From Chrysogorgia sp. JL179-B06 (taxonomy: Eukaryota; Cnidaria; Anthozoa; Scleralcyonacea; Chrysogorgiidae), in assembly GCA_035772405.1 (NCBI GenBank), contig JAYKKM010000218.1, forward strand, positions 1 through 64,000: a DNA stretch of 64,000 nt, read 5' to 3'. Numbering within the stretch: the first letter of the stretch is position 1; each line of letters opens with the position of its first letter. The translations under genes and the position numbers were made by a program. Of this stretch, positions 1 to 64,000 are shown piece by piece. A model generated the notes under the pieces. It saw nothing but the letters and a program-made list of their open reading frames with translations. It had not been told where the DNA came from and did no database searches.

Positions 1-62
1 TGACTCGTCTTCTTCATTCCGTGTTATTTTGTGATAAAGGTAACATTAAGTATTTTTTCACA

Positions 63-329
63 ATGGGTACATGTTATAGTAAATCGAGTACAGAGCCCAA
101 AAGAAACAAGAATCACAATCGACAAAAAATGTTTGGGTTTGGTGTAAGCTTTGGCAGTAATGATATTAACCTTGAAGGTAATTTACAAATGGGGTATAAT
201 AGCAAAACCATTAAGAACTATGGGTTTGTTCAAACTGTTAATTTACCGAGTGTATTGGAAAATATTTCTTCTGAAGTGTCATGCCAAACAGTGCAAGAGG
301 TTCAAGTTAGAGAACCTGAGATGCCATGA
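63..329 (+). CDS. Small N-acylated protein of Polinton A
   Basis: The protein is 88 residues if translation starts at the ATG at 63. I prefer this start because it exposes the N-terminus MGTCYSKSS, a consensus for N-myristoylation of Gly2 with palmitoylation of Cys4. An upstream in-frame ATG at 21 would bury that signal. No membrane segment follows. The body carries Gly/Phe-rich and LP motifs (FGFGVSFGS, then GY, YG, LPSVLE) that also occur in the 78-residue MGCIPCKS protein of Polinton B (25215-25451). I therefore treat the two as homologues. It lies just upstream of the integrase of the same old element. A membrane-tethered virion or assembly role is inferred; the family is not known to me. 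Confidence 0.6.
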   Translation: MGTCYSKSSTEPKRNKNHNRQKMFGFGVSFGSNDINLEGNLQMGYNSKTIKNYGFVQTVNLPSVLENISSEVSCQTVQEVQVREPEMP

Positions 330-391
330 ATACGAGCGGTGAAAAGACATTTTGTTCATTATGAAGTGTTATGTGACCGAGACAACATAAC

Positions 392-1449
392 ATGAACAAT
401 ACAGACGAATATTTGTCAAGTGTTTACTTTGATCCGAAACGATCTGGAGGATTTGGAGGGGTGGAAGCTCTGTACAGGGATGTGAAAGATGAGGGTAAAT
501 TCACGTTAAATCGTAAACAGGATACGTATACTTTACACAAACCGGTACGACGAAAGTTTAAAAGAAACCGTGTTTTCGTGGGAGTTATTGATGAGCAATG
601 GCAAATGGATTTAGCCGACATGCAGTCTATGCAAACGTTTAACGATGGATATCGGTTTATTCTGGTGTGTATCGATGTGTTCTCAAAGTATGCGTGGTTG
701 GTCCCTCAAGTCGAAAACCGGTCCAGCGCTTGTCGAAGCTTTTAAAGTGATTTTATCGTCAGGGAGGAAGCCTGAAAAGATTTTGACTGACCGGGGAACA
801 GAATTTTTCAACAAACATTTTCAAAAACTTATGAAAGATGAGAATATTCATTTGTATAATACCTTCAATGAAACCAAAGCATCTATCGTCGAACGATTGA
901 TTCGTACCTTCAAGACGAAGATGTGGCGTTATTTCACAGCGAAAAAATCTATGAGATACATTGACATGTTACCCGATTTAGTTTATGCTTACAATCACAG
1001 CGTACATCGCAGTATTAAGACAAAACCAGCTCTTGTGAATCGTGTGAGCGAGGATAAAATTTGGCATACTCTTTACGATAGTGACATTAGTGATTTTTCG
1101 CCTGTTAACTACAAATTTAAGATAGGTGATCAAGTAAGAATTAGTAAGGTTAAACGAACGTTTGAAAAAGGATATTTACCAAACTTTTCAACGGAAATAT
1201 TTACAATGAGTAAGACGATACCACGTCGTCCACCAGTTTACAAACTTCAAGATTACAATGGCGAAGAGATTCAGGGGACGTTTTATGAAACCGAATTTCA
1301 GAAAGTTATTAAACAAGACGATGTTTTTGAGGTTGAGACTATTCTTAAGAAACGTGGAAAGGGTAAAAATGTAAAATATCTTGTAAAGTGGATGGGTTAT
1401 CCTAACAAATTTAATTCATGGTGTCTGCTTCAGAAATAAATCGTCTTTA
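392..1449 (+). pseudogene. Polinton A integrase with chromodomain, two frameshifts
   Basis: This is a retrovirus-type DDE integrase, which inserts Polinton DNA into the chromosome. The N-terminal part up to the first catalytic Asp (WQMDLADM) is in the frame opening at 392. The rest, including the second Asp (LTDRGTEF) and the Glu (ASIVERLIRTF), continues in another frame. The break is a single-base change near 706-709. The C-terminus is a chromodomain (FEVETILKK, YLVKWMGYP, FNSW), where a second one-base loss near 1421-1424 truncates the tail. The intact frame would end at 1449. It is homologous to the intact integrase at 18463-19560. The gene is dead as read, but its motifs are well preserved. 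Confidence 0.85.
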
Positions 1450-1498
1450 AATCATCAACAGTGTCGTGTTTTCTTTTATTATTACTTTTGGTATCGTG

Positions 1499-2254
1499 AT
1501 GAACGGAAAACATTTTTACCTAACTCTTCCAAGCAACGCGCCGCTTTCTACCTTTCCTGACAATTCATCCACTAGTTACAGGGTGAAGTTAACTAAACCT
1601 TTTGATTTAAATGGAGACTGGGAAGCTGGTTTATATTCGGTAACTTATCTGCATACATGGTATAATCTTCAGAAGGGAGATAATCACATATACTTCAGCA
1701 AAGATGGACTTATATTTGAATCTTCAATTGTCGACTTTGGTTATTATGAGTCAATAAAAGATGTCATTAAATCCGTGAATAAGACATTGTCAAAAGATAC
1801 ACAGAGGAATATCTCGATGACTTTTGATATTCGAACGGAAAAAGTGACAATTCATGTGAGAAACGGTTATCAGTTTAGCATGATAGAGAAAATGTCGATT
1901 CTGTTAGGATTTGGTGGGAAGGATGTGAGGATTACAAAGAAAACCATAAGTCCTTATGTCGCTGATAGTAATGGTGCTATGGATTCGATTTTTGTTTACT
2001 GTGATCTAGTGGCGCCACAGATAGTGGGAGATACGAGTGCAAAATTGTTAAGAACTGTTCCCATTGAAGGGAAGATGGGTGATGTTGTCACTAGGACCTA
2101 CAGTAATATGCAGTACGTATCTGTACAGAAAAAGTCCTTTGAGAGCGTTGAGATCCTTTTAAGAGATGACACTGGTCGTGTCATGTCATTTGAACGCGGG
2201 AAGGTGTCAACGACGCTTCACTTTAGACAGCGAAATTCACTCTACTTTACGTGA
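1499..2254 (+). CDS. Polinton A penton-like minor capsid protein
   Basis: The open frame gives 251 residues from the ATG at 1499. An ATG eleven codons upstream adds only a hydrophobic run that I do not think is coding. The family is the Polinton minor capsid (penton, single jelly-roll) protein, which forms the capsid vertices. Visible hallmarks are the N-terminal FYLTLPSN followed by a Tyr/Leu-rich strand region, the motif ILLGFGG near residue 145, and the conserved Cys-Asp-Leu strand (VYCDLVAPQ). The Polinton B protein at 17792-18457 has the same LLGF and C-D-L layout. It lies between the integrase and capsid genes, as usual in Polintons. It is the only capsid-module gene of this old copy that is still open. 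Confidence 0.7.
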   Translation: MNGKHFYLTLPSNAPLSTFPDNSSTSYRVKLTKPFDLNGDWEAGLYSVTYLHTWYNLQKGDNHIYFSKDGLIFESSIVDFGYYESIKDVIKSVNKTLSKDTQRNISMTFDIRTEKVTIHVRNGYQFSMIEKMSILLGFGGKDVRITKKTISPYVADSNGAMDSIFVYCDLVAPQIVGDTSAKLLRTVPIEGKMGDVVTRTYSNMQYVSVQKKSFESVEILLRDDTGRVMSFERGKVSTTLHFRQRNSLYFT

Positions 2255-2263
2255 AGAGAAAAA

Positions 2264-2702
2264 ATGTCCAAGAGTCACGCAGATCATTACATACGTTATT
2301 ATTTGGATCAACAACAGGGAAAAGGGATGAATGTTTTCAGAGGTAGTCCATGGCAGGTCAGATGGGATACGGTTTAGGAGATCTCATGTTGCCAGGACTA
2401 TCATGCCAATGATCAAAAGTGGTGCAAAGACCTTGGGAGGCATTGCATTGACTTCAGGTGCTAATTTTTTGGGGGTGTCCTTGCAGGTAAAAACATTAAG
2501 AAGGCAGCAAAATCTAGATTGACTGAAGCAGCAAAAGTTGCGAAGCGAAGGACTGTCAATAAGATTTTCAGAGTCGAACCGGAAGTGGTAGACATCAACC
2601 TGTTAAACGAAGGGGTAAAAAGAGGAAGACTTCATCTCCTTCTACCACATCTAAACAGATCAAGAGACGAAAAACAACTTGCGTAGAGGATATATTTGGT
2701 TG
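2264..2702 (+). pseudogene. Basic core/membrane-lytic-like Polinton protein, broken
   Basis: It starts MSKSHADHYIRYYLDQQQGK, then a Gly-rich stretch, then a hydrophobic Gly/Ala segment (PMIKSGAKTLGG), then a strongly basic Lys/Arg tail ending in CVEDIFG just before the capsid gene. These parts lie in three different reading frames, so at least two indels (about 2365-2385 and 2475-2560) break it. The layout of a Gly-rich head, amphipathic middle and KR-rich tail is typical of the protein placed directly upstream of the major capsid gene in Polintons, which is often compared with adenovirus core or lytic proteins. The function is inferred from position and composition only. Confidence 0.55.
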
Positions 2703-2706
2703 AAAA

Positions 2707-3960
2707 ATGTCTTTCCTCCTACACCCTAATTCGATAGAATGTACAAAAAGTGAACTTGATTTATTTTCCGTTCCAGCAACACAAATTAGTCTAGAAAAAG
2801 GAAGGTGGGTGGACCACAAGCCTGTTTCAAGTGTTGGAGATAGTGGTTCTATCTCATTTCTTGACTCAGGCACAGAGGACTATGTCGATTTGTCTAAGAC
2901 AATGATGGTACTTCGTGGAAAAGTCACAAAAGGCGACGGAACCGATCTTATGCAAACATGAAAGTGGGACCTATTAACAATTTCCTTCATAGTCTGTTTC
3001 AACAAGTTGACGTATTTCTGAAAGGAAAACAGGTCACTCAGGCTACAGGTACCTATGCATACCGTCCTTACCTCGAGACACTTTTGAACTATGGACCATC
3101 AGCGAAACAATCGCAGCTTACAGCGGCCCTTTTCTACAAGGATACTGCAGGCGCAATGGATGAAGACGATCCAACAAAAGGTGCTAGGGCAAACTATGGG
3201 CTCAGAAAAAGATATCATTTTAGCAAGGAGAGTGGAATTATTGAAATGGTCGGGCCTATATTTTTCGATGTGTTTTTCTCTGAACGCCTTTTACTGAGTT
3301 ATGTTGATCTGAAAGTTATTATGAGCCCTAGCAGTCATGAATTTTGCCTTATGTCACCCGTGGACGGCGCTGATTTCAAAGTGAAGCTTCTCGATGCCAC
3401 TCTTAAAGTCTGCAAAGTGAAAGTCAACCCTAGTGTATCTTTGGCTCATGAAATGGCGTTGAAAAATTGCCCGCCATATATCCTATTCGACGTGTCGAGT
3501 ACAAGAGTTTTGTGGTTCCAGCACGAAACCTATCTGCAACGAAAGAAAGTGTCTTCGGCGCCTATGTACCGAGATCTTTTGTCTTTGGTTTGGTCGAAAG
3601 TGCTGCGTTTAATAAAACTTTAAGAGAAATCCTTTCAACTTCCAACATTTTAACGTGGCTTCACTCGCCCTTACGGTCAACGGTGAGGCTATACCTTTTA
3701 AACCGTTGAAGCTATCGTTTGGTGTAAATCAAAGATTTATCGAAGCATTTTACACACAGTTTTCAGGAACTGGGAAAATGTATTACAATGCATGTATTAC
3801 AATTTTGACAGTTATGGGAAACCGTCTGGACATAATGAAACATTTAAAATATATTTAGACGATCGTTGTGTAGAATGGGGTTTTAACAATCGAGAATTGC
3901 AAAGTATTTGGACTGATGTATGTGGTCATTATTGTGTGTTTTACCTGAGTCACAGAGCTC
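2707..3960 (+). pseudogene. Polinton A major capsid protein (F54H12.2-type), several frameshifts
   Basis: This encodes the double jelly-roll major capsid protein of the lineage known from the C. elegans F54H12.2 family. The N-terminus (SFLLHPNSIECTKSELDLF, then DYVDLSKT) is in the first frame to 2961. The central part (FLHSLFQQVDVFLKGKQVT, YAYRPYLETLLNYG) is in the next frame to about 3470. A third frame carries PAIYPIRRVEYK. Further frames carry the C-terminal half to about 3960. At least four frame changes are needed, so it cannot make a full capsid protein. The order penton, basic protein, capsid is the normal Polinton arrangement. Confidence 0.8.
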
Positions 3961-3966
3961 GAGGTC

Positions 3967-4122
3967 ATGTATGAGCAAAATAGTTATATGTTTGATAACA
4001 ATATGTCAAACGATAAGAAAGTTTTCAGATTTGTCAATAATCATTTTCATACAGCATCCAAAATGTCAGGTATTAGTCAGTCTAGTAAGAAAATTAGCCG
4101 AGTAAATGTAAGGAAACCATAA
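3967..4122 (+). CDS. Short open frame after the capsid gene
   Basis: This is a 51-codon frame (MYEQNSYMFDNNMSNDKK start) that ends just before an AATAAA at 4152. It has no membrane segment and a basic C-terminus. I do not recognise it. It may be a small late gene of Polinton A or the altered tail of the neighbouring broken capsid frame. Confidence 0.3.
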   Translation: MYEQNSYMFDNNMSNDKKVFRFVNNHFHTASKMSGISQSSKKISRVNVRKP

Positions 4123-4151
4123 TCGTTTTAGCATTACTTTTAGTATTTTGT

Positions 4152-4311
4152 AATAAAAAATGTTTTAACATTGTTTATTGGTCTTGTTCTTTGGGCCCCT
4201 CTTGACTTGAAAATGTTTTGATTCCCGCCCCTTGCACACTTGATCATTTTACAAAGAGACAGTTCCCCCCACGCAAAATGACAACAAAAGATCAATTAAA
4301 AACAGTTTATT
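4152..4311. terminator. Facing poly(A) signals between convergent Polinton A genes
   Basis: AATAAA at 4152-4157 follows the rightward capsid block, and TTTATT (AATAAA on the minus strand) at 4306-4311 follows the leftward gene at 4391. The spacer has no open frame and holds runs of C. It is read as ordinary eukaryotic 3' ends. Confidence 0.45.
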
Positions 4312-4390
4312 CCTTAACAAACACGCAAAGGTTTACACGCATCTTATTAATAAGGTTGCCATCGCTTTGGTGGCGATTTTCCTTTAGTAA

Positions 4391-4863
4391 TTAGTTTCCC
4401 TCCACAGGTGTCAATAGATACTTGGAAGGGCTTTCGGGACCTAATTGTTGTGAACGCGCGTGTGGTTCTTCGTCTTCCGACAATATCTGTTGTGACTGTT
4501 TCCAGCGTGCGTCGTTACGTACTAAATCTCTCGGCATATTCATCTTTGCTAGAACTCTGAAGAATTCCTTTGAGCCAACATGGTCGAAATTTTGTCTTCT
4601 CACAGCATCACTTAAGAGATCTGAAATATTCGATCCTTGGATATCAACACCAGATAGTTTTACTTGTCCAGACTTGTTCCAAGAAATCATGCCAGGATGT
4701 GTCTTTAGGGCCCTGTCACGCATGGTTTTAGGTATGGAGTCGACGATAGTCGAATCACTTAATCTCTCTCTTGGCATCCCCTCCGATGGTCCAACATCTT
4801 CTGCATGGGGTACATTTTTCAATGCAATATTAACAGTAGGAAAGTCAACGTTCTTCTGATGCT
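4391..4863 (-). pseudogene. Polinton-associated conserved protein, 5' end cut by a MITE
   Basis: The leftward open frame continues upstream to 5002, but everything beyond 4863 is MITE sequence, so the first residues of that frame are not native. The native part has the pattern IPKTMRDRA, MISWNKSGQVKLSG, GSNISDLLSDAVR, GSKEFFRVLAKMNMPRDLVRN. I recognise this as a multicopy family seen next to Polintons in many animals, without a known function. It reads toward the capsid gene. The original start codon was probably lost when the TTAA-targeting MITE inserted. Confidence 0.5.
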
Positions 4864-5317
4864 TTAACTCTTTCCCTACGGGCGCAGTTAAAATGGGTCG
4901 TTGATGACCCGCAAAGTCGTCAATCGAAAAACACGGCACACGGTAACGCAAGATTAAAAATTGAAATTCGACAAGCGCCAGGAACATGAAATCCACGCAC
5001 ACGCCAAGTTTGATTTGATTTCATAAACAACTCTGCGATTGGTGGCATTTTGAGTTTTCAAGATGCTATGCGGGCGTGCAACATGGCCTTTTCTGGAAAA
5101 ATGTAAATTTTTCAACCTGATTTATGATAATTAATGCTAATTTATATTAACATAATGTGTTTTGTTCGGGAAATTTAAAAGAACAAGTAAAAGCCGGTTT
5201 ATTGGGCTTCCAGAAAATGTATAGCTTTCGCAACAGTTATGGTTATTTCAAGAGATATCAATAGAACAACGTGGTCGTTCAATTTTTGATGTTTTTCAGC
5301 CGTAGGGAAAGAGTTAA
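4864..5317. mobile_element. TTAA-flanked MITE, copy 1
   Basis: The element starts TTAACTCTTTCCCTACGGGC and ends GCCGTAGGGAAAGAGTTAA, giving inverted termini of about 15 bp with TTAA at both edges. It has no coding capacity. It is nearly identical to copy 2 about 460 bp downstream. TTAA targets suggest mobilisation by a piggyBac-like (or Kolobok) transposase. It truncates the 5' end of the leftward Polinton A gene. Confidence 0.8.
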
Positions 5318-5781
5318 TAAGCAATAATAGGTAAATTGAAAATAATCGAAGAAAAAGCGTGAAAGGAAAAGCAGTTTATATGTTGAATTGAAAATAATCA
5401 ATGTAAATACAGTTTAACAAAGCAAAAAAATGGTCAGTGACAAAAAATGAACCCCCTTCTCTGCTCCCCCCTACATGAGAGGAATTATGTAAGGGTTACC
5501 CGAAGCAGAGTCTCTGCAGAGATCCCACCCGCACCGGTCCACCTGCACGGGAGCTCATACTTTTAAATATATACGCAAGCTATCTATACACTACAAAGAC
5601 AATAGGTTCTGTGCATGTGGGTCAAAAAGGTCAAAATTCACCGTGTTTAGAAATGTAGGAAATAATTCACCAAATTGGCTTAAAATTTGATGTGTGTTGT
5701 TTAGCCGACTTACAACGATGATGAAAAATTCAGGCGAAAATATAAAATTGATCGATGCGAAAAAATATCGGCCATTCTATA
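5318..5781. other. Non-coding gap between the two MITE copies
   Basis: This stretch is AT-rich, with a short C-rich patch near 5455-5475. No open frame, RNA gene or repeat is recognised. Confidence 0.5.
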
Positions 5782-6239
5782 TTAACTCTTTCCCTATGGG
5801 CGCAGTTAAAATGGGTCGTTGATGACCCGCAAAGTCGTCAATCGAAAAACACGGCACACGGTAACGCAAGATTAAAAATTGAAATTCAACAAGCGCCAGG
5901 AACATGAAATCCACGCACACGCCAAGTTTGATTTGATTTCATAAACAACTCTGCGATTGGTGGCATTTTGAGTTTTCAAGATGCTATGCAGGCGTGCAAG
6001 ATGGCCTTTTCTGGAAAAATGTAAAATGTAAATTTTTCAACCTGATTTATGATAATTAATGCTAATTTATATTAACATGTGTTTTGTTCGGGAAATTTAA
6101 AAGAACAAGTAAAAGCCGGTTTATTGGGCTTCCAGAAAATGTATAGCTTTCGCAACAGTTATGGTTATTTCAAGAGATATCAATAGAACAACGTGGTCGT
6201 TCAATTTTTGATGTTTTTCAGCCGTAGGGAAAGAGTTAA
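5782..6239. mobile_element. TTAA-flanked MITE, copy 2
   Basis: It has the same termini and body as copy 1, in the same orientation, with a few substitutions and one short tandem duplication (aaaatgtaaaatgtaaat near 6018-6035). TTAA occurs at 5782-5785 and 6236-6239. The high identity points to recent spread or to a local duplication of the 0.46-kb unit. Confidence 0.8.
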
Positions 6240-7252
6240 GTTCAAATAACGTTCGAGATTTACATTGTACAACTTTTGTTTCACATCATCATTCATATCA
6301 GCATGCTTCAAGGTTTCTTCCATGTTCTAGTCAATGTTCATCAAGTTTGCGACAAGAGGGGATGTCTCTTGTTTTTGTTTACGCTCAAGTCTAGCAAGTA
6401 CATCTTCAGGAACGAGAACCATATGCTTAAGGTGGCTGCATACTGTTCCGCATTGGAATGAGACTATTAAGGAAAATAGCCTTTATTTTATGTACTGATG
6501 GATTGAATCGTGTTTTAAGTAATCAGTGAAGTAGTCTGAATATTGTCCTGATGTTATTGATGTATAAATGACTTAATAATGAGTTAAACATGGTAACCAT
6601 GGTGTAATTAAGGTAAGTAAAATTGCTGCTAATTTGCCGTTTTTTGGTCATTATCTCACGAAACAGTTCGGTGACCCCCAAATTTTAAGCGTTCATTGTT
6701 ATTTAATTTCGCTGCTGCATCTTTCAAGAACAAATATAAAAATTCTGTAGATCCAAACAGCAGCAATTTTTGATGATTTGAATCTACAGAATTTTTTTTA
6801 ATTTGACTATTTGTTAGAACACATGAATATATATTTGTGTACAAAATTTGAGGGTATGTTACCGAGGGTTCTTTCAAACTACGGCCGTTTATTTGTATAA
6901 CGTCGGCACGGCCAAGCTACTTTTTTATGCTTGCAAGATCAATGGTTTGTCATGCGGGTTACTGTTAATCGCGGGCGCAGCTAAAAAAACACGCAATTTT
7001 CACGCGAAAAAGTAAGGCTGGTTTTGTTTTCTCAACGAAGGGGTGAAAGTCTTTGCAAAGGAAGTATCAAGCAGTGTCATTAGTTAGTGTTTTCAGCACT
7101 CAATCGAAGACGTTCAAGGATTTTTTAATCTTCATTACACGAGCTTTTTTGTTGATTTCATTATTCGTTCGTCAAAGCCATATTTAATACTCTGTGCCGG
7201 ACTGCTAGTCTTACCAAATCTTACCAAAGTACAGAGATTCTCGCACGATAAC
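6240..7252. other. Non-coding left flank of Polinton B
   Basis: There is no supported gene. The frames present are short and lack recognisable motifs. A copy of agcagcaattttt-type sequence near 6755-6795 forms a weak inverted repeat around ATCTACAGAATTTTT. The 6 bases at 7247-7252 are the left target duplication of Polinton B. Confidence 0.5.
7247..7252. repeat. Left target-site duplication GATAAC
   Basis: It is identical to 26826-26831 immediately outside the right TIR. The length of 6 bp is as expected for Polinton integrases. Confidence 0.95.
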
Positions 7253-7330
7253 AGTAGTAGGAAAGTGCCGATTCTAACTCGTTTCGGAAAAATGAGCCAG
7301 AATCGGCATAGGGGTGGTCGAAATATCCAG

Positions 7331-7513
7331 TATCTCCCCCTATTAAAACACTGTTAAAAATAAACCTAGGGGGGTACCACCCCCCTCAACTTATCTCCCC
7401 CTATTAAAACACTGTTAAAAATAAACCTAGGGGGGTACCACCCCCCTCAACTTATCTCCCCCTATTAAAACACTGTTAAAAATAAACCTAGGGGGGGTAC
7501 CACCCCCTCGACT
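7331..7513 (+). repeat. Three 61-bp tandem units in the left TIR
   Basis: Units start at 7331, 7392 and 7453 with TATCTCCCCCTATTAAAAC. Each contains AAAAATAAACC followed by a near-palindrome AGGGGGGTACCACCCCCCT. The third unit differs by one or two bases in the G/C runs. The mirror set lies at about 26565-26747. Candidate roles are terminal-protein or SSB binding, promoter or packaging; these are inferences. Confidence 0.9.
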
Positions 7514-7769
7514 TTCAAAACTAACAGCAAACAATAAGGCGAAAACACATCATTTCACCCCCACCCCCCTAGACTTTGAAAATCAAAGATGTTCGCCACG
7601 TGTTCCAAAAATTATTTCCAAGGTACGACAAGGGGGCTCCGTTTCAGAGCCCCCCTAGGGTTCTTTCGCCACGCTCAAAAGCAAAATGGTTTTGTGGAGG
7701 TACACACTAAGGGGGGTGTATCACCCCCCCTTGGTACACAGTAGTGACTTTGAAAATCAAAGGTATGAC

Positions 7770-7796
7770 AAGGGGTCTCCGTTTCGGAGACCCCTT
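7770..7796. terminator. Perfect TIR hairpin downstream of PolB
   Basis: A 12-bp stem AAGGGGTCTCCG pairs with CGGAGACCCCTT around a 3-base loop. It lies 31 bp past the leftward PolB stop. A related GC-rich hairpin (GGGGGCTC/GAGCCCCC) stands at about 7632-7655. Confidence 0.7.
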
Positions 7797-7826
7797 AGGA
7801 TTCTTTCGCCATTTTTTTTACTTCCT

Positions 7827-10800
7827 CTAGATTCTAAAGTGTCCCAAGGCCAGTGTGTTAATTCCATCCGGTAGGATGTGTCGCTTGTCATCGTCAGCAC
7901 TTAAGGCTTTCTTGTTCACAGCCTCCGTGTAGATCTCGTGTTTGTGAGATCTGAACACATTCATTGTTCTGTAGATAGGTAGTCTACTGAAAAGACACTC
8001 TCTGTAGTCGTCGAACACTATGTTTTTGTCAACCACAGCCTTCTTAACACCTTTGCACTTCTTCTGATCGCCACGTAGTGTTAGGAATGCATATAGCTTC
8101 GCCCTGAGTCCAACAAATTCTAACACCTGCTCGCCATGATGCTCGTCTTTCATCATGCCAATTACTTTCTTGTTCTTACCTACTGGAATACGACTCGGGT
8201 GGTTTCTCGAGTAACCAGACGTGTCGAACTCTCTCTCAACATCGTCAGCGATGTCGTCATAGAAATCTTCAGTGAAGATCTCGTACATGAGACTGTCCGT
8301 GTCTGTGAAAAGTAGAGTAGCTCTGTCACCATACTTCGGTTTGATGTAGTCGTAATGAAACTCATACATGATAGTCTTACTAATATCTAAGATAGACATC
8401 CCGAGATAGACAGGCTTGTCAAATTTCACTTTGGTTCGTCTCATGTGGACGGCGACCAAGTTCTCGTCGAAAATAGTTCTGTGATGGTAGTTAGGCTTGG
8501 CAACTAACTTTCTCATCTTCTCCTCCGTGGTGACTAGCTGGATGTCAACCCTGTTCCTAATGTTCTCCATCGTCTTACCGAACACACTGTTGTTCATAAG
8601 CTTGAAGAAGTCCTTCTCGAACTCATTCTTCGCCTTAGTTCTAAGCTGGGTGTTGAGGTTGATGTATGGTTTCATCCACCGACTCTCGAAAAATGTGAAC
8701 CCACGATGGATTTTCGTGAGCTTCAATCCTAACCTAAGATATAACTCGAGGTTTTTCTTGTGGAGCACGTAGCTAGTCTTGTTGTTCAAGTTCGGGATGA
8801 GTTTCTCTATCCCGTTAACCATGACTCTCTCCGGTGCTAGTGGATAGTCGTTATGAAGGTCGTGAAGTTCTTCTGGATATTCCAGATCCACTTCGAGAAT
8901 GCATGGCGTGTCTCCCCAGTTCGCTAGCTGCTCTTCTGTCATCCACTTGAAACCGTGTGTGGGTAGTGACTCACACATCGCGCCACCATAGAGATTATTT
9001 TTGTCTAAGTCTGGTAGAAAGACGCTCGGCTTCGTTGGATCATATAGTGAGTCACCAGTTCGCTCCTCACTGCTGATATAATCCATATGCTTGTTGTTAG
9101 CCACAGCATGTCTCTTCGTGATGGTGCTAACCCCACCACGGATCCCGGCTTCTATCATCAAGAGCATGTCGATGTCTGTTATTAGCTCGAGCTCTTGTCC
9201 AGTGAATTTGAGCAACGCGTCCCATGCTAACCCAGGTGAGGTGAAATAGAACGCTGGATCCAACTGGTAGTGTGTCTTGCACGTCTTTCTGAAGTTCTGA
9301 AAGACGTCTTCGAGTAACATGACATCTGTCTTAAGGTAGAGGTCGTGATATTCACGCATAGTCTTCATGTCGAAGTGTTTCCAAACCTCAGTAGCGTGTC
9401 GATAGTCTTCTTCAGAGATGTCAGTGTCGTTAAGTTTAGAGTGGAACTTCTCGATAGTTGGCAAGCATCTCTCGTCGAGAGATGATAACCCGGTCATATG
9501 CTCATAGGGATAGACACCTTTCCGAGAGACTAACTTGAAGTCGTCTCCAAACACTTTCTTAGTCGAGATGAGGTCATCACTATCAAGGTTTTTGACTAGC
9601 TTGTCTAAACTCGACGGCATGAATTTGAAGCTGTCGAGAAATCTGATTTCTCTCTTGATAGGTCTCTCTTCTCCGTCATTATCTGTCTCATAGTCCACGA
9701 TGATGTCCTTACTGAACGAGATGTATTTCTCCTCGTTGTTCGGAATGCACTTGATGTCACCCTCTGTGACACTGAGGTTTTTCACGAAGAGATGTGAGTC
9801 ATAGCCAGACCCATTATGAAAAATAACTGGGATGAACTTCGGGAGCTTGTATTTTAAGTTACAGCTGCTATGAGCAGCTCCACGGTACTTACCTGTGAGG
9901 TGACAGTGATCTCGAACTTTACGGTCTGGATTACCTTTTTTCGTCTTTTGAGTCCAGTCTTTTTGACACAACCAACACGTCTCGCTACTATCATGAACTC
10001 TCTTGTCTTCTGGTCTGAAGGTCATCTCCTTTGCTACTTTGAACTTCTCATAGATGTTCTTAACAGCTCTCTCCAACTCTATAACGAACTTTTCACCGAT
10101 GTTCTCGTCCTCGGTCTTTTTCGTGTAGAGATAGGGCTCTTCGTAGTGGAGACTATCGTCGAAACACTTGAGATGAAAGCAGAACCCGGACGGTGTGTGA
10201 TGCTGGTATTTGGTCGTTGAGCTAGCTGCTGGATTGTTAACACAGCTATCGATAGGTTCGATGGAACTCTCGAAATCTGCGTAGACCACGAACGGTACGT
10301 CTTGCGTCTTATAGACGTTTTCGAATTTTATAGAGCTCCCCTCTTCCGGCATTTCGGTCTTGATGCTGTCCACGTTAGAGCATCGTTCGGTGTGTTTCTC
10401 CAGGACGTCCTGTGAGGTGAAGTTGTTGATACAGCGAGAACAGAAGAAGGTCGTGTGTCCATGCTTACTTTTCGTGCTGGACAACAACCTACTCATGTTC
10501 TTAACCCACGCGTAGTGAGAGTTAACTTTTCCGTCTTCGTCCTCTTCCGTGACGAGCAACAGATTGATGGTGTCTTTCGACTCACCTCCGATGAGAAGTG
10601 GGTAGACACCCGTTTTCTCTTCATACGCGAACACGTTGACGTTAATCTTGTTGGCTCTCGTGAATTTTTTGATCTCAGATAGTGGTGTTGGGAATGAGAT
10701 TCCAGTCCAGTCGAATTTCTCTGACTCTATCCTTAGGTTTTTGCTCAGTCTCTCGACATTTTTTTGTTCTAACGACCTAGCGGAGGTTATAGCCCACTTG

Positions 10801-11531
10801 AAGCACTCGTTATCAGTCTTGTTCTGAACGTTGACGATAGCTTTCTTATCAGCTAGAACTTTTGGTGTTGGGATATAGGATGACGCGCTTATCGGCTTAT
10901 AGGTGTCGATGTGTATATCTAACTTGACGACATTCAAAACCCTCCATCCACTACCTTTCTTCAAGTAGGTCGCCAAGTTCTCGAGAACTATTCCGACTGA
11001 CTTGTCATATAACTCACTCATGTCAGTTCCAGATAACGTGATGCCCACGAGAGAGCGAAACATCGCTACTGCTTCTACTGGTCCACTGTCAGTCGCTCTG
11101 ATCATAACACACTCCAAAGCGAGTTTTGTTTTCAATCCACTCCGCTTCTTCACCTCGTTACGCCAAAGATCGATCACGAGGTCTTTTGATCTCTCGAGAA
11201 AAGTCTTCGGATCTACTTTTCCTCGACTCTCTATGGTGAAAGTCTCCGAGAACCCACGTATGGATTTCTCAGTCTTCTCCACGACGTGATCTTCAGCGTC
11301 GTGAAACTCCTCTTCCTCTGACTCTACGAGTAAGGGGCTGACCTTACTCTTGAGAGTTGTGAAAGCACTAGCGACTCTAGTTCTAACTGACTCAGGTGTG
11401 TGATCAACAAACCAGTCACTCCACTCACCGAGTTTGGTCTTCAAGTAAGACTTCGGTGGATCGACAGTGGGTTCTGGGGTTCCAACAACCCAACTCGACC
11501 ATTCACTAAGTTTTTTCCTGAAGTAGTTCAT
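7827..11531 (-). CDS. polB: Protein-primed family B DNA polymerase (Polinton B)
   Basis: It replicates the element from its ends with a protein primer. I take the start at the ATG at 11531 (1234 residues), because ACAATAAAGGTG stands directly before it. The open frame itself extends 28 codons further, to 11615. Positions counted in the longer frame: two KLSEW/KLGEW amphipathic repeats near 35-70; C2H2-like finger FFCSRC...H...C at 391-412; exonuclease motifs YADFES 445, NGSGYDSH 601, YLKTDV 760; an HNH/EndoVII-like Cys-His cluster 547-587; polymerase motifs DLDKNNLYG 869, KLMNNSVFGKTMEN 1005, FTDTDS 1103. All catalytic residues are present. It is of a clearly different lineage from the PolB remains at 28818-31680. 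Confidence 0.95.
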   Translation of the reverse strand: MNYFRKKLSEWSSWVVGTPEPTVDPPKSYLKTKLGEWSDWFVDHTPESVRTRVASAFTTLKSKVSPLLVESEEEEFHDAEDHVVEKTEKSIRGFSETFTIESRGKVDPKTFLERSKDLVIDLWRNEVKKRSGLKTKLALECVMIRATDSGPVEAVAMFRSLVGITLSGTDMSELYDKSVGIVLENLATYLKKGSGWRVLNVVKLDIHIDTYKPISASSYIPTPKVLADKKAIVNVQNKTDNECFKWAITSARSLEQKNVERLSKNLRIESEKFDWTGISFPTPLSEIKKFTRANKINVNVFAYEEKTGVYPLLIGGESKDTINLLLVTEEDEDGKVNSHYAWVKNMSRLLSSTKSKHGHTTFFCSRCINNFTSQDVLEKHTERCSNVDSIKTEMPEEGSSIKFENVYKTQDVPFVVYADFESSIEPIDSCVNNPAASSTTKYQHHTPSGFCFHLKCFDDSLHYEEPYLYTKKTEDENIGEKFVIELERAVKNIYEKFKVAKEMTFRPEDKRVHDSSETCWLCQKDWTQKTKKGNPDRKVRDHCHLTGKYRGAAHSSCNLKYKLPKFIPVIFHNGSGYDSHLFVKNLSVTEGDIKCIPNNEEKYISFSKDIIVDYETDNDGEERPIKREIRFLDSFKFMPSSLDKLVKNLDSDDLISTKKVFGDDFKLVSRKGVYPYEHMTGLSSLDERCLPTIEKFHSKLNDTDISEEDYRHATEVWKHFDMKTMREYHDLYLKTDVMLLEDVFQNFRKTCKTHYQLDPAFYFTSPGLAWDALLKFTGQELELITDIDMLLMIEAGIRGGVSTITKRHAVANNKHMDYISSEERTGDSLYDPTKPSVFLPDLDKNNLYGGAMCESLPTHGFKWMTEEQLANWGDTPCILEVDLEYPEELHDLHNDYPLAPERVMVNGIEKLIPNLNNKTSYVLHKKNLELYLRLGLKLTKIHRGFTFFESRWMKPYINLNTQLRTKAKNEFEKDFFKLMNNSVFGKTMENIRNRVDIQLVTTEEKMRKLVAKPNYHHRTIFDENLVAVHMRRTKVKFDKPVYLGMSILDISKTIMYEFHYDYIKPKYGDRATLLFTDTDSLMYEIFTEDFYDDIADDVEREFDTSGYSRNHPSRIPVGKNKKVIGMMKDEHHGEQVLEFVGLRAKLYAFLTLRGDQKKCKGVKKAVVDKNIVFDDYRECLFSRLPIYRTMNVFRSHKHEIYTEAVNKKALSADDDKRHILPDGINTLALGHFRI

Positions 11532-11577
11532 CACCTTTATTGTAAGCACTGCTTTAAGACAAGTGGGTGGTTGATTC

Positions 11578-11604
11578 TTTTGAAAGACGCGGGGTCTTTC
11601 AAAA
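11578..11604. terminator. Intergenic hairpin before polB
   Basis: Stem TTTTGAAAGAC pairs with GTCTTTCAAAA (11 bp) around a 5-base loop. It lies between the 3' end of the SAP/NUMOD gene and the polB start. Confidence 0.6.
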
Positions 11605-11611
11605 AGTGACC

Positions 11612-12025
11612 TCACATAGATTTTCGAACCTTATAGACCACCCCATCGAAGACGAGGTCTTTTCCATGTTTGAGACGATACGTGATAGAACCAGCGAACA
11701 TCTTCACGCTGTTTGCCAGTTCGAATATAGACTTATATCTAGTCTCTTCACCAGTGGCTACGTTTGTCTTGATCATGACTTGGGCTGGTTTCTTACCCTT
11801 ACAGTGATCATATCTTTTTGGTGACTCCTCTGGTTCCATGTTGAGTTTCTCTCTGATGACGTTTCGAGATGAGTTTGTCGTTAGCTTTACACCACGTTCC
11901 TTCGCGATAGATCTCAAATTTTTTAGCGTGAGATATTCGCTCTTCTCTTCTTTTGGTTTTGGTTTTCGAACGTACTTCACTTTCGGTTTCTGTATCTTGT
12001 TTAAAGAGCCCTTTGGTCGTGTCAT
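11612..12025 (-). CDS. SAP- and NUMOD-like DNA-binding protein
   Basis: The protein is 137 residues with three parts. The N-terminus is basic, with an AT-hook-like RPKGSLNK and Lys/Pro repeats to about residue 30. A SAP-like helix-turn-helix follows (YLTLKNLRSIAKERGVKL, residues about 31-60). The C-terminal module (YKSIFELANSVKMFAGSITYRL, then a K-G-K-x-F turn) resembles NUMOD1 DNA-binding modules of homing endonucleases. No catalytic domain is visible. The start is preceded by AATAAAGAGAC and overlaps the stop of the upstream 54-residue gene. It lies directly upstream of polB, so a replication-origin or TIR-binding role is plausible but inferred. Confidence 0.6.
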   Translation of the reverse strand: MTRPKGSLNKIQKPKVKYVRKPKPKEEKSEYLTLKNLRSIAKERGVKLTTNSSRNVIREKLNMEPEESPKRYDHCKGKKPAQVMIKTNVATGEETRYKSIFELANSVKMFAGSITYRLKHGKDLVFDGVVYKVRKSM

Positions 12026-12186
12026 GTCTCTTTATTGCATCGTACGTTTTTAAGATACACGTCTGATGATTCGATCATGAGAGACAAAATCTCAGCAAGT
12101 CTGTCCATCTCTAGTTCGAAAGCTGTCTTTTCAATAGAGAAGTAGTTGCTCACGAGAGTGCTGAGCAAGTACAGTACGACTATCAT
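12022..12186 (-). CDS. 54-residue membrane peptide
   Basis: This short gene starts MIVVLYLLSTLVSNYF, a single membrane segment, followed by a charged helix (FELEMDRLAEILSLM). Its TGA overlaps the ATG of the next leftward gene (ATGA), a typical compact viral junction, and its last codons contain the AATAAA that precedes that gene. Upstream it has TAAGTAAATG rather than the full motif, and the hairpin at 12195-12220 separates it from the previous gene. I do not recognise a family. Confidence 0.5.
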   Translation of the reverse strand: MIVVLYLLSTLVSNYFSIEKTAFELEMDRLAEILSLMIESSDVYLKNVRCNKET

Positions 12187-12194
12187 TTACTTAT

Positions 12195-12220
12195 ATCTCC
12201 AAACATGACTGTTTGGAGAT
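12195..12220. terminator. Intergenic hairpin
   Basis: Perfect 10-bp stem ATCTCCAAAC/GTTTGGAGAT, 6-base loop, in the 47-bp spacer after the 163-residue gene. Confidence 0.6.
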
Positions 12221-12233
12221 CACACGACCTAAC

Positions 12234-12725
12234 TTAGAAGACCACACGCTTCCTTTTCACTTTCTCAACTTTCTTCTCATCTTTCACTACCATCTCGTGG
12301 AGATACAACTGAAGATGTGCCACCCCATCCTTCAAAAACACACTGCTAATGTCCACAGCAGCGTTCACGGTGAACTTCTCCATCTTGACCAGCTCGTTAA
12401 AACTAATCTCCTTGTCAGCCTCAGTGTAAGCACTGAACAAGTTTGGGTCACACTTGACGTAGACCTTGTCGTTGTAGAGACCGCTTTTGATCTCTGTGAT
12501 GGCTTTGTCGTCAAGACCTTTTAGAATCTCGTTACCAACACCCCCCAAGTTCGCTAGCTGGTCTTCGTTAAGACATAAGGCAGCTGTGAACTTTTCATTA
12601 TCGAACTTGCTCTTTTGCACTCCGAAGGTGAACACATCCTTGAAGAGGATAGGACCCATCTCGATAGCTACTGTAGAGCTCTTGTACTTCTTGTTCTCGA
12701 CACGTTTTCCAAAACTAATACTCAT
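12234..12725 (-). CDS. Possible single-strand DNA-binding protein
   Basis: The protein is 163 residues and has the look of an OB-fold protein: an N-terminal strand region (GPILFKDVFTFG), FDNEKFTAALCLNEDQ near residue 41, a central strand KVYVKCDPNLF, and a Lys/Arg-rich C-terminus (KKVEKVKRKRVVF). Phage and giant-virus SSBs use a similar statement of ligand-facing strands and a charged tail, although theirs is usually acidic. It sits in the leftward replication block with polB. The start is preceded by TTAATAAAGG. The SSB assignment is a guess from composition, length and position; a capsid-associated basic protein is an alternative. Confidence 0.35.
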   Translation of the reverse strand: MSISFGKRVENKKYKSSTVAIEMGPILFKDVFTFGVQKSKFDNEKFTAALCLNEDQLANLGGVGNEILKGLDDKAITEIKSGLYNDKVYVKCDPNLFSAYTEADKEISFNELVKMEKFTVNAAVDISSVFLKDGVAHLQLYLHEMVVKDEKKVEKVKRKRVVF

Positions 12726-12746
12726 CCTTTATTAACCCTTAAAAGT

Positions 12747-13181
12747 CTAGCGACGACCTCTCGATTTAAACACGACGTAGTTATATGCCTTGTAACCAAC
12801 CCACCCGATGCCAGCGAACATCACCCCCTCAGTTATCGTTAGGTACTCCTTCATCTCTGGTGACGGCGTGTAGTAGTCTCTCAACTCCGGTCTCTTCGCG
12901 TGTGTCTCGCGAAGTGTTGCGTTGAGTTCGTCGAGAGCTGCGTTAGTGTCATTGATGTTGTGGTTAGCGTCCGACAAGGCGAGTCGAAGTCTCGCTAGTT
13001 TGTCGCGGTGTTCGACTTCTTTTTCGTTCCACAACTCTCTATCTCGCGCGAGTTTCTCTGAGGCAAGATTGTGACGCTTCATCTCGTCACCGTATTTGTT
13101 CCCGTCAAGACTCTTGAACAGAAACCCAGCACCGGCGAATGCAAGTGCATTAAATAGACCACCCGTTATCATAGCAGTCAT
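12747..13181 (-). CDS. Membrane-anchored coiled-coil protein
   Basis: The protein is 144 residues. A Gly/Ala-rich hydrophobic N-terminus (GGLFNALAFAGAGFLF) is followed by a long charged coiled coil (about residues 35-95, EKLARDRELWNEKEVEHRDK onward). A second hydrophobic stretch (GVMFAGIGWVGYKAYNYVVF) comes before a basic end SRGRR. It has the topology of a virion membrane or scaffold protein. It is the first gene of the leftward block, and AAAATAAAAGAGAG precedes its ATG. No family recognised. Confidence 0.6.
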   Translation of the reverse strand: MTAMITGGLFNALAFAGAGFLFKSLDGNKYGDEMKRHNLASEKLARDRELWNEKEVEHRDKLARLRLALSDANHNINDTNAALDELNATLRETHAKRPELRDYYTPSPEMKEYLTITEGVMFAGIGWVGYKAYNYVVFKSRGRR

Positions 13182-13231
13182 CTCTCTTTTATTTTTGTGG
13201 TCTTATAGCGACTCGTCAAACACACTAATAA
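13182..13231. promoter_or_regulatory. Divergent promoter with mirrored AATAAA
   Basis: This 50-bp spacer lies between two start codons facing away from each other. Leftward it reads AATAAAAGAGAG-ATG and rightward CTAATAAATG. No gene ends here, so these AATAAA copies cannot be poly(A) signals. No hairpin is present, unlike the 3' spacers. Confidence 0.65.
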
Positions 13232-13444
13232 ATGAACGACAACAATCCGATAACTGAGTCTGAGTTCGAGAGTGAGAGTGAAGAGGAGATGCTCACCAGA
13301 TGTGAGGTGAAGGAAATGATCGACAGGCGTGTGGTGGGAGGATTCCTGGGTGGCATAGCCATGTTCGGTGGTTATTTTATCACTTGGTGTGGTTACAAGC
13401 TCTCCACAATCGGAGCGAAGTTGCTATTTGACGAGCCACAATAA
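13232..13444 (+). CDS. Small single-pass membrane protein
   Basis: The protein is 70 residues: an acidic head (ESEFESESEEE), a short charged linker, then a Gly-rich membrane segment (VVGGFLGGIAMFGGYFITWC) and an amphipathic tail. The ATG overlaps AATAAA. The next gene starts 3 bp downstream. No family recognised. Confidence 0.55.
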   Translation: MNDNNPITESEFESESEEEMLTRCEVKEMIDRRVVGGFLGGIAMFGGYFITWCGYKLSTIGAKLLFDEPQ

Positions 13445-13446
13445 AC

Positions 13447-13638
13447 ATGTTCGCAGGAGTTCGCTCAAATGGTCACTCGAAGTTAGAAGATTACGCATTG
13501 AAAGTTTTGAGACTTGAGAAAAAGATTGAAGAGCTGGAAGAATACGCGAGGTTCCGAGTGAAAAAGATAAGCACGTTAGAATACGAGAACAAATACTTCA
13601 AGAGTCAGCGAAGTGGTGAGATGGGTGCTTTGAAGTAG
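13447..13638 (+). CDS. Short coiled-coil protein
   Basis: The protein is 63 residues, mostly a predicted coiled coil (LKVLRLEKKIEELEEYARFR). The start follows AATAAAC by one base and sits right behind the stop of the previous gene. Function unknown; an oligomeric scaffold or fibre-base role would fit the size. Confidence 0.5.
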   Translation: MFAGVRSNGHSKLEDYALKVLRLEKKIEELEEYARFRVKKISTLEYENKYFKSQRSGEMGALK

Positions 13639-13672
13639 TCGTGCTGTGAGTTAACTGCTAGATGACCTGTGA

Positions 13673-13701
13673 GTTAACTGTGAGATGACCTCACAGTTAA
13701 C
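13673..13701. terminator. Hairpin with flanking direct repeats
   Basis: Stem GTTAACTGTGAG/CTCACAGTTAAC (12 bp), 5-base loop. A second direct copy TGTGAGTTAACTG lies just upstream (13645-13657), so the spacer 13639-13721 contains three versions of the same arm. Confidence 0.6.
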
Positions 13702-13721
13702 TGTAACTAAATAAAAGAGAC

Positions 13722-14075
13722 ATGGAAACCATAACGAGTAACAAGTCTGATAAAATTAAAGACCCGAAAAGAGTCGCTGCGGGAAAGAGACTCGCTGCGA
13801 TCAGCAAAGACGCGAAAGAGAGAAAAGCTCGCGAAAAATTCGCGAATGAGTCTCACCGTGAGGACCGTGAGGATGAACGGAGTAACTCTAGTTTTGGTTA
13901 CGTCGTTGGGACTATTGGGGCTATCACTGGGATCGGTGCGTTGTATTACGCCTATAAACGTAGTGAGTCTCGAGACAAGTTTCAAGAATCTCCACAAGAG
14001 GGACCTGAGAAATCAAAAAGTCAAGTTACAACGACGTTCACACCATGCGCTCACGCGTTAGAGTCTTTTGACTGA
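13722..14075 (+). CDS. Basic single-pass membrane protein
   Basis: The protein is 117 residues: a Lys/Arg/Glu-rich N-terminal half (KRVAAGKRLAAISKDAKERK), one Gly-rich membrane segment near residues 60-78 (VVGTIGAITGIGALYYAY), and a polar tail. AATAAAAGAGAC precedes the ATG. Function unknown; it belongs to the rightward cluster of small membrane proteins, 13232-14785. Confidence 0.55.
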   Translation: METITSNKSDKIKDPKRVAAGKRLAAISKDAKERKAREKFANESHREDREDERSNSSFGYVVGTIGAITGIGALYYAYKRSESRDKFQESPQEGPEKSKSQVTTTFTPCAHALESFD

Positions 14076-14090
14076 CACTATAATAAAAGG

Positions 14091-14315
14091 ATGACAGATC
14101 GAAAAGTTATTATGAACGAAGTCTATGACACTTTGCTCTACGTCGCAGCCGCAGTTGGAATTAGCATGGCAAGTAAGAAGGTTCTTGGAGAGTCTCTCGG
14201 AGCACCAAGTAGTCTCGTTGGAACATTGAAACTCGCGGTTGCGGTAACTGCTGGGACAGTTGCTGTGAAATACGCTCAGAAGCAGAAATTCATTCCAGAT
14301 GATCCTTTCAAGTGA
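14091..14315 (+). CDS. Small hydrophobic protein
   Basis: The protein is 74 residues with two hydrophobic segments (LLYVAAAVGISMA near 16-28 and LVGTLKLAVAVTAGTVAV near 42-59), probably a membrane hairpin, and a basic C-terminus. TATAATAAAAGG precedes the ATG. Resembles no family I know. Confidence 0.5.
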   Translation: MTDRKVIMNEVYDTLLYVAAAVGISMASKKVLGESLGAPSSLVGTLKLAVAVTAGTVAVKYAQKQKFIPDDPFK

Positions 14316-14343
14316 GGTGATACAACGCCCCCCCTTAGTACAC

Positions 14344-14375
14344 AACTCTCGTAGTGAGCGATCACTACGAGAGTT
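14344..14375. terminator. Strong intergenic hairpin
   Basis: Perfect 14-bp stem AACTCTCGTAGTGA/TCACTACGAGAGTT with loop GCGA. Just upstream (14321-14341) is a stretch resembling the TIR segment around 7717-7740 (GTGATACAACGCCCCCCCTT), suggesting copying of TIR-type sequence into the interior. Confidence 0.65.
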
Positions 14376-14395
14376 TCCACGTTACTAATAAAGAC

Positions 14396-14785
14396 ATGTA
14401 CGGCCAAAACTTAGAAGAGCTGAGTCTCACAGTGAAGAAAGATTTGAAAAGTTCGAAAAAGAAGATGACACGTTTGAAAGTGAAAGCTATCGTGAAAATA
14501 GTCGTGACCACAGTCGTGCTCGTCGGCGGGATAGTCACATCGATATTAGTTCCGAACCCTATATCAGCGGCTGTTGCTATTGGTGCAGCGACGGTATTGT
14601 CTGGATCGGAGGGTATCAAACACACGGTGAAGAGGTTCAAGTCAGTCAAAACTAACAAGAAGACCATTGAGAGGACAGACAAGGAAACTGACAGTCGACT
14701 ATTCGCTGACAAGATTGAAACAATGGTGAGAGGGAAACCAACGGATCCATCTGCACCGGAGTTATATCCTAACTTGCAAGGTTAG
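14396..14785 (+). CDS. Membrane protein with a charged head
   Basis: I start at 14396 (129 residues) because AATAAAGAC precedes this ATG. An in-frame ATG at 14354 falls inside the terminator hairpin and is unlikely. A Lys-rich helix (KKDLKSSKKKMTRLKVK) is followed by two hydrophobic segments (IVTSILVPNPISAAVAIGAA region) and a polar tail that ends PSAPELYPNL. That tail contains PSAP, which matches an ESCRT-binding late-domain motif and would suit a budding or membrane function. One short motif can arise by chance. Confidence 0.5.
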   Translation: MYGQNLEELSLTVKKDLKSSKKKMTRLKVKAIVKIVVTTVVLVGGIVTSILVPNPISAAVAIGAATVLSGSEGIKHTVKRFKSVKTNKKTIERTDKETDSRLFADKIETMVRGKPTDPSAPELYPNLQG

Positions 14786-14804
14786 AACTCGTAGAGTCTC
14801 GTTG

Positions 14805-14831
14805 TTTTTGTAACCCGAACGGTTACAAAAA
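14805..14831. terminator. Bidirectional hairpin between convergent genes
   Basis: Stem TTTTTGTAACC/GGTTACAAAAA (11 bp), 5-base loop, between the ends of the rightward membrane-protein block and the leftward lectin-like block. It has T/A tracts on both strands. It shares the GTAAC core with the hairpins at 22450 and 25181. Confidence 0.65.
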
Positions 14832-14848
14832 AAAAATAATTGTGACTC

Positions 14849-15637
14849 TCACATGATATCATATTCTAACATCATGCTCTTGTTCAACTTTGAGATATCA
14901 GCTGGTGTTAATAGACCGCTCACGATCTTTAGTCCGTAGATCATGGAAGAGACTGGTTTGTTTAATGATGGTGCTTTTTTGCTGGAGAAAGCTGAGCTGA
15001 ACGGATCATCAGCCATTCTCGTCGTCTCGAACCGCTCGTTGAAAAATATAGAGCCGAACGAGGCTCCGCACGCCTTTTTGTTTGCGATGAACTCGCCATT
15101 CAACGGCATTATGTCGTTCACGCGAACTTGACTCCCGTCCATCATCCAGTGACATGAAAGCAGATGCTTACTCTGCCAGTTGACGCTCGTCGGGAACGTA
15201 CAGTTAAGTTCTCCGACTGGCCATCCGCCTCCGAATGATATCTTGTCATTCGAAGCAGCGTTGTAACCAACGAACTTGTCATAGGACCCGTCATCGTTAC
15301 CCACGATATATGACCAACCTCCAGGAGTCGGAGGCTTAATTAGTTTGAGGACTATGAAGATGGACACGTTGATCGTAGTGAGTCTGGGACAGTCGAATAA
15401 CATCCTCGACGACCTCACGTTGTGCAGGCAATCCCTCAGTGGACCCATCGAAGGACTCTTACTGTAGACTTCTTGGTGAAAGTAAGAGTTCCCGTCTTTG
15501 ACTCTCGTGACTCTTGTCCTGCCAGTATGTTTCGTGATCAACGCGTTAGACATGTTGATACCAAAAACAGTCTCGTAGGGAAGTTTTTTCGCTGGCCGTG
15601 ACGTCTTGTCCGTGTCATACCCAAGATATAGACTCAT
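14849..15637 (-). CDS. LamG/ConA-lectin-like surface protein 1
   Basis: The protein is 262 residues. The C-terminal half has the order typical of LamG/concanavalin-type beta sandwiches: YIVGNDDGSYDKFVGY, SKHLLSCHWMM.GSQVRVN, then an IYGLKIVSG segment and the end motif PADISKLNKSMMLEY. In Polintons and related viruses such domains are candidates for fibre or receptor-binding proteins. No signal peptide or membrane anchor is visible. It is the tandem paralogue of 15642-16382, 4 bp upstream, with about half of the residues shared. It carries a unique insertion of about 16 residues (DDPFSSAFSSKKAPSL). AATAAATG marks the start. Confidence 0.55.
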   Translation of the reverse strand: MSLYLGYDTDKTSRPAKKLPYETVFGINMSNALITKHTGRTRVTRVKDGNSYFHQEVYSKSPSMGPLRDCLHNVRSSRMLFDCPRLTTINVSIFIVLKLIKPPTPGGWSYIVGNDDGSYDKFVGYNAASNDKISFGGGWPVGELNCTFPTSVNWQSKHLLSCHWMMDGSQVRVNDIMPLNGEFIANKKACGASFGSIFFNERFETTRMADDPFSSAFSSKKAPSLNKPVSSMIYGLKIVSGLLTPADISKLNKSMMLEYDIM

Positions 15638-15641
15638 TTAT

Positions 15642-16382
15642 TCAAACTAGTCCGTACTCTATCATCATACTCTTGTTCAGCTTTGATATGTCAACAGGTT
15701 CTAGAAACCCACTGACAACTTTTAAGCCGTAGATCTCACCGGATACACCTGTTGTTCTCTCTGTTGTTTCGAGACGCTCGTTAAAGAATATAGACCCAAA
15801 AGGAGCACCAATACTCTTAATATTCGCGTTGAAGGCTGAGCGAGACAATATCATGTTATTCACACGTACGTGACTACCTTTCATCAGCCAATGACAGGAT
15901 ATCAGATGCTTGTCAGTCCCCACGACTCCGCTTGGTAACGTGCAGTTATATTCTTGCACAGGCCACCCACCGCCATACGATAGTTGGTAGTTCGACCCCG
16001 TTTTGTAGCCTATGAACTTATCGTAGGAGCCGTTGTCGTTACCAACGATATATCCGTAGTTATCCACTGACGGGGTGGCTAGTAACTTGAAAACCACGAA
16101 TATAGACACGTTAACACGAGTTAGCTCTGGACACTCAAAGACCATCCTTCTAGATCTCGAATTTTTCACAAAGTCGGCGCCGACGTCTACAGTCGGACTT
16201 TTGAGATACGTGTTTTGAAAGAGACGAGACCTCCCGTCTTCTATTTTCTCCACTCTGGTGGATGTGTATCTCGTAATTTCTGAGTTTTTAACGTTGACGT
16301 TAAAAACAGTCTCGTATGGCGGCGGTGGCTCTTTTTTCTCTGACGTGGCACCACCTTCTCCATATCCAATATACAAACTCAT
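15642..16382 (-). CDS. LamG/ConA-lectin-like surface protein 2
   Basis: The protein is 246 residues, collinear with its neighbour: PYETVFNVNVKNSEITRYT, RRMVFECPELTRVNVSIFVV, YIVGNDNGSYDKFIGY, HLISCHWLMKGSHVRVNN, FGSIFFNERLETT, and the closing PVDISKLNKSMMIEY. Divergence is concentrated in loops and in the N-terminal third, as expected if the two copies bind different ligands. The start ATG overlaps AATAAATG. Role inferred as virion attachment or glycan binding. Confidence 0.55.
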   Translation of the reverse strand: MSLYIGYGEGGATSEKKEPPPPYETVFNVNVKNSEITRYTSTRVEKIEDGRSRLFQNTYLKSPTVDVGADFVKNSRSRRMVFECPELTRVNVSIFVVFKLLATPSVDNYGYIVGNDNGSYDKFIGYKTGSNYQLSYGGGWPVQEYNCTLPSGVVGTDKHLISCHWLMKGSHVRVNNMILSRSAFNANIKSIGAPFGSIFFNERLETTERTTGVSGEIYGLKVVSGFLEPVDISKLNKSMMIEYGLV

Positions 16383-16386
16383 TTAT

Positions 16387-17769
16387 TCACACCACGAACC
16401 TACTCACTATCACTCCAACGAGAACTAACGCTAGCGAAGATATCACACTAGTCGTAGACTCTGTAGGCTTCGCAGGCTCTATAGTCGAAGGAGTTTTTGG
16501 TTCTTCGTCTAACACTTCAAGATGCTCGCCACCACTAGTGTGTGTTTTCACAGGTTTTTTACTCGTGCTCTCAAAGTTGAGTCCACTATTGAAACCAAAC
16601 ACCATATTCGTCTCTGTTGACTCTCTCAGTAAGTTATTATATCCTGGAACAGGTGTTTTCAATAGGACCATGCTTCGCGGTATTAACCATGTGTTTGGAG
16701 TGACTGCCATGTCTAACTTGACGTTCGTGTCTTTGATAGCTCTGTTCATTAAGTTAATCCACACACTCGGAGAGTACTGAACGACCGCGTCTTCCACGAT
16801 GTTTCTAAAGACTTGTTGAACTTCACGAGCACTTGCACGAGACCCAACGATGCTTTGTTTGCTTTTTGCCTGTGCGCCAAGCAACGCGTAGACATAGACC
16901 TCTATAGACTGATTCAGTAACTCCTGACCTAGCTCGGTGATCCCGTCCGATGTTCTAGGACAATAACGCTTATAGTCACCTTGAAGATCTTTGATGTCTA
17001 AGAGCCAATTACCTCCTAACGGGAGGTTTGATCTTAAAACTCTATAGTCCGGGACGTACAGTCTAATGATGTTAGCGATGTCAGTCTTACTCTTGTCTAG
17101 ACGAAACATCACTCTCCTCATGGTGAAATACACGTGAAATCTCATGAGACTCGTGATCTGTTTTGGAACGTCAGGACTAGCTGTTAAGTTTTGTAACGAA
17201 ACTCCAGACCTATACGTGGCAATGTACATTGCAGCGATAGCCTGGTAGTAACTCTTGGACAAAGTCCACACTGTATTGATCATACTCCCGTCAGGTCCGT
17301 CCTGGTAGTATTTTTTCGTGTCTATGACTATCTTAGGAAAGTTTGACTTGAAAGAGTTCTTATCGTCCACGAAGATGTCGAAATTATTGACTTGGTAGTC
17401 GAGAGTGTGAGGTGGATATCTCACGATGTCCTTACCATAACCAGCTGACTCCGTCAGTGGCAACTTTTGGACTGTACCACCACTATTCCATATTTTTGGA
17501 AAAGGAGTGTTGTTGTGTAACCATATCCACATGCTCTTGTCATTCTTAAAAGTGGAGCTGGTGATGTCCGTCGAGATCATGTCACTATTTCGAAAGTAGA
17601 CGTCCACTCTCGACACGTCACCTTGTTGAGTTTGAACTGGATCGAACTCGAACCTACTCATCGTGGCATGCGGGTATTTTTTCAAAAGATCTGACTTAGC
17701 CTTTCGAGTCGCAATCTCAGAGTTCTTGATCGCCTTGTCATAGTTCTCACCGTAGTAAGCTCGTATCAT
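16387..17769 (-). CDS. Tail-anchored 460-residue protein, probably virion-associated
   Basis: The protein is soluble for about 430 residues, then a Pro/Thr/Ser-rich stalk (EEPKTPSTIEPAKPTEST) and a C-terminal membrane segment (VISSLALVLVGVIVSRFVV) ending at the stop. This is the layout of a tail-anchored membrane protein. The body is rich in Tyr and aromatic residues (YYQAIAAMYIATYRSG) and has no motif I recognise. It is the promoter-proximal gene of the leftward block with the two lectin-like genes, so a spike or membrane-scaffold function is plausible. ACAAATAAAATG gives the start. It is not a protease: no His/Asn/Cys signature is seen. Confidence 0.55.
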   Translation of the reverse strand: MIRAYYGENYDKAIKNSEIATRKAKSDLLKKYPHATMSRFEFDPVQTQQGDVSRVDVYFRNSDMISTDITSSTFKNDKSMWIWLHNNTPFPKIWNSGGTVQKLPLTESAGYGKDIVRYPPHTLDYQVNNFDIFVDDKNSFKSNFPKIVIDTKKYYQDGPDGSMINTVWTLSKSYYQAIAAMYIATYRSGVSLQNLTASPDVPKQITSLMRFHVYFTMRRVMFRLDKSKTDIANIIRLYVPDYRVLRSNLPLGGNWLLDIKDLQGDYKRYCPRTSDGITELGQELLNQSIEVYVYALLGAQAKSKQSIVGSRASAREVQQVFRNIVEDAVVQYSPSVWINLMNRAIKDTNVKLDMAVTPNTWLIPRSMVLLKTPVPGYNNLLRESTETNMVFGFNSGLNFESTSKKPVKTHTSGGEHLEVLDEEPKTPSTIEPAKPTESTTSVISSLALVLVGVIVSRFVV

Positions 17770-17791
17770 TTTATTTGTCTCGTAAATAAAA
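17770..17791. promoter_or_regulatory. 22-bp divergent promoter, mirrored AATAAA
   Basis: Between two facing-away ATGs the whole spacer reads TTTATTTGTCTCGTAAATAAAA, an almost symmetrical pair of AATAAA elements on opposite strands. Both neighbours start here, so promoter function is the simplest reading. Confidence 0.7.
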
Positions 17792-18457
17792 ATGAAGAAA
17801 CTATCAGTGTTCGTCGAGAACAGTAAGAAAACGATTACACTAGACAGATGCTTGGTACTTCCGAAATGCTCGACTTTGGTTGTGAAGTCAGCGAGCGTGT
17901 TTTGGGACTATAAGAATGTCATCAAAGGTTATAACGACGAGATTCAATATAACTCGTCGAAATACACGATACCCGAAGGCTATTGGTCGTTCGATAATCT
18001 AGCGAGTTATTTCTTAGAAGAAAAAGACATCGGGATAACAATATCTCATAACTTACATGATCATACATGCACGTTAAAGACACTTAGTCCTACTAAGTTG
18101 TACAAGTTTGGAGAGCTACTTGGTTTCCCAACGAACACCACAATGGGAGCAACAAAGGTGGTTAGTCCTGGTAGGGTAGACATCAATAGAGGCTTAAGGT
18201 TCGTAGAGATTCACTGCGACACTCTCGTCGATGAGACTATAGACTCATCGGGTAAACAGTCTAGCATTATCTCAGTTATTCCCATCACGTCAGAGTCTAC
18301 GTTAAGTGGTAGTGTGTTACATTACCCGACTGTCGAGTCTAGCGTGCCCACTCGTAGTGGAACATATAATAACTTATCCTTTCACACCAAGACAAACGTG
18401 AGCGGTGTGGATAACGTAGGGAGTGTTTTGATCGACATTAATATAGTCTCAAAATAA
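17792..18457 (+). CDS. Penton-like minor capsid protein (Polinton B)
   Basis: The protein is 221 residues. The core shares with the Polinton A penton a Tyr-rich strand stretch (IPEGYWSFDNLASYF), the motif GELLGFPTNTT near residue 109, and the C-D-x-L strand (VEIHCDTLVDE). The single jelly-roll vertex protein is the expected partner of the major capsid protein at 22492. It starts after AAATAAAA and is followed 6 bp later by the integrase gene. The assignment rests on these motifs, length and position. Confidence 0.6.
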   Translation: MKKLSVFVENSKKTITLDRCLVLPKCSTLVVKSASVFWDYKNVIKGYNDEIQYNSSKYTIPEGYWSFDNLASYFLEEKDIGITISHNLHDHTCTLKTLSPTKLYKFGELLGFPTNTTMGATKVVSPGRVDINRGLRFVEIHCDTLVDETIDSSGKQSSIISVIPITSESTLSGSVLHYPTVESSVPTRSGTYNNLSFHTKTNVSGVDNVGSVLIDINIVSK

Positions 18458-18462
18458 AAAGT

Positions 18463-19560
18463 ATGGACAACGATGTCGTGACCGAGCAAAGTCTCAGAGA
18501 CTTGTATTATAATCCTGTGACTGGCTATCAAAGTGCTGAGAGACTATACCGAAAAGCACTAGATGAGGGTCTGAGCGTTAGTAGACGCAGTGTGAAAGAG
18601 TGGTTGAAAACTCAAGACACTTACACACGATATAAGCCTATAGCGAGACGACACAAGTTTCGAAAAACATGGGTCTCATATCTCGGCGAACAAATTCAAC
18701 TCGACCTCGTTGACATGGGAAAATATAAAAACAAAAACAACGGTTACTATTGGATTCTCACGTGTGTTGAGATTCTCAGTCGCTACGCTTTCGCTATTCC
18801 TGTGTATCGTAAAGACACGAAAAACATGACGAAAGCCGTAGGTGAGTTATTACGTCAGTTTCACGAGAGATTTGAGATATATCCAGAGCTCGCACAGTTC
18901 GACGACGGACTAGAGTTTTATAACGTTGGTGTTAAGAGTCTATTGGAAAAACATGACATAAAATATTTCTCTACGAAGTCTGATAAGAAAGCGGCCGTAG
19001 TCGAGAGGTTCAATAGAACTCTCAAGACAAGCATGTGGAAATATTTCTATAGCAAGGGAACATATAAGTGGATAGACGTTCTGGACGATCTCGTCAAAAA
19101 CTACAATAGCACGAAACACGGTAACACTCTCGTGAAACCCGTAGACGTAAACAAGGCTAACGAGAGTCAAGTGTGGATGACACTGTTCGGTAGTGAACTC
19201 GGTGAGTTTCCACTACCAAAATATAAGCTTGGTCAAAAGGTGAGAATTAGCAAGTACAAAAGCATATTCACGAAGGGCTACGAGGCTAATTTCACAGAGG
19301 AAATCTTTTCTGTGAGTAAGGTGGTCCGTGGTGATCCGAACGTCTACGTTCTCAGCGATGAGAGTGAGGAAGACGTTATCGGGACGTTCTACGAAGAAGA
19401 GATGTCCGCCGTCGAGAAAACAGACGACGCCACATATCGTGTTGAGAAAATTTTGAAAAGAAAAACAGTCAATAAGAAAAAGATGGTCTTAGTCAAATGG
19501 GCGGGTTATGACGCGAGGCACAACTCGTGGATTCCAGAGAGCAACATGGAAAATTTGTGA
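18463..19560 (+). CDS. int: DDE integrase with chromodomain (Polinton B)
   Basis: The protein is 365 residues. An N-terminal helical zone (SVSRRSVKEWLKTQDTYTRY, about residues 37-57) corresponds to the zinc/HTH region of retroviral-type integrases. Catalytic residues: D81 in QIQLDLVDM, D147 in AQFDDGLEF, E181 in AAVVERFNRTLK. An SH3-like segment YKLGQKVRISK (254-264) follows, and a chromodomain closes the protein (YRVEKILKRK, VLVKWAGYD, NSWIPESNMENL; about 325-365). Chromodomains of this kind direct integration to marked chromatin. It integrates the element with the 6-bp GATAAC duplication seen here. CAAAATAAAAAGT precedes the ATG. It is intact, in contrast to the homologue at 392. Confidence 0.95.
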   Translation: MDNDVVTEQSLRDLYYNPVTGYQSAERLYRKALDEGLSVSRRSVKEWLKTQDTYTRYKPIARRHKFRKTWVSYLGEQIQLDLVDMGKYKNKNNGYYWILTCVEILSRYAFAIPVYRKDTKNMTKAVGELLRQFHERFEIYPELAQFDDGLEFYNVGVKSLLEKHDIKYFSTKSDKKAAVVERFNRTLKTSMWKYFYSKGTYKWIDVLDDLVKNYNSTKHGNTLVKPVDVNKANESQVWMTLFGSELGEFPLPKYKLGQKVRISKYKSIFTKGYEANFTEEIFSVSKVVRGDPNVYVLSDESEEDVIGTFYEEEMSAVEKTDDATYRVEKILKRKTVNKKKMVLVKWAGYDARHNSWIPESNMENL

Positions 19561-19628
19561 AAAAAAAAAATTTTCGAAAAAAAAAATTTCCAAGACCCTT
19601 GTTGCTATGCACACGTCAGAGAAACTCA

Positions 19629-19756
19629 GGGGGGGTCGGTCAGATTTTTCGCTCGACATAGTTACCACGGGTTTTGAAATTTTTTTTCCGACGAAATATT
19701 TTTTGAAAAAAAATCTGTCGTAACTATGTCGAGCGAAAATTTCGGTAAACCCCCCC
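19629..19756. repeat. Large inverted repeat downstream of the integrase
   Basis: Arms 19629-19665 and 19720-19756 pair over about 37 bases with a few mismatches. The GGGGGGT/ACCCCCC ends and a 15-bp core GCTCGACATAGTTAC/GTAACTATGTCGAGC are perfect. The loop is about 54 bases of A/T tracts. An A-rich block AAAAAATTTTCGAAAAAAAA precedes it at 19561. It could be a terminator or a replication/packaging structure. Confidence 0.7.
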
Positions 19757-19826
19757 TGGAAACGGCGTCCTTAGTTACGAGTGAGTCATGTTACTGCTAC
19801 GGTGTTACCACACGTTACTAGCCGCC

Positions 19827-20057
19827 ATGGATGAGGAAGATGAGAAACACTACCCTCGGGCAAGACTTGTTGAACTTCTCGTCAGAGAAAAAAGAGCAAG
19901 AAGTATTAACGTCGGCCGTGGGGTCACCGTGAGGGAAAAGATTGAGAAGCTTGGAGAGAAGATGAATATGATCTTAGCTGAAGTAGCCGACAACGAGCGG
20001 AGAGTCGACTGGTTAAAGTGTGAGATAGCAAAGCTGCCACCTTCACCTACTCTTTAA
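19827..20057 (+). CDS. Short charged helical protein, uncertain
   Basis: The 76-codon frame from MDEEDEKHYPRARLVELLVR is mostly alpha-helical with heptad-like spacing (EKIEKLGEKMNMILAEV). An ATG at 19788 adds 13 unlikely residues. It lacks the AATAAA start motif and lies between a large hairpin and the long non-coding spacer, which makes it the least secure gene of the element. Confidence 0.35.
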   Translation: MDEEDEKHYPRARLVELLVREKRARSINVGRGVTVREKIEKLGEKMNMILAEVADNERRVDWLKCEIAKLPPSPTL

Positions 20058-20499
20058 AGAAAGACAAGTGCACTGTTTTTTCGTGTTGAGAGCGCACCGT
20101 CTGTTAAAAAAGAAACACTCTGAAACGTCTCACGGGTCGTTCTCACCTCTAGAGGCGACCCGAACTTTTTTGAGAAACGTCTTGTACAGAAAATATAGTT
20201 TTTCTAAATCTTACGAGTTGTTGTTCGTTCACGCCTAACTAACTATCGTGTGTCGTGAATAGTGTCTCTAGACACTTTTCCGTAGTTCAAACACGAGTTT
20301 CCACTAAGGAAAAGTTGATATTCGTAGTGTTTTCCACGGGTTTTTGAGTTTTTACGGCTTTTTTAGATTTTCGCGGCTTTCTTCCTCGCACGGGCGCACG
20401 TACGTAGCGGTCAGCGGTCGCGATAGGAGTGTAGGGGGGCCCCTCTACGGGAGAGAGACGAAATTTTTCGAAAACCTCTAGAAGTTTTCAATGAATAAA
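20058..20499. promoter_or_regulatory. Longest non-coding spacer of Polinton B, rich in palindromes
   Basis: The 440 bp hold no open frame. Short inverted repeats include CGGGTCG...CGACCCG (about 20137-20166), GTGTCTCTAGACAC (near 20260) and a GTAGGGGGGCCCCTCTAC near-palindrome (about 20431-20450). T-rich tracts alternate with CG-rich words. The region ends with TGAATAAAATG at the start of the 418-residue gene. It is a candidate internal regulatory or origin region. Confidence 0.45.
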
Positions 20500-21747
20500 A
20501 TGGCAGAGGCTGAAGACAACTTCGAGATGGAAGAGCGGTTTCCCGAATACGATAACTTAGATATTAACGAACTCAACGTTGCACTCGTTGATCTAGACGG
20601 TAGGTTACTAGCCGACGACGACCCGCTAGTCACTGAGAGAATTACTTATATCAAGCGTCGTCTCTTAGCAAAAACTGGTGAGAGATTTCTTATCGAGGAT
20701 AACAACCCGAAGGTAGTTGATGAGAGAGTCAAAACTGATAAGAGACCTATCGTTAGCCGACCAACTCACGACGAGACTAGTTTCGGTGGTGACATTAGTC
20801 GAGATGTGTTTGTACAGCTAGACAAATACGTGTTAGAAACTCACGATCAAAAACTCAACCCACTCTCAGAGAGTGTTATCGAGCTCAGAAGCCGGACCTC
20901 AGTCAGAGACGGCAAAGTGTTTTTTAGAGAGCGACTAAGAAGTGGCAAATTCTCTTCGATTGACAAAATAGTTCTCAACAACGCGTATGACTCCTACGAG
21001 AGTAACACAGCTAAGAAAAATGCGACTGCTGTGTCACAGTTCAAACAGCTAGTTAACTCAGCTGTGAATGAAAGTAGAACTGGCGAAGACCTCCCGATGA
21101 TAGATATAACTCAGCAAAGTCTACCTCAAGACGTGTTTGAAAGACTTAATGTTGAAGATCAACGTGTTGTGATGGGTGTGTTGAGACCAACGAGCACGAT
21201 GTTACCAGAAAGTAGAGTGGGTGATAGAGGAGCTATCCAACTCACTATTGACGACTTTGAGGAAAGGGGTTATCGTGCTCGTGAGGAGATTCTGAATAGC
21301 ACTGACGTTGAGACAGCTGACGAGCTGGCTCGAGAGTCTGCCGACATAGACACCGTCATCGACGCATTAGAACGTCAACGTGTTGACGAAGAGACGCGTG
21401 GCGAACAGGAGAAAGACGTGTCGCGACTCGAGAAACTCAAAAAGTGGATAAAAAAAAATCTCGTAAGCTTGTCGGCGATAGCGATCACCATCGCTGGACT
21501 GGTAACGACTATCATAGTTGGAGCGAGATCAGCTATCGTTAAGGGAGCGGGTGTCGTGAAGACGTTCGCGAAAATGGTTAAGAATTTGATAATGAAGCTG
21601 GGACCACTCGCGGTGGGAGTTGCAAATTTTGTCTATACACTGTTGAAAGCAGGTGCTAGCATGCTAACATTTCTCGCAAAAAATCTTTGGCTCGTTGTCA
21701 TCGGAATAGTTTGGATGGTAATAGAGTGGCGGAAATCCAGGAGGTGA
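20500..21747 (+). CDS. Large membrane protein with C-terminal hydrophobic repeats
   Basis: The protein is 415 residues from the ATG at 20500, which AATAAA touches directly. An ATG three codons earlier (20491) forms part of the motif itself. The N-terminal 310 residues are charged and largely helical. The C-terminal 100 contain several hydrophobic or amphipathic stretches: LVSLSAIAITIAGLVTTIIV, VKTFAKMVKNLIMKLGPLAV, FVYTLLKAG, and NLWLVVIGIVWMVIEW. I recall this C-terminal pattern from multicopy cnidarian and crustacean proteins of virus-like elements. A membrane-remodelling or virion-membrane role is inferred. No enzymatic motif is seen. Confidence 0.6.
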   Translation: MAEAEDNFEMEERFPEYDNLDINELNVALVDLDGRLLADDDPLVTERITYIKRRLLAKTGERFLIEDNNPKVVDERVKTDKRPIVSRPTHDETSFGGDISRDVFVQLDKYVLETHDQKLNPLSESVIELRSRTSVRDGKVFFRERLRSGKFSSIDKIVLNNAYDSYESNTAKKNATAVSQFKQLVNSAVNESRTGEDLPMIDITQQSLPQDVFERLNVEDQRVVMGVLRPTSTMLPESRVGDRGAIQLTIDDFEERGYRAREEILNSTDVETADELARESADIDTVIDALERQRVDEETRGEQEKDVSRLEKLKKWIKKNLVSLSAIAITIAGLVTTIIVGARSAIVKGAGVVKTFAKMVKNLIMKLGPLAVGVANFVYTLLKAGASMLTFLAKNLWLVVIGIVWMVIEWRKSRR

Positions 21748-21786
21748 ATCGAGTTTAAAGTGGAGGTTAGATAAAGAGATAGCGAG

Positions 21787-22290
21787 ATGGGTTTTGAGGG
21801 GAAAAAAGTTGGGATCGTCTATGTCTTGTATAACACTAAGAATAACGACACGTATATTGGGAGTACGTTTGGGTCTATCGAACGACGTCTCGCAGGTCAC
21901 AAGTATAGATCTACGGATGCTTCGCGTCGAAACATGAAGTTATACCACAACATCTCCAAGATTGGTGGTTGGAGAAATATTCGTAGTCTAGTGTTGAGAG
22001 AAGAGCTCTGCTCTAGGATCGAACTACGCGAGCTCGAAGGTGCTTGCATCTCGAGATTCTCACCCTTCTTGAACACTAAAGAGACCGGACAATACTTCGA
22101 CGAGAAGGGAGAGTACGACGTGAAAAAATACCACGGCGATTACCATCGAACCAACAGAGAGAGGATCTTGTCGAGATGGAGAGCCAGAGTCGTCTGTGAG
22201 GGATGTGATCGCGAAGTTAGTCATGGTAACCTGGCAAGACACAAGGAGTCCGAAATCCATAACGAACTAGTCAGTCAGTCTAAAGAGTGA
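21787..22290 (+). CDS. GIY-YIG nuclease with zinc finger
   Basis: The protein is 167 residues. Signature pieces are in order: GIVYVLYNT (GIY), DTYIGST (YIG), catalytic Arg in IERRLAGHK, catalytic Glu in RELEGACISRF, and Asn in FLNTKE. A C-terminal C2H2-like finger CEGCDREVSHGNLARHKESEIH follows. GIY-YIG nucleases occur in Polintons and virophages, with proposed roles in resolving replication products or in homing. The upstream motif is weaker (GATAAAGAGATAGCGAG). Short inverted words (GAGTTTAA and GGTTAGAT) flank the gene on both sides. Confidence 0.9.
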   Translation: MGFEGKKVGIVYVLYNTKNNDTYIGSTFGSIERRLAGHKYRSTDASRRNMKLYHNISKIGGWRNIRSLVLREELCSRIELRELEGACISRFSPFLNTKETGQYFDEKGEYDVKKYHGDYHRTNRERILSRWRARVVCEGCDREVSHGNLARHKESEIHNELVSQSKE

Positions 22291-22322
22291 ACCTTAAACT
22301 CATCTAACCAACCAATAAACAG

Positions 22323-22439
22323 ATGTGCTTCCAGCTACTCAAAGTTTTGAGAAGGTATTTCTCTCCACGTCAACGACAACGTGTTGACTCATTTGAAGAT
22401 ATAGTTCTAATAGACGGTGTCTATGACACTGTCCACTGA
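22323..22439 (+). CDS. 38-residue gene predicted from the start motif
   Basis: The frame MCFQLLKVLRRYFSPRQRQR onward ends FEDIVLIDGVYDTVH. It is preceded by CCAATAAACAG, exactly the spacing of other genes in the element, and followed by a hairpin (22450-22473). A basic amphipathic N-terminal half is joined to an acidic end. No family recognised; the support is context. Confidence 0.5.
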   Translation: MCFQLLKVLRRYFSPRQRQRVDSFEDIVLIDGVYDTVH

Positions 22440-22449
22440 GCACCTAACT

Positions 22450-22473
22450 TTTCGTAACTTACAAGTTACGAAA
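22450..22473. terminator. Intergenic hairpin before the capsid gene
   Basis: Perfect 11-bp stem TTTCGTAACTT/AAGTTACGAAA with a 2-base loop, in a 52-bp spacer. It has the TTTCGTAAC core seen also at 25181 and 14805. Confidence 0.65.
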
Positions 22474-22491
22474 TTTTTCACGTTATAATAA

Positions 22492-23715
22492 ATGACTAGC
22501 AAAGATTTCTCGCCTCACGCAAAAAAGACTACTATGAGTAGTATCGTTGGCCCACGAACTCGACATGTGGTCACTATGAATCCAAATAGTGTTAGCCCTA
22601 ACGAAACACTCTATATTAACATTCCAAAACTGAAACCCGACTCTTGTCTGGTGCCAGGAAGTTTGAACATCTTGTTTGACTTTAAGAACGTCAACGCTAA
22701 GAGCTGGTTTTTGAATAACCTCTCAAAACTCCTTCAGAGTCAGCTTACCATCAAAATGGCTGGTGAAGTCGCCTATGACAATACTGGCGAAGCCACTATC
22801 GAAGTCTACAAGGATCTCTGGAAGACGGACATTCAGCGTGAAGAGATGATGGAATTCGGCGTCGCTGGTGAGAACCTGAGGAAACTCATCTCAAAAGATG
22901 ACAGCGGAGCTGCAAGTGGGAACACAGCGAAGTTGTCTGACGCGCTCGTGTATAGCGTGTTTGGAAGTAAACAGAAAATCTCACTCGATAAGATTATCGG
23001 TGACTCTGGTCTGTACGCTCCATACAACATGAGTAACAATCTTCAGTTTCTCATCAAGTTACCAGCAGCCACCGACATCATGGTTGCGCAGTCTGGTAGC
23101 GCGGTCGCTGGTTACACACTCGAGAACTTAGAGTTGGAGTATGAGACCATCGACAACATTGACCTCGCGAGTGATATCACAAACATCTATATGGTAGGTA
23201 AGTCACTACCATATGAACACGTCACGCTAATGAAACGTAGCCCGTGGGCAAAAGGAACGACCCTCATCAACGAGAACATTAACTTGCCACGAAGGAGCAT
23301 GAAAGCTGTAGTGTTGCTGTTCACGAAAGCCGCTATCACCGACTCAGAGGAGTTCGTCTATCCGAATATCGATAGTGTGAAAGTCACCATCGAAGGCGTC
23401 CCCAACGAGATCTACAGCCAGGGCATTCCGAAGACCCGCTACTACTCAGAAGCAGAACGTCTCTTCGGACAAGAGAACCAGTCCGTCACTCATCGCGAGT
23501 TCTTCAAGGACAAATTCGCATTAGCCATCGATCTTCGTAGCACTCGAGATCAGAAAGTCCATGGATCTGGCAAAAACATCATGAACACACAGTCGGGAAT
23601 CTTACTTGAGATTACGAAGAAAGTCACACCTACCGACTTGATCTGTCACATATTCGTTCTGTCAGATGGACTACTGAACATCGCATCGGGGAACTTGAAA
23701 AGCATTCAGTACTAG
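22492..23715 (+). CDS. Probable major capsid protein (Polinton B)
   Basis: The protein is 407 residues, all strand-rich soluble sequence without membrane or signal segments. Its gene stands directly upstream of the packaging ATPase, as in many Polintons and related viruses. Features consistent with a double jelly-roll capsid protein are an N-terminal MNPNSVSPNETLYINIPKL strand region, LVPGSLNILFDFK, the residues around FLNNLSKLLQSQLTIK, and a C-terminal strand set ending VTPTDLICHIFVLSDG. It has no obvious sequence likeness to the F54H12.2-type capsid of Polinton A, so it belongs to another Polinton capsid lineage. TATAATAAATG gives the start. Family assignment is by context and profile impression. 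Confidence 0.65.
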   Translation: MTSKDFSPHAKKTTMSSIVGPRTRHVVTMNPNSVSPNETLYINIPKLKPDSCLVPGSLNILFDFKNVNAKSWFLNNLSKLLQSQLTIKMAGEVAYDNTGEATIEVYKDLWKTDIQREEMMEFGVAGENLRKLISKDDSGAASGNTAKLSDALVYSVFGSKQKISLDKIIGDSGLYAPYNMSNNLQFLIKLPAATDIMVAQSGSAVAGYTLENLELEYETIDNIDLASDITNIYMVGKSLPYEHVTLMKRSPWAKGTTLINENINLPRRSMKAVVLLFTKAAITDSEEFVYPNIDSVKVTIEGVPNEIYSQGIPKTRYYSEAERLFGQENQSVTHREFFKDKFALAIDLRSTRDQKVHGSGKNIMNTQSGILLEITKKVTPTDLICHIFVLSDGLLNIASGNLKSIQY

Positions 23716-23734
23716 AAAAAGTCTCGAAAAGTAG

Positions 23735-23762
23735 TTTTCTTATATCGTGTAGTATAAGAAAA
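23735..23762. terminator. Hairpin between capsid and ATPase genes
   Basis: Perfect 10-bp stem TTTTCTTATA/TATAAGAAAA, 8-base loop, 62-bp spacer. Confidence 0.6.
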
Positions 23763-23777
23763 TTTTAAAAATAAAAC

Positions 23778-24383
23778 ATGAACACACCGTTCAACATGCT
23801 GATCGTTGGACCCACTTACTGTGGAAAGACTTATTACTTGCTGAAAATGCTAGAGAGTAAGTTCAAAGGAGTGTTTGATCACATCATCTTACTCTGTCCA
23901 ACTATATTGTGGAACACGACCTATCACGACTGGAAACACTATCACGACAAGGACTTTGTCGTCTTACCAGTGGAACAAGACGGAGTGAATGAGATGTTGA
24001 AATACGTCGTGGCCACATACACTGACACGAACACACTAATTATACTAGACGACTGTGCAAGTGGACAAGATGTTAAAAACAGAACTAGCGAACTCGTTAA
24101 GCTTGGTTACTCAGGTCGACACTACGGACTATCCACTATCGTGTTAACACAGCAGTTGACGAGCATAGCGAAACCTTATCGCGAAAATATTTCGAAAATA
24201 ACTAGCTTCCACAACACGAATAAGAAGGATATGCTTGAGTTAATTAACGACTATCTGAACGGTGTCTCCAAAGATGAGGTAACACACATCACGAATGAGC
24301 TGCGAACCAAAAAACACTCTTGTCTAGAGATAAGTCTTAGATTCCCATATGGACATGAAATTCTCACCCCAAATAAAGAATGA
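23778..24383 (+). CDS. A32/FtsK-HerA-type packaging ATPase
   Basis: The protein is 201 residues and intact. Walker A is GPTYCGKT (11-18). Walker B is TLIILDD (86-92). The sensor-like STIVLTQQL follows near 130-138. This is the DNA-packaging motor of Polintons, virophages and large DNA viruses, pumping the genome into the capsid using ATP. Its presence beside the capsid gene is strong evidence for a virion stage. The last codons (CCAAATAAAGAA) contain the start motif of the next gene, whose ATGA overlaps its TGA. Confidence 0.9.
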   Translation: MNTPFNMLIVGPTYCGKTYYLLKMLESKFKGVFDHIILLCPTILWNTTYHDWKHYHDKDFVVLPVEQDGVNEMLKYVVATYTDTNTLIILDDCASGQDVKNRTSELVKLGYSGRHYGLSTIVLTQQLTSIAKPYRENISKITSFHNTNKKDMLELINDYLNGVSKDEVTHITNELRTKKHSCLEISLRFPYGHEILTPNKE

Positions 24384-24856
24384 ACCCAGAAGATCTAATT
24401 AATAGTGCGAGTGAACCAGACACACCTAGCGAAGGGACTTCGAAGACAGACGAGAGTCTCGCGAAAGAAGTAGCTAAGAAACGAGACGAGCTGCTACTAC
24501 TAGTCGCTGACGGTGAAGTTAAGAAAACCGAGGCGTACATCCGAAAAGCTAACGCGAAAACCATCTTGAAACTATACGCTGAATACGAAGACGAGGTTCG
24601 TGAACGATCCACTGTGTTTCTATGTGACATGTTTCTATCGAAGTTCGCTGACTTGATGGGTGGACTAGACGCTGTTGAAAAACCTGAGGAGATGGAGAAA
24701 GAGCTGAAAAGGGATCCCTATCTAGCTAGGGATTTGAAAAGTTTCATGTCGAAGCTGACCCCGATGATACCGTTCTTAGGACTGTTATCTGGTGGTCTAA
24801 CTGTTGGAAAACATGTCTATAACAAAAATAAGGGAGCTGAGAAGGAGACCGAATAA
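24380..24856 (+). CDS. Conserved helical protein with C-terminal membrane segment
   Basis: The protein is 158 residues: a Ser/Thr/Glu-rich N-terminus, a long charged helix (residues about 25-80), FLSKFADLMGGLDAVEKPEE, and a hydrophobic end PMIPFLGLLSGGLTVGKHVY. I recall similar proteins with IPFxGLLSGGxTVxKHV in multicopy cnidarian families. They probably represent a Polinton-linked gene of unknown role. Its stop (TAA) forms part of the AATAAAG that precedes the next ATG, so coding and signals overlap tightly. Confidence 0.55.
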   Translation: MNPEDLINSASEPDTPSEGTSKTDESLAKEVAKKRDELLLLVADGEVKKTEAYIRKANAKTILKLYAEYEDEVRERSTVFLCDMFLSKFADLMGGLDAVEKPEEMEKELKRDPYLARDLKSFMSKLTPMIPFLGLLSGGLTVGKHVYNKNKGAEKETE

Positions 24857-24858
24857 AG

Positions 24859-25164
24859 ATGTGTGATCACTCTAACGTCGAAGAAGTTCATGGAGTAGTC
24901 TTCTGTGTAGTCTGTGGAGAGATCGATCACTCTATACTATCAACACCTCCCACCACTGCGAAAGAGAAAAACTCTTCAAAGATCAACACTAGTCACCATC
25001 GTGAAGAGGAGTGGAAGTGTCGAATGTTAACTGACCAAGAATATTTCGATAGACAGGTGGCTCGACGAGACGAGCTCGAAAAAGTCTATCACCTCACCAA
25101 CCCAGAGATGGTGTGGAAGATAGCTTATAAGAAATATCTTGATTGGTGTTTTAGAGTAGAATAG
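24859..25164 (+). CDS. Zinc-ribbon protein, possible transcription factor
   Basis: The protein is 101 residues. The N-terminal CDH...GVVFCVVCGEID (C2, H4, C16, C19) looks like a TFIIB-type zinc ribbon, the fold also used by late transcription factors of large DNA viruses. A polar linker then leads to a basic/aromatic helical domain (EEEWKCRMLTDQEYFDRQVA, MVWKIAYKKYLDWCF). With the repeated AATAAA start motif in the element, a promoter-recognition role is attractive but is inference. A simple zinc-binding structural protein is the alternative. Confidence 0.45.
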   Translation: MCDHSNVEEVHGVVFCVVCGEIDHSILSTPPTTAKEKNSSKINTSHHREEEWKCRMLTDQEYFDRQVARRDELEKVYHLTNPEMVWKIAYKKYLDWCFRVE

Positions 25165-25180
25165 TGTGTTCTCCATAATC

Positions 25181-25206
25181 TTTCATAACCTTTTGAGGTT
25201 ACGAAA
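25181..25206. terminator. Bidirectional hairpin between convergent genes
   Basis: TTTCATAACC pairs with GGTTACGAAA, with one mismatch in 10 and a 6-base loop, in the 50-bp spacer between rightward and leftward gene ends. Confidence 0.55.
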
Positions 25207-25214
25207 AATTTGAT

Positions 25215-25451
25215 CTACTCCTCCACTATCGTTGGGAGCGAAGCAGGTGGAGTAGACACATCTCCATACTTCGTGTCATCATATCGTTCGTAGCCAGCCA
25301 ACACGTCTAACTCAAAGTTAGTGGCCTCTTTTCCAAACTTCAAACCTATCTTTAGACGACGATGTGTGTTCATAGTAACATCACGAAATGATTGGTCTGT
25401 TTGGACGACTACTTGTTGTCGTTGTTGAGACTTGCAGGGTATGCATCCCAT
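25215..25451 (-). CDS. Small N-acylated protein (Polinton B)
   Basis: The protein is 78 residues beginning MGCIPCKS: Gly2 for myristoylation, Cys3 and Cys6 for palmitoylation. The body (RLKIGLKFGKEATNFELDVL, then GY, YG and SLPTIVEE) follows the same pattern as the Polinton A protein at 63-329. There is no membrane segment, so it is predicted to be tethered to the inner face of a membrane. ACGATAAAATG precedes the ATG, a one-base variant of the motif. It lies 1 bp downstream of the 250-residue gene. Confidence 0.65.
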   Translation of the reverse strand: MGCIPCKSQQRQQVVVQTDQSFRDVTMNTHRRLKIGLKFGKEATNFELDVLAGYERYDDTKYGDVSTPPASLPTIVEE

Positions 25452-25452
25452 T

Positions 25453-26205
25453 TTATCGTCGTCTCACAGTGAAGAACTTCCTCAAAATGGTGTTGATGTC
25501 TCTAAAAGAGTCTAGTATGTCACTATCATCGAACTCATAGGCGTTGGAGACTCTTTCTAGTTCGGACCTGATGAGATCATGACCTAACTTCGAACTCCTA
25601 ACGAAAAACCTACTCATATAAGACAACCACTCTAGACACTTAGACACCTCACCACCTATGACACCATCATTTAACACACTAGCCGACGACACCATCATAC
25701 TCCTCACGTCGTTGAATAGAACGCTAGTCAGCAGAATCTTATCGTAGTTCTCACTAGGTGACAACCTAACATCCACTCGCTCGAAAAAACATAGACTAGT
25801 CACGTCGTTGACTCTCAAGTTATCACGTATCGTCAATCTACTCGTCACACTAGTAGCGGTAACACCTCTCTCACCGAGTCGAATCTTTCCATACTTGTCA
25901 ACAACGCTTTTCACACTCGGATGCATTTCGAAAGTCACCACGTCGAGAACAGTCTTTCTAATACAAACTTCTCTACCTCGCTTGTAGGCAAATCCCACGA
26001 GCATGATGAGTAACGGTCTCAACGCGTGTGATAACCCAGGTAGCTTAGGTAAGCACTCCACGAACGTGAGAGCCGCGTCTACGTTCTCGGTCTTGAATTT
26101 TGGTCTCGAACTGACTAACACGTCTCTTACGTGTTCAAGATCACCACTCGAGATAGCGTCTTGTAGCGTAGCTGTCCAGAATCTCACTGCACTTGGTTTA
26201 AACAT
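25453..26205 (-). CDS. Unrecognised 250-residue protein
   Basis: It is an open frame next to the right TIR, leftward. The sequence is mostly helical: LQDAISSGDLEHVRDVLVSS resembles an ankyrin- or HEAT-like start, then LPGLSHALRPLLIMLVGFAY, and a basic end FFTVRRR. It has no catalytic motif or zinc cluster. It lacks the AATAAA motif (GTGTAGAGAGACATG instead). This suggests that it uses a different, TIR-located, perhaps early promoter. Confidence 0.5.
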   Translation of the reverse strand: MFKPSAVRFWTATLQDAISSGDLEHVRDVLVSSRPKFKTENVDAALTFVECLPKLPGLSHALRPLLIMLVGFAYKRGREVCIRKTVLDVVTFEMHPSVKSVVDKYGKIRLGERGVTATSVTSRLTIRDNLRVNDVTSLCFFERVDVRLSPSENYDKILLTSVLFNDVRSMMVSSASVLNDGVIGGEVSKCLEWLSYMSRFFVRSSKLGHDLIRSELERVSNAYEFDDSDILDSFRDINTILRKFFTVRRR

Positions 26206-26266
26206 GTCTCTCTACACATATATCTCGGACGGACTCAGTGAGAGAGTCGATTTTGTTTTGTGAGCG

Positions 26267-26825
26267 TGGCGAAAGAATCCTAAGGGGTCTCCGAAACGGA
26301 GACCCCTTGTCATACCTTTGATTTTCAAAGTCACTACTGTGTACCAAGGGGGGGTGATACACCCCCCTTAGTGTGTACCTCCACAAAACCATTTTGCTTT
26401 TGAGCGTGGCGAAAGAACCCTAGGGGGGCTCTGAAACGGAGCCCCCTTGTCGTACCTTGGAAATAATTTTTGGAACACGTGGCGAACATCTTTGATTTTC
26501 AAAGTCTAGGGGGGTGGGGGTGAAATGATGTGTTTTCGCCTTATTGTTTGCTGTTAGTTTTGAAAGTCGAGGGGGTGGTACCCCCCCTAGGTTTATTTTT
26601 AACAGTGTTTTAATAGGGGGAGATAAGTTGAGGGGGGTGGTACCCCCCTAGGTTTATTTTTAACAGTGTTTTAATAGGGGGAGATAAGTTGAGGGGGGTG
26701 GTACCCCCCTAGGTTTATTTTTAACAGTGTTTTAATAGGGGGAGATACTGGATATTTCGACCACCCCTATGCCGATTCTGGCTCATTTTTCCGAAACGAG
26801 TTAGAATCGGCACTTTCCTACTACT
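26267..26825 (-). repeat. Right terminal inverted repeat
   Basis: This is the inverted copy of 7253-7811, ending 61 bp before the start of the leftward 250-residue gene. The promoter of that gene may therefore lie partly in the TIR. Confidence 0.95.
26565..26747 (-). repeat. Three 61-bp tandem units in the right TIR
   Basis: This is the mirror of 7331-7513, in inverted orientation and with the same G/C tract variation. Confidence 0.9.
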
Positions 26826-26831
26826 GATAAC
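26826..26831. repeat. Right target-site duplication GATAAC
   Basis: It is identical to 7247-7252. Confidence 0.95.
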
Positions 26832-27359
26832 CCACTGTCTGCAATTTTTAGAGCCATTCCATGGCTTATGGGACTCTGAGTTTATCATCTGGACGGTAGA
26901 GTGTACCTATTAAATGTGCCGAGAAAATCGATGTAATTCAATTCGGTTTGCAATCTTATATTCGTTTTATTTGCAAATTTTTCTTTCCTTATGTGTACAC
27001 TTTCTTCATTGTTAATTGCTTTATGATTTTCTATTGGCAGGAGTGTTGCTCCACCAGCTAAAATCCTAGTAGCACAAAGAACAGCGGCGTTTTTTGACAG
27101 CTGTCTTTCTCGTCACTAGCGAAAGTTATGCACGGGATATACCGCTCCGAAACGTTTTTCGAATGCCTGTAAGTTATGAATGCGTTATTTGAAAAACCAA
27201 AATTCCTTTTTGGATAAGTTTTATAATCAAAATAGTGTGAAAACGTCGAAAAACACAAGAAACCACAGCCATATCTGTTTATTCCCGCGCGAGATTTTTC
27301 CAAGTATTTTAATTTTTACGCGCGTGTGATTTTCGCGGGTTTGTACCCAGTCCCATTAT
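26832..27359. other. Non-coding right flank of Polinton B
   Basis: AT-rich host or old-repeat sequence with no supported gene or RNA. Confidence 0.45.
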
Positions 27360-28214
27360 CTCAGAAGGGTATGGAGCCACCTTAAGCAAGCTTAATGATG
27401 GAAAAACGGAGTTTTTACTTATTGGAACGAGGCAACAACTGGCTAAAGTGAATTTAAGTACCTTGCGTGTTGGCGAAATTTCTGTCACTTGTTCAAGTGT
27501 ACTCAAGAGTTTGGGTTGTTGGTTCGATTGACAACTCAAATTTGAAACCCATATAACCAAAGTTTGTAATGCAGCGTTTTTTCGTATATACAACATTAGG
27601 AGGATACGGAAATTCCTCAATGAAGATAATACTCGTACATTAGTCAATGCATTTATAACAAGTCGACTGGATAATAGTAACAGCCTCCTATATGGATTAC
27701 CAGCTATTAGCCTTAAAAAGTTACAACGTGTTCAGAACACAGTAGCCCGGCTAATATGCAACATTTCGCGGTTTGACCATATCACACCCACACTGTATAA
27801 ATTACACTGGCTTCCTGTCAAGTTTAGGATTGATTTTAAAGTCCTATTAATTACTTAAGGCTTTACATGGTCTGGTGCCGGAGTACATCACTGATATCAT
27901 CACTATCAAGCCTAAATCGCGGTACAATCTCAGATCAGATTCTGAACTACTCCTTCAGAAACCAAAAGTGAAGTATTTTTCCACCCTTGGTGATAGGTCC
28001 TTACCTGCAGAAATACGGCACGCAACGTCAGTCGACAGATTTAAGAATCTCTTAAAGACATACTTTTTTAAGCAAGCGTTTTATTAACAATTTTATTTGT
28101 AGATAGTTATATATTTTAATACTTGTACTGATTTAACTGACTAACCTGTAATGCGCAAGTGAGCATACACATATGGAACTTGCGCAATATAAATTTCATT
28201 TATTATTATTATTA
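27360..28214 (+). mobile_element. 5'-truncated CR1/L2-like LINE
   Basis: It contains the last part of a non-LTR reverse transcriptase in several broken frames: LNDGKTEFLLIGTRQQL, then LKKLQRVQNTVARLIC, ITPTLYKLHWLPVKFRI, and finally HGLVPEYITDIITIK and SVDRFKNLLKTYFFKQAF. It ends in TTATTATTATTATT, the microsatellite tail of this LINE group. It is inactive. Confidence 0.75.
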
Positions 28215-28520
28215 TGTTTCATTTCGTAAAGAGACTTCCTAATACACTTAATACAAGGGGTAATAAGACACTAAGTATATTCCCACCTTTCTGGTTAATA
28301 AGACGTTTCTTCTTTTTTTCGGATACTTTCTTATCGACTAAGATACGGAAATGATTCTTGTACCTCGTCAGTCATCGCTTTTGACTTGGGGTCAATGGTA
28401 TCACACCTTTTAGCAATTTCAATGAACAGTCACAGATACTGCATTTTGCGAGAACTTGCAAGTAAGCTAGATTGTCTTTCATCCGTTTAGACATGATGAA
28501 GACGTACATGTGTGTGTTAT
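28215..28520. other. Gap between LINE tail and Polinton C
   Basis: I see nothing supportable here. It is the 3' edge of the old Polinton remnant or host sequence. Confidence 0.4.
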
Positions 28521-28814
28521 CTATATACGTCTTGCATAAACAATTTGTCTTTCGTTAGGTAAGATATTCGTTCTCAACCGAATAGTTTCCGGTGTTAATT
28601 GGTGGAGATCCATCAGGAGATAGCCATAAGGTTTAGCAGTTGCGTCGTGAAACGAGTCTAACAAATAGTTCACATGTTTCGGATACATTTGACGCGCCAG
28701 CGTTGCGATACCAAGTGAATCTCGAAGGTTCTTGAAAACGATCAAGTGGTGTGCGTTTAAGGAGATAGTTCGTGATTGCTTTCCAGGCGGAAAGAGATTT
28801 TGTGTTAAATACAT
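28521..28814 (-). pseudogene. C-terminal part of a Polinton packaging ATPase
   Basis: The 97-codon frame carries NLFPPGKQSRTISLNAHHL, IVFKNLRD, ATLARQMYPKHVNYLL and PYGYLLMDLHQ. This is the C-terminal half of the A32-type ATPase of classical Polintons. The Walker A/B half is absent, and the frame begins 3 bp after the PolB stop. A deletion between PolB and the ATPase is therefore likely. Confidence 0.7.
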
Positions 28815-28817
28815 GAT

Positions 28818-31680
28818 TTATAATGTAATGGTGTCGCGACCCTGATCTATGATGATACGTTTGTCATAGACAACTTGGTAGGACTTTTCCTCTCTCTTGT
28901 TCACGATGCGTTGTGTGTGTGGCTCTCTGGAAATCTTGCTCTCATTTACAATTTTTACTCTTAACTTATCATCTAAGTTAGCTATCATATCTTTCATAGT
29001 ATCAAAGTTAAGTGTCTGGCTATTTTTGTAGTTTAATGTAAAACCTTTAATCTTGCATTTTTGTTTACCATTATTTGTTCTATATGCGTAGTTCTTAGGA
29101 CCTGCGCATATAAAATCAGTAATATATGTACCCTCTCCATATTCCCCTGTGACCTCATTTGTCAAGTCCCCTAAATAATCTCCTAATGGTGGCTGTGGAC
29201 ACCCTGGCTTAGAAAGAAAGACACAACTGTCTGTGTCAATGTACAACACATTTTCTCCTATTAAATCTAACAAGTTATAAAGCTCTAAATCGAGCCCAAG
29301 ATGTAGTAAATATACCTATAAATATATTAGTTACCTTACTTTCTGTTACAAATTCACTTTTACGTTTATATACAAGTTCTACTAGATCATCTGTCAAGAG
29401 ACAAATGTCATGGAGTTCTATATCTGCTCCATTTACAAGACAATAAAATGACATAGGGTCATTTACAAATTCAGTTCGCATTGCAAACCTTCCCCAAAGA
29501 CTATTCAAACATAGTTTGAACCTCGCGTTCTAATGTTTCAGTATACACGACTTTTAATTTTTTATCGGTTTTGATGAGTATTTCTCTCATCGTAACATAA
29601 AGGACAGCCATGATAAAAACAACCGTGAAACTCAAAAATAGTATTCGTTTTTTCACAAAAACCATCGACATAATAAAATTTGTTTAACTCTGGGTCTTCA
29701 ATTTTTTTTCTCACCACCGTTTTTTGCATGTAAAATAACAGACTTTGTCTGGTAGGCAACAAACTCCAACCACTCAAGAAAACTTTTCGAATAAGGTTTG
29801 GTTGCACATCCATACAAATGTTTAGGGACGATGCCAATCGTGTCTTGTGGAAGATAATTTGTCAGTAAATAGCCATGACCGAAGCGGCAATTGTACAATA
29901 CGTAAACGGATCAATCTTAGTCTCACTGATAAACAGCTCGCGAAATTTCATACAACATAAACGAAGAATGGTTACATCTTGAGCACAGTACTTGTACATT
30001 TCCTCTCTAAAATTAAAAACAAATTCTTTATCTCTCATTTCCGAATGCCAACTGATCAACTCTTTTCGACCTTTGTCTGAGCGTGTTTCCGGAGAAAAAT
30101 GTACAAGGTCAGGCAAAGGTCCGATTGATTCTCAGATCGATTAAATAAATGTGGAAAGTCACCTTTGGAGTATGTCGACAAGTCTAAAACGAACGTTTTC
30201 GGTAAATTGGCATTTGAAACCAATTCAAAGAATCAATGAAGCGAATGTTGTAATCTTTTAAAGTCAACTGCGTAATGTTCATACCGGAATGTATAACAAG
30301 CTTATCGTTAGATATTTTAGGTTCGTCTTGCTGCATGAAACACAAATGTCCTGGTAACACAAACGTTTTACAAATGTCACATTTAAATTCACCACACTGA
30401 TGTTCGTTTTGTCATGTTCGTTCAACAACCGACTTGCATTCGCAACACTTGAATGATGTTTCACATCTCGATGGAAGTTGTATACCTTTCGAATTACGAA
30501 TTTTCTTATGGGCATCGAAACACTTAATGGAACGACAATTCTTAAAACAGTCAGGGCATTCTTTTTGCTCCCCTTCAACCCAAGAACATGGTTTATGTAA
30601 GCAAGTGTTACATGGATCATTGCAAGGGTGATGAAAGTAATTGTTATAAAAAATCTTACACGAATCACAATAAAAACGTTTGGCAAATAAGGCTGGCATT
30701 TTGTCTGGATTAATGGTATCATAATGGTCGCCATTCTTATAAAGAACAATTTTCTTACCCCTACTAGGACCTTCATAGATTACACCGTTTCTAGCATGAA
30801 AATCAATGACTACGATTTGGTATTCACCCAGAATACTCTGAAACCGCGCAATCTCGCCCAACCTGCAAGGAGCAAACGCGACATTCGCTTGTGTACATAA
30901 CTCAATAGCTAATTCTTTTTGAATAATTCTACCCTGCTTAATTTTCCTTAACTTAGGATGTCCTTGTGCCATAGCCAAGCCTACAGCACGAGCACAACAC
31001 AACTTATCAAAATTCGTAATCGTAATAATACAACGTTTCAACTTACAATCTTTATTATAGTCTAAGACTTTTATAGAGCTCTTGTTTTTCGCTTTCCCAG
31101 TTCCTGTAGGTTGTTTGAGAGCCGCCACTACATCGATCGTGAACGAACGGTCGAGAGGAATTTCGTCGTTACTCTGAAGGACTGGTAACCTCGGCAAGGA
31201 CTTTGTTGGCAATCATTTGAATGGCTGGTAAAAGTCTTGTGCTAATCGGTGTATTCAAGGCATCGGACCTGATCATCACACGGATCTTGTCCTCGAGCGG
31301 TGTTTTTAGGTCGCACTGCTGCTTTACTGTATCGATGACGTTGGTCAAAAGACTTGGGAGCTTAGTCAAAATGTCTTTGACTCTCAAGGTCTCTCCTTCG
31401 AGCTGTTGCTCCATGCTCACCCGGTAAACACATGTGTTCACACCAAACTTCTTAACGAAGCGTTCAGACACCTTCAAATTAAAAAAAAAAAGTCATTAAT
31501 TTAACATTATAATACATCTCATAGGTGAATAAAAATCGTACAAAGTGTTAACCACGATATTAATATTTGTTTGAATGTACTGAATGTACCTTTTTCCAAA
31601 TTAAATGTGAGCTCCGTTTCCTCAGATTCGATTTGTTCACGCACAACCTTCGATCTTCTCACCACCTCGCGTTGTTCCAT
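28818..31680 (-). pseudogene. polB: Decayed PolB of a classical Polinton (Polinton C)
   Basis: Fragments in successive frames keep the order of a protein-primed polymerase. The N-terminal zone is near 30650-31470, with Cys-rich fingers (FYCDSCKIFYNN, CNTCLHKPC). YCAQDVTILRL, the third exonuclease motif, is at about 29980. The insert VDGFCEKTNTIFEFHGCFYH is at about 29620, LNSLWGRFAMR (polymerase motif B) at about 29490, and VLYIDTDSCVF (motif C) at about 29240. At least five frame breaks are present. The first coding segment may start at 31680 and be joined through a short intron ending in a T-rich acceptor at 31474. It is of a different lineage from the Polinton B polymerase, which has KLMNNSVFGKT in place of LNSLWG. 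Confidence 0.8.
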
Positions 31681-31877
31681 GTATCCGAGAGCCAAACCAA
31701 AACTTTTGGTAAGTATGCCTTTCTCTTGGACAGTTCTTTGTCCATCTTTCTCAATAAACGACCGGCTCTCTTGTTCTTTCGAATGGCCCTGAGACGTAAA
31801 CGCTCCATTCGTGATGTTATCTCGACTTTGGGTTTCATATCAACATTTAAAAGTTCAACGAAAGAAAATCTAACCAA
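31659..31877 (-). CDS. Short basic frame upstream of the Polinton C polymerase
   Basis: The 72-codon frame is rich in Arg and Lys (MERLRLRAIRKNKRAGRLLR). It overlaps the probable polB start by about 20 bases in another frame. It could be the remnant of a small gene or chance. No family recognised. Confidence 0.25.
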   Translation of the reverse strand: MVRFSFVELLNVDMKPKVEITSRMERLRLRAIRKNKRAGRLLRKMDKELSKRKAYLPKVLVWLSDTWNNARW

Positions 31878-32060
31878 CGACAGTAAGAACGAGTCTGAAT
31901 ATAGCTACACAGGGATTTTTGCAGACGTTTTTTATATAGGGTCGCCATAAGTACATGCGTGCTTGTGTTTTTGTAAATATAAATCATTAAACCAGACAAC
32001 GAGATTGTTTAAAAAATATTTATTGATCAATCATTCAACACACTGAGTAAGATATTGCAA

Positions 32061-32522
32061 TTAAACATAATTGTTTATTAATCGTTTTTTTATTTCTCGT
32101 CTTCCGAACTCGAGCGGTTTCACTTTTTTCATTTTTCTTGGTTTCTGGACTTTCGCCCCCGATTTCTGCATTCTTTTCAGGTTCTTCTTCTTCTTTTTTA
32201 TCTTGTCTGCCCACTGGAAGAAATCACATTTGTCATCAACGTCTATGTCTTGACATCTGAAATACGGACGACCAGGATTGGATGTTGAATGGGATACCCA
32301 TAGACTTGCACTCTCGTCACATTCACATAAGGGGAAGTTGTTTGGTTTGAATTTCTCTACAACTTTGGTCTCATAGGCTTCTATTAATTCGTTATACTTT
32401 TCTTCGGGTGCAAATAGAGTACAGGTCTCAGTGCTACACTTCACAAATCCTCGATCTGTCTTGGACGTGAAACGAACGAGGCCAGCGCCACAAAAACAAG
32501 GATATTTCTCAATGGATGCCAT
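32061..32522 (-). CDS. GRF-type zinc-finger protein
   Basis: The protein is 153 residues from MASIEKYPCFCGAG. An upstream in-frame ATG at 32573 adds 17 unlikely residues. There are two related Cys-rich units: CFCGAG...GFVKCSTETC (about 8-34) and CECDESASLWVSHS...GRPYFRC...CDFFQWAD (about 60-105). The second is a GRF zinc finger (GRPYFRC/FFQW), a nucleic-acid-binding motif of topoisomerases, nucleases and viral proteins. A long Lys-rich tail follows. It sits upstream of the Polinton C polymerase in the same direction and is probably one of its genes. It is still open. Confidence 0.65.
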   Translation of the reverse strand: MASIEKYPCFCGAGLVRFTSKTDRGFVKCSTETCTLFAPEEKYNELIEAYETKVVEKFKPNNFPLCECDESASLWVSHSTSNPGRPYFRCQDIDVDDKCDFFQWADKIKKKKKNLKRMQKSGAKVQKPRKMKKVKPLEFGRREIKKRLINNYV

Positions 32523-32763
32523 TTTCTTCTTGGAAACAACAACGAAACTCTGTGACTCAAACAAAAAAACCATCGATTTTTATACAATCGGGTAAACTAA
32601 TTCTAACAGTTTAATACATAAATTCAATCATCGTCACGATCATATCTCTTGATATAACAATACATGCAACACTGCAAAAATTCTTTGTCTACAAGTGAAA
32701 TTGACCTCGGACATAATGACCTGAGTCTCAACTTAATTGTAAAATTCACCTATCAAACTTTGT

Positions 32764-33364
32764 CAGAGGTAAATCCTTTCCCTAGGTAATATTAGACGTC
32801 TGACATGTAATAAACATTTAATCGTTATATATTATCCATCAAAACATAAATAATTCATCAAAACTTATGCATTTGTTCAAATCTAGACATCTCACTGTAT
32901 CCTCAAAATGCATGAAATTTCAAATTGAAAAATAATATAACCACAAAAAATCTAATCCTATCAAAACATTAAGACTTCATAAAGAAATCCATGCACATAA
33001 CATTTTACATAACATTTTAACATTATTAACGAATACGTTTTTGTCAAGCCTAAATATTGCTCATTCATTATTTTAACGATGTGAACATCTATCAACCTTT
33101 GTTGTCTCACATATCAACCTTTGTTGGGGGAAAAATCCTTTTCCTAGGTGATATTAGTCGTCTGATATGTAATAAACGTTTAATCGCCATATATTTCCCA
33201 TCAAAACATAAAGGTTTCATAAAAACTCAGACCTTTGTTCAAATCTAGACATCTCACTTAAGACTTCATAAAAAACCCGAACATAACATTTTACCATTGT
33301 TAACGAATACGCTATTGTCTTGACTAAATATTGATCATTCATTATTTTTAACGATGTGAACATC
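32764..33364. repeat. Degenerate direct duplication, AT-rich
   Basis: Two copies of a unit of roughly 240-320 bp can be read, about 32770-33085 and 33125-33364. Shared blocks are CCTAGGT.ATATTAG.CGTC, ATGTAATAAAC.TTTAATCG, TTGTTCAAATCTAGACATCTC and AACGATGTGAACATCT. Copies differ by deletions. No coding potential; this occupies most of the gap upstream of the GRF gene. Confidence 0.55.
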
Positions 33365-33802
33365 TTTAGCCAGTGCATCTCCTAACATCAAATGACATGA
33401 AATCTCAAACACATCAAGTAGAATCTGTTTTTTTCTTCCTCGTTCTCCTTAGCCAAAACAAGTTAACCATCCAACAGTTGTGGAAAAATCGAAACCTAAA
33501 TTAATGATGGCTTAATTTACTATAAAGTCATCAACCAACTCCTCTTTTCAAATTTTACTTCTCACTGAATACATAAAAAGTGAACAAATGACAAAACAAT
33601 GTTTGTTGCCAATCAACAAAGCAAACGTAAACGATTATTTAAACGTCAAGTTCGTCATCCCAACTCTCATTCAACTCTCCGCAAATCGGTAAGTGAAAGC
33701 TTCTCTCAGAATTAAATATGTATGTTTTAACATCGAGTAAATTTAAGAGTAAATCGTAGACATATCACATGTATATCATTTTTGTTGTTCTATGTCTTCT
33801 AG

Positions 33803-34243
33803 TATCAGAACCATGTCCAGACACAGGGTGCGATGAAACAGTGTATCGCCTTACGTGTGGTCACTGCACACATTTGTCCAGTTTGCACGTAAATCACGGA
33901 GTTTGGTGCTGCCCAATCTGCAAGTAAGTATTAAAGAATGAATTTTCAAACGACTATTTTCTCAATTCTAATCTGTGTTATAATTCTCTCTCTCCGAACA
34001 GAACACCTGACAGCCTCAATCAGTGGACGTTCTGGATCGATTTAAGAGCTGAACAATACGAGTAAGTATTTCCAATATATCATTCAGTCTAAGCTATTAT
34101 GCAATAAAAGTCTCCTAAGAAGTTATGAATGTCAAAGAATAACCAGTTACATGATGATCCAAGAATAATCAGTAAAACATTTGTTCTTGTAGATTCCTCA
34201 AGTCTGTGTTAGTTACACGGACTAATTTTCATTGTCTTGATAG
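33803..34243 (+). CDS. Three spliced exons of a zinc-finger gene (partial)
   Basis: Exons 33803-33923, 34002-34061 and 34193-34243 are each bounded by AG and GTAAGT, and they join in one open frame. The first encodes EPCPDTGCDETVYRLTC followed by GHCTHL and GVWCCPIC, a RING- or B-box-like Cys/His cluster. A possible 5' exon ends at 33688 (GTAAGTG donor) but does not join in frame, so it may be non-coding. The 3' continuation is not found. It may be a host gene fragment or an intron-bearing gene of Polinton C. Consistent phase across three exons is the main support. Confidence 0.45.
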
Positions 34244-34544
34244 GTAAGTCAACAATGAAACATCAACAGACCATGTTATAACTTATACTCATTGCATATC
34301 CATTTTACTTTTGTCTCGTTTCAGCCAATTTTTTATATGTATTTGTTTTTTCTTATAATATGTGTGTGTGTGTGTGTGTGATAAAAAGTTAAATTGAAAT
34401 TTATATGTTTCCAATATTCTTTATCTTCAATGTCTGCATGGGGTTTGAGATTATACTTAATGTTCAATCAAATGAGACCTGTTTTAAACTCGAAATAAAT
34501 TTATTTCAACATATCACAGGCGGACTTACATATCCACATATACA

Positions 34545-34957
34545 TTACACAAGTTTGAGAACTTCACGTTTAAGACATTGTCGTTGCTTCGTACAAAATA
34601 AAATACGCCAATCTTTACAAGTATATTTTATCAGTTCAAGTACGTTAATTGTTGGTTTGAGATCTTGTAAGCTGTTCATAAAGGTCTCGGCAATTTTCGC
34701 TTCGGACACTCTTTCCAGAGCTACATCAAAATACAGCCATACTTTCTCATCGTCTTCCATCATAAGACAATCATGTTGCTTTTGCGACGGGTGGTCCACG
34801 ATGCATCCCCTACAGTTTTCCAAAACCAAGGCAGAAATGTTGGATGACACTTCAACAGCATAACACTCCAACAAAATTTGTCTTCAATTAACTTTTGACG
34901 GGGGGCTAAAAATATTTCCTCTTCGCCAATATCCGTTGGCATAGTGAGTTTACACAT
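34545..34957 (-). pseudogene. Multicopy virus-like gene fragment, frameshifted
   Basis: Two overlapping frames give an N-terminal EEEIFLAPRQKLIEDK and a main part with ALVLENCRGCIVDHPSQKQH, CLMMEDDEKVWLYFDVALE and CKDWRILF. I recall the C-x-G-C-x-V-D-HPSQ..HDCLM pattern from repeated cnidarian and mollusc proteins near Polinton-like elements, with no known function. A one-base shift near 34865 separates the two parts. Confidence 0.4.
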
Positions 34958-35334
34958 GTTTCTTTGGGAAGCAATCGTTTATAATCCTTTCCAAAAAGCT
35001 ACAACGTTGTGTTTCAAAGTATCTCAACACAATAAACTAGATTAAAAAATTGTAGCTTTTTCTAAACCGATCACGAATTTAATATATTACGCTTTTTCCT
35101 GTAGATATAAAACCGGTTTACGTTTTCTCTTTTGAACCAATGGTTAACCAGATTACACTTATGACGTTTCTTCCGGTGAACATGCGCGCGCACAGGTTCA
35201 ACTGGGTTCCCTGGAAACTAAAATATAGGGTCAGAGCTCTGCATGAATAAATTTAAAAATGCTGACTAAGTGGTCTATACCCGTACCATACCTACTTTGC
35301 TGCCCTACTGTTCCAGGTTATTGATTATATCCAG

Positions 35335-35890
35335 TTAATAATAATAATAATACAAAGTTCTAGTGCATCACATCACATCTCGATGCCCGTACAATATTAA
35401 ATAAAACATGTATAAGAATCATTAAAAGTACTAAATCTACAATAAAAAAAAATATATATATATATACTAAGAAGTAAATAAATAGGTTTTCAATCCAGTT
35501 TTAAAAGAGTCAACAGAAGGTGAATAACGCAAGTCTCTGGGTAGGCTGTTCCAAAGTCGTGGTGCAATATTTGAAAAAGCTCGTCCACCATAATGGTTGG
35601 TTTTAAACGCAGGGGTCTGGAGTCGCTTTTTGTCGTCAGCATTGGAGCGTAGCAGACGAGATGGTCGATGATAATTTAGTAGATCAGAGAGATATCCAGG
35701 AGCCTGGCCATCCAGGACCTTAAAGGTGATCAGAAGTACCTTGAAAATTATTCTTTTACTGATGGGTAGCCAGTGTAACTCGCGAAGAACCGGGGTAATG
35801 TGGTCTGTCTTTAGAACTGTCAGAGGCCCTGATGATGTTACATGCCACTGTTGTGGAACTTCCCAGAAATGGTGGGGTAGATGAACCAAT
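35335..35890 (-). mobile_element. 5'-truncated CR1/L2-like LINE (leftward)
   Basis: The open frame 35467-35889 encodes the end of a reverse transcriptase: LRELHWLPISKRIIFKVLLI, ITFKVLDGQAPGYL, and the closing RAFSNIAPRLWNSLPRDLR. The 3' side ends in an ATT microsatellite (TTATTATTATTATTA on the minus strand) at about 35336-35351. It is inserted beside the ISL2EU-type element. Confidence 0.75.
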
Positions 35891-35940
35891 ACTGTATGAA
35901 GACATCAATTTTGAAAAAGCATCATATGAGAAAGATATAA

Positions 35941-37434
35941 ATGGCAGAAAATACACAAGTGAGAAGAGACAAACAGCGAACTACCACACCACACTTTTCT
36001 AGACAGCCATCCCAGAGTAAAATAAATGAGTTTGCCAATAAATTAGAACAAGCAGGAAAGGCAGAGTATTTAAGACAAGTGGTAGTATCAAATGATTGTC
36101 AGCCATTTGAAAAAGTTCATAATAGCCTTCCATCAAAGAAAAGATGTATTCAATCAAAGGAAAATACATTTGAACAAAATGACTGCAAAATACCATGCAA
36201 ATGGGGTAAAGATAATGAAGCAGAGGCAGTGAAGCAATACCTTCAATTAAAACAGAACCAAGAACACCATGTGAATGTATACTCATATGGTGAATGTATA
36301 ATCATATGGTTTAATTGTCAACCAAACATTTCATTGGTTGGCTGCCAGTCCTGACTTTCTAATTCGTGATATGCAGATACAGGCATCACCTCTTGGTCTT
36401 GGGGAAGTCAAATGCCCATATTCAAAGAGAGAGAACACAATTGAAGAAGCTTGTGTAGATCCCAATTTTTTCCTTGGCATCTCTTATGGTAAAGTATATT
36501 TAAAAAGGAAACATACATACTATTACCAGCTGCAGCGATCCATGGCAACACTATAGTTGCAGCTAAACACAGATAAGTGCAAAGAGATGATCATAGATTT
36601 TAAGAAACAAAAACATTCTTTTGACTCAATATTTGTGGATAGAAAGGAGTTGGAGATTGTCAATCATGCTAAGAGTGACTATTTCTAACACTTCACTTTG
36701 GAACGATCATATCAACGACGTTATAAAGAAGTCCAACAAACGCTTATATTTCATAGTTTTGCTAAAACGTGCAAGCGTACCAACAAAAGACATCATCAGG
36801 TTCTATTACACCTGCATTCCATCATTCTCTTCCAAACTACCTAAGTGACGATCTGGAAAGAGTTTAAAAACGTGTTCTCTCAATTTTATCTCCAGGAGAG
36901 TCGTACCAACAAAATCTGGAGAAATTCCAATTATCGACGCTATTAAATCGGAGGCATGACTTGTGTGACAAATTATTCAAAAATATCATACGTGAACAAT
37001 CACACAAATTACACCAATTACTTCAGCAAAGACACCAACCAAAGTTCCTTGAATTAATACCAAGCACTATCAGAAAACTTTTATTCCATCGATGTGAAGC
37101 CTTAACAATCATAAATTTTAGAGTTTTTAATATATTTTCTTTTGGTATATATTTTACATACACATATTATTATGTACATAGTTTCCATGTATATAGTCTT
37201 ATTCATGCTCTGTTATATAAGTGAATTACGCAATTCAGCTCTAGGGCTGTGATGTAATTACTTTTAATAAACTATCTATCTATCTATCTGCAGTGGAAAG
37301 AAAGAAAATACAAAGAAAGATATTTATGTGGAGAGAGTTTACTTTGACAATGAACTATGGGAAAGAACAGTGGCACCAGAACTAACAAATTTCTATTTTG
37401 ATTATTTATTACCGCATCTGAAGACTTGTTAAAA
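35941..37434 (+). pseudogene. YqaJ-like exonuclease of an ISL2EU-type transposon, split by a LINE
   Basis: The first part (35941-36535) includes WGKDNEAEAVKQYL, then in another frame WLAASPDFLIRD and GLGEVKCPYSK with SYGKVYLKRKHTYYYQLQ. The last is the EVKCP plus Q-x-Y-x-Q signature of YqaJ-family recombinase nucleases. The tail DIYVERVYFDNELWE and FYFDYLLPHL lies at 37318-37434, beyond the inserted LINE. ISL2EU/IS4EU transposons pair a YqaJ protein with a Harbinger-like transposase, as found here in convergent orientation (37617-38325). Several frame shifts make it inactive. Confidence 0.65.
36536..37287 (+). mobile_element. LINE fragment inserted in the YqaJ gene
   Basis: It is flanked by CTGCAG on both sides (36530-36535 and 37288-37293), read as a target duplication. 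Frames resemble the end of a non-LTR reverse transcriptase: NTDKCKEMIIDFKKQ, DHINDVIKKSNKRLYFIVLL, KNIIREQSHKLHQLL. The 3' end is a (CTAT)n microsatellite at 37267-37287. It is 5'-truncated and broken. Confidence 0.7.
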
Positions 37435-37616
37435 CTTCTTTAATTTGAGTTTGGTTTCATTGAACTACAGTATTTTCATAACATTATCAATGGCAATATA
37501 TTGATGTAAATAGAGTACATTAAAATATTTACATGTAACAAATGTTTGGAAATGTAATGTTAAACTATTATATTACATATAAATCATGTTATCTGACGAA
37601 ATCTCTTGGGTCTTAA

Positions 37617-38325
37617 TTATTTTGACTGCTCATCTATTAATGGGGGCAGGAACAACGTTAGATAAGATACAGTCCATATATTGTCTAGTTCTTTTGCCAT
37701 AGTTATTGGAATAACTTGGTGTAGAATTCTGAAATTCTTTATTCTCGCAATAGCTCTTTCCACATGAACCCGGACTGAGGCTATTTTCCTTGTGGAGGTT
37801 TCCTCTTCAAGTGTTAGCTGGTCTTTCCCATTTAAACATGGAGGGATATTTAACGTTATCACAGCAGGAAGATCACTCTCAATGTCAAAACCACGATCTG
37901 CCATTATCTGAACTCCTGCTTCAAGAAGATTTAAGATCCCACAATCTTTCATAATTTTTTTATCACTAGTTCTACCTGCATATAGACTAGAGACAAAACT
38001 TGGGTATCCCTTTGGCAGTATTGTGATGTTTGTAAGAGGGAAAAGTAACAGATTGACTTCTGCAGGATGATGGCATTTCTATTAAAAACTCTGTGCAGTC
38101 TATAATTACTCTAGTTGCTGGAAAGTTTTGTTTAAAACAAGCAGGCATATTCGCGAATTTTCTGGTGGGCCAAATTGGCAGTACACGGAGTTGCTGGTGC
38201 AACTCATCCAGGTAATAAAGATGTGCCAACTTGGTGGAACAGTAAGTTTTACATGTTGCAACGCTTATTGGAGCAACAACGAGCCCATCGTTCAATTTGC
38301 AAGTGATTACTCGTCCGTAGCCCAC
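37617..38325 (-). pseudogene. DDE transposase of an ISL2EU/Harbinger-like transposon
   Basis: The N-terminal half (38325-37987) carries PIWPTRKFANMPACFKQNF and the first catalytic Asp in RVIIDCTEF. The C-terminal half (37952-37617) carries the second Asp in MADRGFDIES and the Glu in VRVHVERAIARIKNFRIL. The two halves lie in different frames, with the break near 37960-37985. This is the DDE_4-type nuclease family. Together with the YqaJ gene it identifies the element type. Confidence 0.75.
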
Positions 38326-39080
38326 TCACTGCAAACTTTGTGGATTTTGAAAAGCTAGTTGCTCTCCATTTGAAGCATCAACCAAGAAGTGTTCGAAAAA
38401 ACCGAATCCATGGGAATGGTAATCCCACATGTCTTAATGCTGTTACAGAAACTTGACAAACTCTCAGTCTCGACATCTGTTTCAGGGCTTGGTACCGTGA
38501 TCGACGAACTCAAAACGTCAATGGAAACAAGGCTTGCAGAAATAGAATCCCATCAAAATATGGTACTGGCGACTATTTGATCATCGGAGTTTAACTTGGT
38601 AAATGATTGTAGCAAGTGCATGAAACCCCGGCTACGTTGTTTTCGTTTAAAGTGCCCATAACCCCTATTTTTAGTTTTCCAAGCAGTAGATCCAAAATTA
38701 ACTGAATAGTTCCTTCACGGTTTTTTATTTGGACCATTGCTTTCGATGATATAGACACTTTAAGTATGCTATTAGTAAGAAAAAACCCACAAATTAAAGG
38801 GAACTGGGACGAGCAAGGTAAGGACGCATATTATGCAACAAGTATCACCACAATATAGACAGTGTGTTTTCTTTGCCATGTTTGGCTACTCAACATCTTT
38901 TTAAAAATGTCAGACAGCAGCTCAGAGTCAAAGAATAGCTAAAATAAGATTCAGATGTTTACTATATTCCGAATTATGCGATTGAAGATGAGTTTGATGT
39001 GCCAGGGCAGAAGCAGAGTTTACAACAACAAGGCTAGAGGATGCCAACAAGTATGCATACACTGATGAACCTCGTATTAG
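38326..39080. other. Gap with no supported gene
   Basis: A 63-codon frame at 38389-38580 with a heptad-like stretch (LDKLSVSTSVSGLGTVIDEL) may be coding remnant of the transposon or host. No motif is recognised. Confidence 0.35.
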
Positions 39081-39305
39081 ATTTATCACTCTTTGGTGAA
39101 CGGAATACCCCAACAGGCTAGAAGCCCAATTGATAGGGGTTCAGAGGGCCTACGATTTAAGGTCGTTATCCGAGAAGACCCGAAAGTCTTACCATTTGCT
39201 GATATTATTGCAAAGGCAGTACTTTCTCCTCGATTATTTTTAAGACCCTGAGTCTCCCAGCTCATAGACATGTGTGGTAACCACTAGACCACAACAGCTG
39301 GTCTC
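39081..39305 (-). repeat. tRNA-derived SINE remnant
   Basis: On the minus strand it begins near GACCAGCTGTTGTGGTCTAG, whose TGGTCTAGTGG matches a Pol III A box. It continues GGGAGACTCAGGGTCTT and AAGACTTTCGGGTCTTCTCG, words I associate with multicopy invertebrate SINEs. The B box is decayed. Confidence 0.45.
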
Positions 39306-40237
39306 TCATTGCAAATGAAGAATGGATCTGAGAATATAACAAACAGATAAGAGATCAACAAAGGGAGAAAGGAGTTACAACGAAGACTCGATAGTCCCGA
39401 GTCACTACAATCGTGGTAAGTTTACATGTAATACTAAATTTATAATAACGAGAATACTCATGTTCATATTAAAAACGACTTTGTCAAAAGAAACAAAAAA
39501 AAACATGACAGGTCTTGTGATTATCAATGTGCGCTATTTTACTTTTTAAGGTTCAAGTGTGGCAATTGTGCCATCCCTGAATCCTCCGCAGGCTCTTAAT
39601 CGGGAGTGGGCAGGTAGGGCGGTGCAGGCTAGCAATAGAGTGCCAGCAATGGTTGATGGGAAGGCGATAAATGAAAAATTTAGAGCCTGCGAAATCGTGT
39701 GATTTCGTTTTACTGCGAGACCGTTTTACTAGCTTCTCGAGTGACGTTATAACGGCATAATATATTGTATTTGATAATCGATATATACACTGTACAGGTG
39801 GAAATCATTCAAACTCGGGTACGTCGGCAGTAATAATAGCACATAGCAATATAATATAATACATCACTCATCACCCACCCTTGTTTACAGCTTTTTATGA
39901 CAACGTTACGCCTCCATAGTTATACAATTTAAACTCTATTTTGTCATTGTTTGAACTGGAATAATTTACTATATCCTACATATTTCCTCTACAAAGCATA
40001 CTAATATTCATATCAAGCAAAAGTGTACCGGTATTTTGGCAATAGCGTGTGTTATGTTCATGCGAATAATTTAAAAATTGTCATCGAACTATAATATTTT
40101 ACCTTTAAATCTTTGATTTAAATGTCATCCACAAGTATTTATATTGTCAGACCAATATTGCATTGGCACACTGCAAGTCTCATTTGCTGATCTCTATATA
40201 TAGAGATTAGTGGCCATTACAGAGAACTCCATTTTGG
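39306..40237. other. Gap with no supported gene
   Basis: AT-rich. A TCTATATATAGAGAT palindromic TATA-like element at 40191-40205 lies shortly before the next open frame. Confidence 0.4.
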
Positions 40238-40498
40238 ATGCAAGATTTCCCAGTTGTTTCTCCCCTTCCAATCGTTCCTCGCGCCTCTTCCTCTCAAATC
40301 GCCAGCTCTCCTAATTTGTACGCGAGCGACTGGGGACGAGGCACGTCCGTCCAACATTTCGAAAATCCTTACGAGTGTAATTGCTCCCAGGAAATAGACA
40401 ATTGTATGACTTTGCTCACTGATGAATTGGTTTTACAAGATGCCTCACAACCGCCATCATGTATAACTAACACCCTGGATTTCAACCAGTCTGCTTAG
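40238..40498 (+). CDS. Unrecognised 86-codon frame with TATA-like upstream
   Basis: It starts MQDFPVVSPLPIVPRASSSQ and is Ser/Pro-rich, then Cys/Asp-containing, ending TLDFNQSA. It is preceded by CTATATATAGAG 35-45 bp upstream and CCATTTTGG just before the ATG. It could be a small gene or a first exon; no family recognised. Confidence 0.3.
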   Translation: MQDFPVVSPLPIVPRASSSQIASSPNLYASDWGRGTSVQHFENPYECNCSQEIDNCMTLLTDELVLQDASQPPSCITNTLDFNQSA

Positions 40499-40904
40499 AG
40501 AAGTGGTCTTTGAGAACTTGGCCCATAAATAACAAGTCTAGATCGAGGAATATATAAACAAAGGGGTTCAGAAGCGTGGTAAGAATCGTAACTAAAATAT
40601 CTAAACTCTTTAGTTATTGACATTTGTTATGCAACTCAATTGCTTTACATAATATGAAATTTCATTGTTTTTTAGTTTCCTTCACAGTGTTGCATATAGG
40701 AAATTTACCTATTTAATTCATGGCTATATTGATGAAAAAAGGGCATTCACCTTTTCTCATATTGCATTATATGCACAAGCTGAAAAGGAACAGTTTTCGA
40801 AGCTTCGAACAGGCTTCGAAGATATATATATATATATATATGATAAAATAAATGGTTTGAATCTAATCTAAAAACTTTATTACTAAATTTTTAAGTCACT
40901 ATGA

Positions 40905-41165
40905 CCTTCATCAGAGTTACAAATATAAAATATGTACAATGCCAAGTTCTAAAAATAAACGTTCTTATTGTTTACTCCCTGTTCTAAAATTTGCACATAG
41001 TTAGGATGTATGTCATGCCCCATAGATTCTGCATGATGTCTAATTGCAGATTAATTTTGTGATCTTGTGCCAGGTTTATGTTCTGCTCCCCGAGAAATCC
41101 ATGATCCTTTGCTCTGGCCAACGTACGAAAAAGGGCACGAATTACACTGTACTTTATATATAATA
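40905..41165 (-). mobile_element. Penelope-like GIY-YIG remnant
   Basis: The minus strand reads KVQCNSCPFSYVGQSKGSW, SRGAEHKPGTRSQN, then a stop, and HHAESMGHDIHPNYVQILEQ. The C-x2-C...YVG core is that of the GIY-YIG domain at the end of Penelope-like elements. A second copy lies at 59825-60130. Confidence 0.5.
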
Positions 41166-41256
41166 CATTTTACTTATATATATATATGTGTGTGTGTATG
41201 TATGTGTGTATACACATGTATATGTGTATATATATGTGTGTGTATGTATATATATT
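41164..41256. repeat. TA/TG microsatellite
   Basis: Interrupted (TA)n, (TG)n and TATG runs. A purer (TA)n tract lies at about 40822-40841. Confidence 0.8.
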
Positions 41257-41424
41257 GAGTTAGGCTAGTTATTGCGTGTTTTACTAAAATTTTCAAGATC
41301 AAAGTGTCGAATCTGGCTGAGAAAATCTAACTTAAAGTTTATGGAAACTAGGATGTATATAGATTAATTTAACATTTTAATAAAACGAATGTTCATGGTG
41401 GAGGAAAATTATTTATGTGTTAGT

Positions 41425-41570
41425 TGAACCATGTATATTTTTCGGACAATCAGTCACATTCTTGTTGCCTTTCATAGGTTGCTTGCAAAATGTGGCTTTG
41501 ACCTTGCAGAGGCACTCCTTGGTTGTGTTGAAGGAATAGCTGTAGTGTAACCAAAAGTCTGGAAAAAGTT
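41425..41570 (-). mobile_element. Fragment of the MULE-type element found at 62-63.5 kb
   Basis: AACCATGTATATTTTT.GGACAATCAGTCAC and TTGGTTGTGTTGAAGGAA.AG match 63453-63535 closely. Only the end region is present. Confidence 0.5.
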
Positions 41571-42149
41571 ATACAAAACACATATGGTGGGTAGAGGCTA
41601 TTTCAGCATGTAAACATGCAAACAAAAGTCTAAACGGAAGCCAATATATATCCAATTACTGAAAATTGTATTATCGAATGGCTAAGCTCGCTGTTAATAT
41701 CGTACAAGTGAATATGAAGTGAATATATATATGTGTATTTATACATATTATATGTGAATATACATATTTAACATTCTGCATAATAAAAATAATGTAAACA
41801 ACTTTTCAGGTTAGACCGGCGTTTTTATGTGTGAAAGCTAAAGTGACGAAATGGCAGAGAGCCGCAAGCAAAAACCATACGCCAATTAAGTATAGTATGT
41901 ATTAGACTTTGCTGCATTTCGCACAAATTTCTATAGGGGTTTATAAACTCTCTGCAGAACCAACGTGGCCTTGTTCTTTTAATATTCTCAGTCCAGCCAA
42001 TCAAGGCCCATTCTAAACGTCGAACTTATCATGTGCCGAACCTAATACACATTAAGTTCGACCTCGGTTGCATACATCGAACTTAATCTTCGTTGCGAAC
42101 ATTCGTTTGTCATGGTCAGTGGTCACATAATGAGTCGCATGAGGCAATT

Positions 42150-42640
42150 CCAAAATGGCGAAAGTGAACAGACGAAGTATGAGGCAGAAAAACAGGAAAA
42201 TCGCACTTATCAAGACCATGTTTGAACATGCAAGGAGACGTCGTCGTTCATGACGTCGTCTTACACGGAATATTGGTTGGTGGAGAGTTATATGGCAAAC
42301 ATATACTGATGCGAGATTTAAGAAAACTTTCAGAGTTTCGCGTGGAACATTCACTTTCATCCTCGATCGAATAAAAATGTACTCGAGCGCCAAAATGTGG
42401 TTGAAGAGGCCATTCCACCTGAGCTGAGATTAGCTATTTGTCTGTACCGTTTGGGGAGAGGTTATACGATAGCTGAAATGTCAGGTCTTGGATTGTCAAC
42501 CGTATGTGCCATAACCAAAGACGTTCTTCATATTTTTTGTGCTATTTTCTCCGTCAATTTTAATCCAATGTTGCCGTTTTACTTCGAGGGAGAATTTGGC
42601 TCAACGTCGAATTGTTTTGAACTAATTCATCCATAGTAAT
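42150..42640 (+). pseudogene. N-terminal part of a PIF/Harbinger transposase
   Basis: Two frames contain KKTFRVSRGTFTFILDRI and then VVEEAIPPELRLAICLYRLG, YTIAEMSGLGLSTVCAITKD. These are the helix-turn-helix region of HARBI1-like nucleases. A TGA at about 42250, a frame change near 42395, and an abrupt loss of homology after 42545 show it is dead and lacks the catalytic domain. Upstream, repeated TCGAACTTA words (42018-42090) may be remains of its terminal region. Confidence 0.6.
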
Positions 42641-42960
42641 TTGTTTACTTTCGAGATCGTCGGCCATCTTCTGATTTTCGACCTTCATGGCTTCTTCCAT
42701 CGTCTATTGCAATTTGGATATTTGTGCCGTGGCGTTCCTTTCATATCGCTGTTGTTTTTCCTCGATTTCACTTAGGCGAACGAGAATTATTTCGAACTTT
42801 TGTTCAAGTTCAGTTTGGTCAAGTTCAGTTTGGTCAAAGCCTTCCACATTTGTCACAGGGTTGGTGAAGGAAGTGGTGGCAACTCGGCGTCTTCCACGTG
42901 TTCGTAAGCTGTGTTTACATTGGCTTCGATTTCTTCAATGCGTGCTTTCGAACAACATCC
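42600..42960 (-). pseudogene. Coiled-coil remnant
   Basis: The minus strand carries a heptad-rich stretch (RLSEIEEKQQRYERNATAQI, then MEEAMKVENQKMADDLESKQ) with one internal stop. It faces the Harbinger fragment, so it may be a tail of another transposon gene. Family unknown. Confidence 0.35.
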
Positions 42961-43084
42961 AATAGCTTGCCATTTACATCTTGGGTGACAGCAAATATTT
43001 TTACTTTTTGGTCCATACCATTTGAAGCCCAATTCCTCGTTGGAAAAGGATTTTACTAAGCCACCCGGTGCCAGCCATTTACCC

Positions 43085-43258
43085 CGTCAGATCAATCTCG
43101 TTCCCAGAGCCTGCGTTCCCCCTGACCTGCGGGGGGAAACTGAGACTCTGGGATAATCCATCGCCGGAAAAACATGGTTCCGGTTACGAAAAGCGCATGC
43201 GTGACAATAAACCGGGAGGCCTACGAACAAGCATTTTCTTTGCTTTCGGCATAAACAG
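43085..43258. repeat. Unclassified repeat with CCCAGAG/CTCTGGG ends
   Basis: The segment CGTTCCCAGAGCCTGCG...ACTGAGACTCTGGGA includes an inverted pair and a CCCCCTGACCTGCGGGGGG hairpin. I associate such words with anthozoan MITEs, but the limits are not clear. Confidence 0.35.
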
Positions 43259-43260
43259 TA

Positions 43261-43635
43261 GGGACTTTAAGATCTAAGATTTAAGATCGGCAACCTAGGA
43301 TGGGGAAGTCGTTCAAACAAAAGAATCTTCATGCGAAACAATAAGAATGAATAATTTTTATTCCCAAGAGTAATTTCAATGCCGTTCTAGTTCTGTTTAC
43401 AACGCCACTGAGAGCATTTTCACGTCTTTAGGACGACGGTAACTCGCGGAGAGATGAGACTAAGACTGACACTATAATCGTTTTTAGGAATATTGAAGCG
43501 TTTTGGAGATCATAAAACAAACTTGGAGTGTCAAATACGCTAGTCAATCGACCGTGGTTTCATTCAAATGCTAAAATTTGTATTGCTTTCACTGCCGTCG
43601 CCGTCCTAGGTTGCCGTCGTAGATCTTAAAGTCCC
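43261..43635. mobile_element. 375-bp MITE with TA target, next to the RecQ start
   Basis: Termini GGGACTTTAAGATCTA and TAGATCTTAAAGTCCC are inverted, and TA flanks both sides (43259-43260 and 43636-43637). Inner words CGGCAACCTAGGA/TCCTAGGTTGCCG extend the inverted repeat. It ends 4 bp before the RecQ ATG, so it supplies the 5' leader or promoter context of that gene. Confidence 0.75.
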
Positions 43636-43639
43636 TATT

Positions 43640-44385
43640 ATGTCGGATGGGAACGAGATTGTGTCGGACGAGGATATTGATATTTTTCATGCAGCTTTAG
43701 AAAAGTATTCACAGAAACTGAACAAAGGGGATAATGTGATAAAGGAGCATCGATATGAAGCATTCAAGAGCATAGTCGTCCGAGGAAAAGACACAGTTTG
43801 CATTATGCTGACCGGCTATGGAAAGTCGCTAATATACCAGCTTCTTCCTTTCATGTTTGATAGTTGCTTGTCTAGTGAAAATGACAGCCTATCAACTTTT
43901 TCTGTCGTAGTGATTTCACCATTGAATGCCCTCATGATAGACCAAATTAGTAAGTTGAAAGAATACGTAGATGTCAGCGTACTGAAGGCAAGCAGGGAAC
44001 CTAGCAAACAGACAACGAAAGGTGGAGTATCTAGTTTATATGAGCAGATTGTCCTGCCAAGCCAAATTATATTCGCCCACCCAGAAACCCTAATAGAAGA
44101 TAGAAAGGTCTTCCAAAACATTTTGAAATCGAAGGGATATCAAGATCGTGTGAAAGCCATTGTTGTTGACGAAGCTCATCTTGTAGAAGAATGGTAAGAA
44201 AATGTTCTGAGACTCTTGATTAAAATCATTAAATTTCCCCTTTTCATGTTTCTGTGATTCTAATTGCAACATATCTTCTTTCAAAATATTGCGTATTTAT
44301 TTGAACCAGTGATGATTTAATAGGATAATGATGATGATAACTGAACGTTATTTTCATTTTATATTAGGAAGAATTTTAGACCTTG
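43640..44385 (+). pseudogene. RecQ-like helicase gene, exon 1 and start of exon 2
   Basis: Exon 1 (43640-44193) ends at a GTAAGA donor. Exon 2 begins after ATATTAG at 44368. Motifs seen: EHRYEAFKSIVVRGKD, motif I LTGYGKSLIYQLLPF, motif Ia VVISPLNALMIDQISKL, FAHPETLIED, motif II VDEAHLVEEW, and at the start of exon 2 NFRP. After 18 bases exon 2 is broken by the LTR retrotransposon, and the coding sequence resumes at 57632. A 3'->5' DNA helicase function is known for the family. This copy is disrupted. Multicopy RecQ-like genes of this type occur in cnidarians, so it may itself be mobile-element linked. Confidence 0.75.
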
Positions 44386-44761
44386 TGTGACCACAGTCCA
44401 TCGACGTGGTTATAAAGAGTCTTTAATAATACTGATTTCCTCTTGGAAAACGTAAAACTGAAACAAATACAAGTGAACATTCGATACATGCGATACAAAA
44501 GTACAAAAGGCGAATACATAAATACGAAGCGTACAAATATAACAAATACACAGAAAAGGTTGGCCTAATAACATTGATAACGTCTCTACTAGTACCTTGT
44601 GCAGCTCCTAGCTTGCTGAAACGACTATATTGACACATAAGTTCGCAGACGGTAACGAGAAACTCTTCGCTATCAAGTTCTAACTGTAGTCGCCCGTCAC
44701 ATGATTAACATTTCGCGCGTAAACATAAGCTCGCGAGGGAACTGGGCTGACTAAAGTCACA
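44386..44761 (-). repeat. 3' LTR of the BEL/Pao element
   Basis: It starts TGTGACCACAG and ends ACTAAAGTCACA on the plus strand. It is identical to the other LTR except for about three substitutions. Confidence 0.95.
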
Positions 44762-44852
44762 TGGCTCCCTACAGTGGGTATCCACTGTATAAACAAAATA
44801 AACTGTAACGATTACTATAGTCTTAATCTTTATCATCATCTTCATTTCTTCA

Positions 44853-47800
44853 CTATTTCATAATACAATCAGGCTCCTCGATGGGGCATTCCCGGTCTCT
44901 TGGCTGTATTAAAACCAACTTCTGAACCGGTCGCTCTAGATACTGTTTTTCATGTAGCCTCTTGCCTTGCTTGTCAAGGTGAGTCGTTGCTAGGGATAGC
45001 TTGACGCTTCGTACAAGGCCATCATCGCTTGGAAAGGTCTCGTGAACCCTAGCCAACCTCCACTGGTTCCTCGGCTGTTTCTCATCCGTCACTAGCACTA
45101 TGTCATCCACCTGCAGGTTCCGCCTCGGCTTAGTCCACTTCTTTCGGATTTGGAGGGATTGAAGGTACTCCTTCCGCCATCTCGTCCAAAACTGGTTTGC
45201 TAAGTGTTGGACTCTTTGCCAGCTCTTGCGCAAGTACATATCTTCCCTTTGGAACACACCAGGAGGTGGCATAAGAACCTTCGTCTTCATTGTAAGAAGA
45301 TGGTTGGGTGTTAACGGATCTGGCTGTTCCGGAGATGTCGAGTCGCTCACAGAAAGAGGACGTGAGTTGATTATTCCTTGTACTTCTTTCATTAGGGTAC
45401 GGAAGCTCTCATCATCCAGTTGAGTTCCTGACTCTTCTAGTAATGCTCCTAGAACACTGCGGACTGTCCGTATTTGTCGCTCCCATACGCCGCCCATATG
45501 GCTAGCCGCAGGGACATTCATCTTGAACTCTATCCAATCGCAGTTCTCTTTCATCAGATGATTGTGCACTTTCTCTTGATCCATTTCCTCCAGTGCTTGC
45601 TTTAACTCTCCTTTCGCTCCGACAAAGTTCGTACCTCGATCAGACCGTATTTGACGAATTGGACCACGCGCTGCGAGGAATCTTCTTAGAGCATTGATGA
45701 ATGAATCTGCTTCTAGTGAATTAGCTGTTTCGATGTGGATTGCTCGAGAGGCCATGCAGGTGAACAAAACCCCGTATCGTTTGATTTCCTTGCGTCTCTC
45801 CTTGATCGTGAAAGGGCCAAAGTAATCCACGGCGCTATACGTGAACGGTGGAGCTGGCTCCATGCGATCATCTGGAAGATCTGCCATCTTCTGTTGTTGC
45901 ACTTGGGCACGCAGCCTCTTACAGACCGTGCACTTTGAGATATAATTAGATACAGCTGAAATACCACCAATCACCCAATAGCCACGTTGTCGAACTTCGT
46001 TGTGAGTCATACCGAGGCCCTGGTGCTTCGCGGTCTGATGGCAAAACTGTATGATCAACTCCGTGATGTGAGACTTCCGCGGGAGGATGACTGGATGCTT
46101 TACACCTTCTGGTATATTTGCCCTTCTGAGTCGACCACCAACTCGTAAGATTCCACTCCCGTCCAAATATGGATCCAATCTGTAAAGACTGCTAGTCTTC
46201 TTCATATGGTTGTTTCGCAACTTGGCATCATTTCTATCCAAGTGTTCGCCATCGACCTTCGACTTACTCAGTATTTCTATCTCTTCTTTGAAGTGTTCAT
46301 ATTGGAGACAACGAATGAGCTCCAGTTCAGCCATTCCTATCTCATCTACGTTTACTCTGCACTAATCAGCGTTGTGTTTTAGTGGTTTCGTCAACCTTCG
46401 TGCTCTTAACTTGTTCTTCATTCTCTTAACTTGTTCTTCATTCTCAAACAAACTGCAACAGCCGTCTTAGCCCTGAACCAATCGGAAAACCGAGCCAGTC
46501 TGGAAGTTTCGAAGTGATCTGGGAAACCCTGCTTGACCTGTGTTGCTAGAACAGATACCGTCTTCACTTCTGGGTCGTTTGGATCTGTCTGTGGGTCCAA
46601 GGTTTCTTCTAACGGCGCAACAACATCGTCCCATAAGAATTCAGGACCTTTCAACCAGCGCGACCCTTCCACTAGCTGACGTGCTGTAATACCACGCGAG
46701 GCATCATCCGCCGGGTTCAGTTCGGATGCTTATAGTGCCACTGTTCAGGCTTGGTGCTGTCATGTATCTCCTGCACACGATTGGCTACATATACATGAAA
46801 GCGCTTGGCGTTGTTGTTGATATAGCCTAGTACTACTTGGCTATCTGTCCAAAAGTGTTCTATGATGTCTGGGTAGTGGAGTTCGCGTTCTAACCACTGG
46901 CTTATCCTGACTGAGATGACAGCTGCTGTGAGTTCGAGACGCGGTATTGTGACTGCTTTCAGCGGAGCCACTCTGGCCTTTCCTATGACGAATGAGCAAC
47001 ACACCTTCTTTTGCTTATCCTTCAAACGGATGTAACTGCATTGCCCATATCCTTTCTGGCTTGCATCAGAGAAATGGTGCATTTCAGCACTCTCAACATC
47101 TCCAAATTCCTCAGGCTTGTAGCACCTTTGAATCTTCAGTTCCCCAAGGAGTCGTAGTTCATCACGCCACTGCTCCCACATTCGCTTTAACTTCTCCGGA
47201 ATCGGATCATCCCATTCGGCGTTTTCCCGGCAGAGTTCTTGAAGAATTTGCTTTCTGGTTAGAATCAATGGGGCAACAAACCCCAAGGGGTCATATACAG
47301 AGCTCACGGTGGACAGTATACCCCTGCGAGTAAGTGGGCGGTCTTAACGACGATTCTAAATTCAAAACAGTCAAGTTCTACGCACCATACGATGCCTAGG
47401 GTTCGTTCCACTGGCAATGGGTCCCGTTTCAGGTCCAAGCCTTGTAGTCCTTTGGCTCGATCGTTCACTGGGATTGCTTGGATAACTTCCTTTGAATTAC
47501 TGACGAACTTGTGAAGCCTAAGGCCGGCCTTCTTGCAAAGCATCTTACTGTTCTTGATCAACTTTATAGCAGCTGATGGTTCACTCACCGACTTTAACCC
47601 ATCATCGACATAGAAGCTGCTACTGCTCCAAATTCTGGTTCGCCGTCATCTGCTGCTTTCTTAAAGGCGTAGTTGGCACATCCGGGGGACGAGACAGCAC
47701 CAAAAAGGTGAACTTTCATGCGATACTCATCGGGTTCCGCTTCGATGTTACCGTCCTTCCACCACAGGAATCTGAGAAGATCCCGATTCTCTTCATTTAC

Positions 47801-48776
47801 GAAAAACTGATGAAACATTCCCTCCACGTCACAAGAGAATGCAACTTTATCCTGTCGGAAGCGGCAAAGAACACCTACCAAACTATTTGTGAGGTCTGGT
47901 CCTTGGAGTAGGTTGTGGTTCAGGCAGGTCCCTTTATGGCATGCACTGCAGTCAAACACGACTCTTATCTTTTCTGGTTTTTGGGGATGGTAGATTCGAT
48001 GATGTGCAACGTAATTTATCTTACCAGCCTCTTGTGCGGTTTCATTGTGCTCTTCAGGGGTAACTCGTTCGGCACATTCCTTAATCGTCTTCTCCATGAA
48101 TTCAACGTAATCTTTATAGTATTTGGTGTCCCTTTTGAAGCGTTTCTTCAGCTGTAGCAGACGTCGGAACGCTTGTGCTCTGTTGTTGGGTAGCCATACA
48201 TCTTCCGACTTCAGGGGTAGAGGCATTTCATAATGCCCGTCTTCCCTCTTGTGAATTCCCTCATCCATAATCTTCAAAAACCTCCTGTCGTCAACCGAGA
48301 GGGAATGCTGGTTCTTCTCTTTACTTGTCTCGTGAAAGTCAAGTTCGAACATTTCCTTCACCTTGGATGGTGTGAAGATTTCCTTTGCACGAGACTCGAC
48401 GACAATGTCGCTACCACATGGCAGGACCTGGTGACCCGAACTTCGACATCCTCACCTGCGATCTCTAATGATGGTGACATACACACTCTTCCAACGATTC
48501 CCCATCCGAGATCCGTTCTGATCCCATATGGGTCGTTCTCAGCACCTGGAATGACTTGTCTGGGCTTTATTGCCTTCGTGCAGTCCATCCCTATTAGTAA
48601 TCCGACCTTTACGTCTTCTCTGTATGGCATTATCTCCGTGGCTATTCCTCTTAAGTGCTTCCACTGCATGGCGACTTCCGGTTTGGGAATCTGTGAAGAC
48701 TTGCATGGGATGGCTTCTCTGGTGAATATCTTCGGCAAGTCGATCGTGACTTGTCGCTTAAGATCGGATATCTTAA
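44853..48776 (-). pseudogene. pol: BEL/Pao pol: reverse transcriptase, RNase H, integrase
   Basis: From 48776 leftward: GLLIGMDCTKAIKPRQVIPG (pre-RT), RVVFDCSACHKGTCLNHNLL and KVAFSCDVEGMFHQFFV (RT). The RT active site FYVDDG (about 47600) is in a shifted frame, followed by the Pao-type linker SSVYDPLGFVAPLILTRKQI, RNase H MHHFSDASQKGYG and FWTDSQVVL, and a zinc motif CTVCKRL. The integrase is open (44853-46334, 493 residues) with D (YSAVDYFGPF), D (IRSDRGTNF) and E (GGVWERQIRTV). At least four frame shifts or stops (near 47600, 47305, 46700, 46400) break the polyprotein. Confidence 0.85.
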
Positions 48777-49059
48777 GGTTACAGGACACCTTTTGCAGCT
48801 CAAAAATTGAAAAAATAAATAAAATGATATTTTTGAAATCTTACTATTGCAACTATCATTTGACAAATTTTGAAGCGAAAAATTTAAAAACTCTGAGTTA
48901 TGGGGTAAAATGTTTTACACGCTGACCATCCGTGGCGGGAAACCGCGTTAGTCAAATTAATTTGATTGACAGACTTGTCGATTTCATGGCCGTGTTTATA
49001 TTTTGTATAACACGCTATATTTTTGGCGGGTTTTCCAAACAATTCTCAACAACGCCGTT

Positions 49060-52000
49060 ATGCCATGCAATGAATCTAGAGTTAAGAGGCAAAATTCAAA
49101 TTCGTTTTGTAAGACAACAAAATCGAGAAAGAACCCTAAGTTTAAGACCAAATTGTTACCCGAAAATAAGAAAATTTTAGCAGCTACCGACAAAGGTTCC
49201 TTCTTCAATCAAGACAAACAGTGGCCTGGATTGCTGAGTGAAAAGATCATCAACGATAATCCGAATTTAACATGCTCCGCATCTAGAAGCAGAAAAAAGA
49301 TAGAGACCGGGAAGGACAGTCTCCTTAAACGTAAAGCGGACGAACTTGATTCCGATTCGGAGTGTTCAGAACATTTCACTGATACTGAACCTGCAGTCGA
49401 GTGCGGCGCTGCGTATGAATCGCTTGTTACTGGCAACTTTATTATTAACGTTGTTTGCTTACAAGAACTGCTCGAAAATGCGGCAGTATGCAAGGGTTGT
49501 CACAGCCCTTTGACGCTCTTAGAAAAGAGAGGCTCAAGACAAGGCTTGGCGGCGATGTGGTTGTATTCTTGCACCAATTATGCTTGTGTGTCTCATCGAA
49601 CACGATTTCCAACACCAACATCGGAACGGACGGGACACAAGTACAATATAAATGTATCGTCTGTCGTTGCTTTTCGAGCAATTGGCAAAGGGAGAGCTGC
49701 AGCAGAAAAATGTTTTGCGATTCTAAATGTTCCTTCACCCGTTTATACGTGGGATAAGCACACAAAATTGTTGGGGGAGAAACTGGAAGTTTAAAAAAAA
49801 ATCAGCATTAAAGATGCCGCCTTAGAAGCCAAACAATTAATGCGAGATTGTGGCAAGATTCCTGAATGTACTGATGAAGAACTTGATAAAAAAACTTGTC
49901 GATATGGCTACAAGTTTTGACGCCTCGTGGAGTAGCAGGGGATGGTCTGCCAGGGACGGGGTTGTAGCAGCCATATCGGAAGATACCGGCAAAATAGTTG
50001 ATGTTGTATTCATGACAAGTTCTTGTCCTAGTTGCAAAAAGATGGAAGACAAACGTGCCCAGCGTGACATTTCCAAGTTAGAATTATTGGACTGGTACAT
50101 CAAACACGAGCCAGATTGTATGACAAATCATGATGGAAGCGCTCAGGTAAACCAAACAATATAAACAATCTTACTATACTCATTATTTTTTAATGTAAAA
50201 TATGAGCTTTTATAACAAAAACTATGAAAATAGTCCTTTCATAACAAATCAAATACTTTTCAGGCAATGGAAGCTTCTGGCATACTTAGACTGTACTCAC
50301 GATCAGTAGAGAATCACAATATAAGATACACTCCATTTATTGGCGATGGAGACAGCAGTTCCTATAGTAAGGTTTGTGTTGAGAAACCCTATGGCCCCAC
50401 CGTGTATGTTCCAAAAGTCGACTGCATATCACATGTTACCAAAAGGATGGGTTCTAATCTTCGATCACTTGTTAAAGATTATAAAGGTAACTATATCAAA
50501 TTATTTTATAGATAACTTTACTTGAAGCCAACTGGAGATTAACAAACATACCATGCATTTCTGAGCAGTCGCGGGAAACTGTTGTATATATGTATATTTT
50601 TTAGTGTGGTTTTAGGCTAGCACTTTTTTAGAATCCATTCTATTTAGGGCTCTAGATCTTTTACCCATTTATGCTCACCATTGCCTTTGATTATGCTACA
50701 TAGAGTAAAATAGATCATTACAGAGGCGTTGCAGTTCAAAGGTGACTTTCTGCAGTTTCTTAATTGAAATGTGAGAGGATGAGAGAAAATGGATAAACAT
50801 TTAACATGCATGTCAAAAGTTGACGTCCTTTATTCTGGATTTTGAGAGGCTAGATTAGATATTGCAATGTACAAATCAATTTAGAGACATTTTGCACCAA
50901 CGTATCTATACAGTGTAATGAATATCAAAGAATATGAAAAATATATAATGTCTATATAAAATGCTTTCTACTTGAGTGACTAATTTACCAGTATACCGGG
51001 TGTTCACAAGTTACAATATTTGTTCAGCAATAAATCAGCATTATTACATTGTAAAACAACATTTTTAGAGTTAAAAATTGTTCACAAAAATTACGTAACT
51101 ATCTTTGCTATGGCAATGACAATATTGATGACAATATTGTCAATATTGACAATGACAATATTGACAATATTGACAATGACAATATTGCCAATGTTTTCTT
51201 TAAAGTGGCAGTCAAGTCCATTCTGCACATGTGATACAATTGCATGTTGTTCTACATATTTTAAATTGGAATTGTCATCCATATTGATTTAATCAAAATG
51301 CAAACAATTAAAGACTTGACTGCAACTTTAAGCATTATTGATTTATATTTAAAGAAGTTTTAAAAATTTGTCATGCCAAAAATAAGTTTATTATGTTTAA
51401 TACTGTAATGAATAATCATGTCATTTTTTTTGAAATTGCATGTGACACAAATATGTTAACTTCTATCAGGGAGAAAATTAGATGATGGCAAGTGTCTTGG
51501 TGGTACAATTCAATGCTTTTATGGATTGTGCATTCGACAAAATAAAGGTGATTCTGCAGCAATGTCCAAAGCTACCCATGCAATATTGCTACATTACTCA
51601 AGTACCGAGGACAAACCTCAACACCACTGTTGCCCACCTGGCCCGGATTCATGGTGCAGCTTTCAGAGAGATGTGGCCCTGAAAACAAAGACTCATATAC
51701 CCATCAAGAACCCTCTGCCCCCTGCTGTCGTAAAGGTTATTAAACCAGTCTTTGACAAGCTAGGAGACAAGAATTTCCTTGCTGGGTGTGAAAGTTGCTC
51801 AACACAAAATGCAAACGAAAGTCTACACCATGTCATTTGGGGTATAGCTCCAAAAGACCAATTTACGTCACAAATGGAAAATAGCATAGCGGTTAATCTT
51901 GGTGCTTTATTATTTAATTGTGGAGTGGAAGTCATATATTCTCAACTACTACCAATGGTTGGTGTGCCAGTGAATGAAAGCATGCAACAAGCCTTCATGA

Positions 52001-52218
52001 AAATTGACAAAAATCGTGTCTATGGTGCTGAGTACAAGGATAGATGCAAAGTGAAAGAAAGAAGAAAGAGATATAAGAGAATGAAATCAAAGAAGGCTGA
52101 TGCTTTCATACACAAAGAAGGTGTGCAATACCAATCCCAATCATTCTATCCCACAATTGCAAATAAAGGACAATCAGGAAAAAAAGGTCGGACAGTAAAA
52201 AATAAGAATACTAAGTAA
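49060..52218 (+). pseudogene. Kolobok/Mutator-like DDE transposase, three exons
   Basis: Exon 1 runs about 49060-50146 (donor GTAAAC), exon 2 50264-50486 (GTAACT) and exon 3 51470-52218. They join in frame. The N-terminal part has C-x2-C pairs (VCKGCHSPL, SCTNYACVS) and VVAFRAIGKGRAAAEKCFAI. The catalytic part shows ATSFDASWSSRGW, FIGDGDSSSY and TQNANESLHHVIW, giving D, D and E. A basic tail ends the protein. A stop at about 49792 and a one-base shift near 49890 in exon 1 disable it. Intron 2 contains a tandem AATATTGACAATGAC-type repeat (51112-51192). Confidence 0.7.
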
Positions 52219-53416
52219 TAGGTAGCTAAGATAGGTGACATAATGTATGTATATCATCAGTTTTCCAGGTGTGGGAAATGAGAATACTTTGTCTATACCA
52301 TTGTAATCCTCCAAGTTTTATATAATATATATACCAAATATATCCACAATTAGTCCCAGTCGCACCTTGAGGAAAGCAGATGATAAAAACAAAAACCTCA
52401 TGGAGTTATAAGTAATGCTTCACTGTAATTGGCTATAAGAGGGAATTAATTATTGCCATCCAAGCAAATTTGGGGGGTAAGCCATGGGTGGATTCGTATA
52501 TGCTCACTAATTTATAAATCTATTGTCCTAATCTTCAGTATTCCTGTTATTCAACTTTGGGATTTTTAATGCTTCACAAAATTCCACCATGTGAACAGAG
52601 TATGTATCCTAAACATATAAAAATGAAATAATGTAAAATACACATTATTTGCTAAATACAGGGTATATAGTTAGTACAGTTAGTATTGATAATGTACTAG
52701 TGAGTACTAAATTTTCTATTACATGGCAAGCAAGTTGAGCCAGTTGGCCCTCTTTGCCGGGATCCTGCTTGTTGCTTCAGCTGAGCCAACTCGCTTATAG
52801 TCGTGCAGGATAAAATCTACATGTAATATTGTTTTTTGCCAAGCAACCCAAAAAATCAGATAACACTGGCTGAAGATACAGTAGGCATTTAATCAGGAAG
52901 TTTGCCACATTTTTAACCAAAATCATGTATAATCTGCTCCTTATTTATCGAGTGTTAAAATTAATATTGAATTGTGTAGGTTTAACAGTATTATTATATG
53001 CAGTCAGATTATTCTATAAACCTATAAAGTCAGTAAAGGCTAAATCATCGAGCTCAGGTAAAAACAAAGCATCTGTGACTGTGATTGAAATTTACAGTTT
53101 TTCAATATTACTAATACTAAAAATTATGTCATACAAAAAGCTTTTATATATAATAAACGTTATAATTGCAATTGCTTTATAATTTGCTGTCTTTAGACTA
53201 AAATAATACTAACTATATGAAACGATACCGGGTAATTAATATATCATATTTTTTTACAATTCATAATATTTATATGGCGCAAAATAGCATATGCTTATAT
53301 GATCAAATGCGCTTATACAGTATATATAGTCACTAACGATTTGTCACTTCGATTTACAAATCGTCAATAAATATATTACTGGCATATTTCCGTTACTTGG
53401 AGCCTATAGCTTACCT

Positions 53417-54098
53417 CTCTTATCTCTCCTTTGATATCCCCCAGTGCAATATCTCGTATGAACTTTAAGACCACAGATGGAAATGAATACTCTGAATCAA
53501 TCGGTCCCACATTGTTTCGCTAAAATTAGAAAATTACACGGTATTTTCGGATAAACAATCATTATCACGGAAACTATGCTACTTTTCATCCCAACATACA
53601 GGCAGTTTAGAATACGATATATAAAAATCTCTCACAAATTACATTATTACACGCAAAGCCAACTAGCAAATCAGTCAAAATCTAACTTATGATTAAAGCA
53701 TGTGCCCATGCACAGTAAAGGAAATAGCGAACCATTCGTGGGGGTTTTCCTCTTCTATTAAGGCGATCTAGAACTCCTGCTTTTAAATGATTGACGAATT
53801 GTTTGCCATCATATCTGCATTGAAAATTATACCATATATTATAAGTACCAGATACTACAAATTGTATTTAGGTGCACACAAGTTAAAGTATATTAATGTT
53901 TAACACTTACCCTTCCTTCTTCATTTGCGTCAAAACATCACTTTCAAGATCACGCGAGTTCGACATTGGTTTATCGTGCTTTGCTGTTGTTTTATTCTTC
54001 GCCTTTGCCTTTGCCTTTGTTTGCGATGCCTTAGCCGGCTTTGGCTTCGCCGTTAACGTTTGCGAGGAAATCTTATTTTCCTTTCTCTTTCTAGGCAT
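53417..54098 (-). CDS. Second spliced gene of the Kolobok-like element
   Basis: Exon 1 (54098-53911) encodes MPRKRKENKISSQ followed by repeated Lys/Ala (KAKAKAKNKTTAK), with a GTAAGT donor. Exon 2 starts at 53814 after a CAG acceptor and continues in phase with YDGKQFVNHLKAGVLDRLNR. A further exon at about 53520-53417 has an AG border, IDSEYSFPSVVLKFIRDIAL, and a GTAAGC donor. The exon 2 donor is unclear. The basic first exon suggests DNA binding. I do not recognise the family; it may be the accessory protein of this transposon. Confidence 0.5.
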
Positions 54099-54898
54099 AC
54101 TATAGACTTATATATTCAACTATAATAACTGTTAAAGTGAGGTTCAACTTTGTCTCCGTCACTCGTTAGCACGTGCAGAATTTCATATTGTGATTTATTT
54201 ATAGTGGAGCAATCGATCTGTCAAAACAAACTTACTTTATGTCTCGACTATCATTGGTCAAAAAGTATTATACAAATAGATTTGCTAATTACATTAGAAA
54301 GGGGCGTGGGAATGTCAAGTATTGAGAAAAAATGCGCGAAAATCCCTGCACTATTCAAACTCAATTTTCTCGAGAATATGTTTTCGACAATTACTGATTT
54401 TCAAGAGAGTTGCGTTCCTGTCGGTTTTAACGGATTTTTCTGAAATTTTTACAGCATATAGATGGAGATTTCAGCTTAAAAAGTGTGTCCGGAATTTTTT
54501 TAATTTTATATATTTAGTGAATTATGAGAGATTCATTAAAAAAAAACTGAAATATAAGATATGCCTCAAAGAAATCCCTATATTAGACGAACGGCGAAAT
54601 AAAAAAAAAATTCTGGACACATTCTTTTAGATCAACTATTTAGCTGTATAAAAATGGCATTTTCAAAAATATCAAAAATCTTAAAACCGGAAGGAAAACA
54701 ACTCAGCGACGCGGAGGTACCGTGATTTAATATTAACTCATATAATTCATAAATTATTGTATTGTTTGTCAATTTTACAATTGTCTCATATTCTTCATGC
54801 AGTAATGAACATTTCCTGAAAATTTCATAAGAATTGGAATTATATTAAGCGCGCAGTAGCGATTCTCCGAGGAGAGCCGCAAAAGGTGTCCTGTAACC

Positions 54899-55773
54899 TT
54901 AAGTCCCTTCACTTTCCGACATTCTACCACCATGTTTTCTTCCTGTACTGTTGATAGTAGTAGATTACTCTCAACACCATCGACGTTCAGTTCCTCTCTC
55001 AGGCTCTCAATGATGAAGGTTGCATTTGATTGACTGTCGAGTAGAGCATATGTAAGTCTTTCGTAATGTGGGTTGTCGTGACTTGAAATCCATACCGGTA
55101 CTATCAAACTTTGATCCTGTCCCCATTGTTGGCCTGCTATGCTGCATACACTGGTACAGTTAGTTGCTGCGTCGTCGATCTGTCCATGTTCCGCTTCATC
55201 CTTCTTCACTTTATCGTTATCTGTATCATGCATGCAGGTTGGGTGTTCCTTCTTGCACTTTGTGCACGTAAGCGTCAGCGTGCATTTCTTCTGTTTTGCC
55301 ATATGTCCATGTTCCAAACATTTAAGACAAAGTCCCCTTCTAATGATAATCTTCACTCTTTCCTTTATTGATTTCTTCATGAACGCTTTGCACGAATTTA
55401 AATCATGAGATTCTTTGCAGAAGGAACACTGTGGACTATTCTTTCCTGCTTCACGATTTGCATCCTTTTCCCTTGCTTCAGTGAACATCGACCTCCTTTC
55501 GTTGTTTCTGCGTTGACCACTGGCCTCCCTACCGTCCTTTGGTGGTCTACCTGCATCTAAACCAGAAAGAACAGGTAGGCATTGCACCTCTGCGTTGTCT
55601 GAAACAAATCTAACAAAGTCGCCAAACGGGGGAAACTTGCTGTTGCCATGTGTTGACTGATAACCCTTCACCTTAATTCCCCACTTAGGGTACATCCAGC
55701 TTGGTAGTGTTTTAAGCAGTTGCTTGTTCTCGTGCTGCTTATTCAGGGTTTCGAGATCCTCCACAGTTTGCAT
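54899..55773 (-). pseudogene. BEL/Pao nucleocapsid and protease segment
   Basis: It contains zinc-knuckle-like Cys/His sets (CSFCKESHDLNSC, CLKCLEHGHMAKQKKC, CTKCKKEHPTC) and the aspartic protease region with YALLDSQSNATFI, where the usual D-T/S-G has become D-S-Q. Below 54899 the open frame runs into the terminal repeat of the inserted transposon, so its apparent C-terminus is not native. It is separated from gag by a frame break near 55800. Confidence 0.75.
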
Positions 55774-55811
55774 TGCTAATTGACAGGTTTGCAGAAAGTC
55801 CGAAAATTCCC

Positions 55812-57140
55812 TTAATGCAACTCCGTCCTTTGGTGGAATTTTCTTCCAATTCTCCAGTTTACTTCGAAATGCCTCCGCAACAACAGACGGTGTCCAAATC
55901 GCTCTTCTAGTTTCTTCTTTGCTTCGTTGTATGATTTGTCTGTTCGAAGGAATTGATACCCTTCCACCATTTTTCGCGGAGTCCCAGACAGATATTGCAT
56001 CATGTACAGGATCCTCTCGCTAGCGTTGGTGGTCCTTTTCTCTATGACGGTTTCGAAGGAAGCCTTCCACGTCGGCCACTCTAAGGGATTTCCGGTGAAC
56101 ACTTTCAGACAGGGCGTGGGAAGCCTCGCAGCTTCCATACCTTGTGATATGGCTTGTGCAATCCCATCATTCTTTGTGGGACTTGCGGTCTGAGTATAAT
56201 TAACGGTGGGCATCTGAAACGGTTTGGTGAACGGGTTAAGAGGGGTACAACTGTTCTGATTTTGTAGCGTAAACTCCTCAAAGCGATCTTTGTTGTCAGA
56301 AGAGATGATAGGATCCGGTAGAGGGATATGTCCGAATGCCGCACTTGGTAGGGAAAGTATATATTCACGTGTACGATGGTCCTTGTCATCCTTGCTTTGT
56401 TTGTATTCCTGAAGATCCATAATCTCCGGGCGTTTTTCTTCTTCCTCAATTTTTGTTAACACGTCTACTTCTGCCTTTGCTTTTTCATAGTTACTTTTTC
56501 TTTGTATTTCTTCCATCTCGTATTTCTTTTGTTGCATTTCTATTTGTTTCTCTACTTCCAATTTTGCATACTTCATCTCCACTTCTCTTCTAGCCAATTC
56601 AGTCATTGCCTTCATTTTGAGGATGCTGGAATTAGAAGAGTTCTTCGAGACGCGACTTGATCTGCTTCCATGACTGGAACGTAATTCCTCCCTTTCTAAT
56701 TCGAATATTTTATCTCCAATTTTCGACCTCAGCTCCAGAGCGTATTTAATGATGTACATTGTTTCTTCCTTTAGTTTATCGGCCTCCTCCTCAGAGAACA
56801 TAGAAATAAGTTCGTTTTGTTCCTTTTCTAAACCAATACGTATTTCTTCTAGCTCTGTACGTTCCTTTCTCAAGGTGTCTGCATCCGATATATCAACCCA
56901 TTTCATATCAAGGGTGTTAATTTTATTTTCCAGTTTCTTTAGGGCAATTCGATGGGTTGATTTCTTTATTACTCGCTGATATTCCAAACCCCTTTCAGTA
57001 TAGGTTCTAACTGTTTTTATTCCGTCTCCAATGACTTCAGCTGTCTGACCTCCTTCGAGTTCATCAGTCGACATCTTGAGTTGGATTACTTCAAGTAACC
57101 GACCTTTATTTTCTCGTCCGCTGACCGCTAAATCGCACAC
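55812..57140 (-). CDS. gag: BEL/Pao gag
   Basis: The protein is 442 residues. A long charged coiled-coil N-terminal half (KNSSNSSILKMKAMTELARR, EVEMKYAKLEVEKQIEMQQK) is followed by a capsid-type domain with PCLKVFTGNPLEWPTWKASF and ILYMMQYLSGTPRKMVEGYQ, the DUF1759-type pattern of Pao gag proteins. It packages the retroelement RNA. It is open but probably missing its natural fusion to protease. Confidence 0.8.
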   Translation of the reverse strand: MCDLAVSGRENKGRLLEVIQLKMSTDELEGGQTAEVIGDGIKTVRTYTERGLEYQRVIKKSTHRIALKKLENKINTLDMKWVDISDADTLRKERTELEEIRIGLEKEQNELISMFSEEEADKLKEETMYIIKYALELRSKIGDKIFELEREELRSSHGSRSSRVSKNSSNSSILKMKAMTELARREVEMKYAKLEVEKQIEMQQKKYEMEEIQRKSNYEKAKAEVDVLTKIEEEEKRPEIMDLQEYKQSKDDKDHRTREYILSLPSAAFGHIPLPDPIISSDNKDRFEEFTLQNQNSCTPLNPFTKPFQMPTVNYTQTASPTKNDGIAQAISQGMEAARLPTPCLKVFTGNPLEWPTWKASFETVIEKRTTNASERILYMMQYLSGTPRKMVEGYQFLRTDKSYNEAKKKLEERFGHRLLLRRHFEVNWRIGRKFHQRTELH

Positions 57141-57250
57141 TCCGGTTTACGAATTGCGATTTCTGATTTTCCAAATCCCACTCAGGGCTTCTTGTCAGAA
57201 TCGTTATCACAGCCAAAATTTAACTCGAAATTTCTCCCAGCAAGTTTTAC

Positions 57251-57626
57251 TGTGACCACAGTCCATCGACGTGGTTATAAAGAGTCTTTAATAATACTGA
57301 TTTCCTCTTGGAAAACGTAAAACTGAAACAAATACAAGTGAACATTCGATACATGCGATACAAAAGTACAAAAGGCGAATACATAAATACGAAGCGTACA
57401 AATATAACAAATACACAGAAAAGGTTGGCCTAATAACATTGATAACGTCTCTACTAGTACCTTGTGCGGCTCCTAGCTTGCTGAAACGACTATATTGACA
57501 CATAAGTTCGCAGACGGTAACGAGAAACTCTTCGCTATCAAGTTCTAACTGTAGTCGCCCGTCACGTGATTAACATTTCGCGCGTAAACATAAGCTCGCG
57601 AGGGAACTGGGCTGACTAAAGCCACA
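57251..57626 (-). repeat. 5' LTR of the BEL/Pao element
   Basis: It is the partner of 44386-44761. Transcription of the element would start here and run leftward. Confidence 0.95.
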
Positions 57627-57631
57627 CCTTG

Positions 57632-57758
57632 TTATGGGAAACTTGGTATGCTGGCAAGTGTATTTCCTAAAGTCCCATTCTTGGCTCTAACAGCAACAGC
57701 AACTTCCCAAAGCAATGTGTTGGTAGCATTGGACTTTGCACTGGTTTTGGCATGGAGC
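57632..57758 (+). pseudogene. RecQ-like helicase, exon 2 continued
   Basis: Directly after the CCTTG duplication the helicase frame resumes with YGKLGMLASVFPKVPFLALT and motif III ALTATATS. It soon diverges and meets a stop near 57769. Downstream motifs IV-VI are not found, so the gene is also truncated independently of the LTR element. Confidence 0.65.
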
Positions 57759-57896
57759 TTCTCAACTTAATTGTCGAGCATGCTAGTGAACTAACTTCAT
57801 TTGAAGAGGTAAAAGCAAAACTTCCATCATTTGACGATAATCATGCTATGCTGTTGGAATATTTGAAATTTTAAGGAGCATCAAAGATGGCCTATC

Positions 57897-58088
57897 TTAA
57901 ACACGGAGTGCTCACATAAGGGGAAGCCCCTCCTCCTTGAAACAATAGAGTCTCGAAACAATGGAAATTTTGTTGTTTTGATTACTTCTCATTTCTCGTT
58001 GTTTCCTGACCAACCACAGTAATTGAACTAATTATGATTGGCACGATGAGCATCTCACCGCCAGTATATGCAAGCACTCCGTGTTTAA
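57897..58088. mobile_element. 192-bp TTAA-flanked MITE
   Basis: Inverted termini TTAAACACGGAGTGC and GCACTCCGTGTTTAA with TTAA at both borders. No coding capacity. It may depend on the same type of TTAA transposase as the MITEs at 4864 and 5782, though its ends differ. Confidence 0.7.
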
Positions 58089-58302
58089 ACACACAGTACC
58101 ATTTCTTCTGAGATTAGATGAAGAAAGACACTTTTCAGTTACCCTTACTTGCTAGTCACTTCAGTACCAAAAACACAATATTATTTGATAGTAAATGATT
58201 GTTGTTGTAAATATCAACTAGTATGCAATGCCATTTTTGGTCGCTTTTATTTTCGTTTTGGGCCGAAGAATGTGTGGAGCTCAGAAATTCCTGACTATTC
58301 CT

Positions 58303-58430
58303 GTGTATATATATATATATATATAGCAATTATTCACCAAAGTGGAGGTGAATAGTGTTGGATATTTACCTGGCCGCGAAGCGGCGAGGTAAATATCCAC
58401 ACTATTCACCGACACTGAGGTGAATAATTG
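58303..58430. repeat. TA microsatellite and long cruciform
   Basis: (TA)n runs at 58303-58325, then a hairpin of about 104 bp. The outer arm is CAATTATTCACC/GGTGAATAATTG. The inner arm GGTGAATAGTGTTGGATATT and its continuation pair almost perfectly with the right half around GGCCGCGAAGCGGCG. Confidence 0.75.
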
Positions 58431-59600
58431 TTTTAGCATATACCTGGGAGGTGAATAGCAAACTCGAAAACTTTTTCTTATTGTTGTGGACAAAAAATTA
58501 GCAAAAACTCGATTTACACTTTAATATTTCGCGTGCGAGAACGCGCGAGAAACGTCACACGACAACATCGTGTGATAAACTGACAGAAAACGTAACGAGT
58601 AATTCGTTTGATCAAACAATAATACGAATTGTTACCGAAGAAAGGCAAGGAAAATTTGGGTTTTTTCCGATCGCTGCAAGTACATCTTCGCAAGTCTTAA
58701 AGCTTATCGTGTTGAATACTGTCACTGCCATGGCTCGGCTTGGAAATTTGACATTGAAGTTGAAATTGCAGTTATGAAATGTACCACCAGAAACGATTAA
58801 ACGAAGCCATGAACGAGATTTTGGCTATTGGAATCCCCAAGACATTTATAGCTGGGGTTTGAAAGACCACCATGAGTTATGAAAAACCATGCCGTTTGCT
58901 GCAATTTGACAGGATTGAGAGTGTCAACTTCAACTAGCTCGCCTTCTTCGTACAGCTTCTCAACGACTTCTTTTGTCAATGGTTGTTTGTGGACAGTTAG
59001 TGCAATTTCGCCTTTTTTATTACAGGTTTTCACACTTATTTGCTTCTGAAAACTGGGCATCTCCAACTATCGAAAAATATTTGCTAAATGGTGGATTTCT
59101 CAAATGGCGATTCAACGTGGCTCGAATTGCGGTTAGCGACTTATTGTCGTATACTATACTGTAAGTAGCTTCCGTCACGTTTTCTCGTTTAGAGATAAAA
59201 CTTTTGAAGGCATTTGTTTAATTGTTGAGGACACATTTCTTCCAAAGGAATTATAAATTGTTGTTGCTGTTGAAACCATTCTGTAAAACATTATTCGTAA
59301 ATATAAAGTATTTTACTTTTAAAATTAATTTTACGTAAGCTTGGCCCGCTCGATATTTGTAAACAAAACAGTAAGTTCGAGCAAATTTTTGTCCCATTAT
59401 ACAGCTGAAAAAAGTAAAAAAAAAAACTTTGTTGGTTTTTTGGTATTGTCCGACACAGCACGCTCGTTTATTAAAAAATTTCTTCCGTAACTGAAACAAA
59501 ACGGGAAGCCATTTTGTTTTGCTCGGATGTGAATATTGCAGGATATTCAGAGATGGAGCCGAAGCACTATTCACCTCCCAGGTATATGCTAAATATGTAT
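58431..59600. mobile_element. Body of a fold-back repeat element
   Basis: AGCATATACCTGGGAGGTGAATAG at 58436-58459 is repeated in inverted form at about 59566-59592 (CTATTCACCTCCCAGGTATATGCT). A non-autonomous element with terminal cruciform is therefore likely. Frames within it are short and unsupported. Confidence 0.5.
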
Positions 59601-59824
59601 ATATGGCGTTTGGGCGATCAGTGTTTATCATGTTAATAAAAAGGTTTGAAACTGATCTATAAAAAGTTAAAACATTAAAAAATGCTAAAATTTTACTAAA
59701 TTAAATTTTCGACCACCGTCTGTGATCTTCAGAGTATATGCTATCACTATTTATTACAATTTTCCTATCTCAAGGGAATTAATGGCAAATATGCCAGTGG
59801 AAATGCCTGACTTTCATTAACAGT

Positions 59825-60130
59825 GTTCTTATCAACAAATGTGTGTAAAGATTCAAGAAAAAGTCGTTGACGTCTATTGTCAATGTTATGTTCTAAAATG
59901 TCCACATAGGCAGGATGAATATCCTGATCCGTTGTTTCAGCGTGTTTTATCGCTCAGTCCCCCTGGAATTCCACGACCGCTTACTCTCTCCGACATAGGT
60001 GAAAGGACACGATTTGCATTTAACATTGTAAACAATCCATTTCCATTGCGACGTTGTTGGTCGATTTTTTGGTTTTCTAAAAATATGACCCGAGGTCTGG
60101 ACAAGTTTAAAAGCTGTTTTTTATATTTGC
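59825..60130 (-). mobile_element. Second Penelope-like GIY-YIG remnant
   Basis: The minus strand reads IVYNVKCKSCPFTYVGESKR, SWNSRGTER, then in a shifted frame AETTDQDIHPAYVDILEHNI and DNRRQRLFL. The order matches the copy at 40905-41165. Confidence 0.5.
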
Positions 60131-60399
60131 ATTGTTCAATGTTAGTCGAATCTGCTTCGAGACACCTGACATACGGGATGGCGGCGAAACCTTTCCGGTC
60201 TTCTTGTGCTTGCAAACTAGGTCTGTTCGGGGGCGATGCATGTGCATTATCGATGAATTCTGTTTTATATCAATTTATTTCCAGATCGTTGATCGCTCGT
60301 AATTCTGTACTTGATGGCAAGGATGCTCTGTCCATGAGTGTTTTTGCTTTGCGATGGGCTATGTGAGTCAAATTCAAGATATTTGTTCGTGTGCATGAC

Positions 60400-61480
60400 T
60401 TTGCAGTACATGCTCACGCTCCACCTGACCATCGTCACAAACAACGTTTGTATCTAGGAAGACTATGAACTGTTTATCACTGGACATTGTCGGTCTCTCC
60501 AATGTGAATTGAATGTGCGCATTAATGGAGGGGTTGTGGAAGGTTTCGATGTCTCCGCCCTTCTAGCATTTTTAACGTTTTTAAACTTTTTATAGATCAG
60601 TTTCAAACCACTTTTTATTAACATATGTGTCTATATTTGTGTATGTATATTTATGTATATGTATATTGATGGTTGATTTTATTGGGATAAGGTCCATTAT
60701 TTAATTAATAGTGAAACCAGTGCATGATAATCTGTTCTGAATAAGACATTTGTCGTAATATTGTACTAAATGGCAAATTATTTGAAACTTTCCATTGACC
60801 TTCCTCCAGCATCTCGTAGAATTTCAAATTTACATAGACAAGGCCAGTGAACAATGTGCGATGGTATTGGATGATAGTATGTGTTCACATAATCGCCACT
60901 GTATATGTTGCCTGTCCCTTCATCCCTGCCAACGACTCTTATTTACATTTGAGGGCATAATTATGAGTTCATATGCATGTGGCAACATGCCGGAGTGCCA
61001 AGCAGTCTGCTGCTGAACGAGTGTCGGTGATATCAGCGGCAATCTATTCATTGGTGTCGATATTGGGAATGTTTGTTGTGAGGCAGAGTCGGCATTACAT
61101 GACAACTGAGCTCTCCAACGACAGCTTGATGTTCTTGCATAATTCCTAAATGCTGCGACCTCTGTAGATTATTTCCTGTTGTATTCGCCGTCAAATTACA
61201 GATAGGAAACGTTTCTAGAGATGTCTGTTCCGATGATACAAACGATGTGAGAGTAGCACTATTTGTTGCATCACATGGGCTAAGATGTTCACATGAAGTA
61301 GAAGTAGCAACTGCTTGCTACTTAGTTAGCGACAGAGTCACTAAGAGTTTCTTTTCTTTTTTGAAATACTTTTTTTTTGGAGGAGGAGGACGACGATGAG
61401 ATGAGTTAGGGTCGATTTTATGACCATCGAACATTTCTCGTCGCAGTCTTCTAGCTCGTTCTGTCTCTCGTAGATGTCAG
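60400..61480. other. Gap with no supported gene
   Basis: Short frames only. A small TA-rich repeat occurs at 60630-60665. A G/A-rich tract at 61378-61400 is the only other feature. Confidence 0.4.
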
Positions 61481-61984
61481 ATGGAAAACATTGAATACCG
61501 TGCTCTAAGGATAATTAACAACAATATGAACTATACCAGAAATAAGCGATGCGCACTTGAGGTTTTTAAATGTTTAAACGGACTAGCACCAAGGATGTTT
61601 CAGGACTATTTTACTAAAATATCGCATCTTAAAGAAACTCGTGGAAATAATACAAATCTCGTTTTACCAAAAGTTCGAACTGAGACTGGCAGGAAAACAT
61701 TTGCTTTTCAAGGTTCCCTTTATAAAATCAGCTTACGGTGGAGATGAAACAGCAACAGTCGTTTTTGAGATTCAGTGCAACGAAATCAATTTCGATATTA
61801 GTCTAAACTGATTATTTTATCTATTTTATGTATAATATGTAACTTTTTAACTTTAACTTATTCTCAGTATTTTTAGATTTTATCCTAGGCATATCACTTA
61901 TTTTACAGGTCCTTCATTGATAACAGTTTTTAATAGCTGATGAAGAAGTTAACCTGTTTAAATATCAAATTATTATTATTAGTC
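61481..61984 (+). mobile_element. CR1/L2-like LINE 3' fragment
   Basis: The open frame to 61747 includes YRALRIINNNMNYTRNKRCA, EVFKCLNGLAPRMFQDYF and GRKTFAFQGS, the final part of a non-LTR reverse transcriptase. An ATT tail (ATTATTATTA) ends it at about 61970-61982. Confidence 0.65.
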
Positions 61985-62039
61985 AAGCTGGTTGTCAATA
62001 AAAGAGGGTCCTCTTCCTTTAGTTGTCGAGTTGGTCTAC

Positions 62040-63530
62040 AATCCTTGCAGGTCGATTTCTAGCAGTAGATTGTCTTGTGCATCTCCTTGGAACACATCTA
62101 ATAGTGACATATTTTGTTGATCTTTGTGGGCCCACCCGGCGTGAACAACTGCCTGATTCATTCCAGGTGCATTCATTGGGGCAAAACCGTGAAAAATAAA
62201 ACCTCTTCGTCCACAATAAAGCTGTCCAGTCTCTTTTTCACTGACTTGTAGCAGCCATTCTGTTGTCGATTTGAGCAACATGTTGCAAAGGTTCTTAAAC
62301 TGCTCCGCACTGTCGTTAATGAGTCGATTAGCCATTTGGTTCGCTGATCCTTGAAATTAAATTCGCACAAGACTCGATTCTGCTCTTAGAATCGCTGCCA
62401 AAAAAATTCCAGCAATTACAGTGCCAGCCATATCAGTGCACCAACCCACTGGATCAAAGGAAGTTGAACCATTTGAATGTTTGGAAATTGCCTCGTTCAA
62501 GAGTTTCCAAAACAATTCAACGTTTTTTGTATTTTCACTTTCAGCTTCCATAATTGCTAGATGAATTCAGCTTCCGAAGGAGAGGGTGATAAACACTTGC
62601 TGTCAATGTAATGAAACCGGAACAGCAATTATGTTTGCCATCAAAATATCAAAATAGTAGAACTTTTCGCTTAAAAAGCCTTCTGTTGTTCTGTCCCATT
62701 GCGATAGCGATTTTTCAGTGCTCGCTTTAAATATGAAGGATGGTTTATCAGGATTTCCGCGTTTGTCATTAACTTTGTACACGTAGAATTTGTCTTTTTT
62801 GTCACAATATTTTTAAAGTTCACTACAGCCTCAAAGTTATGCCATAACATTTTTCGTTTGTTCTTTGATTTGTTTGTTCTTTGTTTGCCAATCCAAATGC
62901 TCGCAGAATGCCGAAAAAATAATTGACGATTCAACCTCGACAGGCTTGATTGTAGGATTTTCCTTGACTATTTTCTTTATCCTATCTATATTTCCATATG
63001 TTTTTAGCGATTACTGGCAAGTATGATTTCCAGTGTGAAAAACTTACGCTGTATTTTTCATTACTAATATAACGTCGTGCAGCACGCGGAACGAATTGAC
63101 CGGTATGTCCACAAGCTTTACATTTGCTCCCACATGTTCAAACTGTGTCGTGTTTGTAACTCCATATTGCACCCTGTAAGGACAGTCTGTATGTGTGCAC
63201 AAGTAAGATCCTTTACAATCTGCATATCAAACTTGTGTGCCCTTTCCACTGTGAAGGACAGCTTCTTCCATTTCCTTCCATTTTTCAAAGCTGCAAACAG
63301 ATTGTCTGATCCAATTAATTCAAAAGCGACTGGACCATCGATAGCGTCAGGTAGTTTGACCACGACATCTCTTGGTATATTTACCCACATGTCTGCACAG
63401 TATTTGCCAGGGTGTACTGCATGTTGCTCGCGAGTCGAAGAAGTGTTAATTGAACCATGTATATTTTTTGGACAATCAGTCACGTTCTTGTGGCCATTCC
63501 TTGTTGTGTTGAAGGAACAGGTGTAGGAAG
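62040..63530 (-). pseudogene. MULE-type transposase, decayed
   Basis: Ordered fragments on the minus strand: DCPKNIHGSINTSSTREQH and KYCADMWVNIPRDVVVKLPD (63483-63118), FYVYKVNDKRGNPDKPSFIF (about 62790-62730), MEAESENTKNVELFWKLLNE with PVGWCTDMAG (62551-62357), and GFIFHGFAPMNAPGMNQAVV with DVFQGDAQDNLLLEIDLQG (62335-62036). I recognise the order from multicopy coral-type MULE transposases. Frames change at least four times and several gaps exist. Confidence 0.6.
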
Positions 63531-63539
63531 CTCTGAGAC

Positions 63540-64000
63540 TATAAACAAATCAGACAAATTGGGTAGGCAGTAGGCTCAATGCAATTGCCCATTCTTCTCT
63601 TAAGCATAACTAATGTTACAAACAATAAACGGTATACATACAGTATATATTATACATGTATGTACAGCATATTGCATGTTGTCAAGAGAAAACTACAAAC
63701 AATAATACACTCCAATATTGTATCTATCATCTCTGTACTCTACTTGGTGTTTGTGGGTGGGACATTTGGTAAACTCATAAGTTGCTGGTTATCTCCCCTA
63801 TGATGGTTTTTCCAGCATTGTGTTCATATGTGATGGTGTCACGTTTTTCAATTCTTCGAAGGCATTTCAAGTTGCATTTCTTTAATAGCTGTTACTATTG
63901 TTTGAAAAACCTCATCCACATAATCTTCAATAAAACCAAACGAAACTATAACAGGTGTAATGCAAGGCATTTTCGTGTTGGTGACACATGTATTTGGAAG
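63540..64000. other. Right edge of the window, no supported gene
   Basis: AT-rich sequence with a TATACAGTATATATTATACATG-type palindromic stretch near 63640-63660. It may belong to the MULE-type element. Confidence 0.35.

Follow-up and report, generated by a model that had tools for sequence, protein, structure and literature searches.

The question raised by this locus is what a short hexamer, AATAAA, does at the start codons of nearly all genes of an integrated, virus-like transposon. The window, i.e., the whole stretch of 64,000 nucleotides from Chrysogorgia sp. JL179-B06 that was analysed, contains a complete and intact element, Polinton B (7253-26825, 19,573 bp). A prior sequence-only reading proposed that the hexamer serves as a promoter rather than as a poly(A) signal. 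Below, the distribution of the motif is set against several explanations of its presence.

Architecture of the element and its proteins

Polinton B displays the hallmarks of Polintons/Mavericks, namely long TIRs and a 6-bp TSD. Its termini (AGTAGTAG...CTACTACT) are bounded by the TSD GATAAC, read at 7247-7252 and 26826-26831, and the repeat finder delimits TIRs of 563 bp, with a left arm at 7249-7811 (plus strand), which takes in a few flank bases, and a right arm at 26267-26829 (minus strand), reported as 100% complementary to it. Both arms carry the same three 61-bp tandem units, each with one inward-facing AATAAA, amounting to six copies. TIRs, a 6-bp TSD and AGT-type termini are likewise described for vertebrate Mavericks/Polintons in the excerpts of PMC8097293 considered here; in these excerpts, the passages on a "motif" concern termini or protein motifs, and the two mentions of "promoter" concern host genes or a reference.

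The largest ORF (1234 aa; 7827-11531, minus strand) encodes a family B DNA polymerase (PolB), with 7976 of the 8000 scored candidates, among the matches listed, matching at E <= 1e-3. Its only Pfam match is Endonuclease_7; one listed homologue, P0240, carries PF03175, a viral/organellar PolB family, and by kinship the polymerase is probably of the protein-primed type. The integrase (18463-19560, plus strand) has a Chromo match above the Pfam cut-off and an rve match just below it, in line with a retrovirus-type integrase, and the packaging ATPase (23778-24383, plus strand) is of the A32/FtsK type (Pox_A32, E 1.7e-14). The capsid candidate (407 aa; 22492-23715, plus strand), which would correspond to the double jelly-roll major capsid protein of Polintons, yields a strand-rich predicted model with a mean pLDDT of 77.8 and has no convincing sequence match in PDB. 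Neither an adenovirus-type maturation protease nor an RNA polymerase was matched by Pfam in the 19 of 23 ORFs scanned.

Distribution of the hexamer at start codons

Both strands of the 18,455 bp between the TIRs (7812-26266) together hold exactly 20 copies of AATAAA, and all 20 lie at ATGs, with a gap of -1 to 6 between the end of the hexamer and the ATG and no copies at a gap of 9-34; the other six copies of the element are all inside the TIR tandem units. The total of 20 is high, yet within reach of dinucleotide shuffles of the same region (9.6 +/- 2.8 copies, range 2-20, n=300); the striking feature is that none lies away from starts. The 20 ATGs listed by the sequence-only reading all bear the exact hexamer, and the pattern is stronger than had been claimed. 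Its count of about 25 genes, by contrast, comes down to 23 likely genes, and one of the 20 ATGs (22323) opens an ORF of only 38 aa.

Proceeding from the left TIR, the PolB gene (AATAAA at 11541-11536, gap 4) is followed on the minus strand by a 137-aa ORF (11612-12025, gap 5), a 163-aa ORF with a DUF2738 match (12234-12725, gap 2) and a 144-aa ORF (12747-13181, gap 6). The latter forms a divergent pair, with start codons 50 bp apart, with a 70-aa ORF on the plus strand (13232-13444), whose start overlaps the motif in AATAAATG. Four small tandem ORFs on the plus strand (13447-14785; starts 13447, 13722, 14091 and 14396; gaps 1, 6, 3 and 3) precede two tandem paralogues on the minus strand (14849-16382; 51% identical; starts 15637 and 16382, both with AATAAATG). 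A second divergent pair comprises a 460-aa ORF (16387-17769, minus strand, AATAAAATG) and a 221-aa ORF (17792-18457, plus strand, AATAAAAATG, gap 1).

The remaining plus-strand genes are the integrase, whose AATAAA shares bases with the preceding gene's stop codon (gap 4), a 415-aa ORF (20500-21747, AATAAAATG, gap 0; start 20500 was chosen over an in-frame ATG at 20491), a GIY-YIG protein (21787-22290), the 38-aa ORF (22323-22439, gap 3), the capsid candidate (AATAAATG), the ATPase (gap 2) and two ORFs starting at 24380 and 24859 (24380-25164, gaps 2 and 1). A GATAAA variant had been noted at two further starts: it directly precedes the ATG of a 78-aa ORF (25215-25451, minus strand, GATAAAATG) but lies 11 nt upstream of that of the GIY-YIG gene. 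The 250-aa ORF adjoining the right TIR (25453-26205, minus strand) stands alone among the likely genes in having no AATAAA or GATAAA at the start. A mechanically called 89-aa ORF at 19788 lacks both as well, and is perhaps no real gene.

The association persists in a gene list compiled blind to the motif (longest ATG ORFs of >=60 aa, overlapping by <=50 nt). AATAAA is present at -14..+2 in 18 of 23 starts, as against 0/120 in-frame and 1/239 any-frame internal ATGs (Fisher 2e-22), and 18 was not reached in any of 400 shuffles of the 60 nt upstream, bearing out the enrichment that had been anticipated over both shuffled sequence and internal ATGs. The single internal case must be the overlapping gene start at 24380, as no ORF contains another AATAAA in sense orientation. 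When only ORFs of >=100 aa are kept, the fraction is 15/18, and the reversed hexamer occurs at none of 19 non-divergent starts. Alignment of the 20 sites reveals the exact hexamer as the sole conserved block, with no informative flanking column; its TAAA core is present in 20/20, with TAAATG in four, the AATAAATG genes. No other hexamer in -120..-8 rises above shuffles as an additional upstream box. A trans-splice acceptor was considered and rejected, since the 20 sites share no invariant AG between the hexamer and the ATG.

Starts versus gene ends

Exact AATAAA is also read by the cellular cleavage machinery. The copies could be ordinary poly(A) signals that belong to the upstream genes and are pressed against the next start in a compact genome, and indeed the canonical hexamer is exact in 20/20 sites and falls within 150 nt of 12 of the 17 tandem gene ends; at five tandem junctions, with offsets of -5 or -1, it shares bases with the stop codon of the gene upstream. 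Additionally, in one related locus (L010) a convergent junction has AATAAA on both strands, as would be expected of a poly(A) signal. However, the 12 of 17 tandem ends are near AATAAA because the following start carries it, and cellular poly(A) signals would be expected after gene ends also where no start follows. Gene ends lacking a co-directional downstream gene have AATAAA within 150 nt in 0/5 cases, as against 4/5 starts lacking a co-directional upstream gene (Fisher 0.024). Further, the distance of the motif to the ATG is tight (-1 to 6), whereas that to the upstream stop ranges from overlap up to several hundred nt.

The divergent spacers offer a comparable argument, as they carry the motif on both sides even though nothing ends there. 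The 22-bp spacer between the start codons of the 460-aa and 221-aa ORFs (17770-17791) has one motif per direction, and we propose it as the core of a putative bidirectional start signal. Mirrored motifs recur in 25-bp spacers of two related loci, L002 and L012. Spacers of 22-25 bp leave little room for a conventional promoter and leader outside the neighbouring ORF. These observations uphold the contention of the sequence-only reading that polyadenylation does not explain the motif, and render that alternative unlikely.

Translation context, TATA-like boxes and authenticity of the starts

AATAAA might instead act in the mRNA as a context for translation initiation, either Kozak-like or as a leader element, on host Pol II transcripts begun elsewhere. 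The motif is always near the ATG in sense orientation, and the bases after it are C-poor, in part because the ATG is included among them. Against this, the hexamer is invariant but the gap is not, ranging from -1 to 6. Moreover, AATAAA is found at none of the starts of the 22 other ORFs of >=100 aa in the window, those of the degraded Polinton A included (NATAA[AG] is at 3), by which a general start context of the host was also rejected. We consider a role in translation quite unlikely.

An integrated element is by default transcribed by host Pol II, and the hexamer resembles a TATA element; it could be a TATA-like box lying some 30 bp ahead of the point where the transcript truly begins. Transcripts would then begin within the ORF. 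Yet the conserved block of the ATPase starts at residue 3-4, and of the six capsid-candidate homologues displayed, five have an N terminus of comparable length ahead of the inner Met, at which the sixth (P0033) begins. Hence, the motif-proximal ATGs look like real starts in these genes, and a TATA-like box is exceedingly improbable.

Avoidance of the motif within genes

Across both strands of the Polinton B genes, TAAA has the lowest z of 130 4-mers (46 observed vs 105.1 expected; sense 30 vs 74.8, antisense 16 vs 30.2). This two-strand avoidance favours an initiator and counters the RNA-level readings: a poly(A) signal would not require it, and its antisense component is not accounted for by a translational context. 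However, GTAC is avoided nearly as much, and on the sense strand alone even more, and TAAA avoidance is absent from the relatives L012, L002, L001 and L004, so that 4-mer avoidance need not mean promoter function. Its status as a trait of the whole group was rejected, Polinton B alone showing it. The full hexamer is missing from genes on either strand, with 4.6 sense and 2.7 antisense copies expected from synonymous shuffles and 3.3 and 1.0 when dinucleotides are kept too; as evidence for strand-specific depletion, this is not decisive.

Recurrence in related elements

PolB alignments against IMG/VR recovered L001 and L012, and the L012 PolB as a query returned its own contig alone (L013). No IMG/VR relatives were found with the ATPase alone, the ATPase alignment, the capsid-candidate alignment or the 460-aa ORF, and none in GTDB with the capsid-candidate alignment. 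PolB searches of GTDB gave 10 contigs in prokaryote MAGs, presumably eukaryotic carry-over. The match in L011 spans 91 residues, and this piece of a 58-kb contig may be mostly bacterial. The nearest relatives of the element fall in the P0001-P0032 and Paramuricea clavata groups.

The expectation that related Polintons share the motif at their starts held in two of the ten relative loci tested. In L012, whose PolB is 36% identical, AATAAA is at 6/12 starts and NATAA[AG] at 10/12, as against 5/290 and 23/290 internal ATGs. In L002 (PolB 49% identical), AATAAA is at 5/9 starts vs 4/159 internal ATGs. L004 displays weak enrichment, and clear enrichment is missing in L001, L003, L007, L008, L009, L010 and L011. 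L002 and L012 are AT-rich (28-32% GC), and A-rich start contexts are common at such GC.

L012 bears on a further alternative, under which a sense-oriented poly(A) signal before each ATG blocks Pol II read-through, so that the integrated element stays silent until a different polymerase, or initiation within the motif, comes into play. The exactness of the hexamer in Polinton B would suit such a guard, as would the six inward-facing copies in the TIR units, which would protect the borders likewise. However, L012 has the degenerate NATAA[AG] at the same place, and we regard this alternative as very unlikely.

A proposed start-fused initiator and its viral parallels

With a probability of roughly 0.7, AATAAA serves this Polinton lineage as a directional signal for transcription initiation that is fused to the start codon and resembles the TAAA(T) signals of poxviruses. 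The case draws on the position, exactness and orientation of the motif, its absence elsewhere between the TIRs and its recurrence in two diverged relatives. From these we infer initiator action at the DNA level, very short leaders and a reader tuned to TAAA. Every gene, or every member of a single temporal class, would have an mRNA of its own that begins at the TAAA core or just within it, with a leader of ~0-12 nt, as in poxvirus intermediate/late genes. Poxvirus post-replicative transcripts start within the motif and bear a 5' poly(A) leader. The reader would be a polymerase or factor tuned to TAAA, candidates being the host's Pol II, possibly in modified form, and a polymerase supplied by a co-infecting virus.

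In vaccinia, according to the passages of PMC11980589 and PMC5294985 drawn on here, the start codon is preceded by TAAA in intermediate promoters, whereas TAAAT(G) is typical of the late class. The TAAA core at or overlapping the start, with TAAATG at the four AATAAATG genes, is comparable to these. Unlike the poxvirus promoters, the conserved block in Polinton B is the exact AATAAA without an upstream T-rich core; unlike poxviruses, which encode a multisubunit RNA polymerase, the element is integrated, with TIRs and a TSD, and has no RNA polymerase match in the 19 of 23 ORFs scanned. Mavirus and the EMALE virophages are likewise small integrating DNA viruses with a single short motif upstream of many genes: the excerpts of PMC8547959 describe a TCTA promoter shared with CroV and diverse by EMALE type. 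Theirs is, however, a different motif, within 100-nt upstream regions, in a protist host. The medusavirus motif NRAAWAAA is similar in letters and lies 0-60 bp upstream of start codons; in the portion of PMC8557863 consulted, its status as a promoter is unclear and it has no intergenic preference, in contrast to the exact, closely spaced motif of Polinton B.

Thus, the promoter proposal of the sequence-only reading is sustained insofar as the motif tracks starts, is mirrored in the spacer, is nearly absent internally and recurs in two relatives. Its suggestion of a dedicated or helper-virus polymerase fares less well, given the Pfam result for RNA polymerase, and given that a helper is known for mavirus and none for Polinton B. 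A tentative and rather doubtful extension is that some animal Polintons, in an active phase, use a poxvirus-like, start-fused TAAA initiator instead of ordinary Pol II promoters, with a co-infecting nucleocytovirus providing the polymerase that reads it; if so, such Polintons would be animal counterparts of virophages. A motif at nearly all gene starts furnishes a directly testable transcription rule for Polintons, which predicts very short leaders and bears on how they express their genes and whether virions form. It also draws attention to small genes, the 38-aa ORF at 22323 among them, and supplies a letter code for seeking a helper virus.

Scan for the mirrored divergent pattern

A scan of IMG/VR for the mirrored divergent pattern returned at least 120 stretches. 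In the at least 109 loci with >=4 starts that had not been selected by the pattern, the AATAAA fraction has a median of 0 and a mean of 0.09, and proteins of Polinton B, L012 and L001, used as tblastn queries against L014 and the loci numbered after it, had no hits at E 1e-4. Among the matches listed, three loci stand out, with AATAAA at 4/4 (L095), 9/10 (L051) and 3/4 (L082) unselected starts. L051, an IMG/VR contig with no link to this host, has the hexamer at 11/12 starts when the pattern-selected ones are counted, and carries TspO and astacin-like genes.

Structure and gene content of Polinton B

Polinton B, the element carrying the start-codon motif AATAAA, is complete and occupies 7253-26825 (19,573 bp), with TIR arms of 563 bp, reported as 100% complementary, and a 6-bp target-site duplication, GATAAC, on both sides of its AGTAGTAG/CTACTACT ends. 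The element codes for a PolB that bears an Endonuclease_7 domain, for an integrase (rve plus chromodomain) and for a packaging ATPase (Pox_A32), alongside a GIY-YIG protein, a DUF2738 protein and a capsid candidate of 407 aa. The latter has 456 homologues, the organism-named ones among the best 120 being from the octocoral Paramuricea clavata (54-59% identity); proteins of Stylophora pistillata and Amphiura filiformis are found among the 120 PolB homologues listed, out of at least that number. From these matches, the host is probably a marine animal, in keeping with the BEL/Pao-type domains found outside the element. Additionally, two tandem paralogous genes (14849-16382), both opened by AATAAATGAGT, are 51% identical, and a 415-aa ORF (20500-21747) matches 'Goodbye', an N-terminal domain of fungal STAND proteins, close to the threshold (E 4.6e-5, 24.3 of 24.8 bits). 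At 19560-19760, directly after the integrase gene, the sequence contains an A-rich stretch and an imperfect inverted repeat of 49 bp.

Placing of AATAAA at gene starts

The inter-TIR region holds 20 copies of AATAAA, counting both strands, and all of them are located at the ATG of an ORF with a gap of -1 (overlap) to 6 bases, which bears out the 20 gene starts listed by the sequence-only reading. Among 23 likely genes, 20 carry AATAAA, two carry GATAAA (ATG 25451, gap 0; ATG 21787, gap 11) and one, at 26205 beside the right TIR, has neither; hence, both sets of motif-bearing starts in that reading stand, while its total of about 25 genes is to be lowered. As dinucleotide shuffles of the inter-TIR stretch (n=300) average 9.6 copies and reach 20 at most, the total is high, yet the unusual feature is the placing of the motif. 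A comparison of starts with shuffles and internal ATGs, as had been proposed, upholds this: in a motif-blind list of ORFs (longest ATG ORFs of at least 60 aa, overlapping by at most 50 nt), 18/23 starts have AATAAA, a value reached by 0/400 shuffles, versus 0/120 in-frame and 1/239 any-frame internal ATGs. This list includes a mechanical 89-aa ORF at 19788, outside the 23 likely genes, which has neither motif.

Alignment of the 20 sites on the hexamer yielded no further informative column, and no other hexamer exceeded shuffles in the region from -120 to -8. The motif is found at 0/22 starts of the other ORFs of at least 100 aa in the window, including those of Polinton A, a degraded second Polinton. 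At the left edge (1-3650), Polinton A retains integrase/chromodomain and capsid-like fragments, with no AATAAA seen at ORF starts. The other six copies in Polinton B belong to the TIRs, each of which has three tandem units of 61 bp. These units (7331-7514 and 26564-26747) have one AATAAA each, pointing inward at both ends.

Gene starts versus gene ends

A poly(A) signal would be expected at gene ends, and AATAAA is indeed present within 150 nt of 12/17 tandem gene ends; however, this is because the next start carries the motif, and therefore only convergent and divergent junctions tell a start from an end reading. At these, AATAAA is present at 4/5 starts without a co-directional gene before them (the exception being 26205) and within 150 nt of 0/5 ends without a co-directional gene behind them (Fisher 0.024). 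Further, the divergent start codons 17769/17792 share a 22-bp spacer with one motif per direction, as previously claimed for divergent pairs, while the reversed motif is found at 0/19 non-divergent starts. Thus, AATAAA marks gene starts, not ends, and the earlier rejection of the poly(A) reading is sustained in Polinton B. Mirrored pairs also occur in two related contigs found by PolB search, L002 and L012, each with a 25-bp divergent spacer, and a third, L004, has the motif on only one side of a 29-bp spacer. In favor of a poly(A) signal, AATAAA is present on each strand at a convergent junction of the related contig L010, which warns against one fixed meaning of AATAAA everywhere.

Avoidance of TAAA inside genes

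Counts of the full hexamer inside genes are too small for an inference of avoidance, and 4-mers were analyzed in 22 Polinton B ORFs, comprising 5330 codons, against expectations that preserve the protein, the codon use and the dinucleotides. TAAA is observed 46 times on both strands against 105.1 expected (sense 30 versus 74.8, antisense 16 versus 30.2), with the lowest z of 130 4-mers (-7.1; -8.4 in a repeat run). GTAC is almost as scarce in these genes (7827-26205; 20 versus 51.4, z -7.0), and on the sense strand alone it is GTAC, not TAAA, that is lowest. AATTG, AATCG and AATCA are likewise scarce in the same coding sequences (7827-26205). As the identical test found no TAAA avoidance in L012, L001, L002, L004 and eight other window ORFs, the avoidance is a property of Polinton B, not of the group.

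The motif in related elements

The start signal is common to part of the wider group, since two related loci are enriched and the others are weak or not clearly enriched. In L012, an IMG/VR contig with a PolB 36% identical to that of Polinton B, AATAAA is present at 6/12 starts and NATAA[AG] at 10/12, as compared with 5/290 and 23/290 internal ATGs, respectively. For the contig L002, which comes from a bacterial MAG and has a PolB 49% identical, the counts for AATAAA are 5/9 starts versus 4/159 internal ATGs. The check on related elements thus came out positive for these two, but the signal is weak in L004 (2/6) and without clear enrichment in L001 (2/14), L003 (0/4), L007 (1/4; same MAG as L002), L008 (0/4), L009 (0/6), L010 (1/7) and L011 (1/12; a contig perhaps mostly bacterial). 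The PolB fragments L005 (three ORFs) and L006 (two ORFs), excluded from the start count, have AATAAA at 0/5 starts in their flanks. In L001, TATATA is close to 9/14 ORF starts, and a different start-proximal A/T motif seems to take the place of AATAAA. The contigs with the Polinton-type PolB matches L002-L011 come from GTDB MAGs assigned to bacteria and archaea, and probably entered these bins from eukaryotes.

When IMG/VR was scanned for the mirrored divergent pattern, the matches listed included L051, a suspected nucleocytovirus contig, which has AATAAA at 11/12 starts (9/10 without the starts picked by the search pattern), gaps of -1 to 3 and short divergent spacers. This suggests that the same start rule is present in another DNA virus lineage. 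A tblastn search with Polinton B proteins found no match in L051, and the contig carries no information on the host of Polinton B.

Likeness to known promoters

Where homologues permit checking, the ATGs next to the motif appear to be genuine starts: the conserved block of the ATPase begins at residue 3-4, and the N terminus is of similar length in 5/6 of the capsid-candidate homologues displayed. If so, transcripts must start upstream of these ATGs, making it unlikely that AATAAA acts as a TATA box with the transcript starting 30 bp downstream of it. Instead, as a start-fused initiator, the motif would have transcription begin at or within it, such that divergent leaders avoid crossing the neighboring ORF.

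The nearest functional likeness is to poxvirus promoters, of which the intermediate ones have TAAA ahead of the start codon and the late ones TAAAT(G) (PMC11980589, PMC5294985). The poxvirus likeness drawn earlier accordingly holds for the element at the start codon, but not beyond it: unlike poxvirus promoters, the 20 aligned sites lack a T-rich upstream core, and no RNA polymerase gene was found in the 19/23 Polinton B ORFs scanned. Hence, membership in the poxvirus promoter class is not claimed.

In the literature searched, with most subscription papers outside its coverage, no report of a gene-start motif in animal Polintons was found among the papers listed, in agreement with the earlier remark that no such signal was known. 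AATAAA is not mentioned in the 30 Maverick/Polinton papers ranked best by term content, of 139 matched. The word 'promoter' is absent from the main text of PMC11071308, PMC11071296 and PMC12220804, whose 'motif' and 'transcript' passages, in the portions accessible, deal with other matters. Of the two places where PMC8097293 has 'promoter', one deals with a host gene and the other with a reference, and PMC10120064 has no match to the terms sought.

Other repeats in the window

A pair of identical direct repeats, each 300 bp long and separated by 12.9 kb (44386-57550), surrounds ORFs with DUF1759 and DUF5641 domains, which we take to be BEL/Pao-type; an ORF for a Mutator-like transposase (49060-49794) lies inside this span. 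Repeat pieces at 4864-6239 are present in duplicate, spaced by about 920 bp and with 98-100% identity.
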